The position numbers and the translations under genes are program-made. A stretch of 64,000 bases of DNA from Calothrix sp. NIES-4105. GTDB lineage: Bacteria; Cyanobacteriota; Cyanobacteriia; Cyanobacteriales; Nostocaceae. The notes under the pieces are model-generated. The model saw nothing but the letters and a program-made list of their open reading frames with translations. It was not told where the DNA came from and searched no databases. Below, in pieces: positions 1 to 64,000 of this stretch. The stretch's first letter is position 1. The number at the start of each line of letters is the position of its first letter. The stretch is from NCBI RefSeq assembly GCF_002368415.1, contig NZ_AP018290.1, forward strand, positions 1,553,470 to 1,617,469, in the 5' to 3' direction.

Positions 1-1791
1 ACTATCTTGCAACATCCACTGAATACGCTCTGGTGGATAATTGGGGTCAATCGGCACATAAGCAGCACCTGCTTTGAGGACACCGAGTACACCAATAATC
101 ATCTCCAACGAACGTTCAACACAGATACCAATTAAAGTGTCTGGTTGAATTTGATAATTTTGAATTAAATAATGAGCGAGTTGGTTTGCTTTTTGATTCA
201 GTTGCTGGTAAGTTAGGCTTTGGGATTCAAAAACCAAAGCAAGATTATTAGGGTTTTTTTCAACAGTAGCTTCAAACAGGTTAACTAAAGTTTGATTGAG
301 GGGATAATCAGTTTGAGTTTGATTCCAGAAAAGCAGTTGCCCTAGTTCAGCTTCTGTGAGTAACGGTAAATAATTAATAGGTTGTTGAGGGTTATCAACA
401 ATTCCCTCAAGCAGAACTTTAAAATGTCCTGCCATCCGTTGAATAGTTTTAGCTTCAAACAAATCTGTCGCATATTCCCATTCTCCTATCAATCCCTGAT
501 GAGTTTCTCGAAAAATCAGCGACAAATCCAACAGCGTCGTCGTGTTTTCCCACTCAAAACGGGTAAAATTTAATCCATTAGTTTCCAGTTTCTGCTCTTG
601 TTGATTTTGCAAGCTAAAAGCTACTTGAAACAAGGGGTGATGAGAAAGCGAGCGCTCCAAACCCAGTTCATCGACTAGTTTCTCAAAGGGTAAGTCTTGA
701 TGGTCATAAGCATCCAAGGTAACTTGTCTTACCCGTTTAAGTAATTCTAGGAAGGTTGGATTCCCTTGCAGGTTGGTACGCAAAGCTAGTGTATTGACAA
801 AAAAACCAATCAGTGGTTCAATTTCACGACGGTTACGATTGGCAATCGCAGAACCAACAACAATATCCTCTTGTCTACTGTAGCGCGACAGCAAGAGTGT
901 AAATGCTGCCAGTAGAGTCATAAACAAGGTGGTTCCTGACTGCTGACTCAAACGCTTCAACTTCTGTGTTAAATGTTGATTAAGTTTTAAGAAGATACTA
1001 CGCCCCTTGAAACTTTGCGCTTTCTGGCGGGGTCGATCTGTAGGTAATTCTAATAGTGGCGGGACTGCTGTTAATTGTCTTTGCCAGTAGTTGAGTTGGG
1101 TTTGGAGTATTTCTCCCTGTAGCCATTGTCTTTGCCATTGGGCGAAATCGGCATATTGTAACGATAATTCAGGTAAGGGAGAGGGTTTTCCAGCGCAAAA
1201 TGCAGTATATAAGGTGAATAATTCACGGCGAAATATGTCCATTGACCAGCCATCACAAACGATATGATGGATGACAAGCAACAGCAAATGGGATTGGTCG
1301 CCTAGTTGCAACAACTTTACTCGCAGCAAAGGCGGTTTTGATAAGTCAAAAGGTTGTTGTAATTCTTCCGTGGCTAATTGATGTGCTTGGCGTAACTGGT
1401 TTTCTTCTGTCAATTGGCGCCAGTCTAGCACTTGCATTGTCAGTTGGGGATGAGCGTGAATTATTTGTATTAGTGAATCATCGACAACTGAGAAGGTGGT
1501 GCGTAACACTTCATGACGTTGAATAATTTCTCTAATAGCTTGTTCTAAGACACTTGTATTAAGAAATCCATGTAGTTGCCAGAAAAATGGGACATTGTAT
1601 ACACAGTTTTCACCTTCTAGTTGGTTAATAAACCATAGTCTTTGTTGGGCAAAGGAGAGGGGAAGGGGTTGTGCGCGCGATACGGGTGTTGGGGGAGTAT
1701 TTTGTGGGGATTGTTGTTTTTTCAGTTTTTGTAGTACTAATTCTCGCTTTTCTGGTGAAAGGGTTTCAAGATGTTTTAGTATATCGCTCAT
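1..1791 (-). CDS. apnC: Anabaenopeptin-type NRPS, C-A portion (partial, runs off left edge)
   Basis: The first 597 codons are present; the 3' part lies beyond position 1 and the frame is open to the edge. The protein opens with about 35 linker residues, then a condensation (C) domain from about residue 42 (PLSFAQQRLWF), with the active-site motif HHIVCDGWS near residue 175. An adenylation (A) domain begins near residue 500 and is cut at its A2-A3 region (YVPIDPNYPPER), so its substrate cannot be read. It follows apnB on the same strand after 111 bp. In anabaenopeptin synthetases ApnC follows ApnB and adds two further residues, usually homotyrosine and an N-methyl amino acid; that assignment here rests on gene order only. 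The ATG at 1791 is the only plausible start before the C domain. Certain as an NRPS, moderately sure as apnC. Confidence 0.85.
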   Translation of the reverse strand, partial: MSDILKHLETLSPEKRELVLQKLKKQQSPQNTPPTPVSRAQPLPLSFAQQRLWFINQLEGENCVYNVPFFWQLHGFLNTSVLEQAIREIIQRHEVLRTTFSVVDDSLIQIIHAHPQLTMQVLDWRQLTEENQLRQAHQLATEELQQPFDLSKPPLLRVKLLQLGDQSHLLLLVIHHIVCDGWSMDIFRRELFTLYTAFCAGKPSPLPELSLQYADFAQWQRQWLQGEILQTQLNYWQRQLTAVPPLLELPTDRPRQKAQSFKGRSIFLKLNQHLTQKLKRLSQQSGTTLFMTLLAAFTLLLSRYSRQEDIVVGSAIANRNRREIEPLIGFFVNTLALRTNLQGNPTFLELLKRVRQVTLDAYDHQDLPFEKLVDELGLERSLSHHPLFQVAFSLQNQQEQKLETNGLNFTRFEWENTTTLLDLSLIFRETHQGLIGEWEYATDLFEAKTIQRMAGHFKVLLEGIVDNPQQPINYLPLLTEAELGQLLFWNQTQTDYPLNQTLVNLFEATVEKNPNNLALVFESQSLTYQQLNQKANQLAHYLIQNYQIQPDTLIGICVERSLEMIIGVLGVLKAGAAYVPIDPNYPPERIQWMLQDS

Positions 1792-1902
1792 AATAGTTAT
1801 TATTGAAATATAGATTTTTTTGAATATAACCACAAAGACACATAATCCGGAGGATTTCCCGCAGGGTAGAACACAAAGAAAGATTTACAAGTGATTTAAT
1901 TA

Positions 1903-4900
1903 TCAAAGAAGTAATTGCTGTGTCACTTCTTCTTCTGATAACTGATTGACTTCGCTTAAAATCTGTGCTAATGCATCATTTTCTGCTTGCTCAATCTGTT
2001 GTTCAATTACTTTTTGGGCTAGTTGAGCAATGGTCGGATTTTCAAATATATAACGCAGAGGAAAATCTAGAGAAAAGGCTTCTCTTAATCGAGAAATAAC
2101 TTGGGTCGCTAGTAAAGAATGTCCACCTAACTCAAAAAAGTTATCGTATATTCCAATTTGTTTTAATTTAAGAACTTCAGTCCAAATTGTGGCTAATTCT
2201 TGTTCGGTAGGTGTGCGAGGAGCAACAAAATCAATATCTAGATTTCTTTGGGAAGTATCTGGAGCAGGCAAGGCACGGCGATTTATTTTACCGTTAGGCG
2301 TGAGGGGAAATGCTTCTAGAAATACGAAAGCGGCGGGAATCATGTAGTCAGGCAGCTTTTTACTGAGGAAGTTTCGCAGAGTGCTGGCGGTTGGTGGGTT
2401 ATCCTTGGTTAGGATATAGGCTACTAAGTACTTGTTTCCTGGTTCGTCTTCTCGTACAATGACTAGGGCTTGATTTGTATCTGGGTGTTGATTTAAAGTC
2501 TTCTCAATTTCTTCTAATTCGATGCGAAAACCCCGAATCTTTACTTGTGTATCAATTCGACCTAAAAATTCCAGATTTCCATCAGGGAGACGACGAACTA
2601 AATCTCCAGTTCTATAAAGTGTGTCACCCTCAACAAAAGGATTAGGAATAAATCTTTCACTCGTTAATGTTGGTTGATTTAAGTAACCTCTAGCAACACT
2701 CGCCCCACCTACATAGAGTTCTCCAGGAACCTCAAAAGGTACTCTGTGTAAATCTTTATCCAAAACGTATACTTTTCTGTCGCCTATGGGTTTTCCAATG
2801 GGAATTGAATTAACATTTTGACCAAGTTGTTTAGGAATTGGGTAACAAGAGGTAAAAACTGTACATTCTGAAGGACCGTAAGCATGAATAATTCGGGTTT
2901 CCGGCAATAGTTCTAAGGCGCCACGAACATGAGATATAGAAACGGACTCTCCCCCAAACAGCAGTTGTGTAATTCCTGACAACCCCAACGGCATTGTATC
3001 AACCATGAGATTGAATAGGGCTGTAGTCAGAAACAGGGTATTAACCCCCTGTTCAGTGATGATACGGCTTAAGTCAAGAGGTGTGGGTATTTTACCTGGG
3101 TAAAGCACACAACGCCCCCCGTAAAGCAAGGGCGCCCAAAGTTCTAGGGTTAGTGCATCCCAAGAAATCGATGAATGTTGTAGCCAAATCTGGTCTGCAT
3201 TAAAGTGAATGTAATCAACGCCAAACATAAAACCAATAATGGCACGATGGGGAACTTCTGTTCCTTTTGGTATTCCCGTTGAACCAGAGGTACAAATTAT
3301 GTAGGCTAAATTTTCTGGATTAACTTCACTGTGTAAATTGTCTTCTTTATATTGGGCAATTATTCCCCAATCTAAATCAAGATTCACGACAGTTTGATTC
3401 TGGATGGTCAGCTCCTCGCACAAATGAGTTTGTGTTAGTAAGATGGGCGCCTGTACATCTTCTAACATAAACGCCAGTCTTTCTGAAGGATATGCGGAAT
3501 CTAAAGGAACATAAGCCCCACCCGCTTTAAGAATAGCGAGTATTCCTATCACCATTAAAGGCGATCGCTCTACACATATTCCCACCTTGACTTCGGGTTT
3601 AACTCCTAGCGCTTGTAAATAATGCGCTAATTGATTGGCGCGGTTATTTAACTGCTGATATGTTAGAGACGCGACATGTCTCGTCTCTACATTTTCATAT
3701 ACAACTGCGATTGCGTTGGGGGTTTTTTCTACCTGTTCTTCAAATAAACTATGAATACATTTATAATAATTAAAATCTATCTTTTGTTGATTCTCTAGCA
3801 GAATTAATTGTTGTTGTTCGGCTGCACTAAGCAAAGATAATTGTGAAATATCTTGTTGCAGATTGGCTGCCATTGCTTCTAGCAATATTTGAAAATGTTC
3901 AATCATGCGGGCAATTGTCTCGGAGTCGAAGCGATTCATATCATAGACAATTCTGCCAGATAATTCTGATTGAGGATTAACCACCACCGTAAGAGGATAA
4001 TTTGTGCGTTCAAAACAACGAAGATGACTAATTTCTAAAGTTTTTTTATTTTCCTGTTCAGCAGAATCGAGCGGATAATTCTCAAATACTAAAAGGCTCT
4101 CAAATAATGCTATTTCAGAACTCACATCAGCCAAGCGTTGAATTTCTGCCAGGGAGTAGTAGGCATACTGTTCCTGCTCAAATGCTTGGGTTTGTAAATG
4201 CTTGAGCCAGGGTAATAATTCTGTTAAAGCTGTAACTTTTACCCGTATGGGAAGGGTGTTGATTAATAGACCGACCATTGAGTCCACTCCCGGCAGGTTT
4301 GGTGGGCGCCCAGATACAGTTGCACCAAAGACCACATCGCTTTCCCCGCTGTAACGCGAAAGTAGCAACGCCCACGCCCCTTGCACCAAATTATTCAAGG
4401 TTAAATGGTGCTGTCGCACGGCATACTGCAGTTTGTCAGTAAAAGTTTGAGATAATCGAAAATATTGCTCATCATATGTTGCTTGTTGCCTGTTAAGAGT
4501 CAGAAGTCCTCTGTTCCTTCCTAAAGGGGTAGGAGTTTCAAATCCTTGGAGAGTTTGTTGCCAAAAATTCTTTGCCTGAACAATATCTTGTTGCTGTAAC
4601 CAATCAATATAATCTCGATAAGGGCGCACGCTCTGTAGGTTTAAATGTTCGCCTCGCACATTAGCTTCATACAATGCCAAAACTTCTTTCAAAACAATCT
4701 GCATTGACCAGCCATCAAAGAGGATATGATGATGGCTCCAAATAAATTGGTACTGCTCCCCTAGATGGATAATGGTAAAGCGCATCAGGGGGGCAACATG
4801 AAGGGAAAAACCTTTTTGGCGATCGCTTTTGAGAAAATCCTCTAGATGCTGTTGTTGTTCATCGGGTGTTAAATGGCGCCAATCTAGTTCCACCCACGGA

Positions 4901-5148
4901 AGTTCCACTTGCTTACTCACCATTTGCAAGGGCTTTTCTATCTCTTCCCAATAAAACCCACTGCGTAAAACTGGGTGTCGTACAACAACAGAATGCCAAG
5001 CTTGCTTAAATACAGGAATATTTAATTCTTTACTGAGGATACAAAGCAATTGCTCAAAATATAGTTCTGATTCTGGTGCATATAGGGTGTGAAAGAGCAT
5101 ACCCTGTTGCATTGGCGAAAGTTCATAAATATCATCGATGTTGTTCAC
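1903..5148 (-). CDS. apnB: Anabaenopeptin-type NRPS single module, C-A-PCP
   Basis: One elongation module of 1081 aa. The C domain starts almost at the N-terminus (YELSPMQQGMLFHTLY) with HHHILFDGWS near residue 139; this opening is typical of C domains accepting a D-residue from an upstream epimerase, which fits apnA. The A domain spans about 466-955 (SGSTGIPKGTE, AYGPSECT) and the PCP has LGGHSLL near 1008. By manual alignment to GrsA the pocket reads D-A-L-F-L-G-A-V-F-K, a hydrophobic pocket I do not confidently match; ApnB usually loads Val, Ile or similar. I chose GTG at 5148 because AGAGG lies 7-8 bases upstream and the C domain starts immediately after; an in-frame ATG at 5220 would add 24 non-conserved residues. 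No epimerase, methyltransferase or thioesterase domain is present. Confidence 0.9.
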   Translation of the reverse strand: MNNIDDIYELSPMQQGMLFHTLYAPESELYFEQLLCILSKELNIPVFKQAWHSVVVRHPVLRSGFYWEEIEKPLQMVSKQVELPWVELDWRHLTPDEQQQHLEDFLKSDRQKGFSLHVAPLMRFTIIHLGEQYQFIWSHHHILFDGWSMQIVLKEVLALYEANVRGEHLNLQSVRPYRDYIDWLQQQDIVQAKNFWQQTLQGFETPTPLGRNRGLLTLNRQQATYDEQYFRLSQTFTDKLQYAVRQHHLTLNNLVQGAWALLLSRYSGESDVVFGATVSGRPPNLPGVDSMVGLLINTLPIRVKVTALTELLPWLKHLQTQAFEQEQYAYYSLAEIQRLADVSSEIALFESLLVFENYPLDSAEQENKKTLEISHLRCFERTNYPLTVVVNPQSELSGRIVYDMNRFDSETIARMIEHFQILLEAMAANLQQDISQLSLLSAAEQQQLILLENQQKIDFNYYKCIHSLFEEQVEKTPNAIAVVYENVETRHVASLTYQQLNNRANQLAHYLQALGVKPEVKVGICVERSPLMVIGILAILKAGGAYVPLDSAYPSERLAFMLEDVQAPILLTQTHLCEELTIQNQTVVNLDLDWGIIAQYKEDNLHSEVNPENLAYIICTSGSTGIPKGTEVPHRAIIGFMFGVDYIHFNADQIWLQHSSISWDALTLELWAPLLYGGRCVLYPGKIPTPLDLSRIITEQGVNTLFLTTALFNLMVDTMPLGLSGITQLLFGGESVSISHVRGALELLPETRIIHAYGPSECTVFTSCYPIPKQLGQNVNSIPIGKPIGDRKVYVLDKDLHRVPFEVPGELYVGGASVARGYLNQPTLTSERFIPNPFVEGDTLYRTGDLVRRLPDGNLEFLGRIDTQVKIRGFRIELEEIEKTLNQHPDTNQALVIVREDEPGNKYLVAYILTKDNPPTASTLRNFLSKKLPDYMIPAAFVFLEAFPLTPNGKINRRALPAPDTSQRNLDIDFVAPRTPTEQELATIWTEVLKLKQIGIYDNFFELGGHSLLATQVISRLREAFSLDFPLRYIFENPTIAQLAQKVIEQQIEQAENDALAQILSEVNQLSEEEVTQQLLL
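3662..3690. repeat. Palindromic element inside the apnB A domain
   Basis: A 29-base near-palindrome centred on ACATGT with arms GTTAGAGACG and CGTCTCTAC. On the coding strand it encodes VETRHVASL between the conserved VVYE and TYQQLN segments of the A domain, where other modules have only a couple of residues. Related copies sit at the same place in A domains of the plus-strand NRPSs. Confidence 0.85.
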
Positions 5149-5243
5149 GAAACTACCTCTGTGATGTTTTGAATTTGATCCCCCCAACAGAGCGCGTGGA
5201 AGGCTACGGTGTACACACATCTTTATAACCCCCTTGTATTTCC

Positions 5244-5319
5244 CTCTTTGTGTTCTTTGTGACCTTTGTGGTTTATCTCTTTAAGGAACCACAAAGGCAC
5301 AAAGGGCACAAAGAAAGAG
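5244..5319. repeat. Imperfect inverted repeat between apnA and apnB
   Basis: Left arm 5244-5273 (rich in CTTTGTG) and right arm 5287-5319 (rich in CACAAAG) can pair imperfectly around a 13-base loop. The same CACAAAG words occur at 1831-1880 between apnB and apnC. This is probably a dispersed intergenic repeat; it could also weaken transcription between the two genes. Confidence 0.7.
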
Positions 5320-5386
5320 AAGAAAAGTAATTATTATAAACTTGTGTATACGCGGTAGGGGGATTAGTCAGTATTGAGAGATATTT

Positions 5387-8300
5387 TTAGCCTTTATTTT
5401 TGTCTTTATTAATTTTTGATAAGAATTTATCAAGCTGTTTTTGATTAAGTTTGGCAGCCGAAAAGTCAGAAGGAGTATAGCCTTGTGACTCTTGCGACTG
5501 ACAGTGAACAATCAGAGTTTTTAATGCCTCTATAAATCCGGAAGCGATGCGTTCAATGGTGTCTCGTTTGTGAACTTTCTCGCTATAAGCCCAAGTCATT
5601 TCCAGTTTAGAGGCACGAATAAGTCCGCTAACTCCTAATAGATGGCTACGCCTATTAAGTAAGCTTTGTTCAGCTTTAAATTCTTTAACCACCAACACAT
5701 CAGATGCTTCAAGCACCTGATCGAACTGACCAAGGTAATTAAAACTCACTTCTGCTTGGGGTAACATCTCTAGTTTTCTGCGTATCGCTGGGTTTTGGTT
5801 TAAATATCGCAATACACCATAACCAATGCCCCGGTTGGGAATGCGGCGCAGTTGTTCTTTGACTAACTTTAAAGGTTCTCCTGGATGATTAACTTCTTCT
5901 AACTGCAAGCGAACGGGAAACAAAGTAGTAAACCAACCCACAGTGCGCGACAAATCTACATCCTCAAATAAATCTTCCCGTCCATGTCCCTCTAAATCAA
6001 CGACCAGGGAACGTTCTGGTGTCCATTGGGCAAAGCTTTGCACTAGGGCTGTCAACAGTACATCATTAATTTGAGTCTTGTAAGCAAAGGGTACATCTTG
6101 CAATAAAGCGCGCGTCTCTTCTTCACTTAAAGAAAGCGACACAGTAGCGGTTGAAGCTAAGGTGTTGTTCTCCGTAGCTGAAGGATAATCTACTGGCAAA
6201 CTAGTTTTGGAATTACACTCATTTAACCAGTAATCTAGCTCTGTGGCAATCGCTGCTGATTGTCCATATTCTGTTAGGCGGTCACTCCAATTTTGGAAGG
6301 AAGTTGTCTTCGGTGGTAGTTTAATTGCAACGCCTGTGCTAATTTGTTGGTAAGCAATAGCCAAGTCTTCGAGCAAAATCCGCCAGGAAATGCCATCTAC
6401 TGCTAGGTGATGGATAATAAATAGTAATTGATCTGGTTGATTCAAGCCTGATTTAAACAGGGCTACTCGCACGATAGACCCGGTGGATAAGTTTAAACTA
6501 GCCTGAAGTTCAGCATCAGCAGCATTTATCGCTTTTTGTTGTGCCTCTTTTGACAAGTGTGACAAATCGATCACACTTAATGGCACAGTCTCGGTCGCGG
6601 CGCCGTTAATTTGTTGCCATTCACCTTCTTGCACAAACCGCAGACGCAGAGCATCATGATGCAGTAACAATTGTTGTACAACTTGCTGCCATTGCTCATC
6701 TGTCAATGGCGGTACTTCTACCAATACTGACTGGTTAAAGTAATGAGGTTGAGACAATTTCTGCTCGAAAAACCATTGCTGAATTGGTGTCAGCGCTACC
6801 TTGCCTGTAACTAACCCTTGTTCGGCTAATACCGAGCGAGTTATGCCTGCCACAGCAGCTAACTCAGCAACCGTTTGGTACTTAAATAGCTGTTTAGGAG
6901 CAATTTGGATACCTACAGTATTGGCACGGGAAATTATTTGGATGCTGAGGATAGAGTCTCCACCTAGTTCAAAAAAGTTATCGTGGACACCGACTTTTTC
7001 TAGTTTTAAGATTTCTGACCAGATTGCTGCTAATTTCTCTTCTGTTGGTGTACGCGGAGCAACAAATTTATCTTCGACACTGCGAGAAAATTCGGGGGTG
7101 GGTAGAGCGCGATAATCTACCTTTTGGTTAGGTGTCATGGGCAGCGCTTCTAGCAACACGAATGCTCTTGGCACCATATAATTAGGGAGCTTCTGTTTGA
7201 TAAAATGGCGCAATTCCTCGATACTTGGTTGCTGCAGGTGCGGCACAATGTAAGCCACTAGGCGCTTTTGTCCGGGAATGTCGGAACGGGCAACAACGAC
7301 AGCTTGTAACACCTGTGGATGTTGACGTAACACCGTCTCAATTTCTCCCAACTCGATGCGGAAACCCCGCACCTTTACCTGATCGTCAACTCGACCAAGA
7401 TATTCCAGGGCGCCGTCTGCTCGAAATCTTGCTAAATCACCTGTTTTGTAGAGTCGGTCGCAAGTAGCATAAGCAATCGGATTTTGGATAAATTTTTCTG
7501 CGGTGAGTTCAGGACGTTGCCAGTACCCTCTAGCTAAGGAAGTTCCGCCAATATGCAGTTCTCCAGAAACTCCAATGGGCACTCTTTGCACATATTGATC
7601 TAAGATATAAACTTCAACATTGCTTATCGGTCGTCCAATTAAAACAGAGGTGGCAACTGAGGAATTTAAACGGTGTAGGGTAGTGACGACCGTTGCTTCC
7701 GTCGGCCCGTAACTATTAAATAATGCTGGTGGATGGGGAAGATGAGCAGTACTAGTATGCCAATGCTTAGCTTTTTCTAGTTGAGCTTCTTCTCCACCAA
7801 TAATCACAATTTTCAAACTTGGAGGAATACGTTCATCTTGAGGCTTAAGTTCCGCCACCAACTGATGCCAGTATGCTGTAGGCAAATCTAAAATAGTTAA
7901 CTGGTATTGTTGGCAAAATCGCCAAAATTCATCGCTGGAGTGCAACATCTGTTCTGTGCGTAGTACTAATGTTGCACCGGCTATCAGGCAAGGAAAGATT
8001 TCTTCAATGGATGTGTCAAAGCAGATGGAGGCAAATTGGAGAATGCGCGAAGTTGCATTAATTCCATATTCGTGGGTGACGGCCATGACAAAATTTATCA
8101 GTGACCGATGTTCAATCATCACCCCTTTAGGTTTACCCGTGGAACCTGATGTGTAAATAATATAGGCAAGGTTGTGGAGTTGAACGTCATTAATAAGATT
8201 AGCTGTACTGTGTTGACTAATTACTGGCCAGTCAGTATCTAAACAAATTGTTTTTCCGGTATAACCTGGTAGTTTGTTCTCCAATCTTTGTTGAGTTAGC

Positions 8301-11300
8301 AGGATGCTCAGTTGCGTATCTTCGAGAATGTATTCCAGTCGCTCCTGGGGATAGGCAGGGTCGAGGGGAACATAAGCACCACCTGCTTTGAGAATGCCAA
8401 GTAAACCGACAATCATTTCAAGGGAGCGGTCAATGCAGATGCCTACTAGAGTTTCTGGTTTAACTCCCAAACTTTGTAAATAGTGTGCGATTTTGTTGGC
8501 GCGCGCATTCAATTCACGGTAAGTTAATTGTTGAGTATCTTGTACAGCTACAGCATCAGGTGATTGCTCCACCTGAGCCTCAAATAAAATATGAATACAG
8601 TCTATCTCAGTATATTTCTTGGTAGTTTGATTCCATTCCACCAGTAACTTTTGTTCAACATCTGTTAACAGAGATAATTCTCCAAGATGCTGCTCTGGGT
8701 TAGCTACAATTTTATCTAGTAAATTTTGATACTGCTCTAGCATTCGTTGGATTGTAGCAGCATCGAAGAGGTCACTGTTGTATTCTAAGACTAAGGTAAT
8801 TCCCTTGGCGCCTGTTTTGGAACCGTTTTGCACCCGTTGTTCAAGACGTGGAATGACCAAAAAATCAAGATCGAATTTTGAAGATTTATTGCTGATAGGT
8901 TCATGCAAGCTAATGTCCAAGCCTGGGAGACTTAAGTCCGGCATGGGGGAATCATGGAAGCTGAACATTACTTGAAATAAGGGATTATGGCTCAAGTTGC
9001 GTATTGGCTTGAGAACTTCCACCACTTTATCGAAGGGTAGGTCTTCGTTAGCATAAGCTTCCATAGTACAGGAACGCACTCGACCAAGTAACTCCCGAAA
9101 TGTCGGATTACCTGACAAGTCGGTACGTAAAACTAAGTTATTGACAATCATGCCAATTAACTTTTCTATCGAGTGCATCCGCCGATTGGCAACAGCTGTT
9201 CCCACGCTAATGTCGTCTTGCCCAGTGTATCGGTGCAACATTACCAGGAAACCTGCCAGCATCGTCATGAATAAAGTCACCCCTTCTCGACGACTGACAA
9301 CTCTAAGTGATTCACATAAGTCGATGGGAAGTTCCATCCTGATGTGATCGCCTTGGTAAGTTTGTTCTGTTGGTCGGGGACGGTCTAATGGTAATTCTAA
9401 CAGGGGCGAACTACCTGATAACTTCTGTTGCCAGTAGGTCAATTGGGCTTGAGCTTCCTGGCTTTTGACCCACTGTCGCTGCCAATGGGCAAAGTCTGCA
9501 AATTGCAAGACTGGTTCAGTTAGCGGGGAAGGATGACCTAAAAAAAATGCTTGATAAAGTTCCACCAACTCACCCAGGAATACGTTGAATGACCAGCCAT
9601 CATGAATCATGTGATGTTCGATGTGAACCAACAAATGTTCTTGGTCGCTCAACTTCAACAAAACCCACCTAACTAATGGTAGTTGATTTAGGTCAAATTT
9701 CTTTTGTACTTCTATCTCAACTAGCTTAGTTGCCTCAGCTTCACGCTCATCTTTAGGGAATGACTGGAGGTCAATCATTGTGAAACTGATTGGTTGGTGT
9801 GGGTGGATGACCTGAAATAGCTGCCCATTTACCGCTGGGTAAGTCGTGCGAAAGATTTCATGGCGCCGCACAATCTCGTTGAGGCACTGTTGTAATACTG
9901 CGACATTAAGCTGACCATGAAATCGTAGAGTTGCTTGGAATTGGTAGGCGTTGCTTTCTACTGCTAATTGCTCAATGAAGTACACTCGTTCTTGGGCAAA
10001 GGAGACTGGCAAAAGTCCTTGATGGGGAATTCGTTCTATGGCTGGACGTTGCCACTGTTGCTCTTTGTTAGTATGTACGATGAGTTGAGCTAGACTTGCG
10101 ATGGTGGGGTTTTCAAATATTTGGTTAAAGGATAACTCAACTTGGAATTCCCGCGCGCGAGAAAGCATCTGAGTTGCGATTAGGGAATGACCGCCTAGAT
10201 GAAAAAAATTATCATTAACTCCAATTTCCTCAAGTCCCAGTAATTCAGCCCAGATCACCGCTAATTTTTCCTCAATTTCGTTACTCGGCGCCACGAAGGT
10301 TTCTTCAACGGGGCGTGAGCGTTCAGGGGCTGGAAGGTTCCGACGATCCAGCTTACCATTGGGAGTAAGGGGGAAAGAGTCGAGAATCACAAAGACTGCT
10401 GGCACCATGTAATTGGGCAGTTTTTCTTCAAGGAAGCATTTTAAAGTAGTGGCGTTCGCTTCTGGCTTTTGATTAAAGATAATATAAGCAACAAGGCGCC
10501 GATCGCCAGGAATATCTTCACGGACGATGACAACTGCCTGACATACATCAGGATGTTGACTCAAAAGCGCCTCAATTTCTCCTAATTCAATGCGGAAGCC
10601 GCGAATCTTCACCTGATTATCGACTCGACCCAGAAACTCAATGTTGCCATCTGGTAAAAAGCGCGCCTTATCACCTGTTTTGTATAATTTTGCTTCGCAT
10701 ATGAAGGAATTCTCTTTTGAATTGTCAAAGGGGTTGGAAATAAATTTTTGTTCTGTTAACTCTCTTGCGTTTAGGTAACCTCGTGCCAAACCGTCGCCGC
10801 CAATATATAATTCACCTGGAGTCCCAATAGGAACTGGTTGAAGTTTTAAGTCTAGTATGTAGACTGTTGTATTGGAAATTGGGCGCCCAATGGGTATATT
10901 TGTTGCCCCCTCTGGAACATCTTGCACCAGATACCAACAAGAGAATGTTGTACTCTCAGTCGGACCATAACCATTTAGCAATTGCTGTGGCGCCCCATTT
11001 TGTTGAACTGCTTTGACCGATTTAGGGTCTAAAGCTTCGCCGCCAATTAGCAAGTATCGCAGGTCTTTAAATGCATAGGGAACAATACTCGCTAACTGAT
11101 TAAATAAGGATGTCGTTAAAAATAATACACTAATTTTTTGTTCGCGTATGCACGCTGCAAAATGCTGGGGTGAAAGCACAATATTCTGAGGAATGATCAC
11201 CAGCGTAGCCCCATGCAGGAGAGAACCCCAAATCTCGAAAGTGGCTGCGTCAAAAGAAGCATTTGAGGCTTGGGCAATGCGGTCGCTTTTGTCAAACTGC

Positions 11301-11950
11301 ACATAGTTAGTGTTGCATACTAGGCGATTGACAGCCCGATGTGGTACAGCTACTCCCTTTGGTGTTCCTGTAGAACCAGAGGTATAAATTACATAAGCCA
11401 AGTTAAGAGCCGTTACATTACTAGTAGGGTTTAGAAGGCGCCCGTTAATTAATTCCCACTCAGTATCCAGACAAACCGTCTTCACTCCGCTTTCGGTAAA
11501 CCCTGCAACAAACTTTTGCTGAGTTAACAGCACCTGCACTTGAGAATCTGCCAGCATAAAACTCAAACGTTCTTGAGGATATGTTGGGTCTAACGGTACA
11601 TATGCTCCACCCGCCTTGAGAATACCCAATAATCCTACTACCATTTCCCAAGAGCGCTCAACGCAAATTCCTACCAGTGTTTCTGTTCCTACACCCTTTG
11701 ATTGCAGATAATGTGCTACTTTGTTGGCTCGGTGGTTTAACTCTTGATAAGTAAATTTCTGATTATTAAAGACAACGGCAATATTATTTGGAGTTTTTTC
11801 TACTTGTGCTTCAAATAACTGATGTATACACAAATGTTTGGGGTAATCCACCGTTGTATCATTCCATTCCACCAATATTTTATGTTGCTCCTGCTCAGTT
11901 AAAGCAGAATCATCAATAGAATGAGTTGAGCCAACCAAAATTTCTTGCAT
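5387..11950 (-). CDS. apnA: Anabaenopeptin-type starter NRPS, A-PCP-C-A-PCP-E
   Basis: 2187 aa, beginning directly with an A domain (about 43-535) and no C domain, as for a loading module. Order: A1; PCP1 (LGGHSLIATQ, about 588); C (HHMIHDGWS, about 780); A2 (about 1120-1615); PCP2 (LGGDSILS, about 1663); epimerase E (HHLAVDGIS, about 1848; EGHGRE further on). This is the ApnA architecture, in which residue 1 becomes the exocyclic, ureido-linked residue and residue 2 is D-Lys. My manual pocket readings are D-A-F-F-L-G-G-T-F-K for A1 (Val/Ile-like) and D-T-E-D-I-G-S-V-V-K for A2; the acidic residues at 239 and 278 fit a basic substrate such as Lys. ATG at 11950 is preferred; TTG at 11962 is also in frame. 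There is no obvious ribosome site. The D-residue accepting C domain of the next gene supports the order apnA-apnB. Confidence 0.92.
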   Translation of the reverse strand: MQEILVGSTHSIDDSALTEQEQHKILVEWNDTTVDYPKHLCIHQLFEAQVEKTPNNIAVVFNNQKFTYQELNHRANKVAHYLQSKGVGTETLVGICVERSWEMVVGLLGILKAGGAYVPLDPTYPQERLSFMLADSQVQVLLTQQKFVAGFTESGVKTVCLDTEWELINGRLLNPTSNVTALNLAYVIYTSGSTGTPKGVAVPHRAVNRLVCNTNYVQFDKSDRIAQASNASFDAATFEIWGSLLHGATLVIIPQNIVLSPQHFAACIREQKISVLFLTTSLFNQLASIVPYAFKDLRYLLIGGEALDPKSVKAVQQNGAPQQLLNGYGPTESTTFSCWYLVQDVPEGATNIPIGRPISNTTVYILDLKLQPVPIGTPGELYIGGDGLARGYLNARELTEQKFISNPFDNSKENSFICEAKLYKTGDKARFLPDGNIEFLGRVDNQVKIRGFRIELGEIEALLSQHPDVCQAVVIVREDIPGDRRLVAYIIFNQKPEANATTLKCFLEEKLPNYMVPAVFVILDSFPLTPNGKLDRRNLPAPERSRPVEETFVAPSNEIEEKLAVIWAELLGLEEIGVNDNFFHLGGHSLIATQMLSRAREFQVELSFNQIFENPTIASLAQLIVHTNKEQQWQRPAIERIPHQGLLPVSFAQERVYFIEQLAVESNAYQFQATLRFHGQLNVAVLQQCLNEIVRRHEIFRTTYPAVNGQLFQVIHPHQPISFTMIDLQSFPKDEREAEATKLVEIEVQKKFDLNQLPLVRWVLLKLSDQEHLLVHIEHHMIHDGWSFNVFLGELVELYQAFFLGHPSPLTEPVLQFADFAHWQRQWVKSQEAQAQLTYWQQKLSGSSPLLELPLDRPRPTEQTYQGDHIRMELPIDLCESLRVVSRREGVTLFMTMLAGFLVMLHRYTGQDDISVGTAVANRRMHSIEKLIGMIVNNLVLRTDLSGNPTFRELLGRVRSCTMEAYANEDLPFDKVVEVLKPIRNLSHNPLFQVMFSFHDSPMPDLSLPGLDISLHEPISNKSSKFDLDFLVIPRLEQRVQNGSKTGAKGITLVLEYNSDLFDAATIQRMLEQYQNLLDKIVANPEQHLGELSLLTDVEQKLLVEWNQTTKKYTEIDCIHILFEAQVEQSPDAVAVQDTQQLTYRELNARANKIAHYLQSLGVKPETLVGICIDRSLEMIVGLLGILKAGGAYVPLDPAYPQERLEYILEDTQLSILLTQQRLENKLPGYTGKTICLDTDWPVISQHSTANLINDVQLHNLAYIIYTSGSTGKPKGVMIEHRSLINFVMAVTHEYGINATSRILQFASICFDTSIEEIFPCLIAGATLVLRTEQMLHSSDEFWRFCQQYQLTILDLPTAYWHQLVAELKPQDERIPPSLKIVIIGGEEAQLEKAKHWHTSTAHLPHPPALFNSYGPTEATVVTTLHRLNSSVATSVLIGRPISNVEVYILDQYVQRVPIGVSGELHIGGTSLARGYWQRPELTAEKFIQNPIAYATCDRLYKTGDLARFRADGALEYLGRVDDQVKVRGFRIELGEIETVLRQHPQVLQAVVVARSDIPGQKRLVAYIVPHLQQPSIEELRHFIKQKLPNYMVPRAFVLLEALPMTPNQKVDYRALPTPEFSRSVEDKFVAPRTPTEEKLAAIWSEILKLEKVGVHDNFFELGGDSILSIQIISRANTVGIQIAPKQLFKYQTVAELAAVAGITRSVLAEQGLVTGKVALTPIQQWFFEQKLSQPHYFNQSVLVEVPPLTDEQWQQVVQQLLLHHDALRLRFVQEGEWQQINGAATETVPLSVIDLSHLSKEAQQKAINAADAELQASLNLSTGSIVRVALFKSGLNQPDQLLFIIHHLAVDGISWRILLEDLAIAYQQISTGVAIKLPPKTTSFQNWSDRLTEYGQSAAIATELDYWLNECNSKTSLPVDYPSATENNTLASTATVSLSLSEEETRALLQDVPFAYKTQINDVLLTALVQSFAQWTPERSLVVDLEGHGREDLFEDVDLSRTVGWFTTLFPVRLQLEEVNHPGEPLKLVKEQLRRIPNRGIGYGVLRYLNQNPAIRRKLEMLPQAEVSFNYLGQFDQVLEASDVLVVKEFKAEQSLLNRRSHLLGVSGLIRASKLEMTWAYSEKVHKRDTIERIASGFIEALKTLIVHCQSQESQGYTPSDFSAAKLNQKQLDKFLSKINKDKNKG

Positions 11951-11987
11951 ATACTTAATCAAATGAGTGTAAGAAATAAATTATCTT

Positions 11988-12059
11988 GTAGGATAGGCTT
12001 CTAGCCTGTCCATTTTTATGTCCGTTTATATGTAGGACAGGCTGTCCGGCCTATCCTAC
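11988..12059. repeat. Long hairpin repeat upstream of apnA
   Basis: GTAGGATAGGC (11988-11998) pairs with GCCTATCCTAC (12049-12059), and inside it AGCCTGTCC (12003-12011) pairs with GGACAGGCT (12035-12043), leaving a short internal loop and an apical loop of about 23 bases. It lies in the 136-base gap between the small membrane protein and apnA and resembles a dispersed palindromic (REP/MITE-like) unit. It could also act as a terminator or attenuator, although no T-run follows. Confidence 0.75.
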
Positions 12060-12086
12060 GGCATTTAATTAATTCGTACAGTGAAA

Positions 12087-12479
12087 TTATTCATCAACAA
12101 TTTCAACTGTTCTTGGTTCCTCAGTTGGTACAGTATAAGTAGTGCCTGGTGGGCTAACTTGATTTTTCAGTTTGAGTTTTAGCTCATCTGAAATGGGTAA
12201 ATCTTCAATTTCTTTGAGGAGAAATCTCGCAGATTCTGTTTTGCTACGTTCAGCGTAGACAGCTTTGAGAATGGCTTCAATCCCAAATCCGGCTACGGCA
12301 TCCCCTACAACTGTTACCAGGCCAAGCAAGCCTATACCTCCGAGAATGCCAAATGGTCCTCCTACCGCTGTGAGGGCGGCAGCAATAGCGGCAGAACTAC
12401 CTCCTGTTGTAGCTGCTAGAATCACAAGTATTATGCCTGGAAGACCTAGACCAGCAAGCTTTTTAACTATTTCGTCCAT
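12087..12479 (-). CDS. Small glycine/alanine-rich membrane protein (function unknown)
   Basis: 130 aa starting at ATG 12479. After about ten residues comes a long hydrophobic, Gly/Ala-rich stretch (about 11-70, including GLPGIILVILAATTGG and GPFGILGGIGLLGL) that could form two membrane hairpins, followed by a charged, helical, Lys/Glu-rich tail with a proline-rich end. There is no signal peptidase site or known catalytic motif. Its size, glycine-rich hydrophobic part and charged tail recall holin-like or pore-type small proteins, but I cannot name a family. It lies on the same strand as the patatin-like gene upstream, with the LeuC-like remnant between them, so a joint membrane-related role is possible but unproven. 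It precedes apnA by 136 bases that contain a hairpin repeat, so it is probably not part of the apn operon. Confidence 0.7.
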   Translation of the reverse strand: MDEIVKKLAGLGLPGIILVILAATTGGSSAAIAAALTAVGGPFGILGGIGLLGLVTVVGDAVAGFGIEAILKAVYAERSKTESARFLLKEIEDLPISDELKLKLKNQVSPPGTTYTVPTEEPRTVEIVDE

Positions 12480-12660
12480 TGTAATTACCTAAAATCCTTA
12501 CGTTTTGGTGAAAACATTACTAAGGGTAAACAACAGAAGCCTTTGTAAATAAGAAAACTTCTTTCAAATTATACTAGGCTAAATAAAAATCACTCAGGCT
12601 TGGATGGGGTTAAAATTTTGTAAATTTTTCTATATTTACCATAACCTAAGAGCTTGATCT

Positions 12661-12819
12661 TTAATCAAGATTGTGGCTTATTTTTCCTTTCACGGCTGAT
12701 ATCGCCACCGTTCTTGGAGAAGCCAAATAGTTTTTGCCCGTTGGATCGCCACTGTGTCCTTTAAAATTATGATTAGTTGCATATACGCCTGCTTGCTCAA
12801 AAATTTCAAGCGATAAGAT
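12661..12819 (-). pseudogene. 3' remnant of an aconitase/LeuC-family dehydratase
   Basis: Reading the minus strand from 12819 to the stop at 12661 gives about 52 codons without a start. They contain ATNHNFKGHSGDPTGKNYL followed by ASPRTVAISAVKGKI. This matches the end of the large subunit of aconitase or 3-isopropylmalate dehydratase (family pattern TNRNFKGRxG...YLASPxTVAxSAxxGxI). The iron-sulfur cysteines and the rest of the protein are missing, so it cannot be functional. It is in the same frame as, and directly after, the stop of the patatin-like gene. In anabaenopeptin producers a LeuC/LeuD-like enzyme (HphCD) makes homotyrosine; this piece could be what is left of such a gene, or of any LeuC paralogue. 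Confidence 0.7.
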
Positions 12820-15117
12820 TTAGTTTAATAAAATACTACACAACTCATCGATTTCTTTGCTTTTTTCGGCAATCATTCGATTTGCTGCCACTTTTAGTTC
12901 GCGGATATTGTCCAGTTTGACATTATCTATTTCTTCTAATTTGCCAGTTAAGAAGGTTTGGAATCGGTAATAATTTTTTGTTTCTTTATTAGACTCAAAC
13001 AACCGTTCTAATTCTCCGGCGACTACTTCACTACCACCATCAAGCACAATATTTAAAAGCGGTCTTCCCCATTGTAAAAATCCCCAATTTTTCACTTCAT
13101 GATAAGGATAGACACTAGTTAGGGAGCCAGTACCTAATGAGACTACCAATATATCTTTTGTATTAAGGAGTTGTTCGTTTTGTTGTCTACTTATTTGCGC
13201 TTCCAAAATAGCCAAAGAAGCAGGATTATTAGCTACCAACCCTCCATCTACTAAAGTATAATATCTATTGGTATTATGGGTAGTAGGAATATGATGGGGA
13301 GCAAAATAAGTAGGAGTGGCACTAGTCGCTAATGCTGCATCTAAAACTGTAAAACTTCCACATAACTTACGGAACTTCCGAGATTCTGTCTGTTGTTTTT
13401 CAAGTTTGTTGGTAAAAAATACAGGAATTCGCTGCTCGATATCATAGCTAGTGACAAAAACTTCTTTCAGATTTTTGTCTAAAGGAGCATCTCCAAAATA
13501 TTGCCGTAAAATTTCTTCTCTGCCCTTAGAAGGATATTTGGGCTGGATAAATATGTCCTCTAGAGGACCGAGTAATCTTTCAAACAATGGCTCGTAAAAT
13601 ATTTCAACCCCATACTCAACATATAATTTAACAAGCTCCTGGGCACTGTATTCAGCAATCGGCTCGCGATCAGATACATCTAAATTTAATCGAGGTTTAG
13701 TCAGTCCAAGTGCAAGAATTCCTCCGGTTGAAGTGCCAGCAATGAAATCGAACAAACTAAAAATCTGCTTTTGTGTCCGCTTTTCAATTTCTGCTAGTAC
13801 CATTGCTGGGATAATGCCTCGAATACCCCCTCCATCAATGGCAAGTATTTTATATTTGGGATTAGCTGCCGTATTCACAGTTCCCGCTTGCTCCTGGGTT
13901 AATGTTTCTGATTGTTCCTGCTGTTGCATATTGTCTGATTCGCTTTGTGTGGTTTGGGCTGTTTCGACTTGTCCTACCAGCACTACCACTGGCGCCATAG
14001 TCGTCGCTTCAGCTGTGGCTTCTTGTGATACTAATGTTTCGATTAAAGGGGAATTCTCCTCTAAATTACTTGTTGCTTCATCTTGTGTCTCGCCCTGATT
14101 AGTCGTCGCTTCAGTTGTAGCTTCTTGTGGTACTAATGTTTCGACTAAAGGGGAGTTATCCTCTAAACTACTTGTTGCTTGATCTTGTGTCTCGCTCTCA
14201 TTAGTCGTCGCTTCAGTTGTGGCTGACTGTGGTACTAATGTTTCGATTAAAGGGGAATTCTCCTCTAAACTACTTGTTGCTTGATCTTGTGTCTCGCTCT
14301 GATTAGTCGTGGCTTCAGTCGTGGCTTCTTGTGGTACTATTGTTTCAATTAAAGGGGATTCCTCTAAACTACTTGATGCTTGATCTTGTGTCTCGCTCTC
14401 ATTGAGAGATTGTGGAGACGTAAATGGAAATTCTGCTACATCCCAAATTGGATTGCCACGTAACTTTCCTTCACGGGAATTTCCAGTTAGATCTCGGACA
14501 GTTGCCCCTTCTCCTTCGTCTAATGCCCAGTAAGCTACTAATCCTTCTTCATTTCCAGCTATAGGCTGATACCGTTGGCTTTGGATTTGGGTTTGGGAAC
14601 AAGGGTAATTCCAAACGCTAATGTTCGCTAATTGACCTGTGAAATATACGTTATTGTGTAAAGTGGCGCCAAGAGTTAGAGAACTAGTTGCTTTGTTTAG
14701 AGAGCGACCCGCCAAAGAGCCAGTATACTCACTATCGTCAAGATATATCGTTAGTTGACCTTGATTAAAAACAATAGCAAAGAAGTGCCATTGTCCGACA
14801 GTTAATTCCCCATTGCCAAAGGTTTTGATCACATTGTCAACTTTCTCATCAATATATACATCTAAGCTTCCCGACTCACTGATACCAAACTCAAAATTAT
14901 CGCTATATCTATCTGAGGAACGAGCAAAAAAAACATTATGTGTTCTATAGGTAGTTGCTTTATTTCTTAATCGATGAGCATTGACCCATCCGGAAACTGT
15001 AAAAGCTGAACTTCCCTCAGCAAAAACACCGCTAACATCATTTTTACCAAAATCTATGTAATCATCTTGACCATCGAACGTCAAAACAAATCGCGTATCT
15101 ATATTATTATTTGTCAC
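12820..15117 (-). CDS. LamG-like domain plus patatin-like phospholipase
   Basis: 765 aa. Residues about 8-215 form a LamG/concanavalin-like sandwich (LTFDGQDDYIDFG at the start, VGQWHFFAIVF, and YWALDEGEG near its end). Residues about 235-370 are four 34-residue repeats rich in Glu, Thr and Ser. Residues about 423-705 are a patatin domain with the oxyanion loop DGGGIRG (about 427), the nucleophile elbow GTSTGG (about 460) and the catalytic-dyad DGG (about 622), so a lipid acyl hydrolase activity is expected. There is no signal peptide. The start is GTG 15117, with GGAG ten bases upstream. The gene is divergent from the hydroxybenzoate operon across a 704-base gap. Whether it targets the cell's own membrane, storage lipid or an invader cannot be told; no CD-NTase or sensor gene is adjacent. 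Confidence 0.9.
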   Translation of the reverse strand: MTNNNIDTRFVLTFDGQDDYIDFGKNDVSGVFAEGSSAFTVSGWVNAHRLRNKATTYRTHNVFFARSSDRYSDNFEFGISESGSLDVYIDEKVDNVIKTFGNGELTVGQWHFFAIVFNQGQLTIYLDDSEYTGSLAGRSLNKATSSLTLGATLHNNVYFTGQLANISVWNYPCSQTQIQSQRYQPIAGNEEGLVAYWALDEGEGATVRDLTGNSREGKLRGNPIWDVAEFPFTSPQSLNESETQDQASSSLEESPLIETIVPQEATTEATTNQSETQDQATSSLEENSPLIETLVPQSATTEATTNESETQDQATSSLEDNSPLVETLVPQEATTEATTNQGETQDEATSNLEENSPLIETLVSQEATAEATTMAPVVVLVGQVETAQTTQSESDNMQQQEQSETLTQEQAGTVNTAANPKYKILAIDGGGIRGIIPAMVLAEIEKRTQKQIFSLFDFIAGTSTGGILALGLTKPRLNLDVSDREPIAEYSAQELVKLYVEYGVEIFYEPLFERLLGPLEDIFIQPKYPSKGREEILRQYFGDAPLDKNLKEVFVTSYDIEQRIPVFFTNKLEKQQTESRKFRKLCGSFTVLDAALATSATPTYFAPHHIPTTHNTNRYYTLVDGGLVANNPASLAILEAQISRQQNEQLLNTKDILVVSLGTGSLTSVYPYHEVKNWGFLQWGRPLLNIVLDGGSEVVAGELERLFESNKETKNYYRFQTFLTGKLEEIDNVKLDNIRELKVAANRMIAEKSKEIDELCSILLN
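14007..14412 (-). repeat. Four tandem 102-bp coding repeats in the patatin gene
   Basis: Four copies of a 34-codon unit of the form ESETQDQATSSLEENSPLIE... ending in EATTEATT. The copies differ at a few codons and the first lacks one residue. The repeat links the LamG and patatin domains and is likely a flexible, acidic, Thr/Ser-rich spacer. High DNA identity between units suggests recent expansion and possible length variation between strains. Confidence 0.85.
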
Positions 15118-15821
15118 AAATTTTCATCTCCAAAGCTTTATTAGGACTTTTGTATTGATAAAAAACTAACTTTGTACGTTAAAACCCATCTTCTATTTGA
15201 TACTATTTCGCGAAAATCTTAATAAATATAATATCTTGCAAAAATTCTACTCAACCGACTCAAGTAGTTCTGCCCGACCTACTTACACGGTAGGGAAAGC
15301 ACGCCAAAAACTACCTTGCGATTTTATCGGCTGTAGCCATCATACTATAGTTGTTACTTCGCGAACACACCCTAGAAGTAAATAAGTTATATTTTATAAC
15401 TATTCTTTATTTTCTATTTTGATTCTTTCAAATATCTGCTTAACTGTCCTAACTGTCCATTAAAATATCTGCTAACTGTCTTAACTGTCTTAACTGTCTT
15501 AACTGTCTTAACAGGACATGAAATATTTGCTTAACTGTCCATTTAACTATCTTAAGTACTGTTGCATTTTATTTGTGATTGTGAGATATTTTGTAAGATG
15601 AAGTTCCAAATATTTTTTTCAAGTGGAGGTGTTGCAAGAAAACTCGTAAGGATAATAGTGATATTTTGTAAAATAGCAATTTGACTGGAGGAGGTCGGGA
15701 AAAAAAACTTTATACCCGATTACCTTGAATAATCCAATATAGTTCAACAAAGCTAAATAAATATTGGATAAATCTCAAGCAGCACGAAAACAATAATGAA
15801 GTATATAATCTAAGGTAAAGT
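15118..15821. other. Divergent intergenic region
   Basis: 704 bases between the patatin gene (minus) and the chorismate lyase gene (plus). It must contain both promoters, but I cannot place them with confidence. It holds a block of TTAACTGTC repeats (15438-15551) and an AT-rich, gene-free stretch to 15821. A short open frame at 15197-15385 shows no family resemblance and no ribosome site. Confidence 0.6.
15438..15551. repeat. Tandem 10-bp repeats (TTAACTGTCT unit)
   Basis: A cluster of the word TTAACTGTC. The core at about 15473-15512 is four perfect head-to-tail copies of a 10-base unit, flanked by single copies separated by AAATATCTGC-like and AAATATTTGC-like spacers. It is the densest example of a repeat that recurs in later spacers (47019, 52554, 54377, 55229, 60089, 62400). 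Confidence 0.9.
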
Positions 15822-16361
15822 ATGCATCAAACCTTAATAGATAGGTATATTGAGCCACTTAATTTAAGTGCTTTTCAGAGAATTATATTAACAACTGATG
15901 GTACATTGACGGAAATATTAGAAGCTTATTTATTGGAAAAAATTCAATTAGTAAAATTATCAGAAAAGTTTGTTAAAACTATGAAATATATTCCAGCATT
16001 AGACTTGGATGTTGACACTCAAGTAATTGAGAGAAAAATCTTATTACAAGGAAAAATTAGCCTGAAAAATTTTATTTATGCTGAATCAATAATTGTACCT
16101 GAAAGACTAGATGCCAAGTTAAAGTCCAGACTAATCCAGTCGCAGGAACCGATGGGTAGGCTCTGGTTAGAACATAAACTTGAGACATTTAAAGAAATAA
16201 TCGATTCAGCTATAGAAATAGCTGAAGACTTATCGGAGTTTTTTAATATAGCAAGAGAAGACAAAATACTGTCTCGTACTTATAGAGTTTTTTCTAACAA
16301 AAAGCCTATAATAATGATTACAGAAAAATTTCCCGAAAGCTATTTTGCGAAAGGAATTTAA
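15822..16361 (+). CDS. Chorismate lyase family protein (4-hydroxybenzoate former)
   Basis: 179 aa, the usual length of the UbiC-like/DUF98 chorismate lyase family. Visible family features are the N-terminal LTTDGTLTEILEAYLLEKI, the central RKILLQGK (conserved Arg of the active site) and the C-terminal RLWLEHKLETFKEI. The enzyme converts chorismate to 4-hydroxybenzoate and pyruvate. It is the first gene of a plus-strand run continuing with an AMP-ligase, a carrier protein and two NRPSs, so I infer that its product is the aromatic starter of the peptide rather than a plastoquinone precursor. It starts at ATG 15822. The gene is more AT-rich than the NRPS genes, like its two downstream neighbours, which hints that the three-gene loading cassette has a separate history. 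The family call is solid; the starter-unit role is inference. Confidence 0.85.
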   Translation: MHQTLIDRYIEPLNLSAFQRIILTTDGTLTEILEAYLLEKIQLVKLSEKFVKTMKYIPALDLDVDTQVIERKILLQGKISLKNFIYAESIIVPERLDAKLKSRLIQSQEPMGRLWLEHKLETFKEIIDSAIEIAEDLSEFFNIAREDKILSRTYRVFSNKKPIIMITEKFPESYFAKGI

Positions 16362-16486
16362 TCATTTAATTAACTATTAGCTAAATTCTGCAAATAATTA
16401 AGTTAGTAAAATCAGACAAATGCAATTTATAAATAAATGCAAAGTAAGTTGCTAAAACCTATATAATTTTAATATTTGAGGTAACA

Positions 16487-18049
16487 ATGTTAGAAAATAG
16501 GCTTGTTGAAATTGTTAAAAACTATCCTGAAAAAACTGCAATCGCTTATGATAAATTAAGGATTAGCTATCGAGAATTTTATGCTAGTATTCAACATTTA
16601 AGTAACCATCTAAAAACGATTGATATCGTTACTAGTGACTGTATAGCGTTAATTTTGCCTAACAGCCCAGAATTTGCGATTGCTTTTAATGCTACTCTTA
16701 AACTGGAAGCGATAGTTTTGCCAATTAATCCTCTCCTTAAAGAAGAAGAACTTAGCTACTACATTATTGACAGCAATGCTAGTGCAATTATTACCGATAG
16801 TAATCATGCTGAATTTTGCCGTCATATCATCTCAAAAACAAACAAGAAAATAGAATTAATTGTCCTTGATGATATTTGTTTGTTTACCAAAGAAGCAGAT
16901 AAATCAATTACTACGGAAAGTATACCCATAATTACAGATAATATCTCACCTTTTAAAGGAGATGCTCTTTATCAATATTCCTCTGGTTCTACGGGTAGAC
17001 CTAAAAGAGTATGTAGAACTCAAAGTAATTTATATCACGAATTTATAAACTTTACTGAAACCACTAATATATCTCCATCCGATAATATTTTATGTATAGT
17101 GCCACTGTATCACGCGCATGGTTTAGGAAATTGCTTGTTAGCTGCTATACATAACGGCGCCACTTTGGTGATTTTAGAACAAGTTTCAAATCAAGGAAAA
17201 ACCGTTGAAGTGCCATTTGTTTTTAGACGTTCGAGGGTATTAGAACTTATAGAAAAAGAGAAAATTACTATTTTACCAGGTGTTCCTTATATTTTTAACA
17301 CCCTAGCAGAAACACCAATTGAAACTGAAGTTGATATTTCCACACTAAAACTATGTTTTTGTGCAGGTAACTTTCTATCAAAAGATATTTTTGATAAATT
17401 TATTCAGAGATTTGGCATTCCTGTGAGACAACTTTATGGTTGTACAGAAGCTGGTTCTGTTGCAATTAATTTAGATGAAAACATAAAAACTACCTATGAT
17501 TCTGTAGGTTTTCCTTTAAAAAATATTGACATTAAAATTATTGATAATGCAGGAAAAGAACTACCAAATGGAAGTATTGGAGAGATAGTTATCAAAAGTC
17601 AAGCTCTGACTACAGGATATTGTAACAAACCAGAACTAAATCAACAGGTATTTCAAAATGGGTCGTTTTTAACTGGGGATTTAGGTAAGAAAGATGAAGT
17701 TGGGCGTGTTTATGTTACTGGTAGAAAGCAAATCTTCATTGATACAGGAGGTCACAAAGTTGATCCACTAGAAATAGAAAATATCTTGATAACTCATAAT
17801 CAAGTTAAAGAAGCTGTCGTTGTTGGCATCAAAGGTTTGTATGCAGGAGAGATTATCAAGGCAGTAATCGTACCTCAAAACGGAGGCATTTGTCAAGAAA
17901 AAGATATTTTATCTTACTGTAAAGACAAGTTAGCTGATTTTAAAGTACCGAAAATTGTCGAATTTCGTAATGAGATTCCCAAAAGCCCATTAGGCAAGGT
18001 ATTAAGAAAGAACTTAGTTGATAATTTCTCACAACCTGTAAGCTCATGA
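16487..18049 (+). CDS. Acyl/aryl AMP-ligase for the NRPS starter unit
   Basis: 520 aa, a stand-alone class I adenylate-forming enzyme. The ATP loop SSGSTGRPK is near residue 164, the A5-like segment LYGCTEAGSV near 324, GYCNKPE and LTGDLG around 380-400, GRKQIFIDTGGHKV near 415, and the C-terminal catalytic Lys motif SPLGKVLRK near 505. It should activate a carboxylic acid as acyl-AMP and transfer it to a carrier protein. Placed between a chorismate lyase and a free carrier protein, its most likely substrate is 4-hydroxybenzoate. The ATG at 16487 has GAGG six bases upstream. Its stop overlaps the carrier gene start (ATGA), showing translational coupling. It is shorter and much more diverged than the NRPS A domains in the window. 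The enzyme class is certain; the substrate is inferred from neighbours. Confidence 0.9.
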   Translation: MLENRLVEIVKNYPEKTAIAYDKLRISYREFYASIQHLSNHLKTIDIVTSDCIALILPNSPEFAIAFNATLKLEAIVLPINPLLKEEELSYYIIDSNASAIITDSNHAEFCRHIISKTNKKIELIVLDDICLFTKEADKSITTESIPIITDNISPFKGDALYQYSSGSTGRPKRVCRTQSNLYHEFINFTETTNISPSDNILCIVPLYHAHGLGNCLLAAIHNGATLVILEQVSNQGKTVEVPFVFRRSRVLELIEKEKITILPGVPYIFNTLAETPIETEVDISTLKLCFCAGNFLSKDIFDKFIQRFGIPVRQLYGCTEAGSVAINLDENIKTTYDSVGFPLKNIDIKIIDNAGKELPNGSIGEIVIKSQALTTGYCNKPELNQQVFQNGSFLTGDLGKKDEVGRVYVTGRKQIFIDTGGHKVDPLEIENILITHNQVKEAVVVGIKGLYAGEIIKAVIVPQNGGICQEKDILSYCKDKLADFKVPKIVEFRNEIPKSPLGKVLRKNLVDNFSQPVSS

Positions 18050-18297
18050 AAAATATTGATGTAATTAAACAAGAAACTAAAAGCGTAATTATAAACGTTT
18101 TACCAAATATGAAGAGTGAAGATTTGTCAGACTCAAGCAATCTTTTTAGCATGGGTTTAGATTCTATAAATGCCATGACGCTTGTGCTTAAACTCCAAAA
18201 TAGTTTTGATATTAAATTTGCAGCTAATGATATAAATGCAGAAAATTTTCAAAGCATAGCAACTCTTGTAAAACTTATCCATGAAAAGCAAGGTTGA
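18046..18297 (+). CDS. Free-standing acyl/aryl carrier protein
   Basis: 83 aa, four-helix carrier protein size. The phosphopantetheine site is GLDSINAMTL with Ser40. It overlaps the AMP-ligase stop by four bases (ATGA), so the two are made together, and lies 75 bases before the first NRPS. The expected role is to hold the 4-hydroxybenzoyl (or other aryl) thioester and pass it to the first C domain of the NRPS. There are no other domains. An alternative is a generic ACP for an acyl chain, but no fatty-acid type ligase domain is in the window. Confidence 0.9.
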   Translation: MKNIDVIKQETKSVIINVLPNMKSEDLSDSSNLFSMGLDSINAMTLVLKLQNSFDIKFAANDINAENFQSIATLVKLIHEKQG

Positions 18298-18372
18298 TAA
18301 TTTTTATCAACGATTTTTTGCGAAATTAAAGACTTAAGCATATTCCTAAGAACGTGAATAAAGAAGACTACA

Positions 18373-21300
18373 ATGAGCTATTCTGCTGAAATAAATCCAT
18401 TAGAGTCAAACAAGCCAGTCAAAACAGGAGAAAATATCTGGCAAGCGATTAGAGCCATTCTTGATTTGCAAAATCAAGCTCCAGCGTTGATTCCTGTATC
18501 TCGGAATGAACACCTACCTTTGTCTTTTTCTCAAGAAAGATTATGGTTCCTTTATCAGTTGCAACTAGATAGCTCTACTTATAATGTCTCCTTTGCTTTT
18601 CGCCTTCAGGGTTTGCTAAATGTTTCTGCATTAGAGCATAGTCTCAATGAAATTATCCAACGTCATGAAGTATTGCGAACTAGGTTTTTAGCTTCAGAAA
18701 ACAAGCCTGTTCAGGTAATTGCTCCCAGTCTCTACTTGACGTTACCTGTAGTTAATCTTCATGAACTTCCTGAAAGGGAAAGAGAAACTCAAGTTTTGCA
18801 ACTGGTCAAGAACGAAGTTCAACAACCCTTTAATTTAGAACAAGAAGCGCTGTTGCGGTTTTCCCTAGTGCAGCTATATGAAAATGAATATCTGCTACTC
18901 AGTAGTCTCCACCACATTGTCTTTGATGGCTGGTCAGAAGGTGTTTTGTGGCGCGAACTGACAACCTTGTACACAGCTTTTTCCACTGGCAAACCCTCTC
19001 CTCTGCCTAAATTATCCATTCAGTACGCAGACTTTGCCGTTTGGCAGAGGCAGTGGCTGCAAGGGAAAGTGATGGAGACTCAACTGGAATATTGGAAGCA
19101 ACAATTAGCAGGGGCGCCTCCGCTGCTTCCTCTTCCTACCGACCGAGTGCGCCTACCAATGCAGACAAACCGTGGTGGCAGCGAACACTTTCAGCTTGAT
19201 TATCATCTGACTCAAAAACTCAAAAGCCTCAGCGAAAAGTCAGGCGCTACATTATTTATGACTTTGCTGAGTGGCTTTGTCATCTTACTATCGCGCTACA
19301 GCAATCAAGAAGATATTATCGTCGGCTCTCCAATAGCGAACCGCAACCGTAGCGAAATAGAATCTCTCATCGGCTTTTTTGTCAATATTTTGGTGTTGCG
19401 TACTGACGTTTCTGGGAATCCTAGCTTTTGGGAGTTACTGCAAAGAGTACGCCAAGTGGCTTTAGATGGCTATGCTCACCAAGATGTGCCGTTTGAGCAA
19501 GTGGTAGGAGCTTTGCAGCCAGAAAGAAACCTCAGCTACTCTCCATTGTTTCAGGTAATGTTCATTTTGCAAAATACGCCGCCTGGAAAATTGGAATTGC
19601 CTGGTTTATCTCTAACTCGCTTAGAAATCGAAAACTCGACGGCTAAGTATGATTTAACCTTGTCGATAACGGAGAGTGAGCAGGGACTAAGTGGAAGTTT
19701 AGAGTACAACTGTCACTTATTTGATCAAACTACAATTACCCGGATGGTAGGGCATTTTGTGACATTGCTCGAAGGTATTGTTGTTAACCCAAATGAGCGA
19801 ATTTCGCAATTACCTTTAGTAACAGCAACTGAGCAACAGCAGTTATTAGTGGAGTGGAACAATACTAATGCAGATTATCCCTCTAATAAGTGTATTCATC
19901 AGTTGTTTGAGGAGCAGGTAGAGCGTACCCCGGATGCTGTAGCAGTGGTGTTTGAAGATGTAGAGACGCGACATGTCGCGTCTCTAACATATCAACAATT
20001 GAACTGTCGCGCGAACCAATTGGCGCATTACTTACGCTCGTTAGGCGTAAAACCAGATACGCTGGTAGGTATTTGTGTAGAACGCTCATTAGAAATGGTA
20101 GTGGGAATTTTGGGCATTCTCAAGGCAGGTGGAGCTTATGTACCACTTGACCCAGAGTATCCCCAAGAGCGTTTAAGTTTCATGTTACAAGATGCAGATG
20201 TTTCGATACTTTTGACTCAACAGCAACTGTTTGAAAAATTACCTAGGCATCAAGCGCAGCTTGTTTGTTTAGATACTGACTGGCGCCAAATTTCTCAGTC
20301 GAGCCAAAACAATCCAATCACTGATGTACAAGCTACTAACTTGGCTTATGTGATTTACACTTCAGGTTCTACAGGCCAACCTAAAGGTGTGGCCATGAAT
20401 CAGCTTGCACTTTGCAATTTGATGCTATGGCAACTGCAAAATATGACAATTTCTGGCGGGGCAAAAACACTGCAATTTGCTCCTGTCAGCTTTGATGTTT
20501 CCTTCCAAGAAATGTTTTCTACCTGGTTTTCAGGAGGCACATTGTTCTTAATTGGGGAGGAATTGCGACGAGATGCCTTCGCTTTATTAGGTTTTCTTCA
20601 AGAAAAAGCTGTTGAGAGACTGTTTGTTCCCTTTGTTGCCTTACAGCAACTAGCTGAAGTCGCTGTTGGTAGTGAGTTAGTTAATAGTCATCTGAGAGAA
20701 ATCATTACTGCTGGGGAACAGTTGCAGATTACTCCCGCTATTTCTCAATGGTTAAGTAAACTAACTGATTGTACTTTACACAATCATTATGGACCATCGG
20801 AGAGCCATGTAGTTACCACTTATACTTTGGCTAATTCCGTCAACACTTGGCCGCTACTTCCTCCAATTGGGTGCCCCATTGCTAACACGCAAATCTACGT
20901 CCTAGATAAGCATCTACAGCCTGTACCCGTTGGTGTACCAGGAGAATTGTACATTGGTGGCGCCTCTTTAGCGCGAGGCTACCTAAACCGACCAGAGTTA
21001 ACACTTGAGAAATTTATCCCCAATCCCTTTGGTGCTGACGAGCATTCACGCCTCTACAAAACAGGAGATTTAGTACGTTATTTGCCTGATGGCAATATTG
21101 AATACCTGGGACGTATTGACAAGCAGGTTAAAATTCGAGGCTTCCGTATCGAGTTGGGAGAAATTGAAACATTACTAAATCAACATGCCGATGTGCAAGT
21201 ATCTTGTGTCATCGCGCGCGAAGATAACCCTGGACAGAAGCAGTTAGTCGCCTACATAGTGCCGCAAAAAGAGGTGATACCTACAATGGGTGAACTGCGG

Positions 21301-24300
21301 CAATTCCTGAAAGCCAAACTGCCAGATTACATGATACCCAGTGCTTTTGTCATTTTAGAAGCGCTACCCCTGACTCCCAGCGGTAAAGTAGACCGTCGCG
21401 CCTTGCCTGCACCAGATTTACGTAGTGAAATAGTAGACAAATTTGTTCCACCCCGCAACCCGAACGAGGAAAAACTAGCATTAATTTGGGCACAAGTGCT
21501 GAGGTTAGAGCAAGTAGGCATTCACGATAATTTCTTTGAACTAGGGGGACATTCGCTACTAGCTACCCAAGTAATTTCTCGCTTGCCAGAAGTATTTGGA
21601 ATTTCGTTGCCGTTGCGTTGCTTATTTGAATCACCAACAGTTGCTCAGTTAAGCGAACTCATCTCAAGTACACTTCAAACTGGTTCTAGTTTGACAGTTC
21701 CTGCAATTTTACCTGTTTCCATGAGACAAGATATACCTCTATCTTGGGCACAGGAACGCTTGTGGTTTCTCCATCACTTAGAAGGTGAAAGTGGCGCCTA
21801 CACAATGCCTTTTGCGATGCGTTTGGTGGGGAATCTCAATATCAAAGCTTTGGAAGGGGCTATTAGGGAGATGGTGGGGCGCCATGAAGTTCTGCGTACT
21901 CGCTTTGAGATCAAGCATGATAAGCCAGTACAGGTAATAGTTCCCGATATAACCATAACGTTGCCAGTAGTAGATTTACAAAATGTGGCAGACCCTTGGA
22001 AACAAGTGGAGCAACTAGCAATAAAAGAAGCCTACAAACCATTCGACCTGGCTAAAGACCCTGTGTTGCGGGTCAAGATGTGGCAAGTTGCGACTGATGA
22101 GTATGTACTACTGATAGTTATTCATCACATTGCTGCTGATGGTTGGTCAATAGGCGTTTTGAACCGCGAACTATCTGCCCATTATCGAGCCATTACCACG
22201 GGTAGTGCGGTTGAATTACCAGAGTTATCTGTACAGTATGCTGACTTTACTATTTGGCAGCGCCAATGGTTGACAACTCAAGTACTGGAACGTCAGTTAA
22301 GTTACTGGAAACAACAGTTAGCGGGGGCGCCACCTTTGTTGGAATTACCAACAGATCGCCCACGCCCAGCTATCCAGACTTTTCGAGGAGGTACAGAGCG
22401 GTTTCAAATAGATGCCGAGCTAACTTCTGCGCTTAGACAACTGAGCCACAAGTCTGGCACAACTCTGTTTATGACGCTGCTGACGGGATTTGTCGTGCTA
22501 ATGTCTCGCTACAGTGGACAAACAGACCTTGTAGTTGGCTCCCCAATTGCAAATCGCAACCGCAAAGAAATTGAAGGGTTAATTGGATTTTTTGTCAATA
22601 CTTTGGCACTGAGGTTCGATCTGTCTCAAGAACTTACGTTGAAAGCCTTGCTGGAACAGGTGCTTAAGGTAACTCAAAATGCCTATGAGCATCAGGATTT
22701 ACCCTTCGAGATGTTAGTTGAAGAGTTGCAACTGGAGCGAAACCTGGATCGCAACCCACTGGTGCAAGTTATGTTTGCCCTTCAGAATGCGCCAACCAAC
22801 CCTTGGGATATGCCTGGTTTAAGGGTCGAGAAAATGCCTTGGGGGCTTGAGGCGGTACGGTTTGATCTAGAAGTTCACTTCTGGGAAGTTCCCGAAGGTC
22901 TTGAAGGCTTTTGCTATTACAGCAGCGATTTATTTGATGCGGCAACTATTGCCCGCATGATGAAACATTTCCAGAATTTATTAACGGCGATTGCCAGTAA
23001 CTTAGAACAATCTGTCAGCCAATTACCTCTACTAACAGCACAAGATAGGCAGCAATTGTTAGTAGAGTGGAACAACACCTATACAAATTACCCAAGTGAC
23101 CAATGTATCCATCATTTGTTTGAAGTTCAAGTTGAACGGACTCCTGATGCAGTCGCTGTGGTATTTGAAGATGTACAGACGCGACATGTCACGTCCCTAA
23201 CATATCAGGAGTTGAATGAACGGGCAAATCAATTGGCACATTATCTGCAAGAACTGGGCGTGAAACCAGGTGTGCTGGTGGGCATTTGTGTCGAACGTTC
23301 TGTATCTATGGTGGTCGGGTTATTAGCTATTCTCAAGGCAGGTGGAGCGTATGTACCTTTAGATAGAGAGTATCCTAAAGAGCGTTTAGCCTTCATCATA
23401 GAAGACACTCAGATATCGGTGCTGTTGACAATGCAGAAATTCGCCGATGTTATTCCCAAAAACCTAACGCGCGTCGTTTGTTATGATACCTATGCAGCAG
23501 CAATTGCTCTCTTAAGCAAGCAAAACCCCACGGCGAAAGTGACATCTGATAATCTCGCTTATGTCATCTACACTTCAGGTTCAACGGGTCAACCCAAAGG
23601 AGTTGCTGTTAATCACCGATCAATAAACCGCTTGGTAATCAACACAAACTACATCAACATAGAACCAAAAGATGTAATTGCACAAGCCTCAAATTACGCT
23701 TTCGACGCTGCTACCTTTGAAATTTGGGGAGCGTTACTTAATGGAGCGCGGTTGGTGGGAGTGAGCAAAGAGTTGGCGCTTTCACCCAAAGACTTTGCAA
23801 CCTTTATTCGAGCGCAAGGTATCAGTGTCTTATTTTTGACAACTGCCTTGTTTAATCAAATTGCTCAGGAAGTCCCCTCTGCTTTCAATTCAATACGGCA
23901 TCTTCTATTTGGAGGCGAAGCTGTCGATCCTAAATGGGTTAAAGAGGTACTGAAGAATGGGGCGCCACAGCGACTGCTTCATGTTTATGGGCCGACGGAG
24001 AATACAACATTTACTTCTTGGTACTTAGTGCAGGATGTTCCCGAAGACGCTACAACTATTCCCATCGGGCGCCCGATTGCCAACACACAAATCTATTTAT
24101 TAGACCCCCAACTACAGCCAGTTGGCGTTGGTGTACCAGGAGAAATTTATATCGGGGGTGATGGTTTAGCAAAACAATACCTCAATCGACCAGAGCTAAC
24201 TAGCCAAAAATTCATTCTCAATCCGTGTAGAGACGCGATTAATCGCGTCTCTACGGAAATCTACAAAACTGGAGATAAGGCACGTTACCTGAGTGATGGG

Positions 24301-26181
24301 AATATTGAGTTTCTTGGTCGGATTGATCATCAGGTGAAGATTCGCGGTTTTCGGATCGAACTGGGAGAAATTGAAGCAGTTTTGAATCAACACCCCTTAG
24401 TCCAAGAGAGTGTTGTGGTAGTTAGAGAAGACATACCTAGCGATAAACGTCTGGTAGCTTACTTAGTACCTGCTCTTCATCGTCAAACATTACCCCAACA
24501 GGTTGCTCAATGGCAAAGTGAGTATGTTAGTGATTGGCTAACGCTCTATGAACAACTCTACAGCCATCAAGCATCTACAGATGACCTCACATTTAATATT
24601 GCTGGTTGGAACAGTAGTTATACCAAACAGCCCATCCCAGACCAGGAAATGCAAGAGTGGGTTGAGAGTACAGTCAACCGAATTAAAGCTAACTTGCCAC
24701 AGCATGTATTAGAAATTGGTTGTGGAACAGGATTACTACTATCTCGTCTTGCGAAGCATTGTCAACAGTATTGGGGAACCGATTATTCCATCGGCGCTAT
24801 ACAGCACGTTAAGCAAGTATGCGCCACGGTTGAGGGTCTAGAACATGTGCGGTTGCTGCACCAAATGGCAGATAACTTTGAAGGCATCCCTACTGGAGAA
24901 TTCGACACTGTAATTTTAAACTCAATCGTGCAGTATTTCCCCAGCATTGAGTACCTGTTGCAGGTTATAGAAGGCGCAATGGTGGCAATTGGTCAAAAGG
25001 GTACGCTATTCGTGGGCGATGTCCGTAGCTTGCCATTACTGGAGCCATACCATGCAGCAGTGCAGTTGTCCCAAGCTTCTGAGTCTACAAGTATTGAGCA
25101 ATGGCAGCGAATAGTAAACTATAGTGTCGCTGCTGAAGAAGAATTGCTTATTGACCCTAGGTTTTTTATCGCCCTCCAAACACGTTTCCCCCAAATTGGT
25201 TGGGTGGAGATTCAGCCCAAACGTGGTTACGCTCAAAATGAGCTAACCCAATTCCGCTATGATGTTACCCTTTATGTCGGTACTAATGTCAAAACAACAA
25301 TAGTTCCTTGGTTAAATTGGCAACTAGAGGGGCTTTCGTTTACACAAATTCAAAATCAATTGCTCCAACAGCCACAACTGTTGGGGATTAGACGTGTGCC
25401 GAATCAACGGGTACAGCAAGCATTGCAGATTTGGCAATGGCTAGAAAATACCCCTGATGTCGAAACAGTCGGGCAACTGCGGGAATTACTTGCACAACAG
25501 CCAACAGTTGGTGTTAATCCAGAGCAGTTTTGCCAGTTGGGGCAGCAACTCGGTTATACTGTCTATCTAAGTTGGTGGGAAAGTAGCCAGGATGGTTGTT
25601 ATGATGTAGTTTTCTGCCGCAATGGTTCAAACTATACCAATGCCTACGCTTTTTGGGATAGTTCAACCGTCACTACAAAACCCTGGACTGACTACACTAA
25701 CAATCCCCTACACGGCAAGTTAGTCCAGAAACTCGTGCCGCAGGTGCGTGAATATATCAACCAGAAGCTACCCGATTACATGGCGCCGCAAGCTTTTGTT
25801 GTCCTTAATGCCCTGCCTTTAACACCCAATGGTAAGGTAGATCGTCGCGCCCTACCAACACCTGATACAGCTACCAGAAATCTTTCCACTGGCTTTGTTT
25901 TACCTCGCACGCTCATTGAAGCTCAACTCGCTCAAATCTGGAGCGAAGTCTTAGGAGTTGAAAGTATTGGTGTCAAAGATAACTTCTTTGAGCTTGGTGG
26001 TCATTCGCTGCTAGCTACCCAAGTTGTGTCAGAGATCAACTCAGCTTTTGGAATTGATCTATCTATACAGACGATATTTGAGTCTCCCACAGTAGCTGGG
26101 ATAGCAGCCTACATAGAAGTAGTGGATTTAGTAACACAGTTATCAATTGAAAAAGTCAGTAGCGAGGTAGTGGAGTTTTAA
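18373..26181 (+). CDS. NRPS, two modules: C-A-PCP-C-A(N-MT)-PCP
   Basis: 2602 aa. Module 1: C (from about 50; HHIVFDGWS about 182), A (about 508-1005), PCP (LGGHSLLATQ, Ser about 1061). The A pocket reads D-V-Q-F-I-A-H-V-V-K, the known proline (and 4-methylproline) signature. Module 2: C (about 1122; HHIAADGWS about 1252), A from about 1580, pocket D-A-F-F-L-G-V-T-F-K (Ile/Val type). An N-methyltransferase (about 2045-2305; LEIGCGTG about 2114) is inserted between A8 and the final A motifs (NGKVDRRALP about 2480), then PCP (Ser about 2546). The first C domain has no preceding module, so it should accept the aryl unit from the free carrier protein. The C-terminal tail (SIEKVSSEVVEF) may dock to the TubC-like domain of the next protein. 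Two GTAGAGACGCG-type palindromes and one degenerate copy lie in its A domains. Predicted output: aroyl-Pro-N-Me-Ile/Val. Confidence 0.93.
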   Translation: MSYSAEINPLESNKPVKTGENIWQAIRAILDLQNQAPALIPVSRNEHLPLSFSQERLWFLYQLQLDSSTYNVSFAFRLQGLLNVSALEHSLNEIIQRHEVLRTRFLASENKPVQVIAPSLYLTLPVVNLHELPERERETQVLQLVKNEVQQPFNLEQEALLRFSLVQLYENEYLLLSSLHHIVFDGWSEGVLWRELTTLYTAFSTGKPSPLPKLSIQYADFAVWQRQWLQGKVMETQLEYWKQQLAGAPPLLPLPTDRVRLPMQTNRGGSEHFQLDYHLTQKLKSLSEKSGATLFMTLLSGFVILLSRYSNQEDIIVGSPIANRNRSEIESLIGFFVNILVLRTDVSGNPSFWELLQRVRQVALDGYAHQDVPFEQVVGALQPERNLSYSPLFQVMFILQNTPPGKLELPGLSLTRLEIENSTAKYDLTLSITESEQGLSGSLEYNCHLFDQTTITRMVGHFVTLLEGIVVNPNERISQLPLVTATEQQQLLVEWNNTNADYPSNKCIHQLFEEQVERTPDAVAVVFEDVETRHVASLTYQQLNCRANQLAHYLRSLGVKPDTLVGICVERSLEMVVGILGILKAGGAYVPLDPEYPQERLSFMLQDADVSILLTQQQLFEKLPRHQAQLVCLDTDWRQISQSSQNNPITDVQATNLAYVIYTSGSTGQPKGVAMNQLALCNLMLWQLQNMTISGGAKTLQFAPVSFDVSFQEMFSTWFSGGTLFLIGEELRRDAFALLGFLQEKAVERLFVPFVALQQLAEVAVGSELVNSHLREIITAGEQLQITPAISQWLSKLTDCTLHNHYGPSESHVVTTYTLANSVNTWPLLPPIGCPIANTQIYVLDKHLQPVPVGVPGELYIGGASLARGYLNRPELTLEKFIPNPFGADEHSRLYKTGDLVRYLPDGNIEYLGRIDKQVKIRGFRIELGEIETLLNQHADVQVSCVIAREDNPGQKQLVAYIVPQKEVIPTMGELRQFLKAKLPDYMIPSAFVILEALPLTPSGKVDRRALPAPDLRSEIVDKFVPPRNPNEEKLALIWAQVLRLEQVGIHDNFFELGGHSLLATQVISRLPEVFGISLPLRCLFESPTVAQLSELISSTLQTGSSLTVPAILPVSMRQDIPLSWAQERLWFLHHLEGESGAYTMPFAMRLVGNLNIKALEGAIREMVGRHEVLRTRFEIKHDKPVQVIVPDITITLPVVDLQNVADPWKQVEQLAIKEAYKPFDLAKDPVLRVKMWQVATDEYVLLIVIHHIAADGWSIGVLNRELSAHYRAITTGSAVELPELSVQYADFTIWQRQWLTTQVLERQLSYWKQQLAGAPPLLELPTDRPRPAIQTFRGGTERFQIDAELTSALRQLSHKSGTTLFMTLLTGFVVLMSRYSGQTDLVVGSPIANRNRKEIEGLIGFFVNTLALRFDLSQELTLKALLEQVLKVTQNAYEHQDLPFEMLVEELQLERNLDRNPLVQVMFALQNAPTNPWDMPGLRVEKMPWGLEAVRFDLEVHFWEVPEGLEGFCYYSSDLFDAATIARMMKHFQNLLTAIASNLEQSVSQLPLLTAQDRQQLLVEWNNTYTNYPSDQCIHHLFEVQVERTPDAVAVVFEDVQTRHVTSLTYQELNERANQLAHYLQELGVKPGVLVGICVERSVSMVVGLLAILKAGGAYVPLDREYPKERLAFIIEDTQISVLLTMQKFADVIPKNLTRVVCYDTYAAAIALLSKQNPTAKVTSDNLAYVIYTSGSTGQPKGVAVNHRSINRLVINTNYINIEPKDVIAQASNYAFDAATFEIWGALLNGARLVGVSKELALSPKDFATFIRAQGISVLFLTTALFNQIAQEVPSAFNSIRHLLFGGEAVDPKWVKEVLKNGAPQRLLHVYGPTENTTFTSWYLVQDVPEDATTIPIGRPIANTQIYLLDPQLQPVGVGVPGEIYIGGDGLAKQYLNRPELTSQKFILNPCRDAINRVSTEIYKTGDKARYLSDGNIEFLGRIDHQVKIRGFRIELGEIEAVLNQHPLVQESVVVVREDIPSDKRLVAYLVPALHRQTLPQQVAQWQSEYVSDWLTLYEQLYSHQASTDDLTFNIAGWNSSYTKQPIPDQEMQEWVESTVNRIKANLPQHVLEIGCGTGLLLSRLAKHCQQYWGTDYSIGAIQHVKQVCATVEGLEHVRLLHQMADNFEGIPTGEFDTVILNSIVQYFPSIEYLLQVIEGAMVAIGQKGTLFVGDVRSLPLLEPYHAAVQLSQASESTSIEQWQRIVNYSVAAEEELLIDPRFFIALQTRFPQIGWVEIQPKRGYAQNELTQFRYDVTLYVGTNVKTTIVPWLNWQLEGLSFTQIQNQLLQQPQLLGIRRVPNQRVQQALQIWQWLENTPDVETVGQLRELLAQQPTVGVNPEQFCQLGQQLGYTVYLSWWESSQDGCYDVVFCRNGSNYTNAYAFWDSSTVTTKPWTDYTNNPLHGKLVQKLVPQVREYINQKLPDYMAPQAFVVLNALPLTPNGKVDRRALPTPDTATRNLSTGFVLPRTLIEAQLAQIWSEVLGVESIGVKDNFFELGGHSLLATQVVSEINSAFGIDLSIQTIFESPTVAGIAAYIEVVDLVTQLSIEKVSSEVVEF
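19960..19988. repeat. Palindromic element inside NRPS A domain (Pro module)
   Basis: A 29-base palindrome, GTAGAGACGCGACATGTCGC followed by GTCTCTAAC. It is in frame and encodes VETRHVASL between VVFED and TYQQLN, the same place as the apnB copy. Its arms are nearly perfect. Confidence 0.9.
23173..23201. repeat. Decayed palindromic element inside NRPS A domain (Ile/Val module)
   Basis: Related to the 19960 copy at the homologous A-domain position, with substitutions in both arms (GTACAGACGCG, ACGTCCCTAAC). It encodes VQTRHVTSL. The changes are what is expected of an old in-frame insertion under codon drift. Confidence 0.8.
24227..24254. repeat. Perfect 28-bp palindrome inserted late in an NRPS A domain
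   Basis: GTAGAGACGCGATT followed by its exact reverse complement. It encodes CRDAINRVST just before the IYKTGD motif, where other modules have a short loop (NPF...LYKTGD). This is a different insertion site from the other copies. Being perfect, it looks recent. Confidence 0.9.
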
Positions 26182-26183
26182 GC

Positions 26184-29100
26184 ATGGCTAACAGCACCTT
26201 TGAATTCGTTCGTCACCTAACAAACTTAAGTATTGAGCTAGAAACCGATGGCGATCGCTTGCGCTGTCACGCACCTGAAGGGGTGTTAATTCCGACGCTA
26301 CGTCAGGAAATAGCTGGGCGTAAAGCAGAAATAATTCTATTTTTACAGCAAGCAAAGCAGGTTAAAACTTCTTATCAATTGCCCATTCAAAGAGTGCCAC
26401 GGGACGGTGAGTTACCACTGTCTTTTGCCCAACAGCGACTCTGGTTTCTGCACCATTTGTCACCAGACAGTCGTTCTTATAATATGTTGGATGTTCAGAG
26501 GCTAAATGGGCTACTGAATGTAGTTGCACTGGAACAAAGCCTTAGTGAACTGATTGGGCGCCACGAGGTTTTAAGAACGACTTTTCCCACCGTAGACGGA
26601 AAACCAGTCCAGGTCATTGCTCCTCCCACTGCCTTAACTTTGCCAATCTATAACTTGCAGGAGTTATCAGCGCAACAGCAAATTGACCAGATTCAGCAAA
26701 TAACGAAGTCTCTGGCATCCAAGCCTTTCGATCTAGCTGTTGGGCCTTTAGTACAATTTACTCTACTCCAACTGAGTGAGCAGGAGTATGTACTGCTGTT
26801 GAAGATGCACCACATCATCTACGATGGCTGGTCTTTAAACATCTTTAAACGTGAGTTATCTCAGCTATACGCAGCTTTCGCTCAAGGATTGCCCTACCCA
26901 CTACCTGAATTACCCATCCAGTATGCTGACTTTGCCGTTTGGCAGCGCCAATGGTTGACAGGGGAAGTCCTTGATCGCCAACTTAATTACTGGCAGCAAC
27001 AGTTAGCAGATGCCCCTGCTGTAATAGAACTGCCTACGGATCGACCACGTCCCCCAGCTCAAAGCTTCCGTGGTGGAGTTGAGCGTTTTCAACTGGATCG
27101 AAATCTCACACAACGCCTTAAGCAGTTGAGCCAAGAGTCAGACAGCACATTGTTTATGACTTTACTGGCAGCTTTTTTGGTCTTAATTTCGCGTTATAGT
27201 CGTCAGTTAGATATTGTTGTTGGCTCTCCAATCGCTAACCGCAACAACAAGAGCGTCGAGCAGCTAATAGGTTTTTTTGCTAATACCCTAGCATTAAGGG
27301 GCGATCTCTCTGGCAACCCCAGCTTTGCTGACTTCTTAGCGCAAGTGCGGCAAACAACTTTGTCAGCCTATGCCCATCAAGACTTGCCCTTTGAGATGTT
27401 AGTTGAAAAGCTACAGCCAGACCGAGATTTGAGTCGTAATCCCTTGGTACAGGTGATGTTTTCCCTCCAGAATGCCTCACAGTCTTTTTGGGATTTGCCA
27501 GGTTTAACTACCCAGAAAATATCCTTGCCAGTCGATGAAATGGTCAGGTTTGATTTGGAAGTGAACTACTGGGAAGTTTCAGGAGGTTTAGAGGGCATTT
27601 GGTCTTACAGTACTGATTTATTTGATGCAGCTACAATTACTCATATAGCCCAAAATTTTCAAACTTTACTACAAGCAATTGTTGCTAATCCCAAAGCAGG
27701 AATTGCAGAATTACCACTATTAACAACCGCAGAACGTCATCAATTGTTAGGGGAGTGGAACAACACTCAAGTAGACTATTACCAGGATAAGTGTATCCAT
27801 CAGTTATTTGAGGAGCAGGTTCAGCGTACCCCAGATGCTGTAGCAGTTGTATTTCAAGATGTACAGACGCGATTAATCGCGTCTCTAACATACCAACAGT
27901 TGAACTGTCGCGCGAACCAATTGGCACATTACTTGCGCTCATTGGGTGTAGGAGCCGATGTACTGGTCGGTTTGTGTGCGGAGCGCTCACTAGAAATGAT
28001 GGTGGGACTGCTGGCAATTCTCAAGGCAGGTGGAGCGTATGTGCCGCTTGACCCTGATTATCCAACTGAGCGTTTAAGCTTCATGTTAGAAGACGCTCAA
28101 GTTTCGGTGCTGTTGGGTCAGCAGCAATTTATAGAATCTTTGCCCAAGCATCACGCGCGTGTCGTCTGCTTAGACACCGACTGGGAAAAAATTGCCCAAA
28201 GCGAGTCAAACCTGACAAACATCACGGCGCCTAATAATTTGGCATACGTTATCTACACTTCTGGTTCCACAGGTAAGCCCAAAGGCGTTTTAGTTAATCA
28301 CTCAAATGTAGTTCGTCTATTTGAAGCAACAAACTCTTGGTATCACTTCAATCAAGATGATGTATGGACAATGTTCCATTCTTACGCCTTTGATTTCTCT
28401 GTTTGGGAAATTTGGGGTGCTTTGCTGTATGGTGGAAAACTGGTAATAGTGCCCTACATGGTCACACGATCGCCCGAATCCTTCTATAAATTATTATGTC
28501 AAGAAAAAGTAACAATTCTTAATCAAACACCTTCAGCTTTCCGCCAGTTGATTCAAGCCGAACAATCAATTGCAACTAGTAGCGATTTGAAGTTACGCTT
28601 GGTAATTTTCGGTGGAGAAGCCTTAGAACTTAAGAGTTTGCAACCTTGGTTTGAGCGACATGGCGACAAGATGCCCCAATTAGTTAATATGTATGGAATT
28701 ACAGAAACCACTGTACATGTTACCTATCGTCCCTTAAGCTCTTCCGATTTGAATGGTACGGCAAGCGTAATTGGTCGTCCAATTCCCGATTTACAAGTGT
28801 ATGTGCTAGATGAATACAAACAGCCTGTACCAATTGGTGTTCCAGGCGAAATGTACGTTGGTGGTGCTGGGGTCGCGCGCGGCTATTTAAATCGTCCTGA
28901 ATTGACACAACAACGGTTTATTTCTAACCCATTTAATAATTCATTTATACGCGAAGCAAAATTATATAAAACAGGTGATTTAGCTCGTTATTTGCCGAAT
29001 GGCGAGTTGGAGTATTTAGGGCGAATTGACCAGCAAGTAAAGATTCGCGGTTTCCGCATTGAGTTGGGAGAAATCGAGGCATTACTAGCGCAACACCCAG

Positions 29101-32100
29101 CCGTTTGGGAAAGTGTAGTGTTAGTAACAGAGAATGAACGAGATGACAAACGTTTAGTGGCATACGTAGTACCATTGGAACAATTCCCGACAGCCCAAGA
29201 ACTGCGTCAGTTCCTCGCAAATCAGCTGCCTGGGTACATGGTGCCAAACACTTTTGTGTTGCTGGAGTCTTTACCTCTAACATCCAACGGCAAATTAGAC
29301 CGCCGCGCGTTGGCAAAGCTGGAATTACAAAGCACGTTACCAGAAAAATTTGTAGCCCCCCGTACTCCAGTTGAACAAATACTGGCACAAATTTGGGCAC
29401 AAGTGCTTAAAGTAGAGCAAGTGGGCATTCATGATAATTTCTTTGAACTTGGCGGACACTCGCTACTAGCAACGCAGCTGCTTTCACGTATTCGCAACAT
29501 TTTCAAAGTCGAACTACCATTGCGTGAGTTATTTGTCAAAGCAACTGTTGCCGAATTAGCACATCTTATTGAGAACTTACAGCAACAAAGCTCTAAGCTA
29601 CATGCCCCACCCATTCTACCAAGAGCAGAGAATGCAGAATTACCACTGTCATTTTCTCAACAGCGTCTGTGGTTTTTAGACCAGTTACAGCCTCTCAGTG
29701 CCTTCTACAACATACCTATAGCTTTTCGTCTTCAAGGAACTCTGAGTCGAGCAGCTTTAAAACAAAGCTTACAAGAAATTATTCGGCGCCACGAAGCGTT
29801 ACGCACTAACTTTATTACAGTCGATGGACAACCAACTCAAATCATTCAAACACAAACAAGTTGGGCACTCTCAGTTGTTGACTTGCAGCATTTATCCGCA
29901 ACCGAACAAGAAGTAGCTTCACAACAATTAGCCCAACAACAAGCTATTGAACCATTTGACCTGGCTGAACATGCATTAGTTAGGGCGACATTAGTCGTGC
30001 TGTCAGAGACACAGCATATTTTGCTATTGTGTATGCATCACATAGTCTCTGATGGCTGGTCAATAAGTGTGTTGCTGAGTGAGTTAGCGACACTATATAA
30101 TACTTATTCTCAAGATCAGCCTTCTCTTGGAGATGCCACACAAACACTGGCGCCACTACCAATTCAATATGCAGACTTTGCAATTTGGCAAAGAGATTGG
30201 TTACAAGGGGATGTACTGCAAACGCAATTGAGTTACTGGCAACAACAACTAAAAGACGCACCAGCTTTATTGTCCCTCCCTACAGATCGACCCAGACCTG
30301 CTGTACAAACCTTTGCTGGCGCATATGAAGAGTTTGCACTTTCCTCTGAGCTAACTAGTGGCTTAACAGAACTGAGCCAGCAACAAGGAGTAACGTTATT
30401 CATGACGCTGTTGGCAGCGTTTGATACTTTACTTTACCGCTACACAAAACAAGAAGATATTTTGGTTGGCTCTCCCATTGCGAACCGTAACCATAGTGAA
30501 ATAGAAGGGTTAATTGGCTTTTTTGTCAATACTTTAGTGATGCGTACCAACTTGGCGGGCAATCCTAGCTTTAGCGAATTACTGACTCGTGTTCGTGAAA
30601 TAGCAATGGATGCCTATGCTCATCAAGATTTACCGTTTGAAATGTTGGTGGAAGCATTGCAGCCAGAACGAGATCTTAGCCATACACCACTATTCCAGGT
30701 GACGTTTGTCCTCCAAAATGATTCCATGTCTCAATTGGAGTTAACGGGGTTAACAGCCAGTCCATTGGTGGTAAAAGGTACAGCTGCCAAGTTTGATCTT
30801 ACCTTGTCAATGCAAAACACGCCTAATGGATTGGTGGGTGTATGGGAGTACAACACCGATTTGTTTAATGCATCAACCATTGAGCGAATGACAAGTCATT
30901 TTGTGACATTACTCGAAGGTATTGTTACTAACCCTATTGAGCGAATTTCTCAATTGCCCCTGCTTACGCAAGTAGAGCAACAGCAGTTATTGGTTGAGTG
31001 GAATAATACACGCTTGGATTATCCTTCTGATAAGTGCATCCATCAGTTGTTTGAGGAGCAGGTTCAGCGTACCCCTGATGCTGTGGCAGTTGTGTTTGAA
31101 AATCAACAACTGACTTATGGTGAGTTGAATAGTCGTGCTAACCAGTTAGCCCATTACTTGCGGTCTTTGGGTGTAGGAGCAAATGTGCTGGTAGGCATTT
31201 GTGTTGAGCGCTCCGTAGAAATGCTTGTGGGGCTGTTAGGGATTCTCAAGGCGGGTGGGGCTTATGTGCCACTTGACCCTAAGTATCCCCAAGAGCGTTT
31301 GGCTTTCATGTTAGAAGATGCTCAATCAGTGTTGCTCACACAGAAGCATCTAATTGAGAAGCTACCTGAGCATCAAGCGCAGCTTATTTGCTTAGACACT
31401 GACTGGAAAATTATCTCTCAATCAAGTCACGAGAATCCAATCAGTGTTGTGCAAGCTAGTAACTTAGCTTATGTGATTTATACCTCCGGCTCAACAGGTC
31501 AGCCAAAGGGAGTACTAGTTACCCATCAGGGACTGCTAAATCTGGTTTTCTGGCATCAGCGTGCTTTTGAAATTACCCCATTAGACAAAGCCACTCAGCT
31601 AGCAGGAACAGCATTTGATGCTGCGGTATGGGAATTGTGGCCTTACCTGGCGGCTGGAGCAAGTATTTACTTAGTAACTGACGAGACTGTTTATTCGCCA
31701 GTAGATTTGCGAGACTGGCTAATTTCAAAAAAAATTACCATCAGTTTTCTGCCTACGCCGCTTGCAGAGAAGCTATTGTCTCTAGAATGGAATGACAATG
31801 TAGCTTTGCGAACAATGCTCACTGGTGGGGACAAGCTTCATCATTATCCCTCAGCTTTAATTCCTTTTAAAGTTGTCAATAATTATGGGCCAACTGAGAA
31901 TACTGTTGTCACAACTTCTGGGCTAGTAGACTATAGCGAGCAAGATAATATCTCATCACCTACCATTGGTCGCCCCATTGCCAACACGCAAATTTACATC
32001 CTAGACAGCTACTTGCAACCAGTTCCCATTGGTGTACCAGGAGAATTGCACATTGGTGGCGCCTCTTTGGCACTCGGCTACCTTAACCGTCCACAGTTAA

Positions 32101-35100
32101 CGCAAGATAAATTCATCCCTAACCCTTTTAACACTGACCCAGATTCACGGCTTTACAAAACGGGAGACTTAGCTCGTTACTTGAGTGATGGCAATATCGA
32201 ATACCTAGGACGTATTGACAATCAAGTAAAAATACGTGGCTTCCGTATCGAATTGGGAGAAATAGAAGCAGTACTGAATCAACATAGTGATGTACAGGTA
32301 TGTTGTGTTATTGACCGCGAAGATACCCCTGGTGAGAAGCGCTTAATCGCCTACGTAGAACCGCAGCAAGGCGTTACTCCTACAATTAGCGAGCTACGCC
32401 ATTTCCTAAAAGCAAAGCTACCAGAGTACATGGCGCCAAATGCAATAGTCATTTTGGAGTTGTTGCCACTAACTCCTAATGGCAAAGTAGACCGCCGCGC
32501 TTTACCAGCACCCGACTTACACAGCGAAGACAAATATGTAGCTCCGCGCACCCCCATCGAAGAAATATTGGTGCAAATTTGGGCACAAGTGCTTAAAGTA
32601 GAGCAAGTAGGGATTCATGATAATTTCTTTGAACTTGGTGGACATTCGCTATTAGCAACGCAACTGCTTTCACGCATTCGTAACATTTTTAAAGTCGAAC
32701 TACCATTGCGTGAGTTCTTTGCCACAGCAACAGTTGCCGAATTGGCGCAACTGGTTGGGCAGTTACAGCAGCAAAGCTTAGAACTAACTGTCCCACCCAT
32801 CTTACCAAGAGCAGAAAATGCACAATTACCACTATCATTTGCTCAACAGCGTCTGTGGTTTTTAGACCAGTTCGAGCCTAATACAGCCTTATACAATATT
32901 CCCATAGCTTTGCGTCTAGTAGGAACTCTGAATCGAGCAGCGCTACAACAAAGCTTACAAGAAATTATTCGGCGCCACGAAGCGTTACGTACTAACTTCA
33001 TCGCAGTTGATGGACAACCAACTCAAATAGTTACAACGCAAACTAATTGGGAGGTATCACTTGTTGACTTGCAACATTTATCTACAGCCGAACAAGAAAT
33101 AGCTTCACAGCAAGTAGCACAACAACAAGCTACTGAACCGTTTGAATTGGCCACACAAGCATTAGTTAGAGCCACATTAGTAGTACTGTCTCAAACAGAA
33201 CATGTGTTTTTGGTGTGTATGCATCATATTGTCTCTGATGGCTGGTCGATGGGTGTGTTTATGCAGGAGTTAGCGGCACTGTACAATACTTATTCTCAAG
33301 GTCAGCCTTCTTTGGGAGACACTACGCAAACACTGGCGCCACTACCAATTCAATATGCAGACTTTGCACTGTGGCAAAAAGAATGGCTGCAAGGGGATGT
33401 ACTGCAAACGCAATTAAGTTACTGGCAACAACAACTAAAAGACGCACCAGCTTTATTGTCGCTTCCCACAGACCGACCTAGACCTGCCGTGCAAACCTTT
33501 GCTGGCGCCTATCAAAAGTTTGCACTCTCTGCTGAGTTAACTCAAAAACTGACAAAACTCAGCCAGGAGCAAGGAGTAACCTTGTTCATGACCTTGTTGG
33601 CAGCATTTGATACGTTACTTTACCGCTACACAGGACAAGAAGATATTTTAGTTGGGTCTCCGATTGCTAACCGTAATCGCAGCGAAATAGAAGGGTTAAT
33701 TGGCTTTTTTGTCAATACCTTAGTTTTACGTACTAATGTCTCAGGTGAGCGCAGCTTTAACGAATTACTAGATCAGGTTCGTGACATGGCAATGGATGCC
33801 TATGCTCATCAGGATTTACCTTTTGAAATGCTAGTAGAGGCATTGCAGCCAGAACGGGTTCTCAGCCATGCCCCCCTATTTCAGGTGATGTTTGTGCTTG
33901 AGAATGGACTGATGTCTCAATTAGAGTTAACCGGGTTAACTGTCAGTCCATTGGTGGTAGAAAGCGCAACGGCAAAATTTGATCTTATCTTGGGAATGGA
34001 AAACACGCCTACTGGACTAATGGGTGCGTGGGAGTACAACACTGATTTGTTTGATGCGTCTACCATTGAGCGATTGACTGGTCATTTTGTGATATTGCTT
34101 GAAGGTATTGTTGCTAATCCTATTGAGCGAATTTCCCAATTACCTCTACTAACAGCGACTGAGCAACAGCAGTTGTTAGTGGAGTGGAATAATACTCAGG
34201 CGGATTATCCCTCTGATAAGTGTATCCATCAGTTGTTTGAGGAGCAGGTTCAACGTACCCCGGATGCTGTAGCAGTCGTGTTTGAAGATGTACAGACGGG
34301 GCAGATCACGTCTCTAACATACCAGCAGTTGAATTGTCGTGCTAATCAGTTGGCGAATTACTTACGCTGCTTGGGTGTAGGAGCGGATGTACTGGTAGGT
34401 ATTTGTGTCGAGCGCTCGATAGAAATGCTTGTAGGAATTTTGGGAATTCTCAAGGCAGGTGGGGCTTATGTGCCACTTGATCCTGAGTATCCTACTGAGC
34501 GTTTGGGCTTCATCCTAGAAGACGCTCAAGTTCCAGTTTTGCTCACGCAACAGCATCTAATTGAGAGGCTACCTGAACATAGAGCTAACTTTGTATATTT
34601 AGATACTAACGCTCATAAGTTTGCCCAAGTTAGCGAAATTTCCGGCGCCAGCGAAGTAAAACCATCAAATCTAGCCTACGTACTTTATACTTCTGGTTCT
34701 ACAGGTAGACCAAAGGCAGTAGCTATAGAGCATCACAGTCCAGTTGCTTTAGTAAGCTGGGCGCAAAACGTTTTTACACTAGACCAACTTGCTGGTGTCT
34801 TAGCTTCTACCTCTATATGTTTTGATCTTTCAGTTTTTGAGTTCTTTGTTCCTCTGAGCGTAGGAGGAAAGGTGATTATAGCTCAAAATGCTTTACATTT
34901 ATCCACTATTACTACTGCCAATCAAGTCACTCTGATTAATACAGTTCCTTCTGCAATCGCGGAGTTAATTCGAGAGAAGAGTTTACCCGAACAGGTATGC
35001 ACAGTTAATTTAGCTGGTGAAGCTCTGCAAAATCAACTTGTGCAGCAAATTTATCAGCATCAAGTCAAGCGTGTATTCAATCTCTATGGCCCTTCGGAAG

Positions 35101-38100
35101 ATACCACCTACTCTACATTTACCTTGGTAGAAAAAGGGGCGAGTGACTCACCGACCATCGGGCGCCCAATTTATAACACACAAATTTACATCCTTGACCA
35201 ATATCTACAGCCAGTGCCGATAGGTATACCAGGAGAGTTACACATTGGTGGTGCAGGATTGGCACGAGGCTACTTAAACCGTCCAGAATTAACACAAGAG
35301 AAATTCATTCCCAACCCCTTTAGCACTAACCCAGATTCGCGCCTTTACAAAACAGGCGACTTAGCCCGCTATTTGCCTGATGGTAATATTGAATACCTGG
35401 GACGCATCGACAATCAGGTAAAAATTCGTGGCTTCCGCATCGAATTGGGAGAAATAGAAACAGTACTGAGTCGGCATGGTGATGTACAAGCATCTTGTGT
35501 TATCGCGCGTGAAGACGCTCCTGGTGATAAACGCCTAATCGCCTACGTAGTACCGCAGCAAGGCTTGGCGCCCACGAGTATCCAGTTGCGCTCCTTCGTT
35601 TCTGCTCAACTGCCACAGTACATGGTGCCACATACCTTTGTCATTCTAGAGTCCTTACCCTTAACTCCTAACGGCAAGGTAAACCGTCGCGCGTTACCTG
35701 CACCACAGTCACATGGGTTACTACAAGAGAGTTTTGTAGCTCCGCGCAATCAAATTGAAGAAATACTGACGCAGATTTGGGCGCAGGTTCTTAGAGTAGA
35801 GCAAGTAGGCATTAATGATAACTTCTTTGAACTAGGTGGAGATTCCATCCTCAGTATTCAAATTATTGCGAAAGCGAAGCAAGCAGGGCTTCAACTGAGT
35901 CTCAAGCAATTATTTGGACATCAAACAATTGCTGAGTTGGCGGCAGTAGCAGGCACAATCAACAATATCGAGGCAGAACAAGGTTTAGTCACGGGCACAT
36001 TACCTCTAACGCCGATTCAGCACTGGTTCTTTGAGCAAAATTTAATACAGCCGCACCACTTTAATCAATCATTTCTGCTGTCAGTTCCATCTAACCTCAA
36101 GCCAGAGCTATTAAAGCAGGCATTGCAGCATTTACTAATACATCATGATGCTCTGCGCTTACGTTTTACACAATCTGAATCAAATTGGCATCAGATTCAC
36201 TCTAATCCTGGCGATTGCGTTGTCTCCCAACAAGATTTATCTACGCTCTCAGAGACTGAGCAACAAGCTGCAATTGAAGCTGGCGCCGCTTCCTTACAAG
36301 CAAGTTTGAATTTGTCAGAAAATCTCGTGCAAGTTGCCTTTTTCGAGTTAGGTGTTGACAAAAGGGCGCGATTACTCATAGTCATCCACCATTTGGTAGT
36401 TGATGGCGTTTCCTGGCGAATTTTATTAGAAGATTTGCAGACAGCTTACCAACAACTTGCTCAAGGTAAAGCAATTGTACTTCCTACTAAGACAACTTCT
36501 TTCAAAAATTGGTCTGAAAAATTAACAGAATATGCACAATCAGATGCCTTAAAATCTGAGGTGGATTACTGGTTAAGTAAATCTCGCTCCTTAGTTTCTC
36601 CCATACCAGTAGACTATGCACGGGGAGCAAACACCGTTGCATCTGCTGCGATAGTATCAGTATCGTTAAATGAAGTAGAAACAAGAGCGTTGTTACAAGA
36701 TGTGCCAAAAGCTTACAACACTCAAATTAACGATGTGCTACTGACTGCCTTGGTACTGGTTTTGGAAAGATGGACTAACTCAAGCTCTGTACTATTTAAC
36801 CTAGAAGGTCATGGGCGGGAAGATATTATTGATGGTGTGGATTTGTCACGCACCATCGGTTGGTTTACAACAATTTTCCCTGTGCTTGTAGAATTGGGAG
36901 TGACAGACAACAACATAGCTGATGTCTTAAAATCTGTCAAAGAACAACTGCGCGCGATTCCTAACAAGGGAATTGGCTACGGCTTACTGCGCTATCTGAG
37001 TCAAGATACAGAAATTGCTGCCCAACTAAAGGCGTTTCCTCAAGCAGAAATTAGCTTCAATTATTTAGGTCAATTCGATCAAGTTCTCAATACATCTTCT
37101 TGGATGCAACTAGCTAGTGAGTCTGCTGGAGTTGAGCATAGTTTAGATAATAACCGCGCTCATCTGTTAGACATCAACAGCATCATTTCTGGAGAACAAC
37201 TGCAAATAAATTGGATTTACAGTACAAATGCCCATCAGCGCGCGACAATTGAGAATTTAGCACAAGAATTTGTCAAAACATTGCGAGGACTAATTGCTCA
37301 TTGTTTAGCTCCACAAAACAGAGGATATACACCTTCAGATTTCTCATTAGTTGAGCTTAGTCAACAAAAACTAGACCAACTGTTAGCAAGCTCTGCACTA
37401 AAACAAGGACTAGACCAAACTAACTGGCAAAATATTGAGGATATTTATCCGCTCTCTGGTATGCAACAGGGTATGCTGTTTGAGAGTTTGTATGCTCCAG
37501 ACTCAGGAGTATATTTTGAGCAGTTATGTTGTACTTTAGCAGGGAAGTTGGACGTAAAAGCATTTGAAAAAGCTTGGCAGCAGGTCGTAGCGCGGCATTC
37601 AATTTTGCGGACTGCTTTTGTTTGGGAGCAATTGACCCAGCCACTTCAAGTAGTGTATCGGCAGATCAAAGTTACTGTAGAGACGCATAACTGGCAAGAA
37701 CTATCTGCACAAGAGCAGCAACAGCAATTAAAGGTTTTCTTGCAGTCACAGCGACAACAAGGCTTCCAATTGTCTACTGCACCGTTAATGCGTCTTAATC
37801 TTATCCAGTTGAGTGCCGATAGTTATCAATTTGTTTGGAACCATCATCACTTATTGCTGGATGGCTGGTCGTTACCTTTGGTTCTCAAAGATCTATTGTA
37901 CTTTTATCAAGCAATTTCTCAGGGTGAAAGTTTACACTATCAACCAGCTGCAAACTACCGCAACTATATCGCTTGGTTACAAAAACAAGACTTAGAGCTA
38001 GCTGAACGATTCTGGAAGCGAAAACTTCAAGGTTTTACCGCTCCTACTCCTCTAACAGTCGATAAACTATTGCCAACCCGGAAAAATGACAACGTTAGCT

Positions 38101-41100
38101 ATAGTGAACAGCAAATTCAGTTAACGATACCAGCAACAGCTGCAATTCAGTCTTTTGCACGACAGCATCAATTAACAATCAGTAATTTAATACAGGCAAC
38201 TTGGGCAATACTTTTGTATCGCTATAGCCAAGAAACAGATGTAGTTTTTGGCGCCACTGTGTCTGGTCGTCCAGCATCTCTTGTTGGTGTTGAGTCGATG
38301 GTAGGGCTATTTATTAACACATTGCCAGTACGAGTTCAAATTTCAGCAAACACCCAACTGCTGGATTTGTTAAAGGATTTACAGACGCAGCAAGTTGAGT
38401 CCGAGCAATACTCATATAGTTCATTGGCAGATATTCAAGGTCTTAGTGAAGTTTCTAGGGGAACGTCTTTATTCGAGAGCATTGTTGTCTTCGAGAATTA
38501 TCCAGTTGATACGGCACTGCAATCGCACAATTACGGTTTTTCCATAGACAGTATTCACGGCATCGAACAAACTAATTTTCCTCTAACTGTAGTCGCTATG
38601 GCTCGCGAGCAATTGTTGACGAAGATTAGCTACGATACGAGCCGATTTGATGATGCGACGATTGCTCGGATGTTGGGTCATTTCCAAACATTGCTTGAAG
38701 GTATTGTTACTAACCCTATTCAACAAATTTGGCAATTGCCACTGGTGACAGAAGCTGATCAACAGCAGTTGTTAGTTGAATGGAACAATACTCAAGCGGA
38801 TTATTCTCAGGGTAAATCTATACATCAGTTGTTTGAGGAGCAGGTTCAGCGCACCCCTGATGCTGTGGCAATTGTGTATGAAAATCAACAACTTACCTAC
38901 AGAGAATTAAATTGTCGTGCTAACCAGTTAGCGCACTACTTGCAGTCTTTGGGCGTGGGAGCAGACGTGCTGGTTGGGTTGTGTGTGGAACGCTCACTAG
39001 AGATGGTGGTGGGACTACTTGGCATTCTCAAAGCGGGTGGAGCTTATGTACCCTTAGACCCAACATATCCCCAAGAACGCTTGGCTTATATGCTGAATGA
39101 TTCACAGGTGCCAGTACTAGTGAGTCAAGAGAAATTGGTGACTAGTTTGCCGGAAAATAAAGCATATGTAGTATGCTTAGATACAAACTGGGAAGATATA
39201 TCTATCGAAAGCAAAGATAATCCCATTAGTAATTTGACAACTGATAACCTAGCTTATGTCATTTACACCTCCGGCTCAACAGGTCAACCGAAGGGCACTT
39301 TAGTCAACCACCATAATGTTGTGCGTTTATTTGCAGCCACAAATTGGTATAACTTCAATCAAGATGATGTATGGACACTGTTCCACTCTTACGCCTTCGA
39401 CTTTTCCGTGTGGGAAATTTGGGGTGCTTTGCTTTATGGTGGAAAACTGGTTGTAGTGCCATACTTAGTGACGCGCGAGCCTGAATCCTTCTATCAGTTC
39501 TTGTGTACTGAAAAAGTAACAGTTCTTAATCAAACACCTTCAGCCTTCCGCCAGTTGATTCAAGCCGAACAATCAATTGCAACTAGTAGCGATTTGAAGT
39601 TACGCTTGGTAATTTTTGGTGGAGAAGCCTTAGAACTGAAGAGTTTGCAGCCTTGGTTTGAGCGACATGGCGACAAGATGCCACAATTAGTTAATATGTA
39701 CGGAATTACAGAAACCACTGTACATGTTACCTATCGCCCCTTAAGTAAAGCCGATTTGAATGGCACGGCAAGTGTAATTGGTCGTCCGATTCCCGACTTA
39801 CAGATGTATGTGCTGGATGAATATAAACAGCCTGTACCAATTGGCGTTCCAGGCGAGATGTACGTTGGCGGTGCTGGGGTAACGCGCGGCTATCTCAATC
39901 GTCCTGAATTGACACAACAACGGTTTATCTCTAATCCTTTTAGTAACAACCCCCAAGCGCGACTATACAAAACAGGAGATAAAGCGCGTTATTTACCCAA
40001 CGGCGAGTTAGAGTATTTAGGACGCATCGACAATCAAGTAAAAATTCGAGGCTTCCGCATTGAGTTGGGAGAAATTGAGGCATTACTCGCGCAACACCCA
40101 GACGTTTGGGAAAATGTGGTGATGGTACGAGAGGATGAACCAGGCAATAAACGTCTAGTGGCTTACGTAGTGCCGAACGTGGAACAATCTCTAAAAGTAT
40201 CAGAACTACGTCGCTTGCTTAAACAAAAGCTGCCAGATTACATGGTGCCGAGTGCCTTTGTAGAGTTAAAAGCTCTGCCACTGACAGCAAACGGGAAAGT
40301 AGACCGTCGTGCATTACCTGCACCTGACAGTGCAAGACCAGAACTAGAAGATGTTTTTGTCGCTCCTAATACTCCAGAAGAAAAAATATTAGCTGCTATA
40401 TGGGCTAAGGTTCTTGGTGTTGAGCAAGTAGGTATTAATGATAACTTCTTTGCTTTAGGTGGGGATTCGATCCGTAGTATTCAAGTGCTGTCTCAAGCTA
40501 AAGAAAAAGGTTTGAATTTCTCTATACAACAACTATTCCAACATCAAACGATTCGCGAGCTAATCCAAGAACTTAAAACTCAAGAACTTAAAACCCAAGA
40601 ACAAAATCTCACAAAATTAGAAGCAACTCAACCATTGAGCTTGATTTCTCAAGCAGACAAACAACAGTTAGCTAATGGTATAGAGGATGCCTATCCCCTT
40701 GCTATGCTGCAAATGGGAATGCTCTACCACAGTGAGTACAACAAAGATGGTGCATTGTACCATGAAATTAGCAGCTTCCATCTCAAAACCCCTCTTAATG
40801 TTCAACTTTTGCAAGTCGCCGTCCAAGATTTAGCTAATCATCACGCTGTACTGCGGACTTCGTTTGATCTAAGTAACTTCAGTATTGCGTTGCAACTGGT
40901 TCATCAGCAAGTTGAGGTTCCCTTGCAAGTGGAGGATTGGCGCCATTTAAATCATTCTGAGCAAGAAGATGCATTAGCTGCTTGGTTTGAAGCCGAAAAG
41001 AAACGGCATTTTGATTGGACTCGTCCTCCCTTATTACGCTTCTATGTTCATCGCCGTACACATGAGACATTTAATTTGACATTGAGCTGCCACCACGCCA

Positions 41101-44100
41101 TTTTGGATGGGTGGAGTGTCTCCTCTATGATGACTGAGTTGTTTAGTCGTTACTTATCACTTTTAGGCGAACAAGTCGATTTTATATCGCCACCATTAAG
41201 CATTACATACCGAGATTTTGTAGCCTTAGAGCAACAAGCGCTTGCCTCGTCGGAAGTTCAGCGCTACTGGAGTGAAAAGTTAAATGACAGCACTTTTACC
41301 AAGTTGCCTCCCTGGTCTTCTGTGCCAACAAACACTGATGTTCGGGAAGTTGGTATACAGGAGGTAACTTTATCCCCTAAAATTTGTGAAGGCTTAAAAC
41401 AACTGGCTCAGTCCGCAGAAGTTCCACTTAAGAGTGTGCTGTTGGCTGCCCACCTACGAGTGTTAAATCTCCTAAGCGGTCAGTCAGATGTACTAACGGG
41501 TTTAGTAGCCAACGGGCGCCCCGAACAAAGCGATGGCGAACGAGTCTTGGGTCTATTCCTCAATACTTTGCCATTCCGCGCGCAATTAGCTGGGGGTACT
41601 TGGATCGACCTAGTACGGCAAGTATTTGCAGCAGAGCGAGAAATGTTACCACATCGTCGCTATCCACTAGCTGAAATTCAGAGGAGTTTGGGGGGTGAGC
41701 CTCTGTTTGAGACGGCGTTTAACTTTGTGCATTTTCATGTTTACCAACAGGTGTTGGCACTCGATAATTTGCAGCTACTGGGTGTAAAGTTTTTTGAGCA
41801 AACCAATTTCACTTTTGCCGCTCAGTTTAGTGTTAATCCCAAGTCGTCTGAGGTAGAATTACAACTTCAGTACGATGCCTTAAAGTTATGTCCTGAACAA
41901 ATTAACAGGATTGGTGAATACTATCTCAATGCTCTGGTTGCAATGGCATACCAGCCACAAGGACGCTACGAGTTGCACTCTCTTGTTTCTGAACAAGAGC
42001 AACACCAGTTATTAGTGGAGTGGAACCATACTCAAGCAGATTACTCTCAAGATAAGTCTATCCATGAGTTATTTGAAGCGCAGTCTTTGAGTACCCCAGA
42101 TGCAGTAGCAGTGGTATGTGACAATCAACAACTGACTTATCAGCAGTTGAATTATCGGGCTAATCAATTAGCGCATTACTTGCGCTCATTGGGTGTGGGC
42201 GCAGATGTGCTGGTTGGTTTGTGTGTGGAACGTTCATTAGATATGTTGGTGGGATTACTTGGCATTCTCAAGGCGGGTGGAGCTTACTTGCCACTTGACC
42301 CAAGCTACCCCCAAGACCGCTTGAGCTTTATGGTAGAAGATGCTCAAGTTCCGTTGCTAATAACCCAGCAGCATCTTGTGGAAAGACTACCTGAAGATCA
42401 AAGACAGCTTGTTTGCTTGGATAGCGACTGGCATCTAATCTCTGAGCATAGCCAGGAAAATCCCATCACTGGTGTGCAAGCAACTAACTTGGCTTATGTA
42501 ATTTATACCTCTGGTTCTACAGGCAGATCCAAAGGGGTGATGATCCAGCATGGTGCGATCGCCAACCACTGCTGTATTATGCAAGAGGCTTTTGCACTTG
42601 TGCCGACCGATCGTGTACTCCAGTTTTCCTCAATCAACTTCGATCCTTCACTAGAGCAGATATTTCTTCCACTAATGGTTGGCGCTACCTTGCTAGTGCG
42701 AGGTTCGGATGTATGGACTCCGGCAGAGTTATATAAAATAATTTTGGATTTTGGACTTACTGTCGTTAATCTCCCAACAGCTTATTGGCAACAATTGGCT
42801 CAAGAGGTCAAAACACAAGTACCAAATGAGAACAGCCAACTTAGACTTGTAATTGTTGGTGGGGAAGTAATGTTACCCGAATATGTTGCTCTTTGGCAAC
42901 AAAGCCCTATTTCTGGTGTTCGTCTACTCAACGCTTATGGACCTACAGAGGCAACCATCACAGCAACACTGTTTGAAATTCCTCCCCAGTTTAGTGAAAA
43001 CACAAATCTCAAAACAATTCCTATTGGCGGTCCTTTAATTAACAAAACTGCATATATTCTGGACTCTCACCTACAACCAGTACCTGTGGGTGTGCCTGGA
43101 GAGTTACACATTGGTGGCGCCTGTTTGGCACTCGGTTACCTCAACCGTCCAGAGTTAACACAAGAGAAATTCATCCCTAACCCCTTTAGCAATGACCCAG
43201 ATTCGCGCCTCTATAAAACAGGGGACTTAGCCTGCTATTTGCCGGATGGCAACATCGAATACTTAGGACGCATCGACAATCAGGTAAAAATTCGTGGCTT
43301 CCGAATTGAGTTAGGAGAAATCGAAGCCGTACTGAGCCAACACAGCAATGTGCAAGCATCTTGTGTCATCGTCCGCGAAGATAGCCCAGGTGAGAAGCGC
43401 TTAGTTGCTTACGTGGCGCCGCATCAGCACTGTACACCAACAATTAGCGAACTGCGCCATTTCCTAAAAACAAAGCTGCCAGAGTACATGATACCCAATG
43501 GTTTAATTATTTTAGAAGCCCTGCCACTAACTCCTAACGGCAAAATAGACCGTCGCGCGTTGCCTGCATTTTCCCACAACAGTGACTTGGACAAATTTGT
43601 TGCACCTCGTAACCAATTAGAACTGCAACTAGCCCAACTTTGGTCAAAGATTTTAAAAGTTGACAAGGTGGGAGTACAAGATAACTTTTTTGACCTCGGT
43701 GGTCATTCCCTTTTAGCTTTGTACTTAATGGCTCAAATTAAACAGCAGTTTGGTAAAGATGTGAGTTTAGCAACTCTCCTTCAAAATCCAACTATTGAAC
43801 AATTGGGGACAATTGTGCAAAAGGATTTGGATGACTCTAATAAGTCTTGTTTGGTAGCAATTCAACCAAACGGTTCTAAGCCACCTTTGTTTTGCCTTCC
43901 AGGAGCTGGTGGCACTCCTTTCTACTTGTATAACTTGGCGCGTTGTTTAGGACAAGACCAACCATTCTACAGTTTCCAAGCAAATAGCCTTTCGGGAGGA
44001 TTAGAACCAATCACGCAAGTTGAGGATATAGCCGCCCAGTATATTCAAGCACTACAGGTTGTTCAGCCACAAGGGCCGTATTTTTTAGCAGGACATTCTT

Positions 44101-44699
44101 TTGGAGGTAAAGTAGCCTTTGAAATGGCGCAGCAGTTACTTGACAAAGGACACGAGGTTGCTTTAGTTGCTATTCTTGATAGTACAGCACCTTTTGATCA
44201 GGCAAAGCCATTAGGTTTTGATTGGGATAATGCTAGATGGCTGGCTGAATTTGCTAAATCAATAGAACGTTTTTTAGCAAAGAACTTGGATATTTCTTAC
44301 GATACTCTTCAATCTTTGGTTTGGGAAGAACAACTGGAATATGTTCTACAGCATTTAAAAATGGTTAACATCCTGCCTCCCAATGCTGATAATACCCAGC
44401 TTAACAACCTAGTGCAAGTTTTTAAGACTAACTCTGTAATTAATTATGTGCCACAACAGGTTTATCCAACCCCAATTACTCTGTTGCGCTCCAGTGAGAC
44501 TTCTTTTGAGGAACCTACTAGTGAGTTACCTTCTGAGATTTTACAGGATTCGGCTTGGGGCTGGGGTAAGTTTTCTGCTGAACCAGTGGATGTCTATTTT
44601 GCCCCAGGCAACCATACTACAATGATGACTCCACCTCACGTTCAGGTTTTAGCAGAACGTTTGAGAGCTTGCATCGAGCAAGCACAAGCAAACATCTAA
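26184..44699 (+). CDS. Giant NRPS, five modules with E domain and thioesterase
   Basis: 6171 aa, two bases after the previous stop. Residues 1-57 are a TubC-type docking domain (SIELETDGDRLRCHAPEG). Then, with approximate residues: C1 78, A1 539-1036 (D-F-W-N-I-G-M-V-H-K, Thr), PCP 1092; C2 1156, A2 1619 (D-A-W-F-L-G-N-V-V-K, Leu), PCP 2153; C3 2218, A3 2680 (D-L-F-N-N-A-L-T-Y-K, Ala), PCP 3219, epimerase 3275-3703 (HHLVVDGVS); C4 3755 (HHHLLLDGWS, D-acceptor type), A4 4215 (Thr code again), PCP 4762; C5 4836 (CHHAILDGWS, divergent), A5 5295 (D-P-E-N-I-G-A-I-T-K, unassigned), PCP 5841; thioesterase from 5902 with GHSFGG (Ser about 5972) and GNHTTM. It should add Thr-Leu-D-Ala-Thr-X and release the chain, perhaps as a ring closed on a Thr hydroxyl. 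A1 and A4 are almost identical over long stretches. Codes were read by eye. Confidence 0.95.
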   Translation: MANSTFEFVRHLTNLSIELETDGDRLRCHAPEGVLIPTLRQEIAGRKAEIILFLQQAKQVKTSYQLPIQRVPRDGELPLSFAQQRLWFLHHLSPDSRSYNMLDVQRLNGLLNVVALEQSLSELIGRHEVLRTTFPTVDGKPVQVIAPPTALTLPIYNLQELSAQQQIDQIQQITKSLASKPFDLAVGPLVQFTLLQLSEQEYVLLLKMHHIIYDGWSLNIFKRELSQLYAAFAQGLPYPLPELPIQYADFAVWQRQWLTGEVLDRQLNYWQQQLADAPAVIELPTDRPRPPAQSFRGGVERFQLDRNLTQRLKQLSQESDSTLFMTLLAAFLVLISRYSRQLDIVVGSPIANRNNKSVEQLIGFFANTLALRGDLSGNPSFADFLAQVRQTTLSAYAHQDLPFEMLVEKLQPDRDLSRNPLVQVMFSLQNASQSFWDLPGLTTQKISLPVDEMVRFDLEVNYWEVSGGLEGIWSYSTDLFDAATITHIAQNFQTLLQAIVANPKAGIAELPLLTTAERHQLLGEWNNTQVDYYQDKCIHQLFEEQVQRTPDAVAVVFQDVQTRLIASLTYQQLNCRANQLAHYLRSLGVGADVLVGLCAERSLEMMVGLLAILKAGGAYVPLDPDYPTERLSFMLEDAQVSVLLGQQQFIESLPKHHARVVCLDTDWEKIAQSESNLTNITAPNNLAYVIYTSGSTGKPKGVLVNHSNVVRLFEATNSWYHFNQDDVWTMFHSYAFDFSVWEIWGALLYGGKLVIVPYMVTRSPESFYKLLCQEKVTILNQTPSAFRQLIQAEQSIATSSDLKLRLVIFGGEALELKSLQPWFERHGDKMPQLVNMYGITETTVHVTYRPLSSSDLNGTASVIGRPIPDLQVYVLDEYKQPVPIGVPGEMYVGGAGVARGYLNRPELTQQRFISNPFNNSFIREAKLYKTGDLARYLPNGELEYLGRIDQQVKIRGFRIELGEIEALLAQHPAVWESVVLVTENERDDKRLVAYVVPLEQFPTAQELRQFLANQLPGYMVPNTFVLLESLPLTSNGKLDRRALAKLELQSTLPEKFVAPRTPVEQILAQIWAQVLKVEQVGIHDNFFELGGHSLLATQLLSRIRNIFKVELPLRELFVKATVAELAHLIENLQQQSSKLHAPPILPRAENAELPLSFSQQRLWFLDQLQPLSAFYNIPIAFRLQGTLSRAALKQSLQEIIRRHEALRTNFITVDGQPTQIIQTQTSWALSVVDLQHLSATEQEVASQQLAQQQAIEPFDLAEHALVRATLVVLSETQHILLLCMHHIVSDGWSISVLLSELATLYNTYSQDQPSLGDATQTLAPLPIQYADFAIWQRDWLQGDVLQTQLSYWQQQLKDAPALLSLPTDRPRPAVQTFAGAYEEFALSSELTSGLTELSQQQGVTLFMTLLAAFDTLLYRYTKQEDILVGSPIANRNHSEIEGLIGFFVNTLVMRTNLAGNPSFSELLTRVREIAMDAYAHQDLPFEMLVEALQPERDLSHTPLFQVTFVLQNDSMSQLELTGLTASPLVVKGTAAKFDLTLSMQNTPNGLVGVWEYNTDLFNASTIERMTSHFVTLLEGIVTNPIERISQLPLLTQVEQQQLLVEWNNTRLDYPSDKCIHQLFEEQVQRTPDAVAVVFENQQLTYGELNSRANQLAHYLRSLGVGANVLVGICVERSVEMLVGLLGILKAGGAYVPLDPKYPQERLAFMLEDAQSVLLTQKHLIEKLPEHQAQLICLDTDWKIISQSSHENPISVVQASNLAYVIYTSGSTGQPKGVLVTHQGLLNLVFWHQRAFEITPLDKATQLAGTAFDAAVWELWPYLAAGASIYLVTDETVYSPVDLRDWLISKKITISFLPTPLAEKLLSLEWNDNVALRTMLTGGDKLHHYPSALIPFKVVNNYGPTENTVVTTSGLVDYSEQDNISSPTIGRPIANTQIYILDSYLQPVPIGVPGELHIGGASLALGYLNRPQLTQDKFIPNPFNTDPDSRLYKTGDLARYLSDGNIEYLGRIDNQVKIRGFRIELGEIEAVLNQHSDVQVCCVIDREDTPGEKRLIAYVEPQQGVTPTISELRHFLKAKLPEYMAPNAIVILELLPLTPNGKVDRRALPAPDLHSEDKYVAPRTPIEEILVQIWAQVLKVEQVGIHDNFFELGGHSLLATQLLSRIRNIFKVELPLREFFATATVAELAQLVGQLQQQSLELTVPPILPRAENAQLPLSFAQQRLWFLDQFEPNTALYNIPIALRLVGTLNRAALQQSLQEIIRRHEALRTNFIAVDGQPTQIVTTQTNWEVSLVDLQHLSTAEQEIASQQVAQQQATEPFELATQALVRATLVVLSQTEHVFLVCMHHIVSDGWSMGVFMQELAALYNTYSQGQPSLGDTTQTLAPLPIQYADFALWQKEWLQGDVLQTQLSYWQQQLKDAPALLSLPTDRPRPAVQTFAGAYQKFALSAELTQKLTKLSQEQGVTLFMTLLAAFDTLLYRYTGQEDILVGSPIANRNRSEIEGLIGFFVNTLVLRTNVSGERSFNELLDQVRDMAMDAYAHQDLPFEMLVEALQPERVLSHAPLFQVMFVLENGLMSQLELTGLTVSPLVVESATAKFDLILGMENTPTGLMGAWEYNTDLFDASTIERLTGHFVILLEGIVANPIERISQLPLLTATEQQQLLVEWNNTQADYPSDKCIHQLFEEQVQRTPDAVAVVFEDVQTGQITSLTYQQLNCRANQLANYLRCLGVGADVLVGICVERSIEMLVGILGILKAGGAYVPLDPEYPTERLGFILEDAQVPVLLTQQHLIERLPEHRANFVYLDTNAHKFAQVSEISGASEVKPSNLAYVLYTSGSTGRPKAVAIEHHSPVALVSWAQNVFTLDQLAGVLASTSICFDLSVFEFFVPLSVGGKVIIAQNALHLSTITTANQVTLINTVPSAIAELIREKSLPEQVCTVNLAGEALQNQLVQQIYQHQVKRVFNLYGPSEDTTYSTFTLVEKGASDSPTIGRPIYNTQIYILDQYLQPVPIGIPGELHIGGAGLARGYLNRPELTQEKFIPNPFSTNPDSRLYKTGDLARYLPDGNIEYLGRIDNQVKIRGFRIELGEIETVLSRHGDVQASCVIAREDAPGDKRLIAYVVPQQGLAPTSIQLRSFVSAQLPQYMVPHTFVILESLPLTPNGKVNRRALPAPQSHGLLQESFVAPRNQIEEILTQIWAQVLRVEQVGINDNFFELGGDSILSIQIIAKAKQAGLQLSLKQLFGHQTIAELAAVAGTINNIEAEQGLVTGTLPLTPIQHWFFEQNLIQPHHFNQSFLLSVPSNLKPELLKQALQHLLIHHDALRLRFTQSESNWHQIHSNPGDCVVSQQDLSTLSETEQQAAIEAGAASLQASLNLSENLVQVAFFELGVDKRARLLIVIHHLVVDGVSWRILLEDLQTAYQQLAQGKAIVLPTKTTSFKNWSEKLTEYAQSDALKSEVDYWLSKSRSLVSPIPVDYARGANTVASAAIVSVSLNEVETRALLQDVPKAYNTQINDVLLTALVLVLERWTNSSSVLFNLEGHGREDIIDGVDLSRTIGWFTTIFPVLVELGVTDNNIADVLKSVKEQLRAIPNKGIGYGLLRYLSQDTEIAAQLKAFPQAEISFNYLGQFDQVLNTSSWMQLASESAGVEHSLDNNRAHLLDINSIISGEQLQINWIYSTNAHQRATIENLAQEFVKTLRGLIAHCLAPQNRGYTPSDFSLVELSQQKLDQLLASSALKQGLDQTNWQNIEDIYPLSGMQQGMLFESLYAPDSGVYFEQLCCTLAGKLDVKAFEKAWQQVVARHSILRTAFVWEQLTQPLQVVYRQIKVTVETHNWQELSAQEQQQQLKVFLQSQRQQGFQLSTAPLMRLNLIQLSADSYQFVWNHHHLLLDGWSLPLVLKDLLYFYQAISQGESLHYQPAANYRNYIAWLQKQDLELAERFWKRKLQGFTAPTPLTVDKLLPTRKNDNVSYSEQQIQLTIPATAAIQSFARQHQLTISNLIQATWAILLYRYSQETDVVFGATVSGRPASLVGVESMVGLFINTLPVRVQISANTQLLDLLKDLQTQQVESEQYSYSSLADIQGLSEVSRGTSLFESIVVFENYPVDTALQSHNYGFSIDSIHGIEQTNFPLTVVAMAREQLLTKISYDTSRFDDATIARMLGHFQTLLEGIVTNPIQQIWQLPLVTEADQQQLLVEWNNTQADYSQGKSIHQLFEEQVQRTPDAVAIVYENQQLTYRELNCRANQLAHYLQSLGVGADVLVGLCVERSLEMVVGLLGILKAGGAYVPLDPTYPQERLAYMLNDSQVPVLVSQEKLVTSLPENKAYVVCLDTNWEDISIESKDNPISNLTTDNLAYVIYTSGSTGQPKGTLVNHHNVVRLFAATNWYNFNQDDVWTLFHSYAFDFSVWEIWGALLYGGKLVVVPYLVTREPESFYQFLCTEKVTVLNQTPSAFRQLIQAEQSIATSSDLKLRLVIFGGEALELKSLQPWFERHGDKMPQLVNMYGITETTVHVTYRPLSKADLNGTASVIGRPIPDLQMYVLDEYKQPVPIGVPGEMYVGGAGVTRGYLNRPELTQQRFISNPFSNNPQARLYKTGDKARYLPNGELEYLGRIDNQVKIRGFRIELGEIEALLAQHPDVWENVVMVREDEPGNKRLVAYVVPNVEQSLKVSELRRLLKQKLPDYMVPSAFVELKALPLTANGKVDRRALPAPDSARPELEDVFVAPNTPEEKILAAIWAKVLGVEQVGINDNFFALGGDSIRSIQVLSQAKEKGLNFSIQQLFQHQTIRELIQELKTQELKTQEQNLTKLEATQPLSLISQADKQQLANGIEDAYPLAMLQMGMLYHSEYNKDGALYHEISSFHLKTPLNVQLLQVAVQDLANHHAVLRTSFDLSNFSIALQLVHQQVEVPLQVEDWRHLNHSEQEDALAAWFEAEKKRHFDWTRPPLLRFYVHRRTHETFNLTLSCHHAILDGWSVSSMMTELFSRYLSLLGEQVDFISPPLSITYRDFVALEQQALASSEVQRYWSEKLNDSTFTKLPPWSSVPTNTDVREVGIQEVTLSPKICEGLKQLAQSAEVPLKSVLLAAHLRVLNLLSGQSDVLTGLVANGRPEQSDGERVLGLFLNTLPFRAQLAGGTWIDLVRQVFAAEREMLPHRRYPLAEIQRSLGGEPLFETAFNFVHFHVYQQVLALDNLQLLGVKFFEQTNFTFAAQFSVNPKSSEVELQLQYDALKLCPEQINRIGEYYLNALVAMAYQPQGRYELHSLVSEQEQHQLLVEWNHTQADYSQDKSIHELFEAQSLSTPDAVAVVCDNQQLTYQQLNYRANQLAHYLRSLGVGADVLVGLCVERSLDMLVGLLGILKAGGAYLPLDPSYPQDRLSFMVEDAQVPLLITQQHLVERLPEDQRQLVCLDSDWHLISEHSQENPITGVQATNLAYVIYTSGSTGRSKGVMIQHGAIANHCCIMQEAFALVPTDRVLQFSSINFDPSLEQIFLPLMVGATLLVRGSDVWTPAELYKIILDFGLTVVNLPTAYWQQLAQEVKTQVPNENSQLRLVIVGGEVMLPEYVALWQQSPISGVRLLNAYGPTEATITATLFEIPPQFSENTNLKTIPIGGPLINKTAYILDSHLQPVPVGVPGELHIGGACLALGYLNRPELTQEKFIPNPFSNDPDSRLYKTGDLACYLPDGNIEYLGRIDNQVKIRGFRIELGEIEAVLSQHSNVQASCVIVREDSPGEKRLVAYVAPHQHCTPTISELRHFLKTKLPEYMIPNGLIILEALPLTPNGKIDRRALPAFSHNSDLDKFVAPRNQLELQLAQLWSKILKVDKVGVQDNFFDLGGHSLLALYLMAQIKQQFGKDVSLATLLQNPTIEQLGTIVQKDLDDSNKSCLVAIQPNGSKPPLFCLPGAGGTPFYLYNLARCLGQDQPFYSFQANSLSGGLEPITQVEDIAAQYIQALQVVQPQGPYFLAGHSFGGKVAFEMAQQLLDKGHEVALVAILDSTAPFDQAKPLGFDWDNARWLAEFAKSIERFLAKNLDISYDTLQSLVWEEQLEYVLQHLKMVNILPPNADNTQLNNLVQVFKTNSVINYVPQQVYPTPITLLRSSETSFEEPTSELPSEILQDSAWGWGKFSAEPVDVYFAPGNHTTMMTPPHVQVLAERLRACIEQAQANI
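27861..27889. repeat. Palindromic element inside NRPS A domain (first Thr module)
   Basis: GTACAGACGCGATTAATCGC followed by GTCTCTAAC, encoding VQTRLIASL at the same A-domain site as the 19960 copy but with ATTAAT rather than ACATGT at the centre. The second Thr module (A4), otherwise near-identical, lacks it. Confidence 0.9.
34290..34318. repeat. Degenerate palindromic element inside NRPS A domain (Ala module)
   Basis: Homologous position to the other copies; encodes VQTGQITSL. The centre has lost its symmetry (GGGGCAGATCACG), showing an old insertion retained in frame. Confidence 0.75.
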
Positions 44700-44715
44700 G
44701 TGCAAAAATGGTTCC

Positions 44716-44754
44716 GAGTACTGAGTAATTAATAAAATTTGTCACTCAGTACTC
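44716..44754 (+). terminator. Hairpin downstream of the giant NRPS
   Basis: GAGTACTGAGT (44716-44726) pairs perfectly with ACTCAGTACTC (44744-44754) around a 17-base AT-rich loop. It starts 17 bases after the NRPS stop. No long T-run follows, so it may be a mobile palindrome or a weak terminator/attenuator before the ABC transporter gene. Confidence 0.6.
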
Positions 44755-44816
44755 ATTATTCAATACTAACAAGTACTGAATTTGGTCAAAAAAAATTTCA
44801 TTTTGTTTCCAAAAAT

Positions 44817-46844
44817 ATGCCAACCCAAGTTGTTGTAGATCAACCATCAAAAAATGCTTTATCAGCTTTTACTAAATTTTGGGGCAATGTAAAAGCAATC
44901 ACAGGCCCTTACTGGTATCCAACCTCGCCTGGAGAAAGAGCATTTTCAGACGTAATTCGAGCGTGGGGGATGCTGATTCTCCTAATCTTATTAATAGTTG
45001 CGCTCGTAGGCGTAACAGTTTTTAATAGCTTTGTTAGTCGCTATTTAATTGATATCATCACTATAGAGAAAGATTTTTCTAAGTTTTTTGATACATTATG
45101 GATTTACAGTATAGCCCTAGTCTTGGTAACGTTCTTGGTAGCGTTTTCTAAATATGTTAGAAAACAAATCGCTCTCGATTGGTATCAATGGCTAAATAAT
45201 CACATCTTATCAAAATATTTCAGCAATCGAGCCTATTATAAAATTAACTTCAAATCCGATATAGATAATCCAGATCAACGTTTATCTCAAGAAATTGAAC
45301 CTATTGCCAACAATGCTCTCAACTTTTCAGCGACTTTCTTAGAAAAGATATTAGAGATGACGGCTTTTTTAATAATTCTTTGGTCAATCTCTAAAACTGT
45401 TGCAATTATTTTAGTTACTTATACAATAATAGGTAATTTGATTGCCGTTTACTTAACTCAAGAATTCAATAAAATTAATCAAGCAGAACTTGAATTGAAA
45501 GCTGATTACACTTATAGTCTGACTCATGTTCGCGATCATTCTGAATCAATAGCTTTCTTTCAGGGAGAAAACCAAGAATTAAATATTATTAGACAACGAT
45601 TTAGTAATTTAGTAAATAATACTAAACGCAAGCTAGATTGGGAAAGAAATAAAGACCTTTTTAATAGAGGATATCAGGCTGTTATTCAAATATTTCCAAT
45701 TATAATATTTGGTCCTTTAGACATTAAAGGTGAAATGGGATTTGGAGAAATTAGCCAAGCGTCTTTAGCTTGTAGTTTGTTTGCTAATGCTTTGGCAGAA
45801 TTAATCAATGAATTTGGAACTTCTGGACGATTTTCGAGTTACGTTGAGCGTTTATCTTATTTTTCAGATGCGCTAGAAGCAGTGACTAAACAACCCGAAA
45901 ATGTGAGTATTATTAAAACAATAGAAGAGAATCATTTCGCTTTTGAAAATGTTACCTTACAAACGCCCAACTATGAGCAGGTAATCGTCGAAGACTTGTC
46001 ATTGTCGGTTCAGCCTGGAGAAGGTTTATTAATTGTGGGGCCAAGTGGTCGAGGTAAAAGTTCTCTGCTCAGAGCGATCGCTGGTTTGTGGAATGCGGGG
46101 ACTGGTCGTCTGGTGCGACCTCCATTAGAAGAAGTTTTATTTTTGCCCCAACGTCCTTATATAATCTTAGGAACTCTGCGCGAACAGTTGCTTTATCCTA
46201 GTACAAATCGTCAAATGAGCGACCCTGAACTCAAAGAAGTTTTGCAACAAGTCAAACTGCAAAATCTGCTAAGTCGAGTTGAAGGCTTTGATACTGAAGT
46301 TCCTTGGGAGAACATATTATCGCTAGGAGAACAACAACGCCTTGCTTTCGCACGACTATTAGTGACTCATCCGAGGTTCACAATATTAGATGAAGCAACA
46401 AGTGCCTTGGATTTGAAAAATGAAGGGAATTTATACCAACAGTTACAAGAGACGAAAACAACATTTATCAGTGTTGGACATAGAGAAAGTCTATTTGATT
46501 ATCATCAATGGGTTTTGGAACTTTCACAAGATTCCAGTTGGCAACTTTTAACCGTGCAGGATTATCGGCAGCAAAAAGCAAAACAAATCGTCCCTAATCA
46601 CGCTGAAAATGTTCAAATTACCATAGATAATGTTCCTAATAATCAATCACAAACTCAACCTGAAAAAAAAGTAGAAACAGACACAATTGAAGGGTTTTCT
46701 CATAAAGAAATGCAGGCATTAACAGACTATTCACTTACTACCATTAGAAGCAGAGCAAGCCTTGGTAAGTCTATTAATGGTAAGGATGGCTCTACCTACA
46801 GTTACAATAAAAACCCCAAGGTGATGAAATGGGTGAAAGTTTAG
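44817..46844 (+). CDS. SbmA/YddA-like ABC exporter, permease-ATPase fusion (copy 1)
   Basis: 675 aa. The N-terminal membrane domain starts with PYWYPT and RAFSDVIRAWGMLILLILLI, typical of the ABC_membrane_2/SbmA-YddA group, and has several hydrophobic helices. The ATPase half has Walker A GPSGRGKSS (about 408), signature LSLGEQQRLAFAR (about 501) and Walker B FTILDEATSA (about 521). A C-terminal tail of about 80 residues ends in KNPKVMKWV, shared with copy 2. Such half-transporters accompany cyanobacterial peptide clusters and export the product. It lies between the NRPS thioesterase and mdnA, so it could serve either peptide. I chose ATG 44817 because it aligns with the start of copy 2 at 49753; an upstream in-frame TTG (44739) lies within the hairpin region. 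Confidence 0.9.
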   Translation: MPTQVVVDQPSKNALSAFTKFWGNVKAITGPYWYPTSPGERAFSDVIRAWGMLILLILLIVALVGVTVFNSFVSRYLIDIITIEKDFSKFFDTLWIYSIALVLVTFLVAFSKYVRKQIALDWYQWLNNHILSKYFSNRAYYKINFKSDIDNPDQRLSQEIEPIANNALNFSATFLEKILEMTAFLIILWSISKTVAIILVTYTIIGNLIAVYLTQEFNKINQAELELKADYTYSLTHVRDHSESIAFFQGENQELNIIRQRFSNLVNNTKRKLDWERNKDLFNRGYQAVIQIFPIIIFGPLDIKGEMGFGEISQASLACSLFANALAELINEFGTSGRFSSYVERLSYFSDALEAVTKQPENVSIIKTIEENHFAFENVTLQTPNYEQVIVEDLSLSVQPGEGLLIVGPSGRGKSSLLRAIAGLWNAGTGRLVRPPLEEVLFLPQRPYIILGTLREQLLYPSTNRQMSDPELKEVLQQVKLQNLLSRVEGFDTEVPWENILSLGEQQRLAFARLLVTHPRFTILDEATSALDLKNEGNLYQQLQETKTTFISVGHRESLFDYHQWVLELSQDSSWQLLTVQDYRQQKAKQIVPNHAENVQITIDNVPNNQSQTQPEKKVETDTIEGFSHKEMQALTDYSLTTIRSRASLGKSINGKDGSTYSYNKNPKVMKWVKV

Positions 46845-47276
46845 TGGTTACTCATACTTTTTAGGTAAAACTTTTGGTGCTTTAGCCCAACAGTAAAGAC
46901 TCAAGCAATTTTACCACATCGCTACCCGATATTAAAAGTTAGCAGCAAATTTTACTGCCACGAAATATGACTAAACAATCTTTTCGGCTACTCTTTACAT
47001 TTCTTTATAAACAACCTTTTAACTGTCTTAACTGTCTTCTCATTAATTTTTTAATTACCTCAACTTTCCTTGTAAACATATTTAATTATTGGTATAATTT
47101 TAATGGCTAAAACAAATAGGACTTACGCAACTGGCAGACTAAATCAAAGTGAGAGTTGTCAACAGTCGAGAATCTAAAATTTCCTGACGATTAACAATTG
47201 ACAATTGACAGCCTAAACTAGAAATTTACGACACGCAGCTTTAGTCCTGATAAATTTTATCAAAGGAAAAATAGCA
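46845..47276. other. Intergenic region upstream of mdnA
   Basis: 432 bases holding a TTAACTGTC repeat pair (47019-47038), one AGGACTTACGCAA word (47118-47130) that recurs at 60966, and a doubled ACAATTGAC motif near 47196-47210. The mdnA promoter should be here, but I cannot define its boxes. Confidence 0.5.
47019..47038. repeat. TTAACTGTC repeat pair upstream of mdnA
   Basis: Two head-to-tail copies of the 10-base unit in the spacer between the ABC exporter and the microviridin precursor. Confidence 0.8.
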
Positions 47277-47435
47277 ATGTCTACAAATGCAGTCAAAGCA
47301 TCAGATATCCAAGTAGTGCCATTCTTCGCGCGCTTCTTGCAAGAGCAATCTGCACCTAAAAATCCAGATACTCCTACTCCCCCTCCTCCTCCTCCTTTCA
47401 CTATCAAGTATCCTTCCGATTTAGAAGACCGCTAA
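47277..47435 (+). CDS. mdnA: Microviridin (graspetide) precursor peptide
   Basis: 52 aa. The leader carries VVPFFARFLQ (residues 13-22), the conserved PFFARFL helix bound by microviridin ATP-grasp ligases. The core FTIKYPSDLEDR (41-52) has the family pattern T-x-K-Y-P-S-D-x-E-x: Thr42, Lys44 and Ser47 as donors and Asp48, Glu50 and Asp51 as acceptors for two esters and one amide. Unusual points are six prolines in a row (35-40) just before the core, Leu in place of the common Trp/Phe after KYPSD, Asp51 where many microviridins have Glu, and a terminal Arg. An AAAGGA ribosome site lies about 9 bases before ATG 47277. The ligases mdnB and mdnC follow. The product is expected to be a tricyclic serine-protease inhibitor. 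The identification is firm because motif and neighbours agree. Confidence 0.95.
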   Translation: MSTNAVKASDIQVVPFFARFLQEQSAPKNPDTPTPPPPPPFTIKYPSDLEDR

Positions 47436-47473
47436 GGGACTTCTAACTAAAAAAATCGGATAATTTAATTTCT

Positions 47474-47500
47474 GAGAATCGCTCTTATTTAGCGATTTTC
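47474..47500 (+). terminator. Hairpin after mdnA
   Basis: GAGAATCGCT (47474-47483) pairs with AGCGATTTTC (47491-47500), ten pairs with one G-U, around a 7-base loop, 38 bases after the mdnA stop. It could partly terminate transcription so that precursor mRNA exceeds ligase mRNA. Confidence 0.6.
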
Positions 47501-47547
47501 ATATTAAATTAAGAGAGTATCAGTTATCAAATAACTGAAAACTACTT

Positions 47548-47569
47548 CTGGAAGCGATCTCGCTTCCAG
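47548..47569. repeat. Perfect 22-bp palindrome between mdnA and mdnB
   Basis: CTGGAAGCGA, two bases, then TCGCTTCCAG. It is a second stem-loop in the mdnA-mdnB spacer; it may add to attenuation or be a dispersed repeat. Confidence 0.7.
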
Positions 47570-47703
47570 ATTACAGTGTTAATAATGGCGGTCGCTTTCA
47601 GTTTTAAATTCCCGTCTTCTTCTGTGAAACTGGAAATCTAGACATAAACTTTTTTAGGTAGTGCTTAACATCTACTTCTTAAAAATAAAACCAGAAAATT
47701 TTT

Positions 47704-48693
47704 ATGCACCTGTCGCGTGACGTTGTTTTATTAATCACCCACAGTGGTGATTTTTTTACAATAGATAGAGTGGCACAAGCTTTGTCAAAAAAAGGGGTAA
47801 AACCATTTCGCCTTGACACCGATAAGTTTCCCCTAGAAGTGCAATTAACAGCACACTTTGACAAATCCAAAAGCTATCACTTCTTAGAATATGGCAACCA
47901 CTCTATCAGCACAGAGCAGGTGCAAGCTGTATGGATGCGGCGCCTTTGGGAACCAGGACTGAGTAAAGAATTAGCCCCACAGTTCCGAGAAGCCTGTGTT
48001 AAAGAATCACAAGCAACTTTAGAAGGTTTTTGGGACAGTCTCAAAGAAGCTCGTTGGGTAGATAATTTAGAGCGGATAAATTATGCAAGTAGTAAGCTGC
48101 GTCAACTGCGAATTGCGTCTGAGGTCGGTTTTATCATTCCCCAGACTCTTGTTACCAACAAAGCTGAAGCAGCACGAGAGTTTTTCCATCAAGTCAATGG
48201 CAAAATGGTAGCCAAGCTATTAACTGCTCTTTACTACAGTATGGAAGCTAACTCCTCGTTTTTTCTTTACACCAGCATCGTTAAAGAGGAAGACTTACAA
48301 AATGCTGAGTCACTGCGTTATTGCCCAATGGTTTTTCAAGAGCAAATCCCTAAGCAGCAAGAATTGCGGGTGGTGTATGTGAATGGCAATGTCTTTGTAG
48401 GCGCACTAAATGCGGATGAAAATGCAGTAGCAATTGATTGGCGTAAACCTGGTGTTGATGTTGGTGCATGGCAACATCATGAGCTTCCTGATGAAGTAGT
48501 GCGTCGTCTCCAAGCTTTTATGAGTAGATTTGGGCTGTTGTTTGGCTCGTTAGATTTCATCCTTACACCATCAGGAGAATATGTCTTTTTGGAAATTAAC
48601 CCTGTAGGAGAGTGGGGAATGCTAGAGAAAGATTTGGAGTTGCCAATTTCAAGTGCAATCGCCGATGCTCTTGTACCAATTGGTAATTCGTAA
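47704..48693 (+). CDS. mdnB: Microviridin ATP-grasp ligase MdnB (amide-forming)
   Basis: 329 aa. The N-terminus (LITHSGDFFTIDRVAQALSK) and the segment FRLDTDKFPLEVQL match MdnB as I remember it rather than MdnC. ATP-grasp features include the Lys of KMVAKLLTALYYS, FQEQIPKQQELRVVYVNG, and the metal-binding end FLEINPVGEWGM (about 299-310). MdnB closes the lactam between the core Lys and an acidic residue after MdnC has made the two esters; here the lactam acceptor would be Asp51 or Glu50 of mdnA. It lies 268 bases after mdnA and 21 bases before mdnC, so the two ligases form one unit. Length and motifs are normal, with no sign of decay. ATG 47704 is used; no strong ribosome site is seen. Confidence 0.95.
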   Translation: MHLSRDVVLLITHSGDFFTIDRVAQALSKKGVKPFRLDTDKFPLEVQLTAHFDKSKSYHFLEYGNHSISTEQVQAVWMRRLWEPGLSKELAPQFREACVKESQATLEGFWDSLKEARWVDNLERINYASSKLRQLRIASEVGFIIPQTLVTNKAEAAREFFHQVNGKMVAKLLTALYYSMEANSSFFLYTSIVKEEDLQNAESLRYCPMVFQEQIPKQQELRVVYVNGNVFVGALNADENAVAIDWRKPGVDVGAWQHHELPDEVVRRLQAFMSRFGLLFGSLDFILTPSGEYVFLEINPVGEWGMLEKDLELPISSAIADALVPIGNS

Positions 48694-48714
48694 TTAAGTA
48701 GGGGCAGCTCAATT

Positions 48715-49713
48715 ATGGCAGTATTAATAGTTACTTTTAGCCAAGACAACGAAAGCATTCCTCTAGTAATTAAAGAAATTGAAGCTAGAGGAGAAAAAGC
48801 ATTTCGTTTTGATACAGACAGATATCCTACCGAAGTGAAGCTAGATATTTGCCACGGTGATACTGAGCAGGTAATTATTACTGATGGAGAACAAAAGCTC
48901 GATTTGAGTGAGGTGTCCTCAGTTTGGTATCGGCGGATGCGTTATGGGCAAAAAATCCCTGACTCAATGGATAAGCAATTTAGAGAAGCGTCAATTAATG
49001 AATGTCGTGCCACTGTTAGGGGTATGATTGCCAGCCTGCAAGGATTCCACTTCGACAAAATGGCAAATGTAGATCGGGCTAACAATAAGCAATTACAGCT
49101 GCAAATTGCACGAGAGATAGGTCTTATTACTCCGCGTACCTTGACTTCAAACAATCCAGAAGCAGTGAAACAATTTGCTTCTGAGTGTAAACAGCAGGGT
49201 ATAATTACAAAAATGCTTTCTTCCTTCGCTATTTATGATCAGCAGGGGCGAGAAAACGTTGTCTTCACCAATCCAGTCACACATGAGGATCTAGAACATC
49301 TTGAAGGACTGCGTTTTTGTCCGATGACATTTCAGGAAAATATACCAAAGGCGCTAGAGTTGCGGACGACTATTGTGGGACACCACGTATTTACTGCCGC
49401 AGTAGACTCTCAAAGTTTGGACGGGTCTACTTTCGATTGGCGCAAAGAGGGCTTCGCCTTAGCTAAGGCTTGGAAACCCTACGACTTACCTGAAGATGTT
49501 GAAAAAAAGCTTCTCAAACTGATGGCTTATTTTAGTTTAAACTATGGGGCTATTGATATTATCGTCACACCCGATAATCAGCATGTATTCCTTGAGGTTA
49601 ACCCAGTTGGGGAGTTTTTCTGGATGCAGATATATCCACCACACTATCCGATATCGCAGGCAATCGCAGAAATTTTAATTAAGGAAAAAATAGGGCATAG
49701 GGTACTGGACTAA
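48715..49713 (+). CDS. mdnC: Microviridin ATP-grasp ligase MdnC (ester-forming)
   Basis: 332 aa. It starts MAVLIVTFSQDNESIPLVIK and carries VWYRRMRYG and FREASINECRATVRGMI, the MdnC signature with the Arg-rich region that contacts acidic core residues. ATP-grasp elements are FCPMTFQENIPKALELR and FLEVNPVGEFFW near the C-terminus. MdnC forms the two lactones (Thr-Asp and Ser-Glu) in the precursor core after binding the PFFARFL leader helix. An AGGGG ribosome site lies upstream of ATG 48715. It is followed after 39 bases by the second ABC exporter gene. The protein appears complete and conserved, so the locus should still give a cyclised microviridin. Confidence 0.95.
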   Translation: MAVLIVTFSQDNESIPLVIKEIEARGEKAFRFDTDRYPTEVKLDICHGDTEQVIITDGEQKLDLSEVSSVWYRRMRYGQKIPDSMDKQFREASINECRATVRGMIASLQGFHFDKMANVDRANNKQLQLQIAREIGLITPRTLTSNNPEAVKQFASECKQQGIITKMLSSFAIYDQQGRENVVFTNPVTHEDLEHLEGLRFCPMTFQENIPKALELRTTIVGHHVFTAAVDSQSLDGSTFDWRKEGFALAKAWKPYDLPEDVEKKLLKLMAYFSLNYGAIDIIVTPDNQHVFLEVNPVGEFFWMQIYPPHYPISQAIAEILIKEKIGHRVLD

Positions 49714-49752
49714 ACCCCCAAAGGCTTTCATTCAAAATTTTATTTTTAGAAT

Positions 49753-51774
49753 ATGCAAACACCAGTTGCTCGCGATCAAACCCCAACAAATCCTTTTTCT
49801 GCTTTTACTCAATTTTGGGAAGATGTCAAAGTAGTAGCTCAACCTTACTGGTATCCAACAGAGGCAGAAGGCAGAGCATTTGCAGACGTAATTCGCTCAT
49901 GGGGAATGCTCATTCTATTAGTATTATTAATAGTTGGGCTTGTAGGTATAAATGCTGCAAATAGCTACTGGAATCGCTATGTACTTGATATCATTATTGA
50001 AGAGAGAAATCTTGATAAATATAATAGTACTTTATTACTTTCCAGCCTTATTATTGTAGCGGTAGTCCTCTTGGTAACTTCTTTAAGATATGTTAGAAAA
50101 AAAATAGTTCTTGATTGGTACAAATGGCTAAATAATCATATTTTAAAAAAATATCTGAGCAATCAGGCTTATTATAAAATAAATTTTAAATCAGATATAG
50201 GTAATCCAGATCAACGCCTATCCCAAGAAATAGAACCTATTGTCAGCAATGCTTTGAATTTTTCTACTGCTTTCTTAGAAAAAGTTCTGGAAATGGGAAG
50301 TTCTCTGATAATTCTCTGGACAGTTTCCTCACAAATTGCAATTTATTTGGTGATTTATACAATTATAGGTAATTTTATAGCTGTTTACCTGAATCAAAAA
50401 CTAAATAAAATTAATCAAGAAGAACTTCAGTTTAAAGCAGACTTTGCTTATTGCCTGACTCATGTTCGCAATCACGCTGAATCAATCGCTTTTTTTCAGG
50501 GAGAAGACGAAGAATTCAATATAATTCAGCGCCGATTTAATAATGTTATAAAAAATGCTGAAACCAGGCTAAATTGGGAAAGAGGGCAAGATGCTTTTAA
50601 CAGAGCATATCAATCTGCTATCAGTGTATTTTCGATGTTCATCCTCACACCTTTATTTATTCAGAATCAAATTGATTATGGACAAATTAACCAAGTTAGT
50701 TTTGCTTGCTTTGTATTTTCTAGTTCTCTAGGAGAATTAATAGCTCAATTTGGGTTTCTAGGGCGATTTTCTAGTTACGTACAGCGTTTAGCTGAATTTT
50801 CAGATGCGTTAGAAGTTGTTACTAAAAAACCAGAGAATTTAAGTACTATTAAAGTGATAGAAGAAAAGCATTTGGCTTTTGAGAATGTCACTTTACAAAC
50901 ACCAAACTATGAGCAGGTGATCGTTGAAGACTTGTTACTATCTGTTCAACCAGCAGAAGGGTTATTGATCGTTGGTTCTAGTGGTCGGGGTAAAAGTTCT
51001 CTGTTGAGGGCAATTGCTGGTTTGTGGAATGCGGGTACTGGTCGTTTGATCCGACCTCCTCTCGAAGAAGTCTTATTTTTACCCCAACGCCCTTACATAA
51101 TTTTGGGTACTTTGCGCGAACAGTTACTTTATCCACATACAGACCGGAAAATAAGTGATCGCGAACTCGAAGAAGTTTTGCAGCAAGTTAACCTGCAAAA
51201 CTTGCTAACGCGCGTGGATGGCTTTGACATAGAAGTTCCTTGGGAAAATATATTATCTTTGGGAGAACAACAACGTCTTGCTTTTGCACGACTATTAATT
51301 ACTCACCCTAGCTTCACCATTTTAGATGAAGCAACGAGTGCTTTGGATTTAACTAATGAAGAGAATTTATATCAACAATTACAATCTACTCAAACGACCT
51401 TTATCAGCGTTGGACATAGACAGAGCCTGTTTAATTATCATCAATGGGTTCTAGAACTTTCAGAAGATTCTAAGTGGCAACTTCTTTCTGTGCAGGATTA
51501 TCGACAGCAAAAATCGATTGTTATGACTCCACCTGAAAAAGCTAAAATTACAAGAGATACCTCTCCTAAAAATAAACTTCAAGTTAAACCAAAGATATCA
51601 AAAAATATAGACATAATTACAGGACTTTCTCATAAGGAAATTAACATTTTAACTGATTACTCTCTTACTAATATCAGAAGTAAGGCTAGTCTTGGAAAGT
51701 CCATCACTACTAAAGATGGTGTGACCTACCGCTATAACAAAGATCCAAAAGTGTTGAAATGGGTAAGAGACTAA
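49753..51774 (+). CDS. SbmA/YddA-like ABC exporter, permease-ATPase fusion (copy 2, MdnE-like)
   Basis: 673 aa, a close paralogue of the 44817 gene along its whole length. The membrane part starts with PYWYPTEAEGRAFADVIRSW; Walker A is GSSGRGKSS (about 408), the signature LSLGEQQRLAFAR (about 501) and Walker B FTILDEATSA. It has the same C-terminal extension (LTDYSLTNIRSKASLGKS ... YNKDPKVLKWV). Directly after mdnC, it sits where the microviridin transporter MdnE is expected and is likely the microviridin exporter; MdnE is also thought to scaffold the ligases. Copy 1 may then serve the NRPS product, or the two may form a heterodimer. The start ATG 49753 matches copy 1 by alignment. Confidence 0.9.
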   Translation: MQTPVARDQTPTNPFSAFTQFWEDVKVVAQPYWYPTEAEGRAFADVIRSWGMLILLVLLIVGLVGINAANSYWNRYVLDIIIEERNLDKYNSTLLLSSLIIVAVVLLVTSLRYVRKKIVLDWYKWLNNHILKKYLSNQAYYKINFKSDIGNPDQRLSQEIEPIVSNALNFSTAFLEKVLEMGSSLIILWTVSSQIAIYLVIYTIIGNFIAVYLNQKLNKINQEELQFKADFAYCLTHVRNHAESIAFFQGEDEEFNIIQRRFNNVIKNAETRLNWERGQDAFNRAYQSAISVFSMFILTPLFIQNQIDYGQINQVSFACFVFSSSLGELIAQFGFLGRFSSYVQRLAEFSDALEVVTKKPENLSTIKVIEEKHLAFENVTLQTPNYEQVIVEDLLLSVQPAEGLLIVGSSGRGKSSLLRAIAGLWNAGTGRLIRPPLEEVLFLPQRPYIILGTLREQLLYPHTDRKISDRELEEVLQQVNLQNLLTRVDGFDIEVPWENILSLGEQQRLAFARLLITHPSFTILDEATSALDLTNEENLYQQLQSTQTTFISVGHRQSLFNYHQWVLELSEDSKWQLLSVQDYRQQKSIVMTPPEKAKITRDTSPKNKLQVKPKISKNIDIITGLSHKEINILTDYSLTNIRSKASLGKSITTKDGVTYRYNKDPKVLKWVRD

Positions 51775-51811
51775 CGACTAATCATACTTTTTCTCTTTAT
51801 CTACCTCCACC

Positions 51812-51847
51812 GAAGTTTTGAGCGGCGGAAGCTGCTGCTCAAACTTC
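51812..51847 (+). terminator. Hairpin after the mdn operon
   Basis: GAAGTTTTGAGC (51812-51823) pairs with GCTCAAACTTC (51837-51847) with one bulged T. It lies 37 bases after the stop of ABC copy 2 and before the decayed mdnD. It probably ends the mdnB-mdnC-exporter transcript. Confidence 0.6.
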
Positions 51848-51903
51848 TCTATGCGGTTATTAAATAATCAAAAAATCTTCTTCATAGGAATGCTATAACA
51901 TAG

Positions 51904-52130
51904 AAAATCTTTTTACCTTTACGCTGGAAATTGTCAAAGCAGCAATCATTAGGAATACTGAATTATCAAAAGTACTGGGAGTTACAGTTTTACCCAACTG
52001 GCATGAATAAGAGTTTATTCAAAATTTGTCAGAGATTGCGGATATCCTATGTAAATATCCGTTACAAAGTAAGTGGGGATGGGAAACTTTAATCAATCAT
52101 AAATCAGTATTGAACTATTTAACTATATAA
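51904..52130 (+). pseudogene. mdnD: Remnant of GNAT N-acetyltransferase MdnD
   Basis: No start codon remains. Reading the frame through 51925 gives FTLEIVKAAIIRNTELSKVL then GVTVLPNWHE, a stop at 52009, then EFIQNLSEIADILCKYPLQ and SKWGWETLI before another stop at about 52128-52130. This pattern (TLEIxxAA... LxVxxPxNW... ExLxxIAxxLxxxPxQxxWGW) is the N-terminal third of RimL-type GNAT acetyltransferases. The acetyl-CoA binding part is gone. In microviridin loci MdnD acetylates the N-terminus of the trimmed core and lies beside the ligases, so this is very probably a dead mdnD. The product would then carry a free N-terminus unless an acetyltransferase elsewhere acts on it. The rest of the spacer to 52349 shows no gene; a short hairpin lies near 52196-52218. 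Confidence 0.75.
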
Positions 52131-52349
52131 AAATAACAAATAATTCATTATTAAACAATCTTTTTTAATACATAAATACTATAAACAAATGCGAAGGGTA
52201 TGGAGTAGCCATGCCCTAGCCACAGGCACCGAAAAAAATATAGACATGTGATGGTAATGTTTAAAAAGATTTGAAAGATTTGTTAGGGTGCTAAGTAAGA
52301 AAGAACAGGATTAACAGTGATTATTTATTGTTAAAGATACTATTTATAT

Positions 52350-52538
52350 ATGGCAGAACGCTATCGGCTGAAACTTGGCAACAAAACAACGCGCATTTGG
52401 AATAGTCTCGATATTGTTCCCCATGCCTGGAAACCAGAACTGCTGAGTCAAATTCCCAGCCTTTACGAGCCTCAGATACCATCTAACCCTCTTCTTGAGA
52501 AGTTCGTGAACATAGGTAAGTTAATTAAAAATGCTTAA
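52350..52538 (+). pseudogene. C-terminal fragment of a class 3 lipase
   Basis: A 62-codon open frame whose text (LGNKTTRIWNSLDIVPHAW, then KPELLSQIPSLYEPQI) matches the region after the catalytic core in cyanobacterial class 3 lipases, around the Asp/His part of the fold. The nucleophile GHSLGGA block and everything before it are absent from the preceding 200 bases, so this is a leftover and not an enzyme. It starts at an accidental ATG. Confidence 0.6.
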
Positions 52539-52553
52539 AGTCTCGATTTATTT

Positions 52554-52575
52554 GCTTAACTGTCTTATCTGTCCT
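52554..52575. repeat. TTAACTGTC repeat pair with CTTGCAT tail
   Basis: CTTAACTGTCTTATCTGTCC followed by TTGCATCTTCGCT. The tail resembles the blocks at 60089 and 62400, which lie before the TerB-like genes. It is about 190 bases upstream of the phytochelatin-synthase-like gene. Confidence 0.8.
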
Positions 52576-52761
52576 TGCATCTTCGCTACAATGCGCGCGA
52601 AAATGTATAAGTGTAAGTAGTTACGCAAAATTAAATATATATCTTTTGTCCTATAAGCTGTACAGAATACAGAATTCAGGAATTTATAATTAATTTTGCA
52701 TTTCTCACTTAAAAAGTGGCGTGACACACTGCGCTCTTCCAGAAATAACCTATAAAATAAA

Positions 52762-53424
52762 ATGGATCTTGATAACCTAGCTCAAATTTCCAAACGAGAT
52801 TTGGAACTCATTCAACTACATCAGTTTCAGCAACCCATCTTCTGTTGCAATGTGACTGCAATTGCTTATGCCTTTACCGCATTGGGATATCTGACGACTG
52901 TTGATGAGATTTTCTATGTAACCCAACTGCCAATCGCATCTGTTTTAGATGATGGCATGACGTTAGCAGAAACCTACGATACTTGTCGAACTTACATTGA
53001 AAGAAAAAAATTACCTCTGTCGATTTGGATAGAGCATTTTGATAAACCAAGTATGACACTTGAAGCGTTCATACGTGAAGTTGAAACCGCCGTTTGTAAT
53101 GAAAATGATGTCCACATTCTTAACTTCAATACCCGTATCGTCCATGAAAATCCCAGTTTAGAAGGTGGTCACTTCTCCTTATTGGCAGACTATGATTCAG
53201 ACACTCAATCCGTCACCATTGCTGATACAAACCCCAAACGGTATACCCGGTTTTGGAAATGCCCAATTCAGCGTCTATATGCCGCTTGCGTGGATAAAGA
53301 TTCCTCATCTAATCGCTCTCGTGGCATGATCGTGCTTCGTAGGCTCTCGGAAGTCAAAGCAGATAACGGAGTGGTTCATCCAGCAGAAATTGCGTTGAAA
53401 GCTCTCCATTCTGAAAACGCTTAA
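52762..53424 (+). CDS. Phytochelatin-synthase-like papain-fold protein
   Basis: 220 aa, about the size of prokaryotic phytochelatin-synthase-like proteins, which usually act as gamma-glutamylcysteine-type peptidases. A papain-like triad can be placed: Cys28 (or Cys29) in QQPIFCCNVTAIAYAF, His137 in GGHFSLLADY and Asp155 in IADTNPKRY. The His-Asp spacing of 18 equals that of plant phytochelatin synthase as I remember it, and the Cys-His spacing is close. There is no signal peptide, and the Cys-rich C-terminal domain of plant enzymes is missing. The gene stands alone on the plus strand between the microviridin remnants and a racemase homologue. It could hydrolyse glutathione, or be a candidate leader peptidase for the precursor peptide next door; nothing in the sequence decides this. 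The family call is good; the substrate is unknown. Confidence 0.75.
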   Translation: MDLDNLAQISKRDLELIQLHQFQQPIFCCNVTAIAYAFTALGYLTTVDEIFYVTQLPIASVLDDGMTLAETYDTCRTYIERKKLPLSIWIEHFDKPSMTLEAFIREVETAVCNENDVHILNFNTRIVHENPSLEGGHFSLLADYDSDTQSVTIADTNPKRYTRFWKCPIQRLYAACVDKDSSSNRSRGMIVLRRLSEVKADNGVVHPAEIALKALHSENA

Positions 53425-53517
53425 GTGAAAAGATAGGTTTGTTTAACTAATTGACTGTGGTGGAATCTAGCTATTAGGGAGCAATAAACCTGCTGCTCCT
53501 GCAATCAACAAAGGAGC

Positions 53518-54381
53518 ATGAGCATCGTGACTATATGGCAACAAACATGTATTCCTGGAATAATCGGGAGTTTGGAGACGCTTGCACATATTGAGTTTGA
53601 GCGTAAGTTGATTGAAAAAAATACACATGAAGGCGCCGATAGTTACTTAGAACACCCTGTTTGCTTGCTGGTCAATCCGATGGATACCGTGGATTCCACT
53701 ACTGACATGCTAGGAGTTGCAGAAAGCTATAAATCCTTGCTTGTTAAGTACGGGCAGTTATTGTACTCAATGGGTGCTGGTTTTATTGTTGTTACCTCCA
53801 ATACTGCCCATGCTTTTTATGAGCAAGTTCAACCACAGTTACCAATTCCCTGGATTAACCTTATAGATGCCACTTCCAACTTTATTGTTAACAATTACCC
53901 TAATGTCAAAAAAGTTGGTATTCTTGCTTTAGATAGCACAATACAATCGGGATTGTATAGTCAGAATCTTGCCAAACACGGTATTACCTCAATATCACCA
54001 GAACTCGATTCGGAGCAACAGGAGTTAATAATGAGAGCAGTTAATGATCCAAAGTGGGGAATTAAGGCGACCGGCGCCCTTTCAAAACAAGCAATGAGCA
54101 TTTTAGAAACAGCGAATAACTGGCTAAAAGATCTTGGAGCAGAGATTGTGATTGCTGGATGTACGGAATTATCTGTAGGATTTGCGAGTATGGCAACAGT
54201 AGTACTTCCTTGGGTCGATCCTTTGGATGTGCTTGCGTCCATAACTATTGATTTGGCATTTGGACACCGCAGGCTTGACAATTATCTAAACTTATGCCCT
54301 AGATGTGGCAATGTGAAAAAGCCTTATTGCTGTATTTTTTCGCTTAAAGATAATAATTTTTCCATTAACCCATTTACTTAA
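53518..54381 (+). CDS. Aspartate/glutamate racemase family protein (altered first catalytic residue)
   Basis: 287 aa. The fold's two halves are visible: PGIIGSLETLAHIEFERKL near the start, VVTSNTAHAFYEQ around residue 94, GILALDSTIQSGLYSQNL in the second half and AGCTELSVGF with Cys215. In two-Cys racemases the first motif is CNT; here it is SNT, with Ser94 in place of Cys. A Thr/Cys pair occurs in the E. coli homologue YgeA, so limited or altered activity is possible. The C-terminus adds LCPRCGNVKKPYCC, a Cys-rich tail I do not know in this family. ATG 53518 is used; GTG 53527 is an alternative, since AAAGGAG lies very close to the ATG. The gene might supply a D-amino acid, but both NRPSs have their own epimerases. 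Confidence 0.75.
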   Translation: MSIVTIWQQTCIPGIIGSLETLAHIEFERKLIEKNTHEGADSYLEHPVCLLVNPMDTVDSTTDMLGVAESYKSLLVKYGQLLYSMGAGFIVVTSNTAHAFYEQVQPQLPIPWINLIDATSNFIVNNYPNVKKVGILALDSTIQSGLYSQNLAKHGITSISPELDSEQQELIMRAVNDPKWGIKATGALSKQAMSILETANNWLKDLGAEIVIAGCTELSVGFASMATVVLPWVDPLDVLASITIDLAFGHRRLDNYLNLCPRCGNVKKPYCCIFSLKDNNFSINPFT

Positions 54382-54396
54382 CTGTCTTATCTGTCA
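54377..54396. repeat. TTAACTGTC repeat overlapping the racemase stop
   Basis: CTTAACTGTCTTATCTGTC, beginning inside the last codons of the racemase homologue (the TAA stop is part of the repeat). Confidence 0.75.
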
Positions 54397-54443
54397 AAAG
54401 CATTTTTATTATATTGATTAATAAGATTAGATTCACAACATAA

Positions 54444-55199
54444 ATGAGTTTCAAATTAAATAATGCTGATTCAAATGAACTTCAAGAACTATTAATTACC
54501 TACGTAAAATATAAATTTATTAAAGTTTTAGAAATCAATCCATCTCAAAATATCAATAGAAATAAGCCTTTTAATGAACTAAGGCTTGATTATTTAATGA
54601 ATATTGAACTGAAAAATAACATTGATACTGAGCTAGGAGTAAACGTACCCATAAAGATATTTCTTGGCGCCTCCAGCATAAATCAATTAGTTAGCCTACT
54701 GATTGAGCAATTAGTAGCGAAAGATACAATTATTTCCAAATATTTATCATCAGAGACAGATGCAAGTTACTTGGCGCCGGATTTGAATTCAGAAGCTGCT
54801 TTGGACTCGACAATTTTTCCTGACTATACATATCAGTCAAAAGTTAATAAGCCTGCTTCAATTTTTTTAACTGGCACCACAGGCTTCTTAGGAGCTTTTT
54901 TACTGCATGAGCTTCTACTAAAAACACAAGCGAATATTTATTGCTTAGTACGTTCTACTGATGATGCATCAGCCAAAATGAGGATTAAAAATAATTTAGA
55001 ATCCTATGGGATTTGGCATGAGGATTTTGCTGATAGAATTATTCCTGTACTGGGTGATTTATCTCAACCATTATTAGGTTTGTCATTACAAGATTTTCAA
55101 TTTAGGAGCAGCCTTATTGATGTGATTTATCACAACGCTGAATTTTGGCTTTCCACTACCACCAGAATTAAAAATAGTAAACATGTACGAAGAGTATGA
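54444..55199 (+). pseudogene. Truncated carrier protein-thioester reductase fragment
   Basis: 251 codons. Residues about 10-95 resemble an ACP/PCP, but the attachment motif is LRLDYLMNIEL where LDSL is expected, so the phosphopantetheine Ser is replaced by Tyr. Residues about 135-235 start a thioester-reductase (TR, SDR fold) domain: IFLTGTTGFLGAFLLHELL (NADPH loop), YCLVRS, and DVIYHNAEF. The frame then degenerates (STTTRIKNSKHVRRV) and stops before the catalytic Tyr/Lys. A full PCP-TR pair reductively releases NRPS/PKS chains. With both the carrier Ser and most of the reductase lost, this is a broken remnant of another synthase and not part of the thioesterase-terminated NRPS in this window. 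Confidence 0.75.
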
Positions 55200-55228
55200 A
55201 TAGCAAACAGCCAAAATTTATGATTCAT

Positions 55229-55250
55229 CTTAACTGTCTTAACTGTCCTT
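55229..55250. repeat. TTAACTGTC repeat pair
   Basis: CTTAACTGTCTTAACTGTCC followed by TTGTC, 30 bases after the broken thioester-reductase frame. The rest of the spacer to 55472 shows only a ribosome site (GGAGG at about 55459) for the next gene. Confidence 0.8.
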
Positions 55251-55472
55251 GTCTTTAAATCAAAATTGTGAAACACTATCAAATAAGTTCATCCACACAG
55301 AATGGCAAACAGCAGGGATGATACAACATAATGCCCATAATCTAAAATTTGTAACCACATTAAGGTTAATTTTTTCTCGGTTACATAAACAAGTGAGTTG
55401 CCGTTGATTTAATTAAAAATTGGATTAATTCACAGTGTGAAACCCAATTTATTTATCTGGAGGATATACAAC

Positions 55473-56798
55473 ATGTCAACAATACAAGACCAAACTGTAG
55501 ATGCACGTAAGCGCGTTATTGAATCTGCGAGCCGATTGGGGGTTAAACTCAATGAGCAAGAATTGGAACGGTGGATGAAGTCTATCACCGAAGCGACAGG
55601 GGATAGCGATATTACTGTAGATAAAGAGACTGGTGTTTTTGGTCACAAAGCTACTATGTTGGATTTCGATCCAAAAGAACTGGAACGGTATCGGGAGATC
55701 GGGAAAATTGTAGAATTTGACGATGTTCCCGGTGTTGTAGAAACCGCTTTGGCACTCTCTGGGTCAGCGGCTCAATCTAAGGTTCAAACTCACCCTGGCG
55801 ACTGTGACTACTTCGAGAGGGTAAATATCATTGCCCCCACTAAGGCTGAAGCTTGCCAGATTCTCGCTCGAATTATGCGTGAGAAAGCAATTAACTGTAT
55901 GTCTGGCGCCAACTTTCAATTAATTGAACTGAAATTCGGTAGCTATGCCCAAGACGTTATCCGCAACGAAAACCCCTGCCGCAAAGGCTCACCGATTGCA
56001 TGGTTGCCTTCTGAAGTTGTGGCTGGACAGATCGAAGTGGTTGACTTAGAAGGAAACCCTGTTATCATCACCTGGGATTCTGTAGCCGACGCTCCCGGTT
56101 GGTGTAAGCTGGACTGGGTGGTTGCTGACCGGGTGCGCGGTCAATTGTCCAACGCTAGCAACATGTTGGATGTCACTTGGGAAGCTCCTGATGGCACAAT
56201 TGTGCCGCTAGATGGCTATCTTGACGGCTATTTCCAGGAGGTTTACCTAGATGCCCAATCGGCGCCCATCTTTTCCAAACTGGTGAAGCAGGTTTCCACC
56301 GATGTCATGGATAATTATGTGGCGCAGTTGCAAAAGGAAGTTAACAAATATTTTAATGGCGCCCATCCTAACTATGGCAAAGCAGCCAAACGCCTGTACA
56401 ACATCTTCCGACTAAATGGGCTGTATGAGGAAGCAGCCTTCCTTCGGGAACTATTTGATGAACCCGCTGCATTACTTTATCAAGTTCACGCGCTAGTACG
56501 AACGGTTCAAGAAGCCACGGAAAACAGTACTGTGTTTGATATCGAAAGCATTCTCGATCAGACTGATGAACTGATTATGGCAGTCATCAAGGTTTTAGAA
56601 GGGGAAGAGGAATTGGAGATCGTCCGCCATCTCCTACGTTTACAGCGTTGTGTCAGTCGTCAACAGGCAGGTGTTCCCCTTGGTCCCCAGGTAGAAGCCG
56701 CCCAAGCACAGGTTATGAATATTGTCAACAATTTCTTCTATGAGAAGATGACGGCACTACCCACGATTAAGACTTATATTGAGGGTCTTAAGACTTGA
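55473..56798 (+). CDS. Uncharacterised protein with a nucleotidyltransferase-like motif
   Basis: 441 aa, starting at ATG 55473 with GGAGG about 9 bases upstream; an in-frame ORF start 12 codons earlier has no such site. Residues 97-112 read GSAAQSKVQTHPGDCD, with G97-S98 followed twelve residues later by D110-x-D112; this G-S...D-x-D pattern is the metal-binding signature of the polymerase-beta nucleotidyltransferase fold. The rest is soluble, rich in helices at the C-terminus (LYQVHALVRTVQEATE, LRLQRCVSRQQ), without membrane segments. I do not recognise the family by name, and the NTase link is an inference from one motif. Its base composition is more GC-rich and more conserved-looking than the remnants around it, suggesting a functional gene that arrived separately. 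It is convergent with the exonuclease gene 45 bases downstream. Confidence 0.75.
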   Translation: MSTIQDQTVDARKRVIESASRLGVKLNEQELERWMKSITEATGDSDITVDKETGVFGHKATMLDFDPKELERYREIGKIVEFDDVPGVVETALALSGSAAQSKVQTHPGDCDYFERVNIIAPTKAEACQILARIMREKAINCMSGANFQLIELKFGSYAQDVIRNENPCRKGSPIAWLPSEVVAGQIEVVDLEGNPVIITWDSVADAPGWCKLDWVVADRVRGQLSNASNMLDVTWEAPDGTIVPLDGYLDGYFQEVYLDAQSAPIFSKLVKQVSTDVMDNYVAQLQKEVNKYFNGAHPNYGKAAKRLYNIFRLNGLYEEAAFLRELFDEPAALLYQVHALVRTVQEATENSTVFDIESILDQTDELIMAVIKVLEGEEELEIVRHLLRLQRCVSRQQAGVPLGPQVEAAQAQVMNIVNNFFYEKMTALPTIKTYIEGLKT

Positions 56799-56843
56799 TA
56801 ACTGACGCGGTTCTGGCAGCCAATATGGCTGCCCCTATACCAA

Positions 56844-57407
56844 TCAATGTGTACGCTGTAAGTTGTTTTGGAGCAAATTGCAAAACAATACCCCCTGTTG
56901 AATGGCATCATCGAGAGCAATATGCGCTCCTGAAGCTTCCTCTAACCAAGCAGTTGGTAGGTTTTGCTTCCCTGAGTCACTGTAGTTTCGTTTTAGGAAT
57001 GCCATCGCATAGGATCGAATATCTAGTGCCGAATGACTAAAGGGACTATCCCCGACAAAATTTATTAAATACCAATATACAAACATAAAATCGAAGGCAG
57101 CTGGATAGGCAACGAAGATCGGTTTACCAGGTAATGCTTTTACCCAAGCATGATATGCCTGCATCACCTGTATCGGAGACTGTGGGTTGACTCGACAGGC
57201 TTGCCAAGCGGTTGGCTGTTCTGACCACCATTTCATGGTTTTGGGGTGACCTTGTGCCCCTGGCAAGGTTTCTAGGTTCGCCGTAAAGGTCGCGACCAAC
57301 TGTTTGTCTGCTGTATAAGCTGCCGAGCCAATACTGAGCATGGAGTGGAGTCCAGGAATAGGACCATCAGTTTCAATATCCGTGCTAACGTAGATTTCGA
57401 TTGTCAT
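56844..57407 (-). CDS. DEDDh-type 3'-5' exonuclease (DnaQ fold)
   Basis: 187 aa. ExoI motif [11 protein letters not shown] with Asp10 and Glu12; motif II likely in [16 protein letters not shown] (Asp near 104); motif [14 protein letters not shown] near 162-172 with the His and Asp of the DEDDh type. It should remove nucleotides from the 3' end of DNA or RNA. It is a single-domain protein with no polymerase or helicase partner nearby, convergent to the 441-aa gene. The start is ATG 57407. The role could be RNA turnover or DNA repair; the sequence does not tell. Confidence 0.85.
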
Positions 57408-57885
57408 CTGTTTTTCTGCCCGTTCAACTTAACCAAGTTATATCAAAATGATATGAATATAGTTTTAACGATAAATAAACAATTGAATAAATTTTATCAG
57501 GACCACGTGCGCTCCCGCATAGTTTTGAACGGCAGTCGGCGCCAAATTTTAGGTAATAAGATATCATTGCTGCCGTGCGATACCTTTACTCCACGGCACC
57601 TCAAGGTCGAGAAAATGTTCCCAATATAAAAATAAGCAATACTTCAAAAACTTAAATTACTTGTTTTCTTAATTGGCACAGTTATGTTCTAGTTTAAACA
57701 TTACGCTTTTGGTATAACTAGTCCTTTACGGGCACCATAAGACACTGAGAACAATAAAATATCTATTCAGGTGTTAGTAAAAATCATGCAAATGATAGTA
57801 AAACCCCATGCAAATATTATTGCTTTAATACACAAAAATTGGCTATAAAGGTAAGATGCCCTAGTTTTAAATCATTCACTTGATT
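57408..57885. other. Gene-free spacer
   Basis: 478 AT-rich bases between the divergent exonuclease gene and the AAA-like fragment. ATGCAAAT-type words repeat near 57785-57815. A short frame (57345-57629) overlaps the exonuclease start and shows no family features. I see no RNA gene. Confidence 0.5.
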
Positions 57886-58524
57886 ATGAGATATCAAGTT
57901 GGCGGTAGCCTTAAGCATGATGATTCTACATATGTCTTCCCTCAAGCAGATGAACAACTTTATGCGTGGCTCAAAGCAGGAAATTTTTGTTACGTCCTAT
58001 ACTACCATCAAACAGGCAAGTCATCTCTACTACACCAAACTATCCATCGTCTAGAAAAAGAAGATTATAAATGTGTTTATCTTGATACAGCTTTATTAGG
58101 CGGCAAGCAAACTACATCTATACAATGGTATAAAGCTCTTATTGTCAGCTTGTTTTACAAACTAAATCTGACAAAACGGGTTGACTTTCAAAACTGGTGG
58201 GAGCAACAATCAGAGCTTGACCCTGTGCAAAAACTGCATAAATTCATTGAACAGGTGTTACTGAAGGAGGTTAAAAACAACCGCATTTTCATCTTTATTG
58301 ATAATATTAATAGCCTACTAAGTTTAAATTTTTCAATCAACGATTTTTTTATTTGGATTTATCACTGTTATAATCAACAAGCATATAACCCTAATTTGAA
58401 ACGCTTGGGTTTTGCATTATCTGGTGTAGCTAGTCCATCTAACCTGGTTGCTGATAAACACCGAACGCCTTTTAAAATTGGTCAAGCAATTGAGTTAAAT
58501 GACTTTCAACTGCATGAAGAATAA
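57886..58524 (+). CDS. AAA-like ATPase domain protein, 3'-truncated
   Basis: 212 aa from ATG 57886 (a TTG six bases earlier is in frame). The text YQVGGSLKHDDSTYVFPQAD and AGNFCYVLYYHQTGKSSLL matches the AAA-like domain found at the start of many cyanobacterial WD40 or signalling proteins. The P-loop is present as QTGKSS where the family usually has RQMGKSSL, and IFIFIDNINSLL is the Walker B region. Full-length relatives continue for at least another 100 residues after AIELNDFQLHE; here two stops follow at once and the next bases belong to an unrelated gene (a CASTOR/POLLUX-type channel). It is therefore a 5' fragment created at a deletion junction and is probably not functional, although it may be expressed. 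Confidence 0.75.
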   Translation: MRYQVGGSLKHDDSTYVFPQADEQLYAWLKAGNFCYVLYYHQTGKSSLLHQTIHRLEKEDYKCVYLDTALLGGKQTTSIQWYKALIVSLFYKLNLTKRVDFQNWWEQQSELDPVQKLHKFIEQVLLKEVKNNRIFIFIDNINSLLSLNFSINDFFIWIYHCYNQQAYNPNLKRLGFALSGVASPSNLVADKHRTPFKIGQAIELNDFQLHEE

Positions 58525-58610
58525 TAGATATTATTAAAGAGTTAGTAGTTGCTAACGAATCAGTTAATTCCGCAGCCATTGTTATTTTATCTCAACAAAA
58601 TAAAGAGGAG

Positions 58611-60062
58611 ATGGATGACTTCCTGCGAAATAATCTTAGCTCACTAAAAACTACACGAGTCGTGACTCGCAATGGTTTAATCACTAATTTAAATGACCTA
58701 AATAAAGTTGGTGTTAAAGTTGCCAAATCAATTATTATCTTAAACGATGCCCTTGCTTCAGATTCTCTTGAAACCAAGACATTAGCCGATGCGCGCGTTG
58801 TCAAAGCAGTTTTAGCAGTTGTAGCAGCGTCCGAGGAAAACTCTTTGCCGTCTATTGTTGTAGAGTTACACTCAGAACGATATCGCCGACTTGCTGAAAA
58901 TATTGCTCCAGGAGCAGTTACTACTCTGAATGAGGCTGATATTTTGGCGCGGATTTTGGTACAAACCTCGCGCAGTGTAGGACTAGCGGCAGTTTACTTG
59001 AATTTAGTGGGTTTTGAAGGCAACGAATTCTATTTTTTTCGTCCTCAAAATGGTTGGCATAACCTAACATGGGGTGAATTGCCGTTTCATTTCTCAAATG
59101 GTATGCCTATAGGCGCCCGGAATGCACAGGGTATTTTAACAATAAACCCTAATCAAAGCTATAAGTTAGCAGATTTTGATGAAGTTATCATCTTAGCAGA
59201 AGATGACTCAACTATTCGGTTTTACCCACAACCTGTAGTGCAGCCGAAAAATTTTGGTAATGGCGCCCATAAAACATTAGACCGAAAACCTGAAAAGCAT
59301 CTTATTATTAACTGGAGCAGCAAAACTCCGATAATTATTAAAGAATATGCTAAATACCTAGCTAATGATTCACAGGTTGACTTAGTAGTAGAGGATTTAA
59401 CATTACTATCGCAAGCTGAATTTGATAGTATTGCCAAATCCCACTCACATCTTAAAATGCAAATTCTGCAAATTAATCTAGACTCGTTTGAGCAGCTTGT
59501 TCGTCTCAAACCCCACTCATATAACAGCATCTCTATTTTGGCGCCTAGCGGGGAGAATGCAGAAGAAATAGATGCTAAAACCCTTACAATTTTGTTAGAA
59601 CTGCGGCAACTATTTCAAGAATACACCGCCCAAACCGGAAATAAAGTTACTACCGAATTAATTGCAGAAATAATTGACTCAGAAGACACAGATTTGGCAA
59701 TTAAAGCAGGCGTGAAAGACTTTTTGCTTACTAACCAATTTGTTTCTAAAATTTTAGCTCAGGTATCCCAAGAACCCGATGTTATGTCAATCTATCGAGA
59801 TTTGTTCTCAGTCGATGGAAGTGAACTGTATATAAAGCCTATATCACTTTACTTCTCAAATGAACAGCTTGGTCAGTTGACTTTTGCAGACTGCGTGAAA
59901 GCTGCACAAGAGCGTGACGAATTATGTATTGGAGTCAAAATTAGCGCGCTGAGTCAAGATAAAGAGAAAAATTTTGGTATTGACTTAGTTCCAAATTTGC
60001 ATAAACATTTAAATGTAACTTACAATGATGCGTTGATTACTTTAGCTGAGGATGAAAGTTAA
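58611..60062 (+). CDS. CASTOR/POLLUX-type ion channel, cytosolic part only (5'-truncated)
   Basis: 483 aa starting MDDFLRNNLSSLKTTRVVTR. Homology continues upstream in frame without a start (IIKELVVANESVNSAAIVIL from about 58528) until it meets the end of the AAA-like fragment. This is the RCK-like regulatory region of the CASTOR/POLLUX (DMI1) channel family: VGVKVAKSIIILNDA, DARVVKAVLAVVAA and two further repeats with IIINWS-like strands. The N-terminal transmembrane helices and pore are missing, so it cannot form a channel by itself. GAGGAG directly before the ATG could still allow translation of a soluble ligand-sensing fragment. I regard it as a 5'-deleted gene fused by deletion to the AAA-like fragment. 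A TTAACTGTC repeat follows the stop. Confidence 0.7.
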   Translation: MDDFLRNNLSSLKTTRVVTRNGLITNLNDLNKVGVKVAKSIIILNDALASDSLETKTLADARVVKAVLAVVAASEENSLPSIVVELHSERYRRLAENIAPGAVTTLNEADILARILVQTSRSVGLAAVYLNLVGFEGNEFYFFRPQNGWHNLTWGELPFHFSNGMPIGARNAQGILTINPNQSYKLADFDEVIILAEDDSTIRFYPQPVVQPKNFGNGAHKTLDRKPEKHLIINWSSKTPIIIKEYAKYLANDSQVDLVVEDLTLLSQAEFDSIAKSHSHLKMQILQINLDSFEQLVRLKPHSYNSISILAPSGENAEEIDAKTLTILLELRQLFQEYTAQTGNKVTTELIAEIIDSEDTDLAIKAGVKDFLLTNQFVSKILAQVSQEPDVMSIYRDLFSVDGSELYIKPISLYFSNEQLGQLTFADCVKAAQERDELCIGVKISALSQDKEKNFGIDLVPNLHKHLNVTYNDALITLAEDES

Positions 60063-60088
60063 AAGTTGTGTAATTGTCCAAACAAATT

Positions 60089-60148
60089 GCTTAAATGTCT
60101 TAACTGTCCTTGCATTCTCGCTTATGAATTGAGAGTATATAAAAGCCT
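60089..60148. promoter_or_regulatory. Shared repeat/promoter-like block upstream of TerB-like gene 1
   Basis: CTTAAATGTCTTAACTGTCC, then TTGCATTCTCGCT, then GAGAGTATATAAAAG. The same arrangement (TTGTATTTTTGCT ... GAGAATATTTAAAAG) lies before the paralogous gene at 62619. The TTGCAT and TATATAA parts are spaced about 22-24 bases apart and could be part of a promoter. A weaker relative lies at 52554. Confidence 0.55.
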
Positions 60149-60185
60149 AGATACCAAAAAATATCAAAAATTGAAGAGGTAAATG

Positions 60186-60677
60186 ATGAGCAATCTTAAA
60201 GAAGTATTGCCTGCTTCAGAGTTTCTGAAAAAAAACTTAGGTATTTCCTCTATTCCCGTTGAAGCATACCTTAACTATGGATATGCACTGCTGACTATTG
60301 CTGGATCAGATAAAGATGTTTCAGAAGCCGAACTTAACTGGTTACTAAATCATCAGCGCATGGCTGGCGCCCCTGATGAAGTAATAGAAAAATATAAAAC
60401 ATTTGATTACAAAAAGGCTGATTTAGAACAGTTGTTATCTAAAATAACAGTTGATGTTCCTACTTGGTCAAAATCAAGGTCATTGCTGTATCATGCGGTT
60501 CAAATGGCGCGTGCGGATCAGAATTACTCAACTGAAGAGCAACAAGCTGTAACAAAAGCAGCTAAACTGTTGAAGGTTGAAGATGATACTGCACTTGCCC
60601 TCAATCGGTTAATCGAAACAGAAGAAGCAGTAACCGCATTACGTAAGGCGTTACTACAAACTGACGTTTTAGCTTAA
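60186..60677 (+). CDS. TerB-like protein, copy 1
   Basis: 163 aa. All-helical, acidic, with the metal-binding-like pattern of TerB proteins: YALLTIAGSDKDVSEAELNW in the first half (Asp/Glu cluster) and MARADQNYSTEEQQAV in the second. The family is linked to tellurite resistance and stress, with no known enzymatic activity. It is nearly identical to the 62619 copy (most differences are in the D/E loop and a few surface residues), and even the DNA of the central part is the same. ATG 60186 is chosen because GAGG lies six bases before it, as in the other copy; ATG 60183 would add one Met. The two copies flank the Rieske oxygenase gene. Confidence 0.85.
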   Translation: MSNLKEVLPASEFLKKNLGISSIPVEAYLNYGYALLTIAGSDKDVSEAELNWLLNHQRMAGAPDEVIEKYKTFDYKKADLEQLLSKITVDVPTWSKSRSLLYHAVQMARADQNYSTEEQQAVTKAAKLLKVEDDTALALNRLIETEEAVTALRKALLQTDVLA

Positions 60678-61046
60678 TTGAACAGAACCCCCACATGCCA
60701 TCAGCTTGATTCAGAGCGTGTGGGGTTTGGGAACTGACCCTGTGAATTTTTGATTTGAATTACACCTTTTACTGACCGTTAATTATTAATAAAGAACGAT
60801 TATTGAGAAAAATATTGGCATAAGTTTAAAGGTTGGAAGTCAAGGTCGGTTCGCTCTTGAACTTAGAGAAATCATAGAAAAACCCGCAAAAGGAACAAAG
60901 AAGAATGTTCGTTTTGTAGCTTACTTTTTAAGTATTAACAACGTATTAACATTGTTAATTTTGTCAGGACTTACGCAAAAATCACGAAAAAGCTTAATTT
61001 ATCGAACCGCCAAGTTGCATACTTACGCGCAGCAATTTTTTGTCAA
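60678..61046. other. Spacer between TerB-like copy 1 and the oxygenase gene
   Basis: 369 bases. It contains a terminator-like hairpin at 60689-60725 and one AGGACTTACGCA word at 60966. An open stretch without a start codon (about 60830-61047, with GRFALELREIIEKPAKGTKK) may be a decayed coding fragment that I cannot assign. Confidence 0.5.
60689..60725 (+). terminator. Hairpin terminator after TerB-like copy 1
   Basis: CCCCACATGC (60689-60698) pairs with GCGTGTGGGG (60716-60725), ten pairs with one G-U, followed by TTT. It starts 12 bases after the stop. Confidence 0.75.
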
Positions 61047-62378
61047 ATGAAACCAGAATTCAATTTTTTTCAGCATTGGTATCCTATAACGCCACTCGAA
61101 GACTTAGATCCCAAGCAACCAACAGCTGTGACACTTCTTGGACTGCGTTTAGTTATCTGGAAGCCCAAATCATCTGAAACTTTCCAAGTGTTTTTAGATC
61201 AATGTCCCCATCGTCTTGCTCCCCTAAGTGAGGGTCGCATTGATAACGAAACAGGGAATTTAATGTGTAGCTATCATGGTTGGCAATTTGATCGGCAAGG
61301 AATTTGTACTCATATTCCCCAAGCAGAAAATCCAGAACTTGTAAGCAATAATCAAAAAAATTTGTGTGCAAAAGCACTACCAGTCCGTCAGGAACAAGAT
61401 TTGCTCTGGGTTTGGCCAGATGCAAAATCAAGCCAACAAGCTATTGATACACCATTACCTTTGTCACCCAAACTAGACGCAAGCAAAGGCTTTGTTTGGT
61501 CTTCTTTTGTACGGGATTTAGAGTATGACTGGCAAACTCTTGTGGAAAATGTAGCAGACCCCAGTCATGTTCATTTTTCTCATCACGGTGTACAGGGCGA
61601 TCGCAAAAAAGCAGTACCAATCCCGATCAAAATTGTGCAATCAACACCTAATTTGATTGAAGCGACTACATCCTCTGGTTTACAAAGAACAATCACTTTT
61701 GAACCACCTTGCCGATTGGAATATGCGTTCAGTTTTGGCGATGGCAGCAAACAGTTTGGACTTATCACCTACTGTGTGCCTGTGTCTCCAGGTAAGTCTA
61801 GAGTTGTCGCTTATTTTTCCCGTAACTTTGCCAAAACATTTCATGGTTTCAAGCCCCGTTGGTGGGAACATATCACCGAACGTAATCTGGTTATTGATGG
61901 AGATATGGTTCTTCTTATGCAGCAAGAATATTTTCTCCAACAAAAAAAATCTACCACTAGCTGGAAAACTGCCTATCAGCTACCTACTAATGCAGACCGT
62001 TTAGTAATAGAGTTTAGGAATTGGTTTGATCGCTATTGTCACGGACAACTACCCTGGAGCGAAGTTGGAACCAATGTTCCAGCAACATTGAATATCAATA
62101 ATGATCACCAACAAATCCTTGATCGCTACAAACAACACACCCAGCATTGTAGTAGCTGTCGAAAAGCACTTTTGGTAGTACAACGCTTGCAAGCAGTGCT
62201 TTTAATCTACTTTACTATTACTGTTTGCGCTGTTGCTCTCCTTCCCGATGGATTGCAATGGAAGTTGGGTTTACCCTTAATTGTGACAGCATTAATAGGT
62301 TTAGGAGCTTACGCTTGGTTGAAATTTTGGCTGAGTCCGAGATTTTACTTTGTGGACTACATCCATGCACACAGATAG
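61047..62378 (+). CDS. Rieske oxygenase of the PaO/Tic55-like family
   Basis: 443 aa. The Rieske [2Fe-2S] ligands are Cys53-x-His55 (QCPHR) and Cys74-x2-His77 (CSYHGW). The mononuclear iron site is in ENVADPSHVHFSHHG near 168-182. The C-terminal part has HCSSCRKAL with Cys368-x2-Cys371, the CxxC of the PaO/Tic55/PTC52 group, and then two hydrophobic helices (about 380-428) that anchor it in a membrane. Family members oxidise chlorophyll breakdown products or protochlorophyllide-type tetrapyrroles using ferredoxin. Cyanobacteria carry several such genes of unknown substrate. It has no operon partner except the flanking TerB-like copies. The start ATG 61047 is followed closely by FFQHWYPI, typical for the family. 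Confidence 0.88.
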   Translation: MKPEFNFFQHWYPITPLEDLDPKQPTAVTLLGLRLVIWKPKSSETFQVFLDQCPHRLAPLSEGRIDNETGNLMCSYHGWQFDRQGICTHIPQAENPELVSNNQKNLCAKALPVRQEQDLLWVWPDAKSSQQAIDTPLPLSPKLDASKGFVWSSFVRDLEYDWQTLVENVADPSHVHFSHHGVQGDRKKAVPIPIKIVQSTPNLIEATTSSGLQRTITFEPPCRLEYAFSFGDGSKQFGLITYCVPVSPGKSRVVAYFSRNFAKTFHGFKPRWWEHITERNLVIDGDMVLLMQQEYFLQQKKSTTSWKTAYQLPTNADRLVIEFRNWFDRYCHGQLPWSEVGTNVPATLNINNDHQQILDRYKQHTQHCSSCRKALLVVQRLQAVLLIYFTITVCAVALLPDGLQWKLGLPLIVTALIGLGAYAWLKFWLSPRFYFVDYIHAHR

Positions 62379-62399
62379 AAGCAACTTTGAAAACATTTT

Positions 62400-62478
62400 T
62401 TTAACTGTCTCAAAAATTTGCTTAACTGTCTTAACTGTCCTTGTATTTTTGCTTTGATACTGAGAATATTTAAAAGGA
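62400..62478. promoter_or_regulatory. Shared repeat/promoter-like block upstream of TerB-like gene 2
   Basis: Three TTAACTGTC units, then CTTGTATTTTTGCT and GAGAATATTTAAAAGG. It is the counterpart of the 60089 block and lies about 140 bases before the second TerB-like gene, so the duplication may have included its upstream region. Confidence 0.55.
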
Positions 62479-62618
62479 TGTACACCAATAGTAATACATC
62501 AAGAATTTGACCAGTAATTAAATAGTTAAATACTAATTATCAAACTGGGAAATAATTCTTCCATTTATAAATGGCATCTGCAAAAGAACAAATTAACGAA
62601 AAATCAAAGAGGTAATTT

Positions 62619-63110
62619 ATGAGCAATATTGCAGAAGTACTACCTGCTTCAGAGTTTCTGAAAAAGAACTTAGGTATTTCCTCTATTCCCGTTGAAGCAT
62701 ACCTTAACTATGGATATGCACTCCTCGCTATTGCAGGAGCTGATGGAGAGGTTTCAGAAGCCGAACTTAACTGGTTACTAAATCATCAGCGCATGGCTGG
62801 CGCCCCTGATGAAGCAATAGAGAAATATAAAACATTTGATTACAAAAAGGCTGATTTAGAACAGTTGTTATCTAAAATAACAGTTGATGTTCCTACTTGG
62901 TCAAAATCAAGGTCATTGCTGTATCATGCAATTCAAATGGCGCGCGCGGATAATAATTACTCAGCTGAAGAGCAAAAAGCTGTAAAAAAAGCAGCTAAAC
63001 TGTTGAAGGTTGAAGATGATACTGCGCTTGCTCTCAATCGGTTAATAGAAACAGAAGAAGCAGTAACCGCATTACGTAAGGCGCTACTACAGACTGACGT
63101 TTTAGCTTAA
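62619..63110 (+). CDS. TerB-like protein, copy 2
   Basis: 163 aa, a tandem paralogue of the 60186 gene. It differs mainly in the acidic loop (AGADGEVSEAELNW against AGSDKDVSEAELNW) and around residues 110-130 (ADNNYSAEEQKAV). The central and C-terminal parts (KTFDYKKADLEQLLSKITV, LIETEEAVTALRKALLQTDV) are identical. GAGG lies six bases before ATG 62619. A strong terminator follows. Two complete, almost identical copies on either side of one oxygenase gene point to a recent duplication; a dosage effect or divergent regulation is possible. Confidence 0.85.
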   Translation: MSNIAEVLPASEFLKKNLGISSIPVEAYLNYGYALLAIAGADGEVSEAELNWLLNHQRMAGAPDEAIEKYKTFDYKKADLEQLLSKITVDVPTWSKSRSLLYHAIQMARADNNYSAEEQKAVKKAAKLLKVEDDTALALNRLIETEEAVTALRKALLQTDVLA

Positions 63111-63130
63111 TCTTTCTCTTAGGGCTGTTT

Positions 63131-63181
63131 GGTGGCTTAAGCCACCCTACGGCAAATACCCGACTTATTTAACAAGTCGGG
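63131..63181 (+). terminator. Double hairpin terminator after TerB-like copy 2
   Basis: GGTGGCTTAAGCCACC (63131-63146) is a perfect palindrome, and CCCGACTT (63159-63166) pairs with AAGTCGGG (63174-63181), followed after some bases by CTTTTTTC. Confidence 0.75.
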
Positions 63182-63217
63182 AATTAGCAACTTTTTTCAA
63201 ATATTTATACTAAAAAA

Positions 63218-64000
63218 ATGAATAATATATTAATTATCCTAGGTGAAGTACTATTTTTAATATTTATTTTCTCTCTGTTTAACTGGGTAATTGGCATCAT
63301 CTTTAAGCAGATTGCTAAAGTTTCTTGGCTGCAAGGAAGAACTGCAAATCTCACCTTTCTGCGCCGGAATATCAGCAGAATTTTAATTCTGACTTCTACA
63401 GTGCTATGTCTTGCGCTGGTTGGTGTAAATGGGATGGTGGTTTATCGAGGTGGAAATGTTCAAGAATTCCAACTTAATCTTATTCGCAGTCTTCCTACCC
63501 AATTTTGGATTAATATCTTTACAGCAAGCTTGAAAACTGTAAGTTTGCTAATGCTAGTTAAATTAAGCGTACAACCTTTAAGCCGAGGGTTAGACTGGGT
63601 TTGTGATTACGTTAAAAAAGTCGATCGCATCAAAGCTAATGATGAGAGTGTTGAAGCTTTTTTCAAAGTATTAAAAAGAATTATTATTCATACTATATGG
63701 ATATCTTCTTTTATTTTATGTGCTAATTTTTTATACTTACCGTCAGTCGTTCCCAAATATATTTACACTGCTTTAAAAATATATATTACTATCACAGTTG
63801 GTTTACTTATTGTTAAAGCTGTTGCTACCATCGTTGACACTCTCGACGCGCTGAGTCTTAAATACTCCAATAATAACAATTTATTGCGTTTATATGAGCG
63901 TTTACGCCACTTGATTCCCCTGTTCAAAAAATGTTTGGAATACGTCCTCTATGTTGCCATAGTAAATCTTGTTGTTCCGGAAATACAACCTATCGCTTGG
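63218..64000 (+). CDS. MscS-type mechanosensitive channel, N-terminal part (runs off right edge)
   Basis: 261 codons from ATG 63218, open to the edge. It begins with a hydrophobic helix (ILIILGEVLFLIFIFSLFNWV) and has further membrane segments near 55-80, 100-120 and 160-200, separated by basic loops (LRRNISRILILTS). The last visible part (YERLRHLIPLFKKCLEYVLY) resembles the linker before the pore helix of long cyanobacterial MscS-like proteins. The pore and beta domains would lie beyond the window, so the family call is tentative. Not recognised beyond being a multi-pass membrane protein of probable MscS type. Confidence 0.65.
   Translation, partial: MNNILIILGEVLFLIFIFSLFNWVIGIIFKQIAKVSWLQGRTANLTFLRRNISRILILTSTVLCLALVGVNGMVVYRGGNVQEFQLNLIRSLPTQFWINIFTASLKTVSLLMLVKLSVQPLSRGLDWVCDYVKKVDRIKANDESVEAFFKVLKRIIIHTIWISSFILCANFLYLPSVVPKYIYTALKIYITITVGLLIVKAVATIVDTLDALSLKYSNNNNLLRLYERLRHLIPLFKKCLEYVLYVAIVNLVVPEIQPIAW

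Follow-up and report, generated by a model that had tools for sequence, protein, structure and literature searches.

An apparently undescribed cyanobacterial nonribosomal peptide assembly line with a predicted hydroxybenzoate starter

Gene content and domain organization of the locus

The window, a 64-kb stretch of DNA (C1:1553470-1617469 of G000, a genome of 12.04 Mb on 8 contigs), encodes on its plus strand a dedicated copy of chorismate pyruvate-lyase of the Rv2949c-like type (15822..16361, 179 aa; PF01947, 68.1 bits against a family cut-off of 22), a free AMP-ligase predicted to load hydroxybenzoate (16487..18049, 520 aa; AMP-binding and AMP-binding_C by Pfam) and a free, putatively aryl, carrier protein (18046..18297, 83 aa; PP-binding, 42 bits, with the carrier Ser motif), the ligase and carrier ORFs sharing an ATGA overlap. 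These precede two nonribosomal peptide synthetases: NRPS 1 (18373..26181, 2602 aa), organized as C-A(Pro)-T, C-A(Ile/Val)-N-MT-T, and NRPS 2 (26184..44699, 6171 aa), organized as C-A(Thr)-T, C-A(Leu)-T, C-A(Ala)-T-E, C-A(Thr)-T, CmodAA-A(X)-T-TE, both assigned from Pfam matches, profiles built from the window's own domains, and adenylation codes. The lyase, ligase, overlapping free carrier, seven NRPS modules and thioesterase had all been listed by the first-pass annotation, and the ORFs, Pfam matches and profiles bear that list out. The block also extends beyond it to an ABC transporter (44739..46844; PF06472 and PF00005; start codon unsure, with an in-frame ATG at 44817), the likely exporter of the product, which is 79% identical to its counterpart and likewise adjacent in the orthologous cluster of another genome (G139). 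The core block is taken as 15822-46844, the transporter gene being the sole shared flank on the sequence compared in G139.

Pfam identifies C, A, T and MT domains in NRPS 1 and, in four pieces of NRPS 2, T-E/C-C, T-C, A-T and T-TE. The profiles resolve seven modules (C-A-T, C-A-MT-T, C-A-T, C-A-T, C-A-T-E, C-A-T, C-A-T-TE), with one MT domain in module 2 (24658..25362, within A2; Methyltransf_25, 43 bits), one E domain behind the Ala module, module 5 (35979..37388; a Condensation-family match), and one TE (43959..44678) in the whole line. The seeds of the E and TE profiles came from the window itself; the TE label rests on Pfam (PF00975 Thioesterase, 107 bits), and the E label on position and on characteristic E-domain motifs. 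In a tree of 66 C domains, the next one along the line, C6, clusters with those located behind an E domain. HHxxxDG is present in all seven C domains and the E domain, the A3, A5, A7, A8 and A10 motifs in all seven A domains, the carrier Ser in all seven T domains as well as the free carrier, a SAM motif in the MT domain, and GHSFG in the TE. With ordered C-A-T modules, intact motifs and a release domain, the block is, as judged from its sequence, a real, intact and conserved nonribosomal assembly line, and an orphan.

G139, which belongs to another family, carries the orthologous cluster, read on two contigs, with identities to the window of 74% for the lyase, 77% for the ligase, 76% for the carrier and 80-84% for the NRPS pieces; all seven adenylation codes are common to the two in unchanged order. 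Two further genomes, G359 and G342, encode relatives of the ligase (76% identical in both) and of the carrier (69% and 66% identical, respectively) ahead of a different line, with modules for Thr-Leu-Phe, an extra module, Pro, Gln with an E domain, and Ser (G359) or Thr (G342), ending in a TE. The extra module is KS-AT-MT-ACP in G359, the genome from which this domain result comes. Neither G359 nor G342 has a dedicated lyase beside the ligase, and each genome has a pair of PF01947 genes; in G359, one of the pair is about 8 kb away from the ligase.

Both flanks of the block are ordinary anabaenopeptin-type and microviridin-type clusters. On the left (1-11962 on the minus strand, continuing to about G000:C1 1543400) lies an anabaenopeptin-type synthetase cluster with the layout A-T-C-A-T-E / C-A-T / C-A-T-C-A-MT-T / C-A-T-TE and the codes DAFFLGGTF, DTEDIGSVV, DALFLGAVF, DLAFGGCVK, DLFNNALTY and DAWTVAAVC; its layout and four of its six codes closely resemble those of the anabaenopeptin (apt) synthetases in Tables 2 and 3 of PMC9564503, and it is a cluster separate from the assembly line of the window. 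An anabaenopeptin assignment was rejected for the line itself on codes and layout: the AptA-D arrangement of those tables, in which a Lys module and an E domain come second, is absent from 15822-44699 and present in the left neighbour. Between this neighbour and the lyase, on the minus strand (12087-15117), are a laminin-G/patatin fusion gene (12820-15117) and a 130-aa ORF. On the right (47277-51774) is a microviridin-type cluster with a precursor-like ORF (47277-47435) that contains TIKYPSD and ends in TIKYPSDLEDR, two MvdD-like ligases and an ABC transporter. The fusion gene, the 130-aa ORF, the two graspetide (MvdD-like) ligases and the second ABC gene recur by the ends of NRPS genes in G265, G344 and G359, and the laminin-G/patatin fusion is found beside the ligase in G342. 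Farther right (52762-55199) are a phytochelatin-synthase-like gene, an Asp/Glu racemase-like gene and a 251-aa ORF that combines a carrier with just the opening portion of a NAD_binding_4 domain and seems truncated.

Predicted residues, release and dehydration

Adenylation pocket codes, read by aligning each A domain to A1, predict Pro for A1 (DVQFIAHVV), Ile/Val for A2 (DAFFLGVTF), Thr for both A3 and A6 (DFWNIGMVH), Leu for A4 (DAWFLGNVV) and Ala for A5 (DLFNNALTY, which we take to be an Ala code). A published table (PMC2533009) gives Thr and Ile/Val for the codes of A3/A6 and A2, the consulted part of PMC7551626 gives the same Ile/Val code together with Pro/MePro for the near-identical DVQFIAHVA, and that of PMC7524897 gives Leu for the A4 code; none of the codes sought in the consulted part of PMC3640908 was found there. 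The residues read earlier by eye for modules 1-6 agree with these codes, and residues 1-5, the N-methylation and the thioesterase gain support both from the codes and from the near-identical cluster of another family. The last A domain, A7 (42069..43553, DPENIGAIT), falls in a quick tree of 109 A domains into a clade with D[PA]EN[ILV]GAIT and DPEDIGAIT codes, within a wider group that includes Lys-type and Ahp-type domains, and shares five of nine positions with the Ahp code DVENAGVVT tabulated in PMC2533009; its residue is left without assignment and written X. Related lines in G265 and G344 (L138-L141) have the codes DAENIGAIT or DAENLGAIT, then an E domain, then an A-less C-T-TE end; these two genomes are absent from the list of ligase matches described below.

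The thioesterase would most likely release the chain as an ester on the Thr3 hydroxyl, or else as a free acid. Hydrolysis to a linear acid with no ring has an appreciable but lesser chance of being correct: no sequence test applied here separates cyclizing from hydrolysing thioesterases, but the Thr-Leu pair persists throughout the four long lines (the window, G139, G359 and G342) although other modules differ, as would be expected if that Thr closes the ring.

The condensation domain of module 7, C7 (40686..42014), belongs to the dehydrating CmodAA type. In a phmmer comparison with the PDB its best matches are McyA (508 bits) and AmbE (218 bits), followed by other C domains at 167 bits or less; it carries KSVLLAAH, follows a Thr module, and clusters with the C7-like set in the C-domain tree. 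[K/R]SVLLAAH is given as the CmodAA consensus in the consulted text of PMC11342130, dehydration by such domains has been demonstrated biochemically according to the parts of PMC10880069 and PMC11342130 consulted, and the C domains LxaC3, HasO2 and NdaA1 at the Dhb positions of the laxaphycin, hassallidin and nodularin lines are of the same type in the corresponding portion of PMC7524897.

Across 148 genomes, C7-like domains were located at 23 places in 18 genomes; the upstream side was read for 21 of these places, with two left out. Of the 21 domains, 15 have the motif in relaxed form, compared with none of 85 further C domains. With one near copy dropped, 16/20 C7-like domains come after a Thr or Ser code, versus 9/36 other C domains taken from the loci used (Fisher p 1.7e-4, a test in which the related genomes are not independent). 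The four exceptions (L092, L095, L096, L099) follow codes for Pro, Asn (two related genomes) and Gly and all retain a KSVLLAAH-type motif, and the six C7-like domains that lack the motif all follow Thr or Ser; thus, presence of the motif and identity of the preceding residue do not go together, which slightly tempers the case for dehydration.

The first-pass annotation had residue 6 as plain Thr, which is probably wrong, since the C domain downstream is of the CmodAA type and Dhb is predicted. If C7 merely formed a peptide bond, the product would be 4-hydroxybenzoyl-Pro-N-Me-Ile/Val-Thr-Leu-D-Ala-Thr-X, closed on either Thr. The 4/20 C7-like domains that carry the motif behind codes unable to give Dhb or Dha do indicate that the clade is not always dehydrating, but the window's domain is closest to that of McyA, has the full KSVLLAAH and follows Thr, and retention of Thr is unlikely. 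Dehydration of Thr6 to Dhb is most likely, and would leave no Thr hydroxyl other than that of Thr3 for closing the ester. The predicted product is thus 4-hydroxybenzoyl-Pro-N-Me-Ile/Val-Thr-Leu-D-Ala-Dhb-X, perhaps closed on Thr3.

The hydroxybenzoate starter and its wider family

The lyase of the window has 2nwi as its best PDB relative (64 bits). The genome contains two PF01947 matches (209 and 67.9 bits), and the second copy (C1:10298047-10298496) is probably the housekeeping one. In gene order and synteny the locus has the arrangement of an aryl-acid-primed NRPS, with a free ligase and a free carrier ahead of C1 and a gene for aryl-acid formation alongside. In the PDB the ligase scores highest against oxalyl-CoA synthetase (212 bits) and against ligases of the acyl-CoA or 4-coumarate type rather than aryl-AMP ligases, and its sequence by itself is not diagnostic of substrate; hydroxybenzoate is predicted mainly because of the company that the ligase keeps.

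Among 388 genomes of the order, with three candidates scored for each genome listed, 67 match the ligase at threshold, and its clade comprises 28 places in 27 genomes with 48-100% identity (the window's own included), the next matches being at most 35% identical; the ligase is absent from both other genomes of the genus in this set. A contig scan added two loci, a true relative in Nostoc sp. CHAB 5844 (55% identity; L048), where the profiles find nothing but the ligase in 21.5 kb on both strands, and a distant one in Shimia (21%). Matches in a plasmid collection are all below 60% identity, those listed being 30-32% identical.

In the stretches read around all 28 places, 24 contain a chorismate lyase or a Hyg5-like chorismatase gene: the lyase in 19 (one a piece at a contig end), the Hyg5-like gene in seven (its identity checked by Pfam in L034), and both in two. 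Neither gene was found in the stretches read at L019, L022, L030 and L046, among which are G359 and G342; with the CHAB 5844 locus counted in, the tally is 24/29. Half of the loci (14/28, one a piece) have a DAHP synthase relative, eight a Trp_halogenase-like gene and seven a FAD_binding_3 gene. This company and the near-identical cluster in another family support the earlier proposal of aryl priming and lend good, indirect support to a hydroxybenzoate cap. Some of the ligase loci may use 3-hydroxybenzoate, and the trio of the window could in principle load that isomer or a ring-modified acid: Hyg5-like chorismatases are present in a quarter of the loci, an enzyme of this kind supplies the 3-hydroxybenzoate of unantimycins as described in the consulted part of PMC7170507, and the halogenase-like and FAD-binding genes could point to ring modification. 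The window, however, has a chorismate lyase, and the Hyg5-like, halogenase-like and FAD queries match nothing in it, which makes loading of another hydroxybenzoate improbable there.

Priming of the NRPS by the 4-hydroxybenzoyl carrier is favoured by its first condensation domain, C1 (18508..19848), the predicted acceptor of the aryl group. The first acceptor residue is Pro in the window and G139 and Thr in G359 and G342, and yet the C1 domains of the window, G139 and G359 (slightly cut in the last; that of G342, cut by the locus border, was left out) form a clade of their own with 100/100 support in the tree of 66 C domains. Against it, the 22 C domains located behind the carrier are scattered in the tree, which requires three changes (two or more of these being forced), and the three long-line C1 domains stand apart from those of A-less proteins. 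That the trio is an independent small pathway merely situated ahead of an NRPS whose own starter is a different acyl group or a free amino acid, as the short A-less protein following it in most other loci might suggest, is very improbable given the C1 clade, the position of ligase and carrier directly before C1 in 4/4 long lines, and the lack of any other free-standing acyl ligase in the block.

In 18 of the 28 ligase loci (L024-L029, L031-L040, L042 and L045, by profiles; checked by Pfam in L027, L034 and L042) the trio, which in some loci has a Hyg5-like gene in place of the lyase, is followed by a C-T-TE protein that has no A domain. L044 encodes C-A-T-TE, and L045 has a separate C-A-T-TE in addition to its C-T-TE; L023, L041, L043 and L046 reach contig ends, and L030 has ligase and carrier, the next 13 kb that were read being free of C domains. 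Many of the A-less loci include DAHP synthase and some include the Trp_halogenase-like gene (with WVWLIP in L027) and the FAD_binding_3 gene; the C domain of L027 has HHIIVDA in place of HHxxxDG. An evenly balanced proposal is that the window represents one branch of a set of cyanobacterial hydroxybenzoate-loading cassettes (lyase or chorismatase, ligase, free carrier and, in half of the loci, DAHP synthase) plugged into different enzymes, namely the four long NRPS or NRPS-PKS lines and the C-T-TE proteins, for which the second substrate would have to be loaded in trans or be another hydroxybenzoate, with ester formation. The starter cassette is at any rate found attached to different assembly lines. 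No product of the long lines or of the A-less kind appears among the matches listed from open-access literature; the ligase family points to an uncharacterized group of cyanobacterial hydroxybenzoate pathways, and this wider family, mostly found beside A-less proteins, may be more curious than the line of the window itself.

Proposed pathway and comparison with known systems

In the pathway proposed for the window, the lyase would convert chorismate to 4-hydroxybenzoate, which the free ligase would adenylate and load onto the free carrier protein; C1 would move the acyl group onto the Pro of module 1, modules 2-5 would add N-methyl-Ile/Val, Thr, Leu and D-Ala, and module 6 would add Thr, which C7 would dehydrate to Dhb while joining residue X of module 7. 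Ester release by the thioesterase would give a ring of Thr-Leu-D-Ala-Dhb-X with a tail of 4-hydroxybenzoyl-Pro-N-Me-Ile/Val, and the ABC transporter would export it. Taken as a whole, from hydroxybenzoate priming through Dhb formation and thioesterase release to export, this pathway is probably correct. It offers a testable structure for an orphan peptide, with computed ions at 121.028 for the acyl group, 218.081 for HB-Pro, and 345.181 for HB-Pro-N-MeIle or 331.165 for HB-Pro-N-MeVal. For the cyclic product with N-MeIle, the calculated [M+H]+ is 841.445 with Gln as X, 841.482 with Lys and 842.429 with Glu; N-MeVal would lower each value by 14.016 and release as a linear acid would raise it by 18.011, and the residue mass at position 6 would be 83.037 for Dhb as against 101.048 for Thr.

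In mycobacteria, p-hydroxybenzoate initiation depends on Rv2949c and FadD22, and the acyl group passes to a polyketide synthase for glycolipids. The window has a lyase of the same family and the same ligase and carrier logic, but here the predicted recipient is the C domain of an NRPS. The first-pass annotation called the line undescribed, and that description is not contradicted by the open-access full-text literature, where none of the papers listed matched the cap or product; the consulted parts of PMC8073705, PMC12184294 and PMC7503407 describe no matching system. On the strength of this literature search, as distinct from a MIBiG comparison, the assembly line is apparently undescribed, though of a known kind. 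The unantimycin pathway of Streptomyces (Nat-hyg5), to judge from the consulted part of PMC7170507, likewise has a dedicated chorismate enzyme that makes the starter hydroxybenzoate, but that enzyme is a Hyg5 chorismatase yielding 3-hydroxybenzoate, whereas the window, in a cyanobacterium, has an Rv2949c-type lyase with a separate ligase and carrier. Among CmodAA domains, C7 is closest to those of McyA and AmbE by score and is likened to NdaA1, HasO2 and LxaC3 through their description in the literature; no feature examined sets it apart.

A cyanopeptolin synthetase was considered and rejected, because Table 1 of PMC2533009 has an Ahp module (DVENAGVVT) and, behind it, a hydrophobic and then an N-methylated aromatic residue, an order that the codes and module layout of the line do not match. 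The two kinds of line are alike in having Thr, an N-methylated residue, a ring closed by a Thr ester (predicted here) and, in A7, a code near DVENAGVVTK (5/9 positions). They differ in that the window has no Ahp-type module at the ring position and possesses an N-methyltransferase in module 2, a predicted aryl cap and a putatively Dhb-forming condensation domain.
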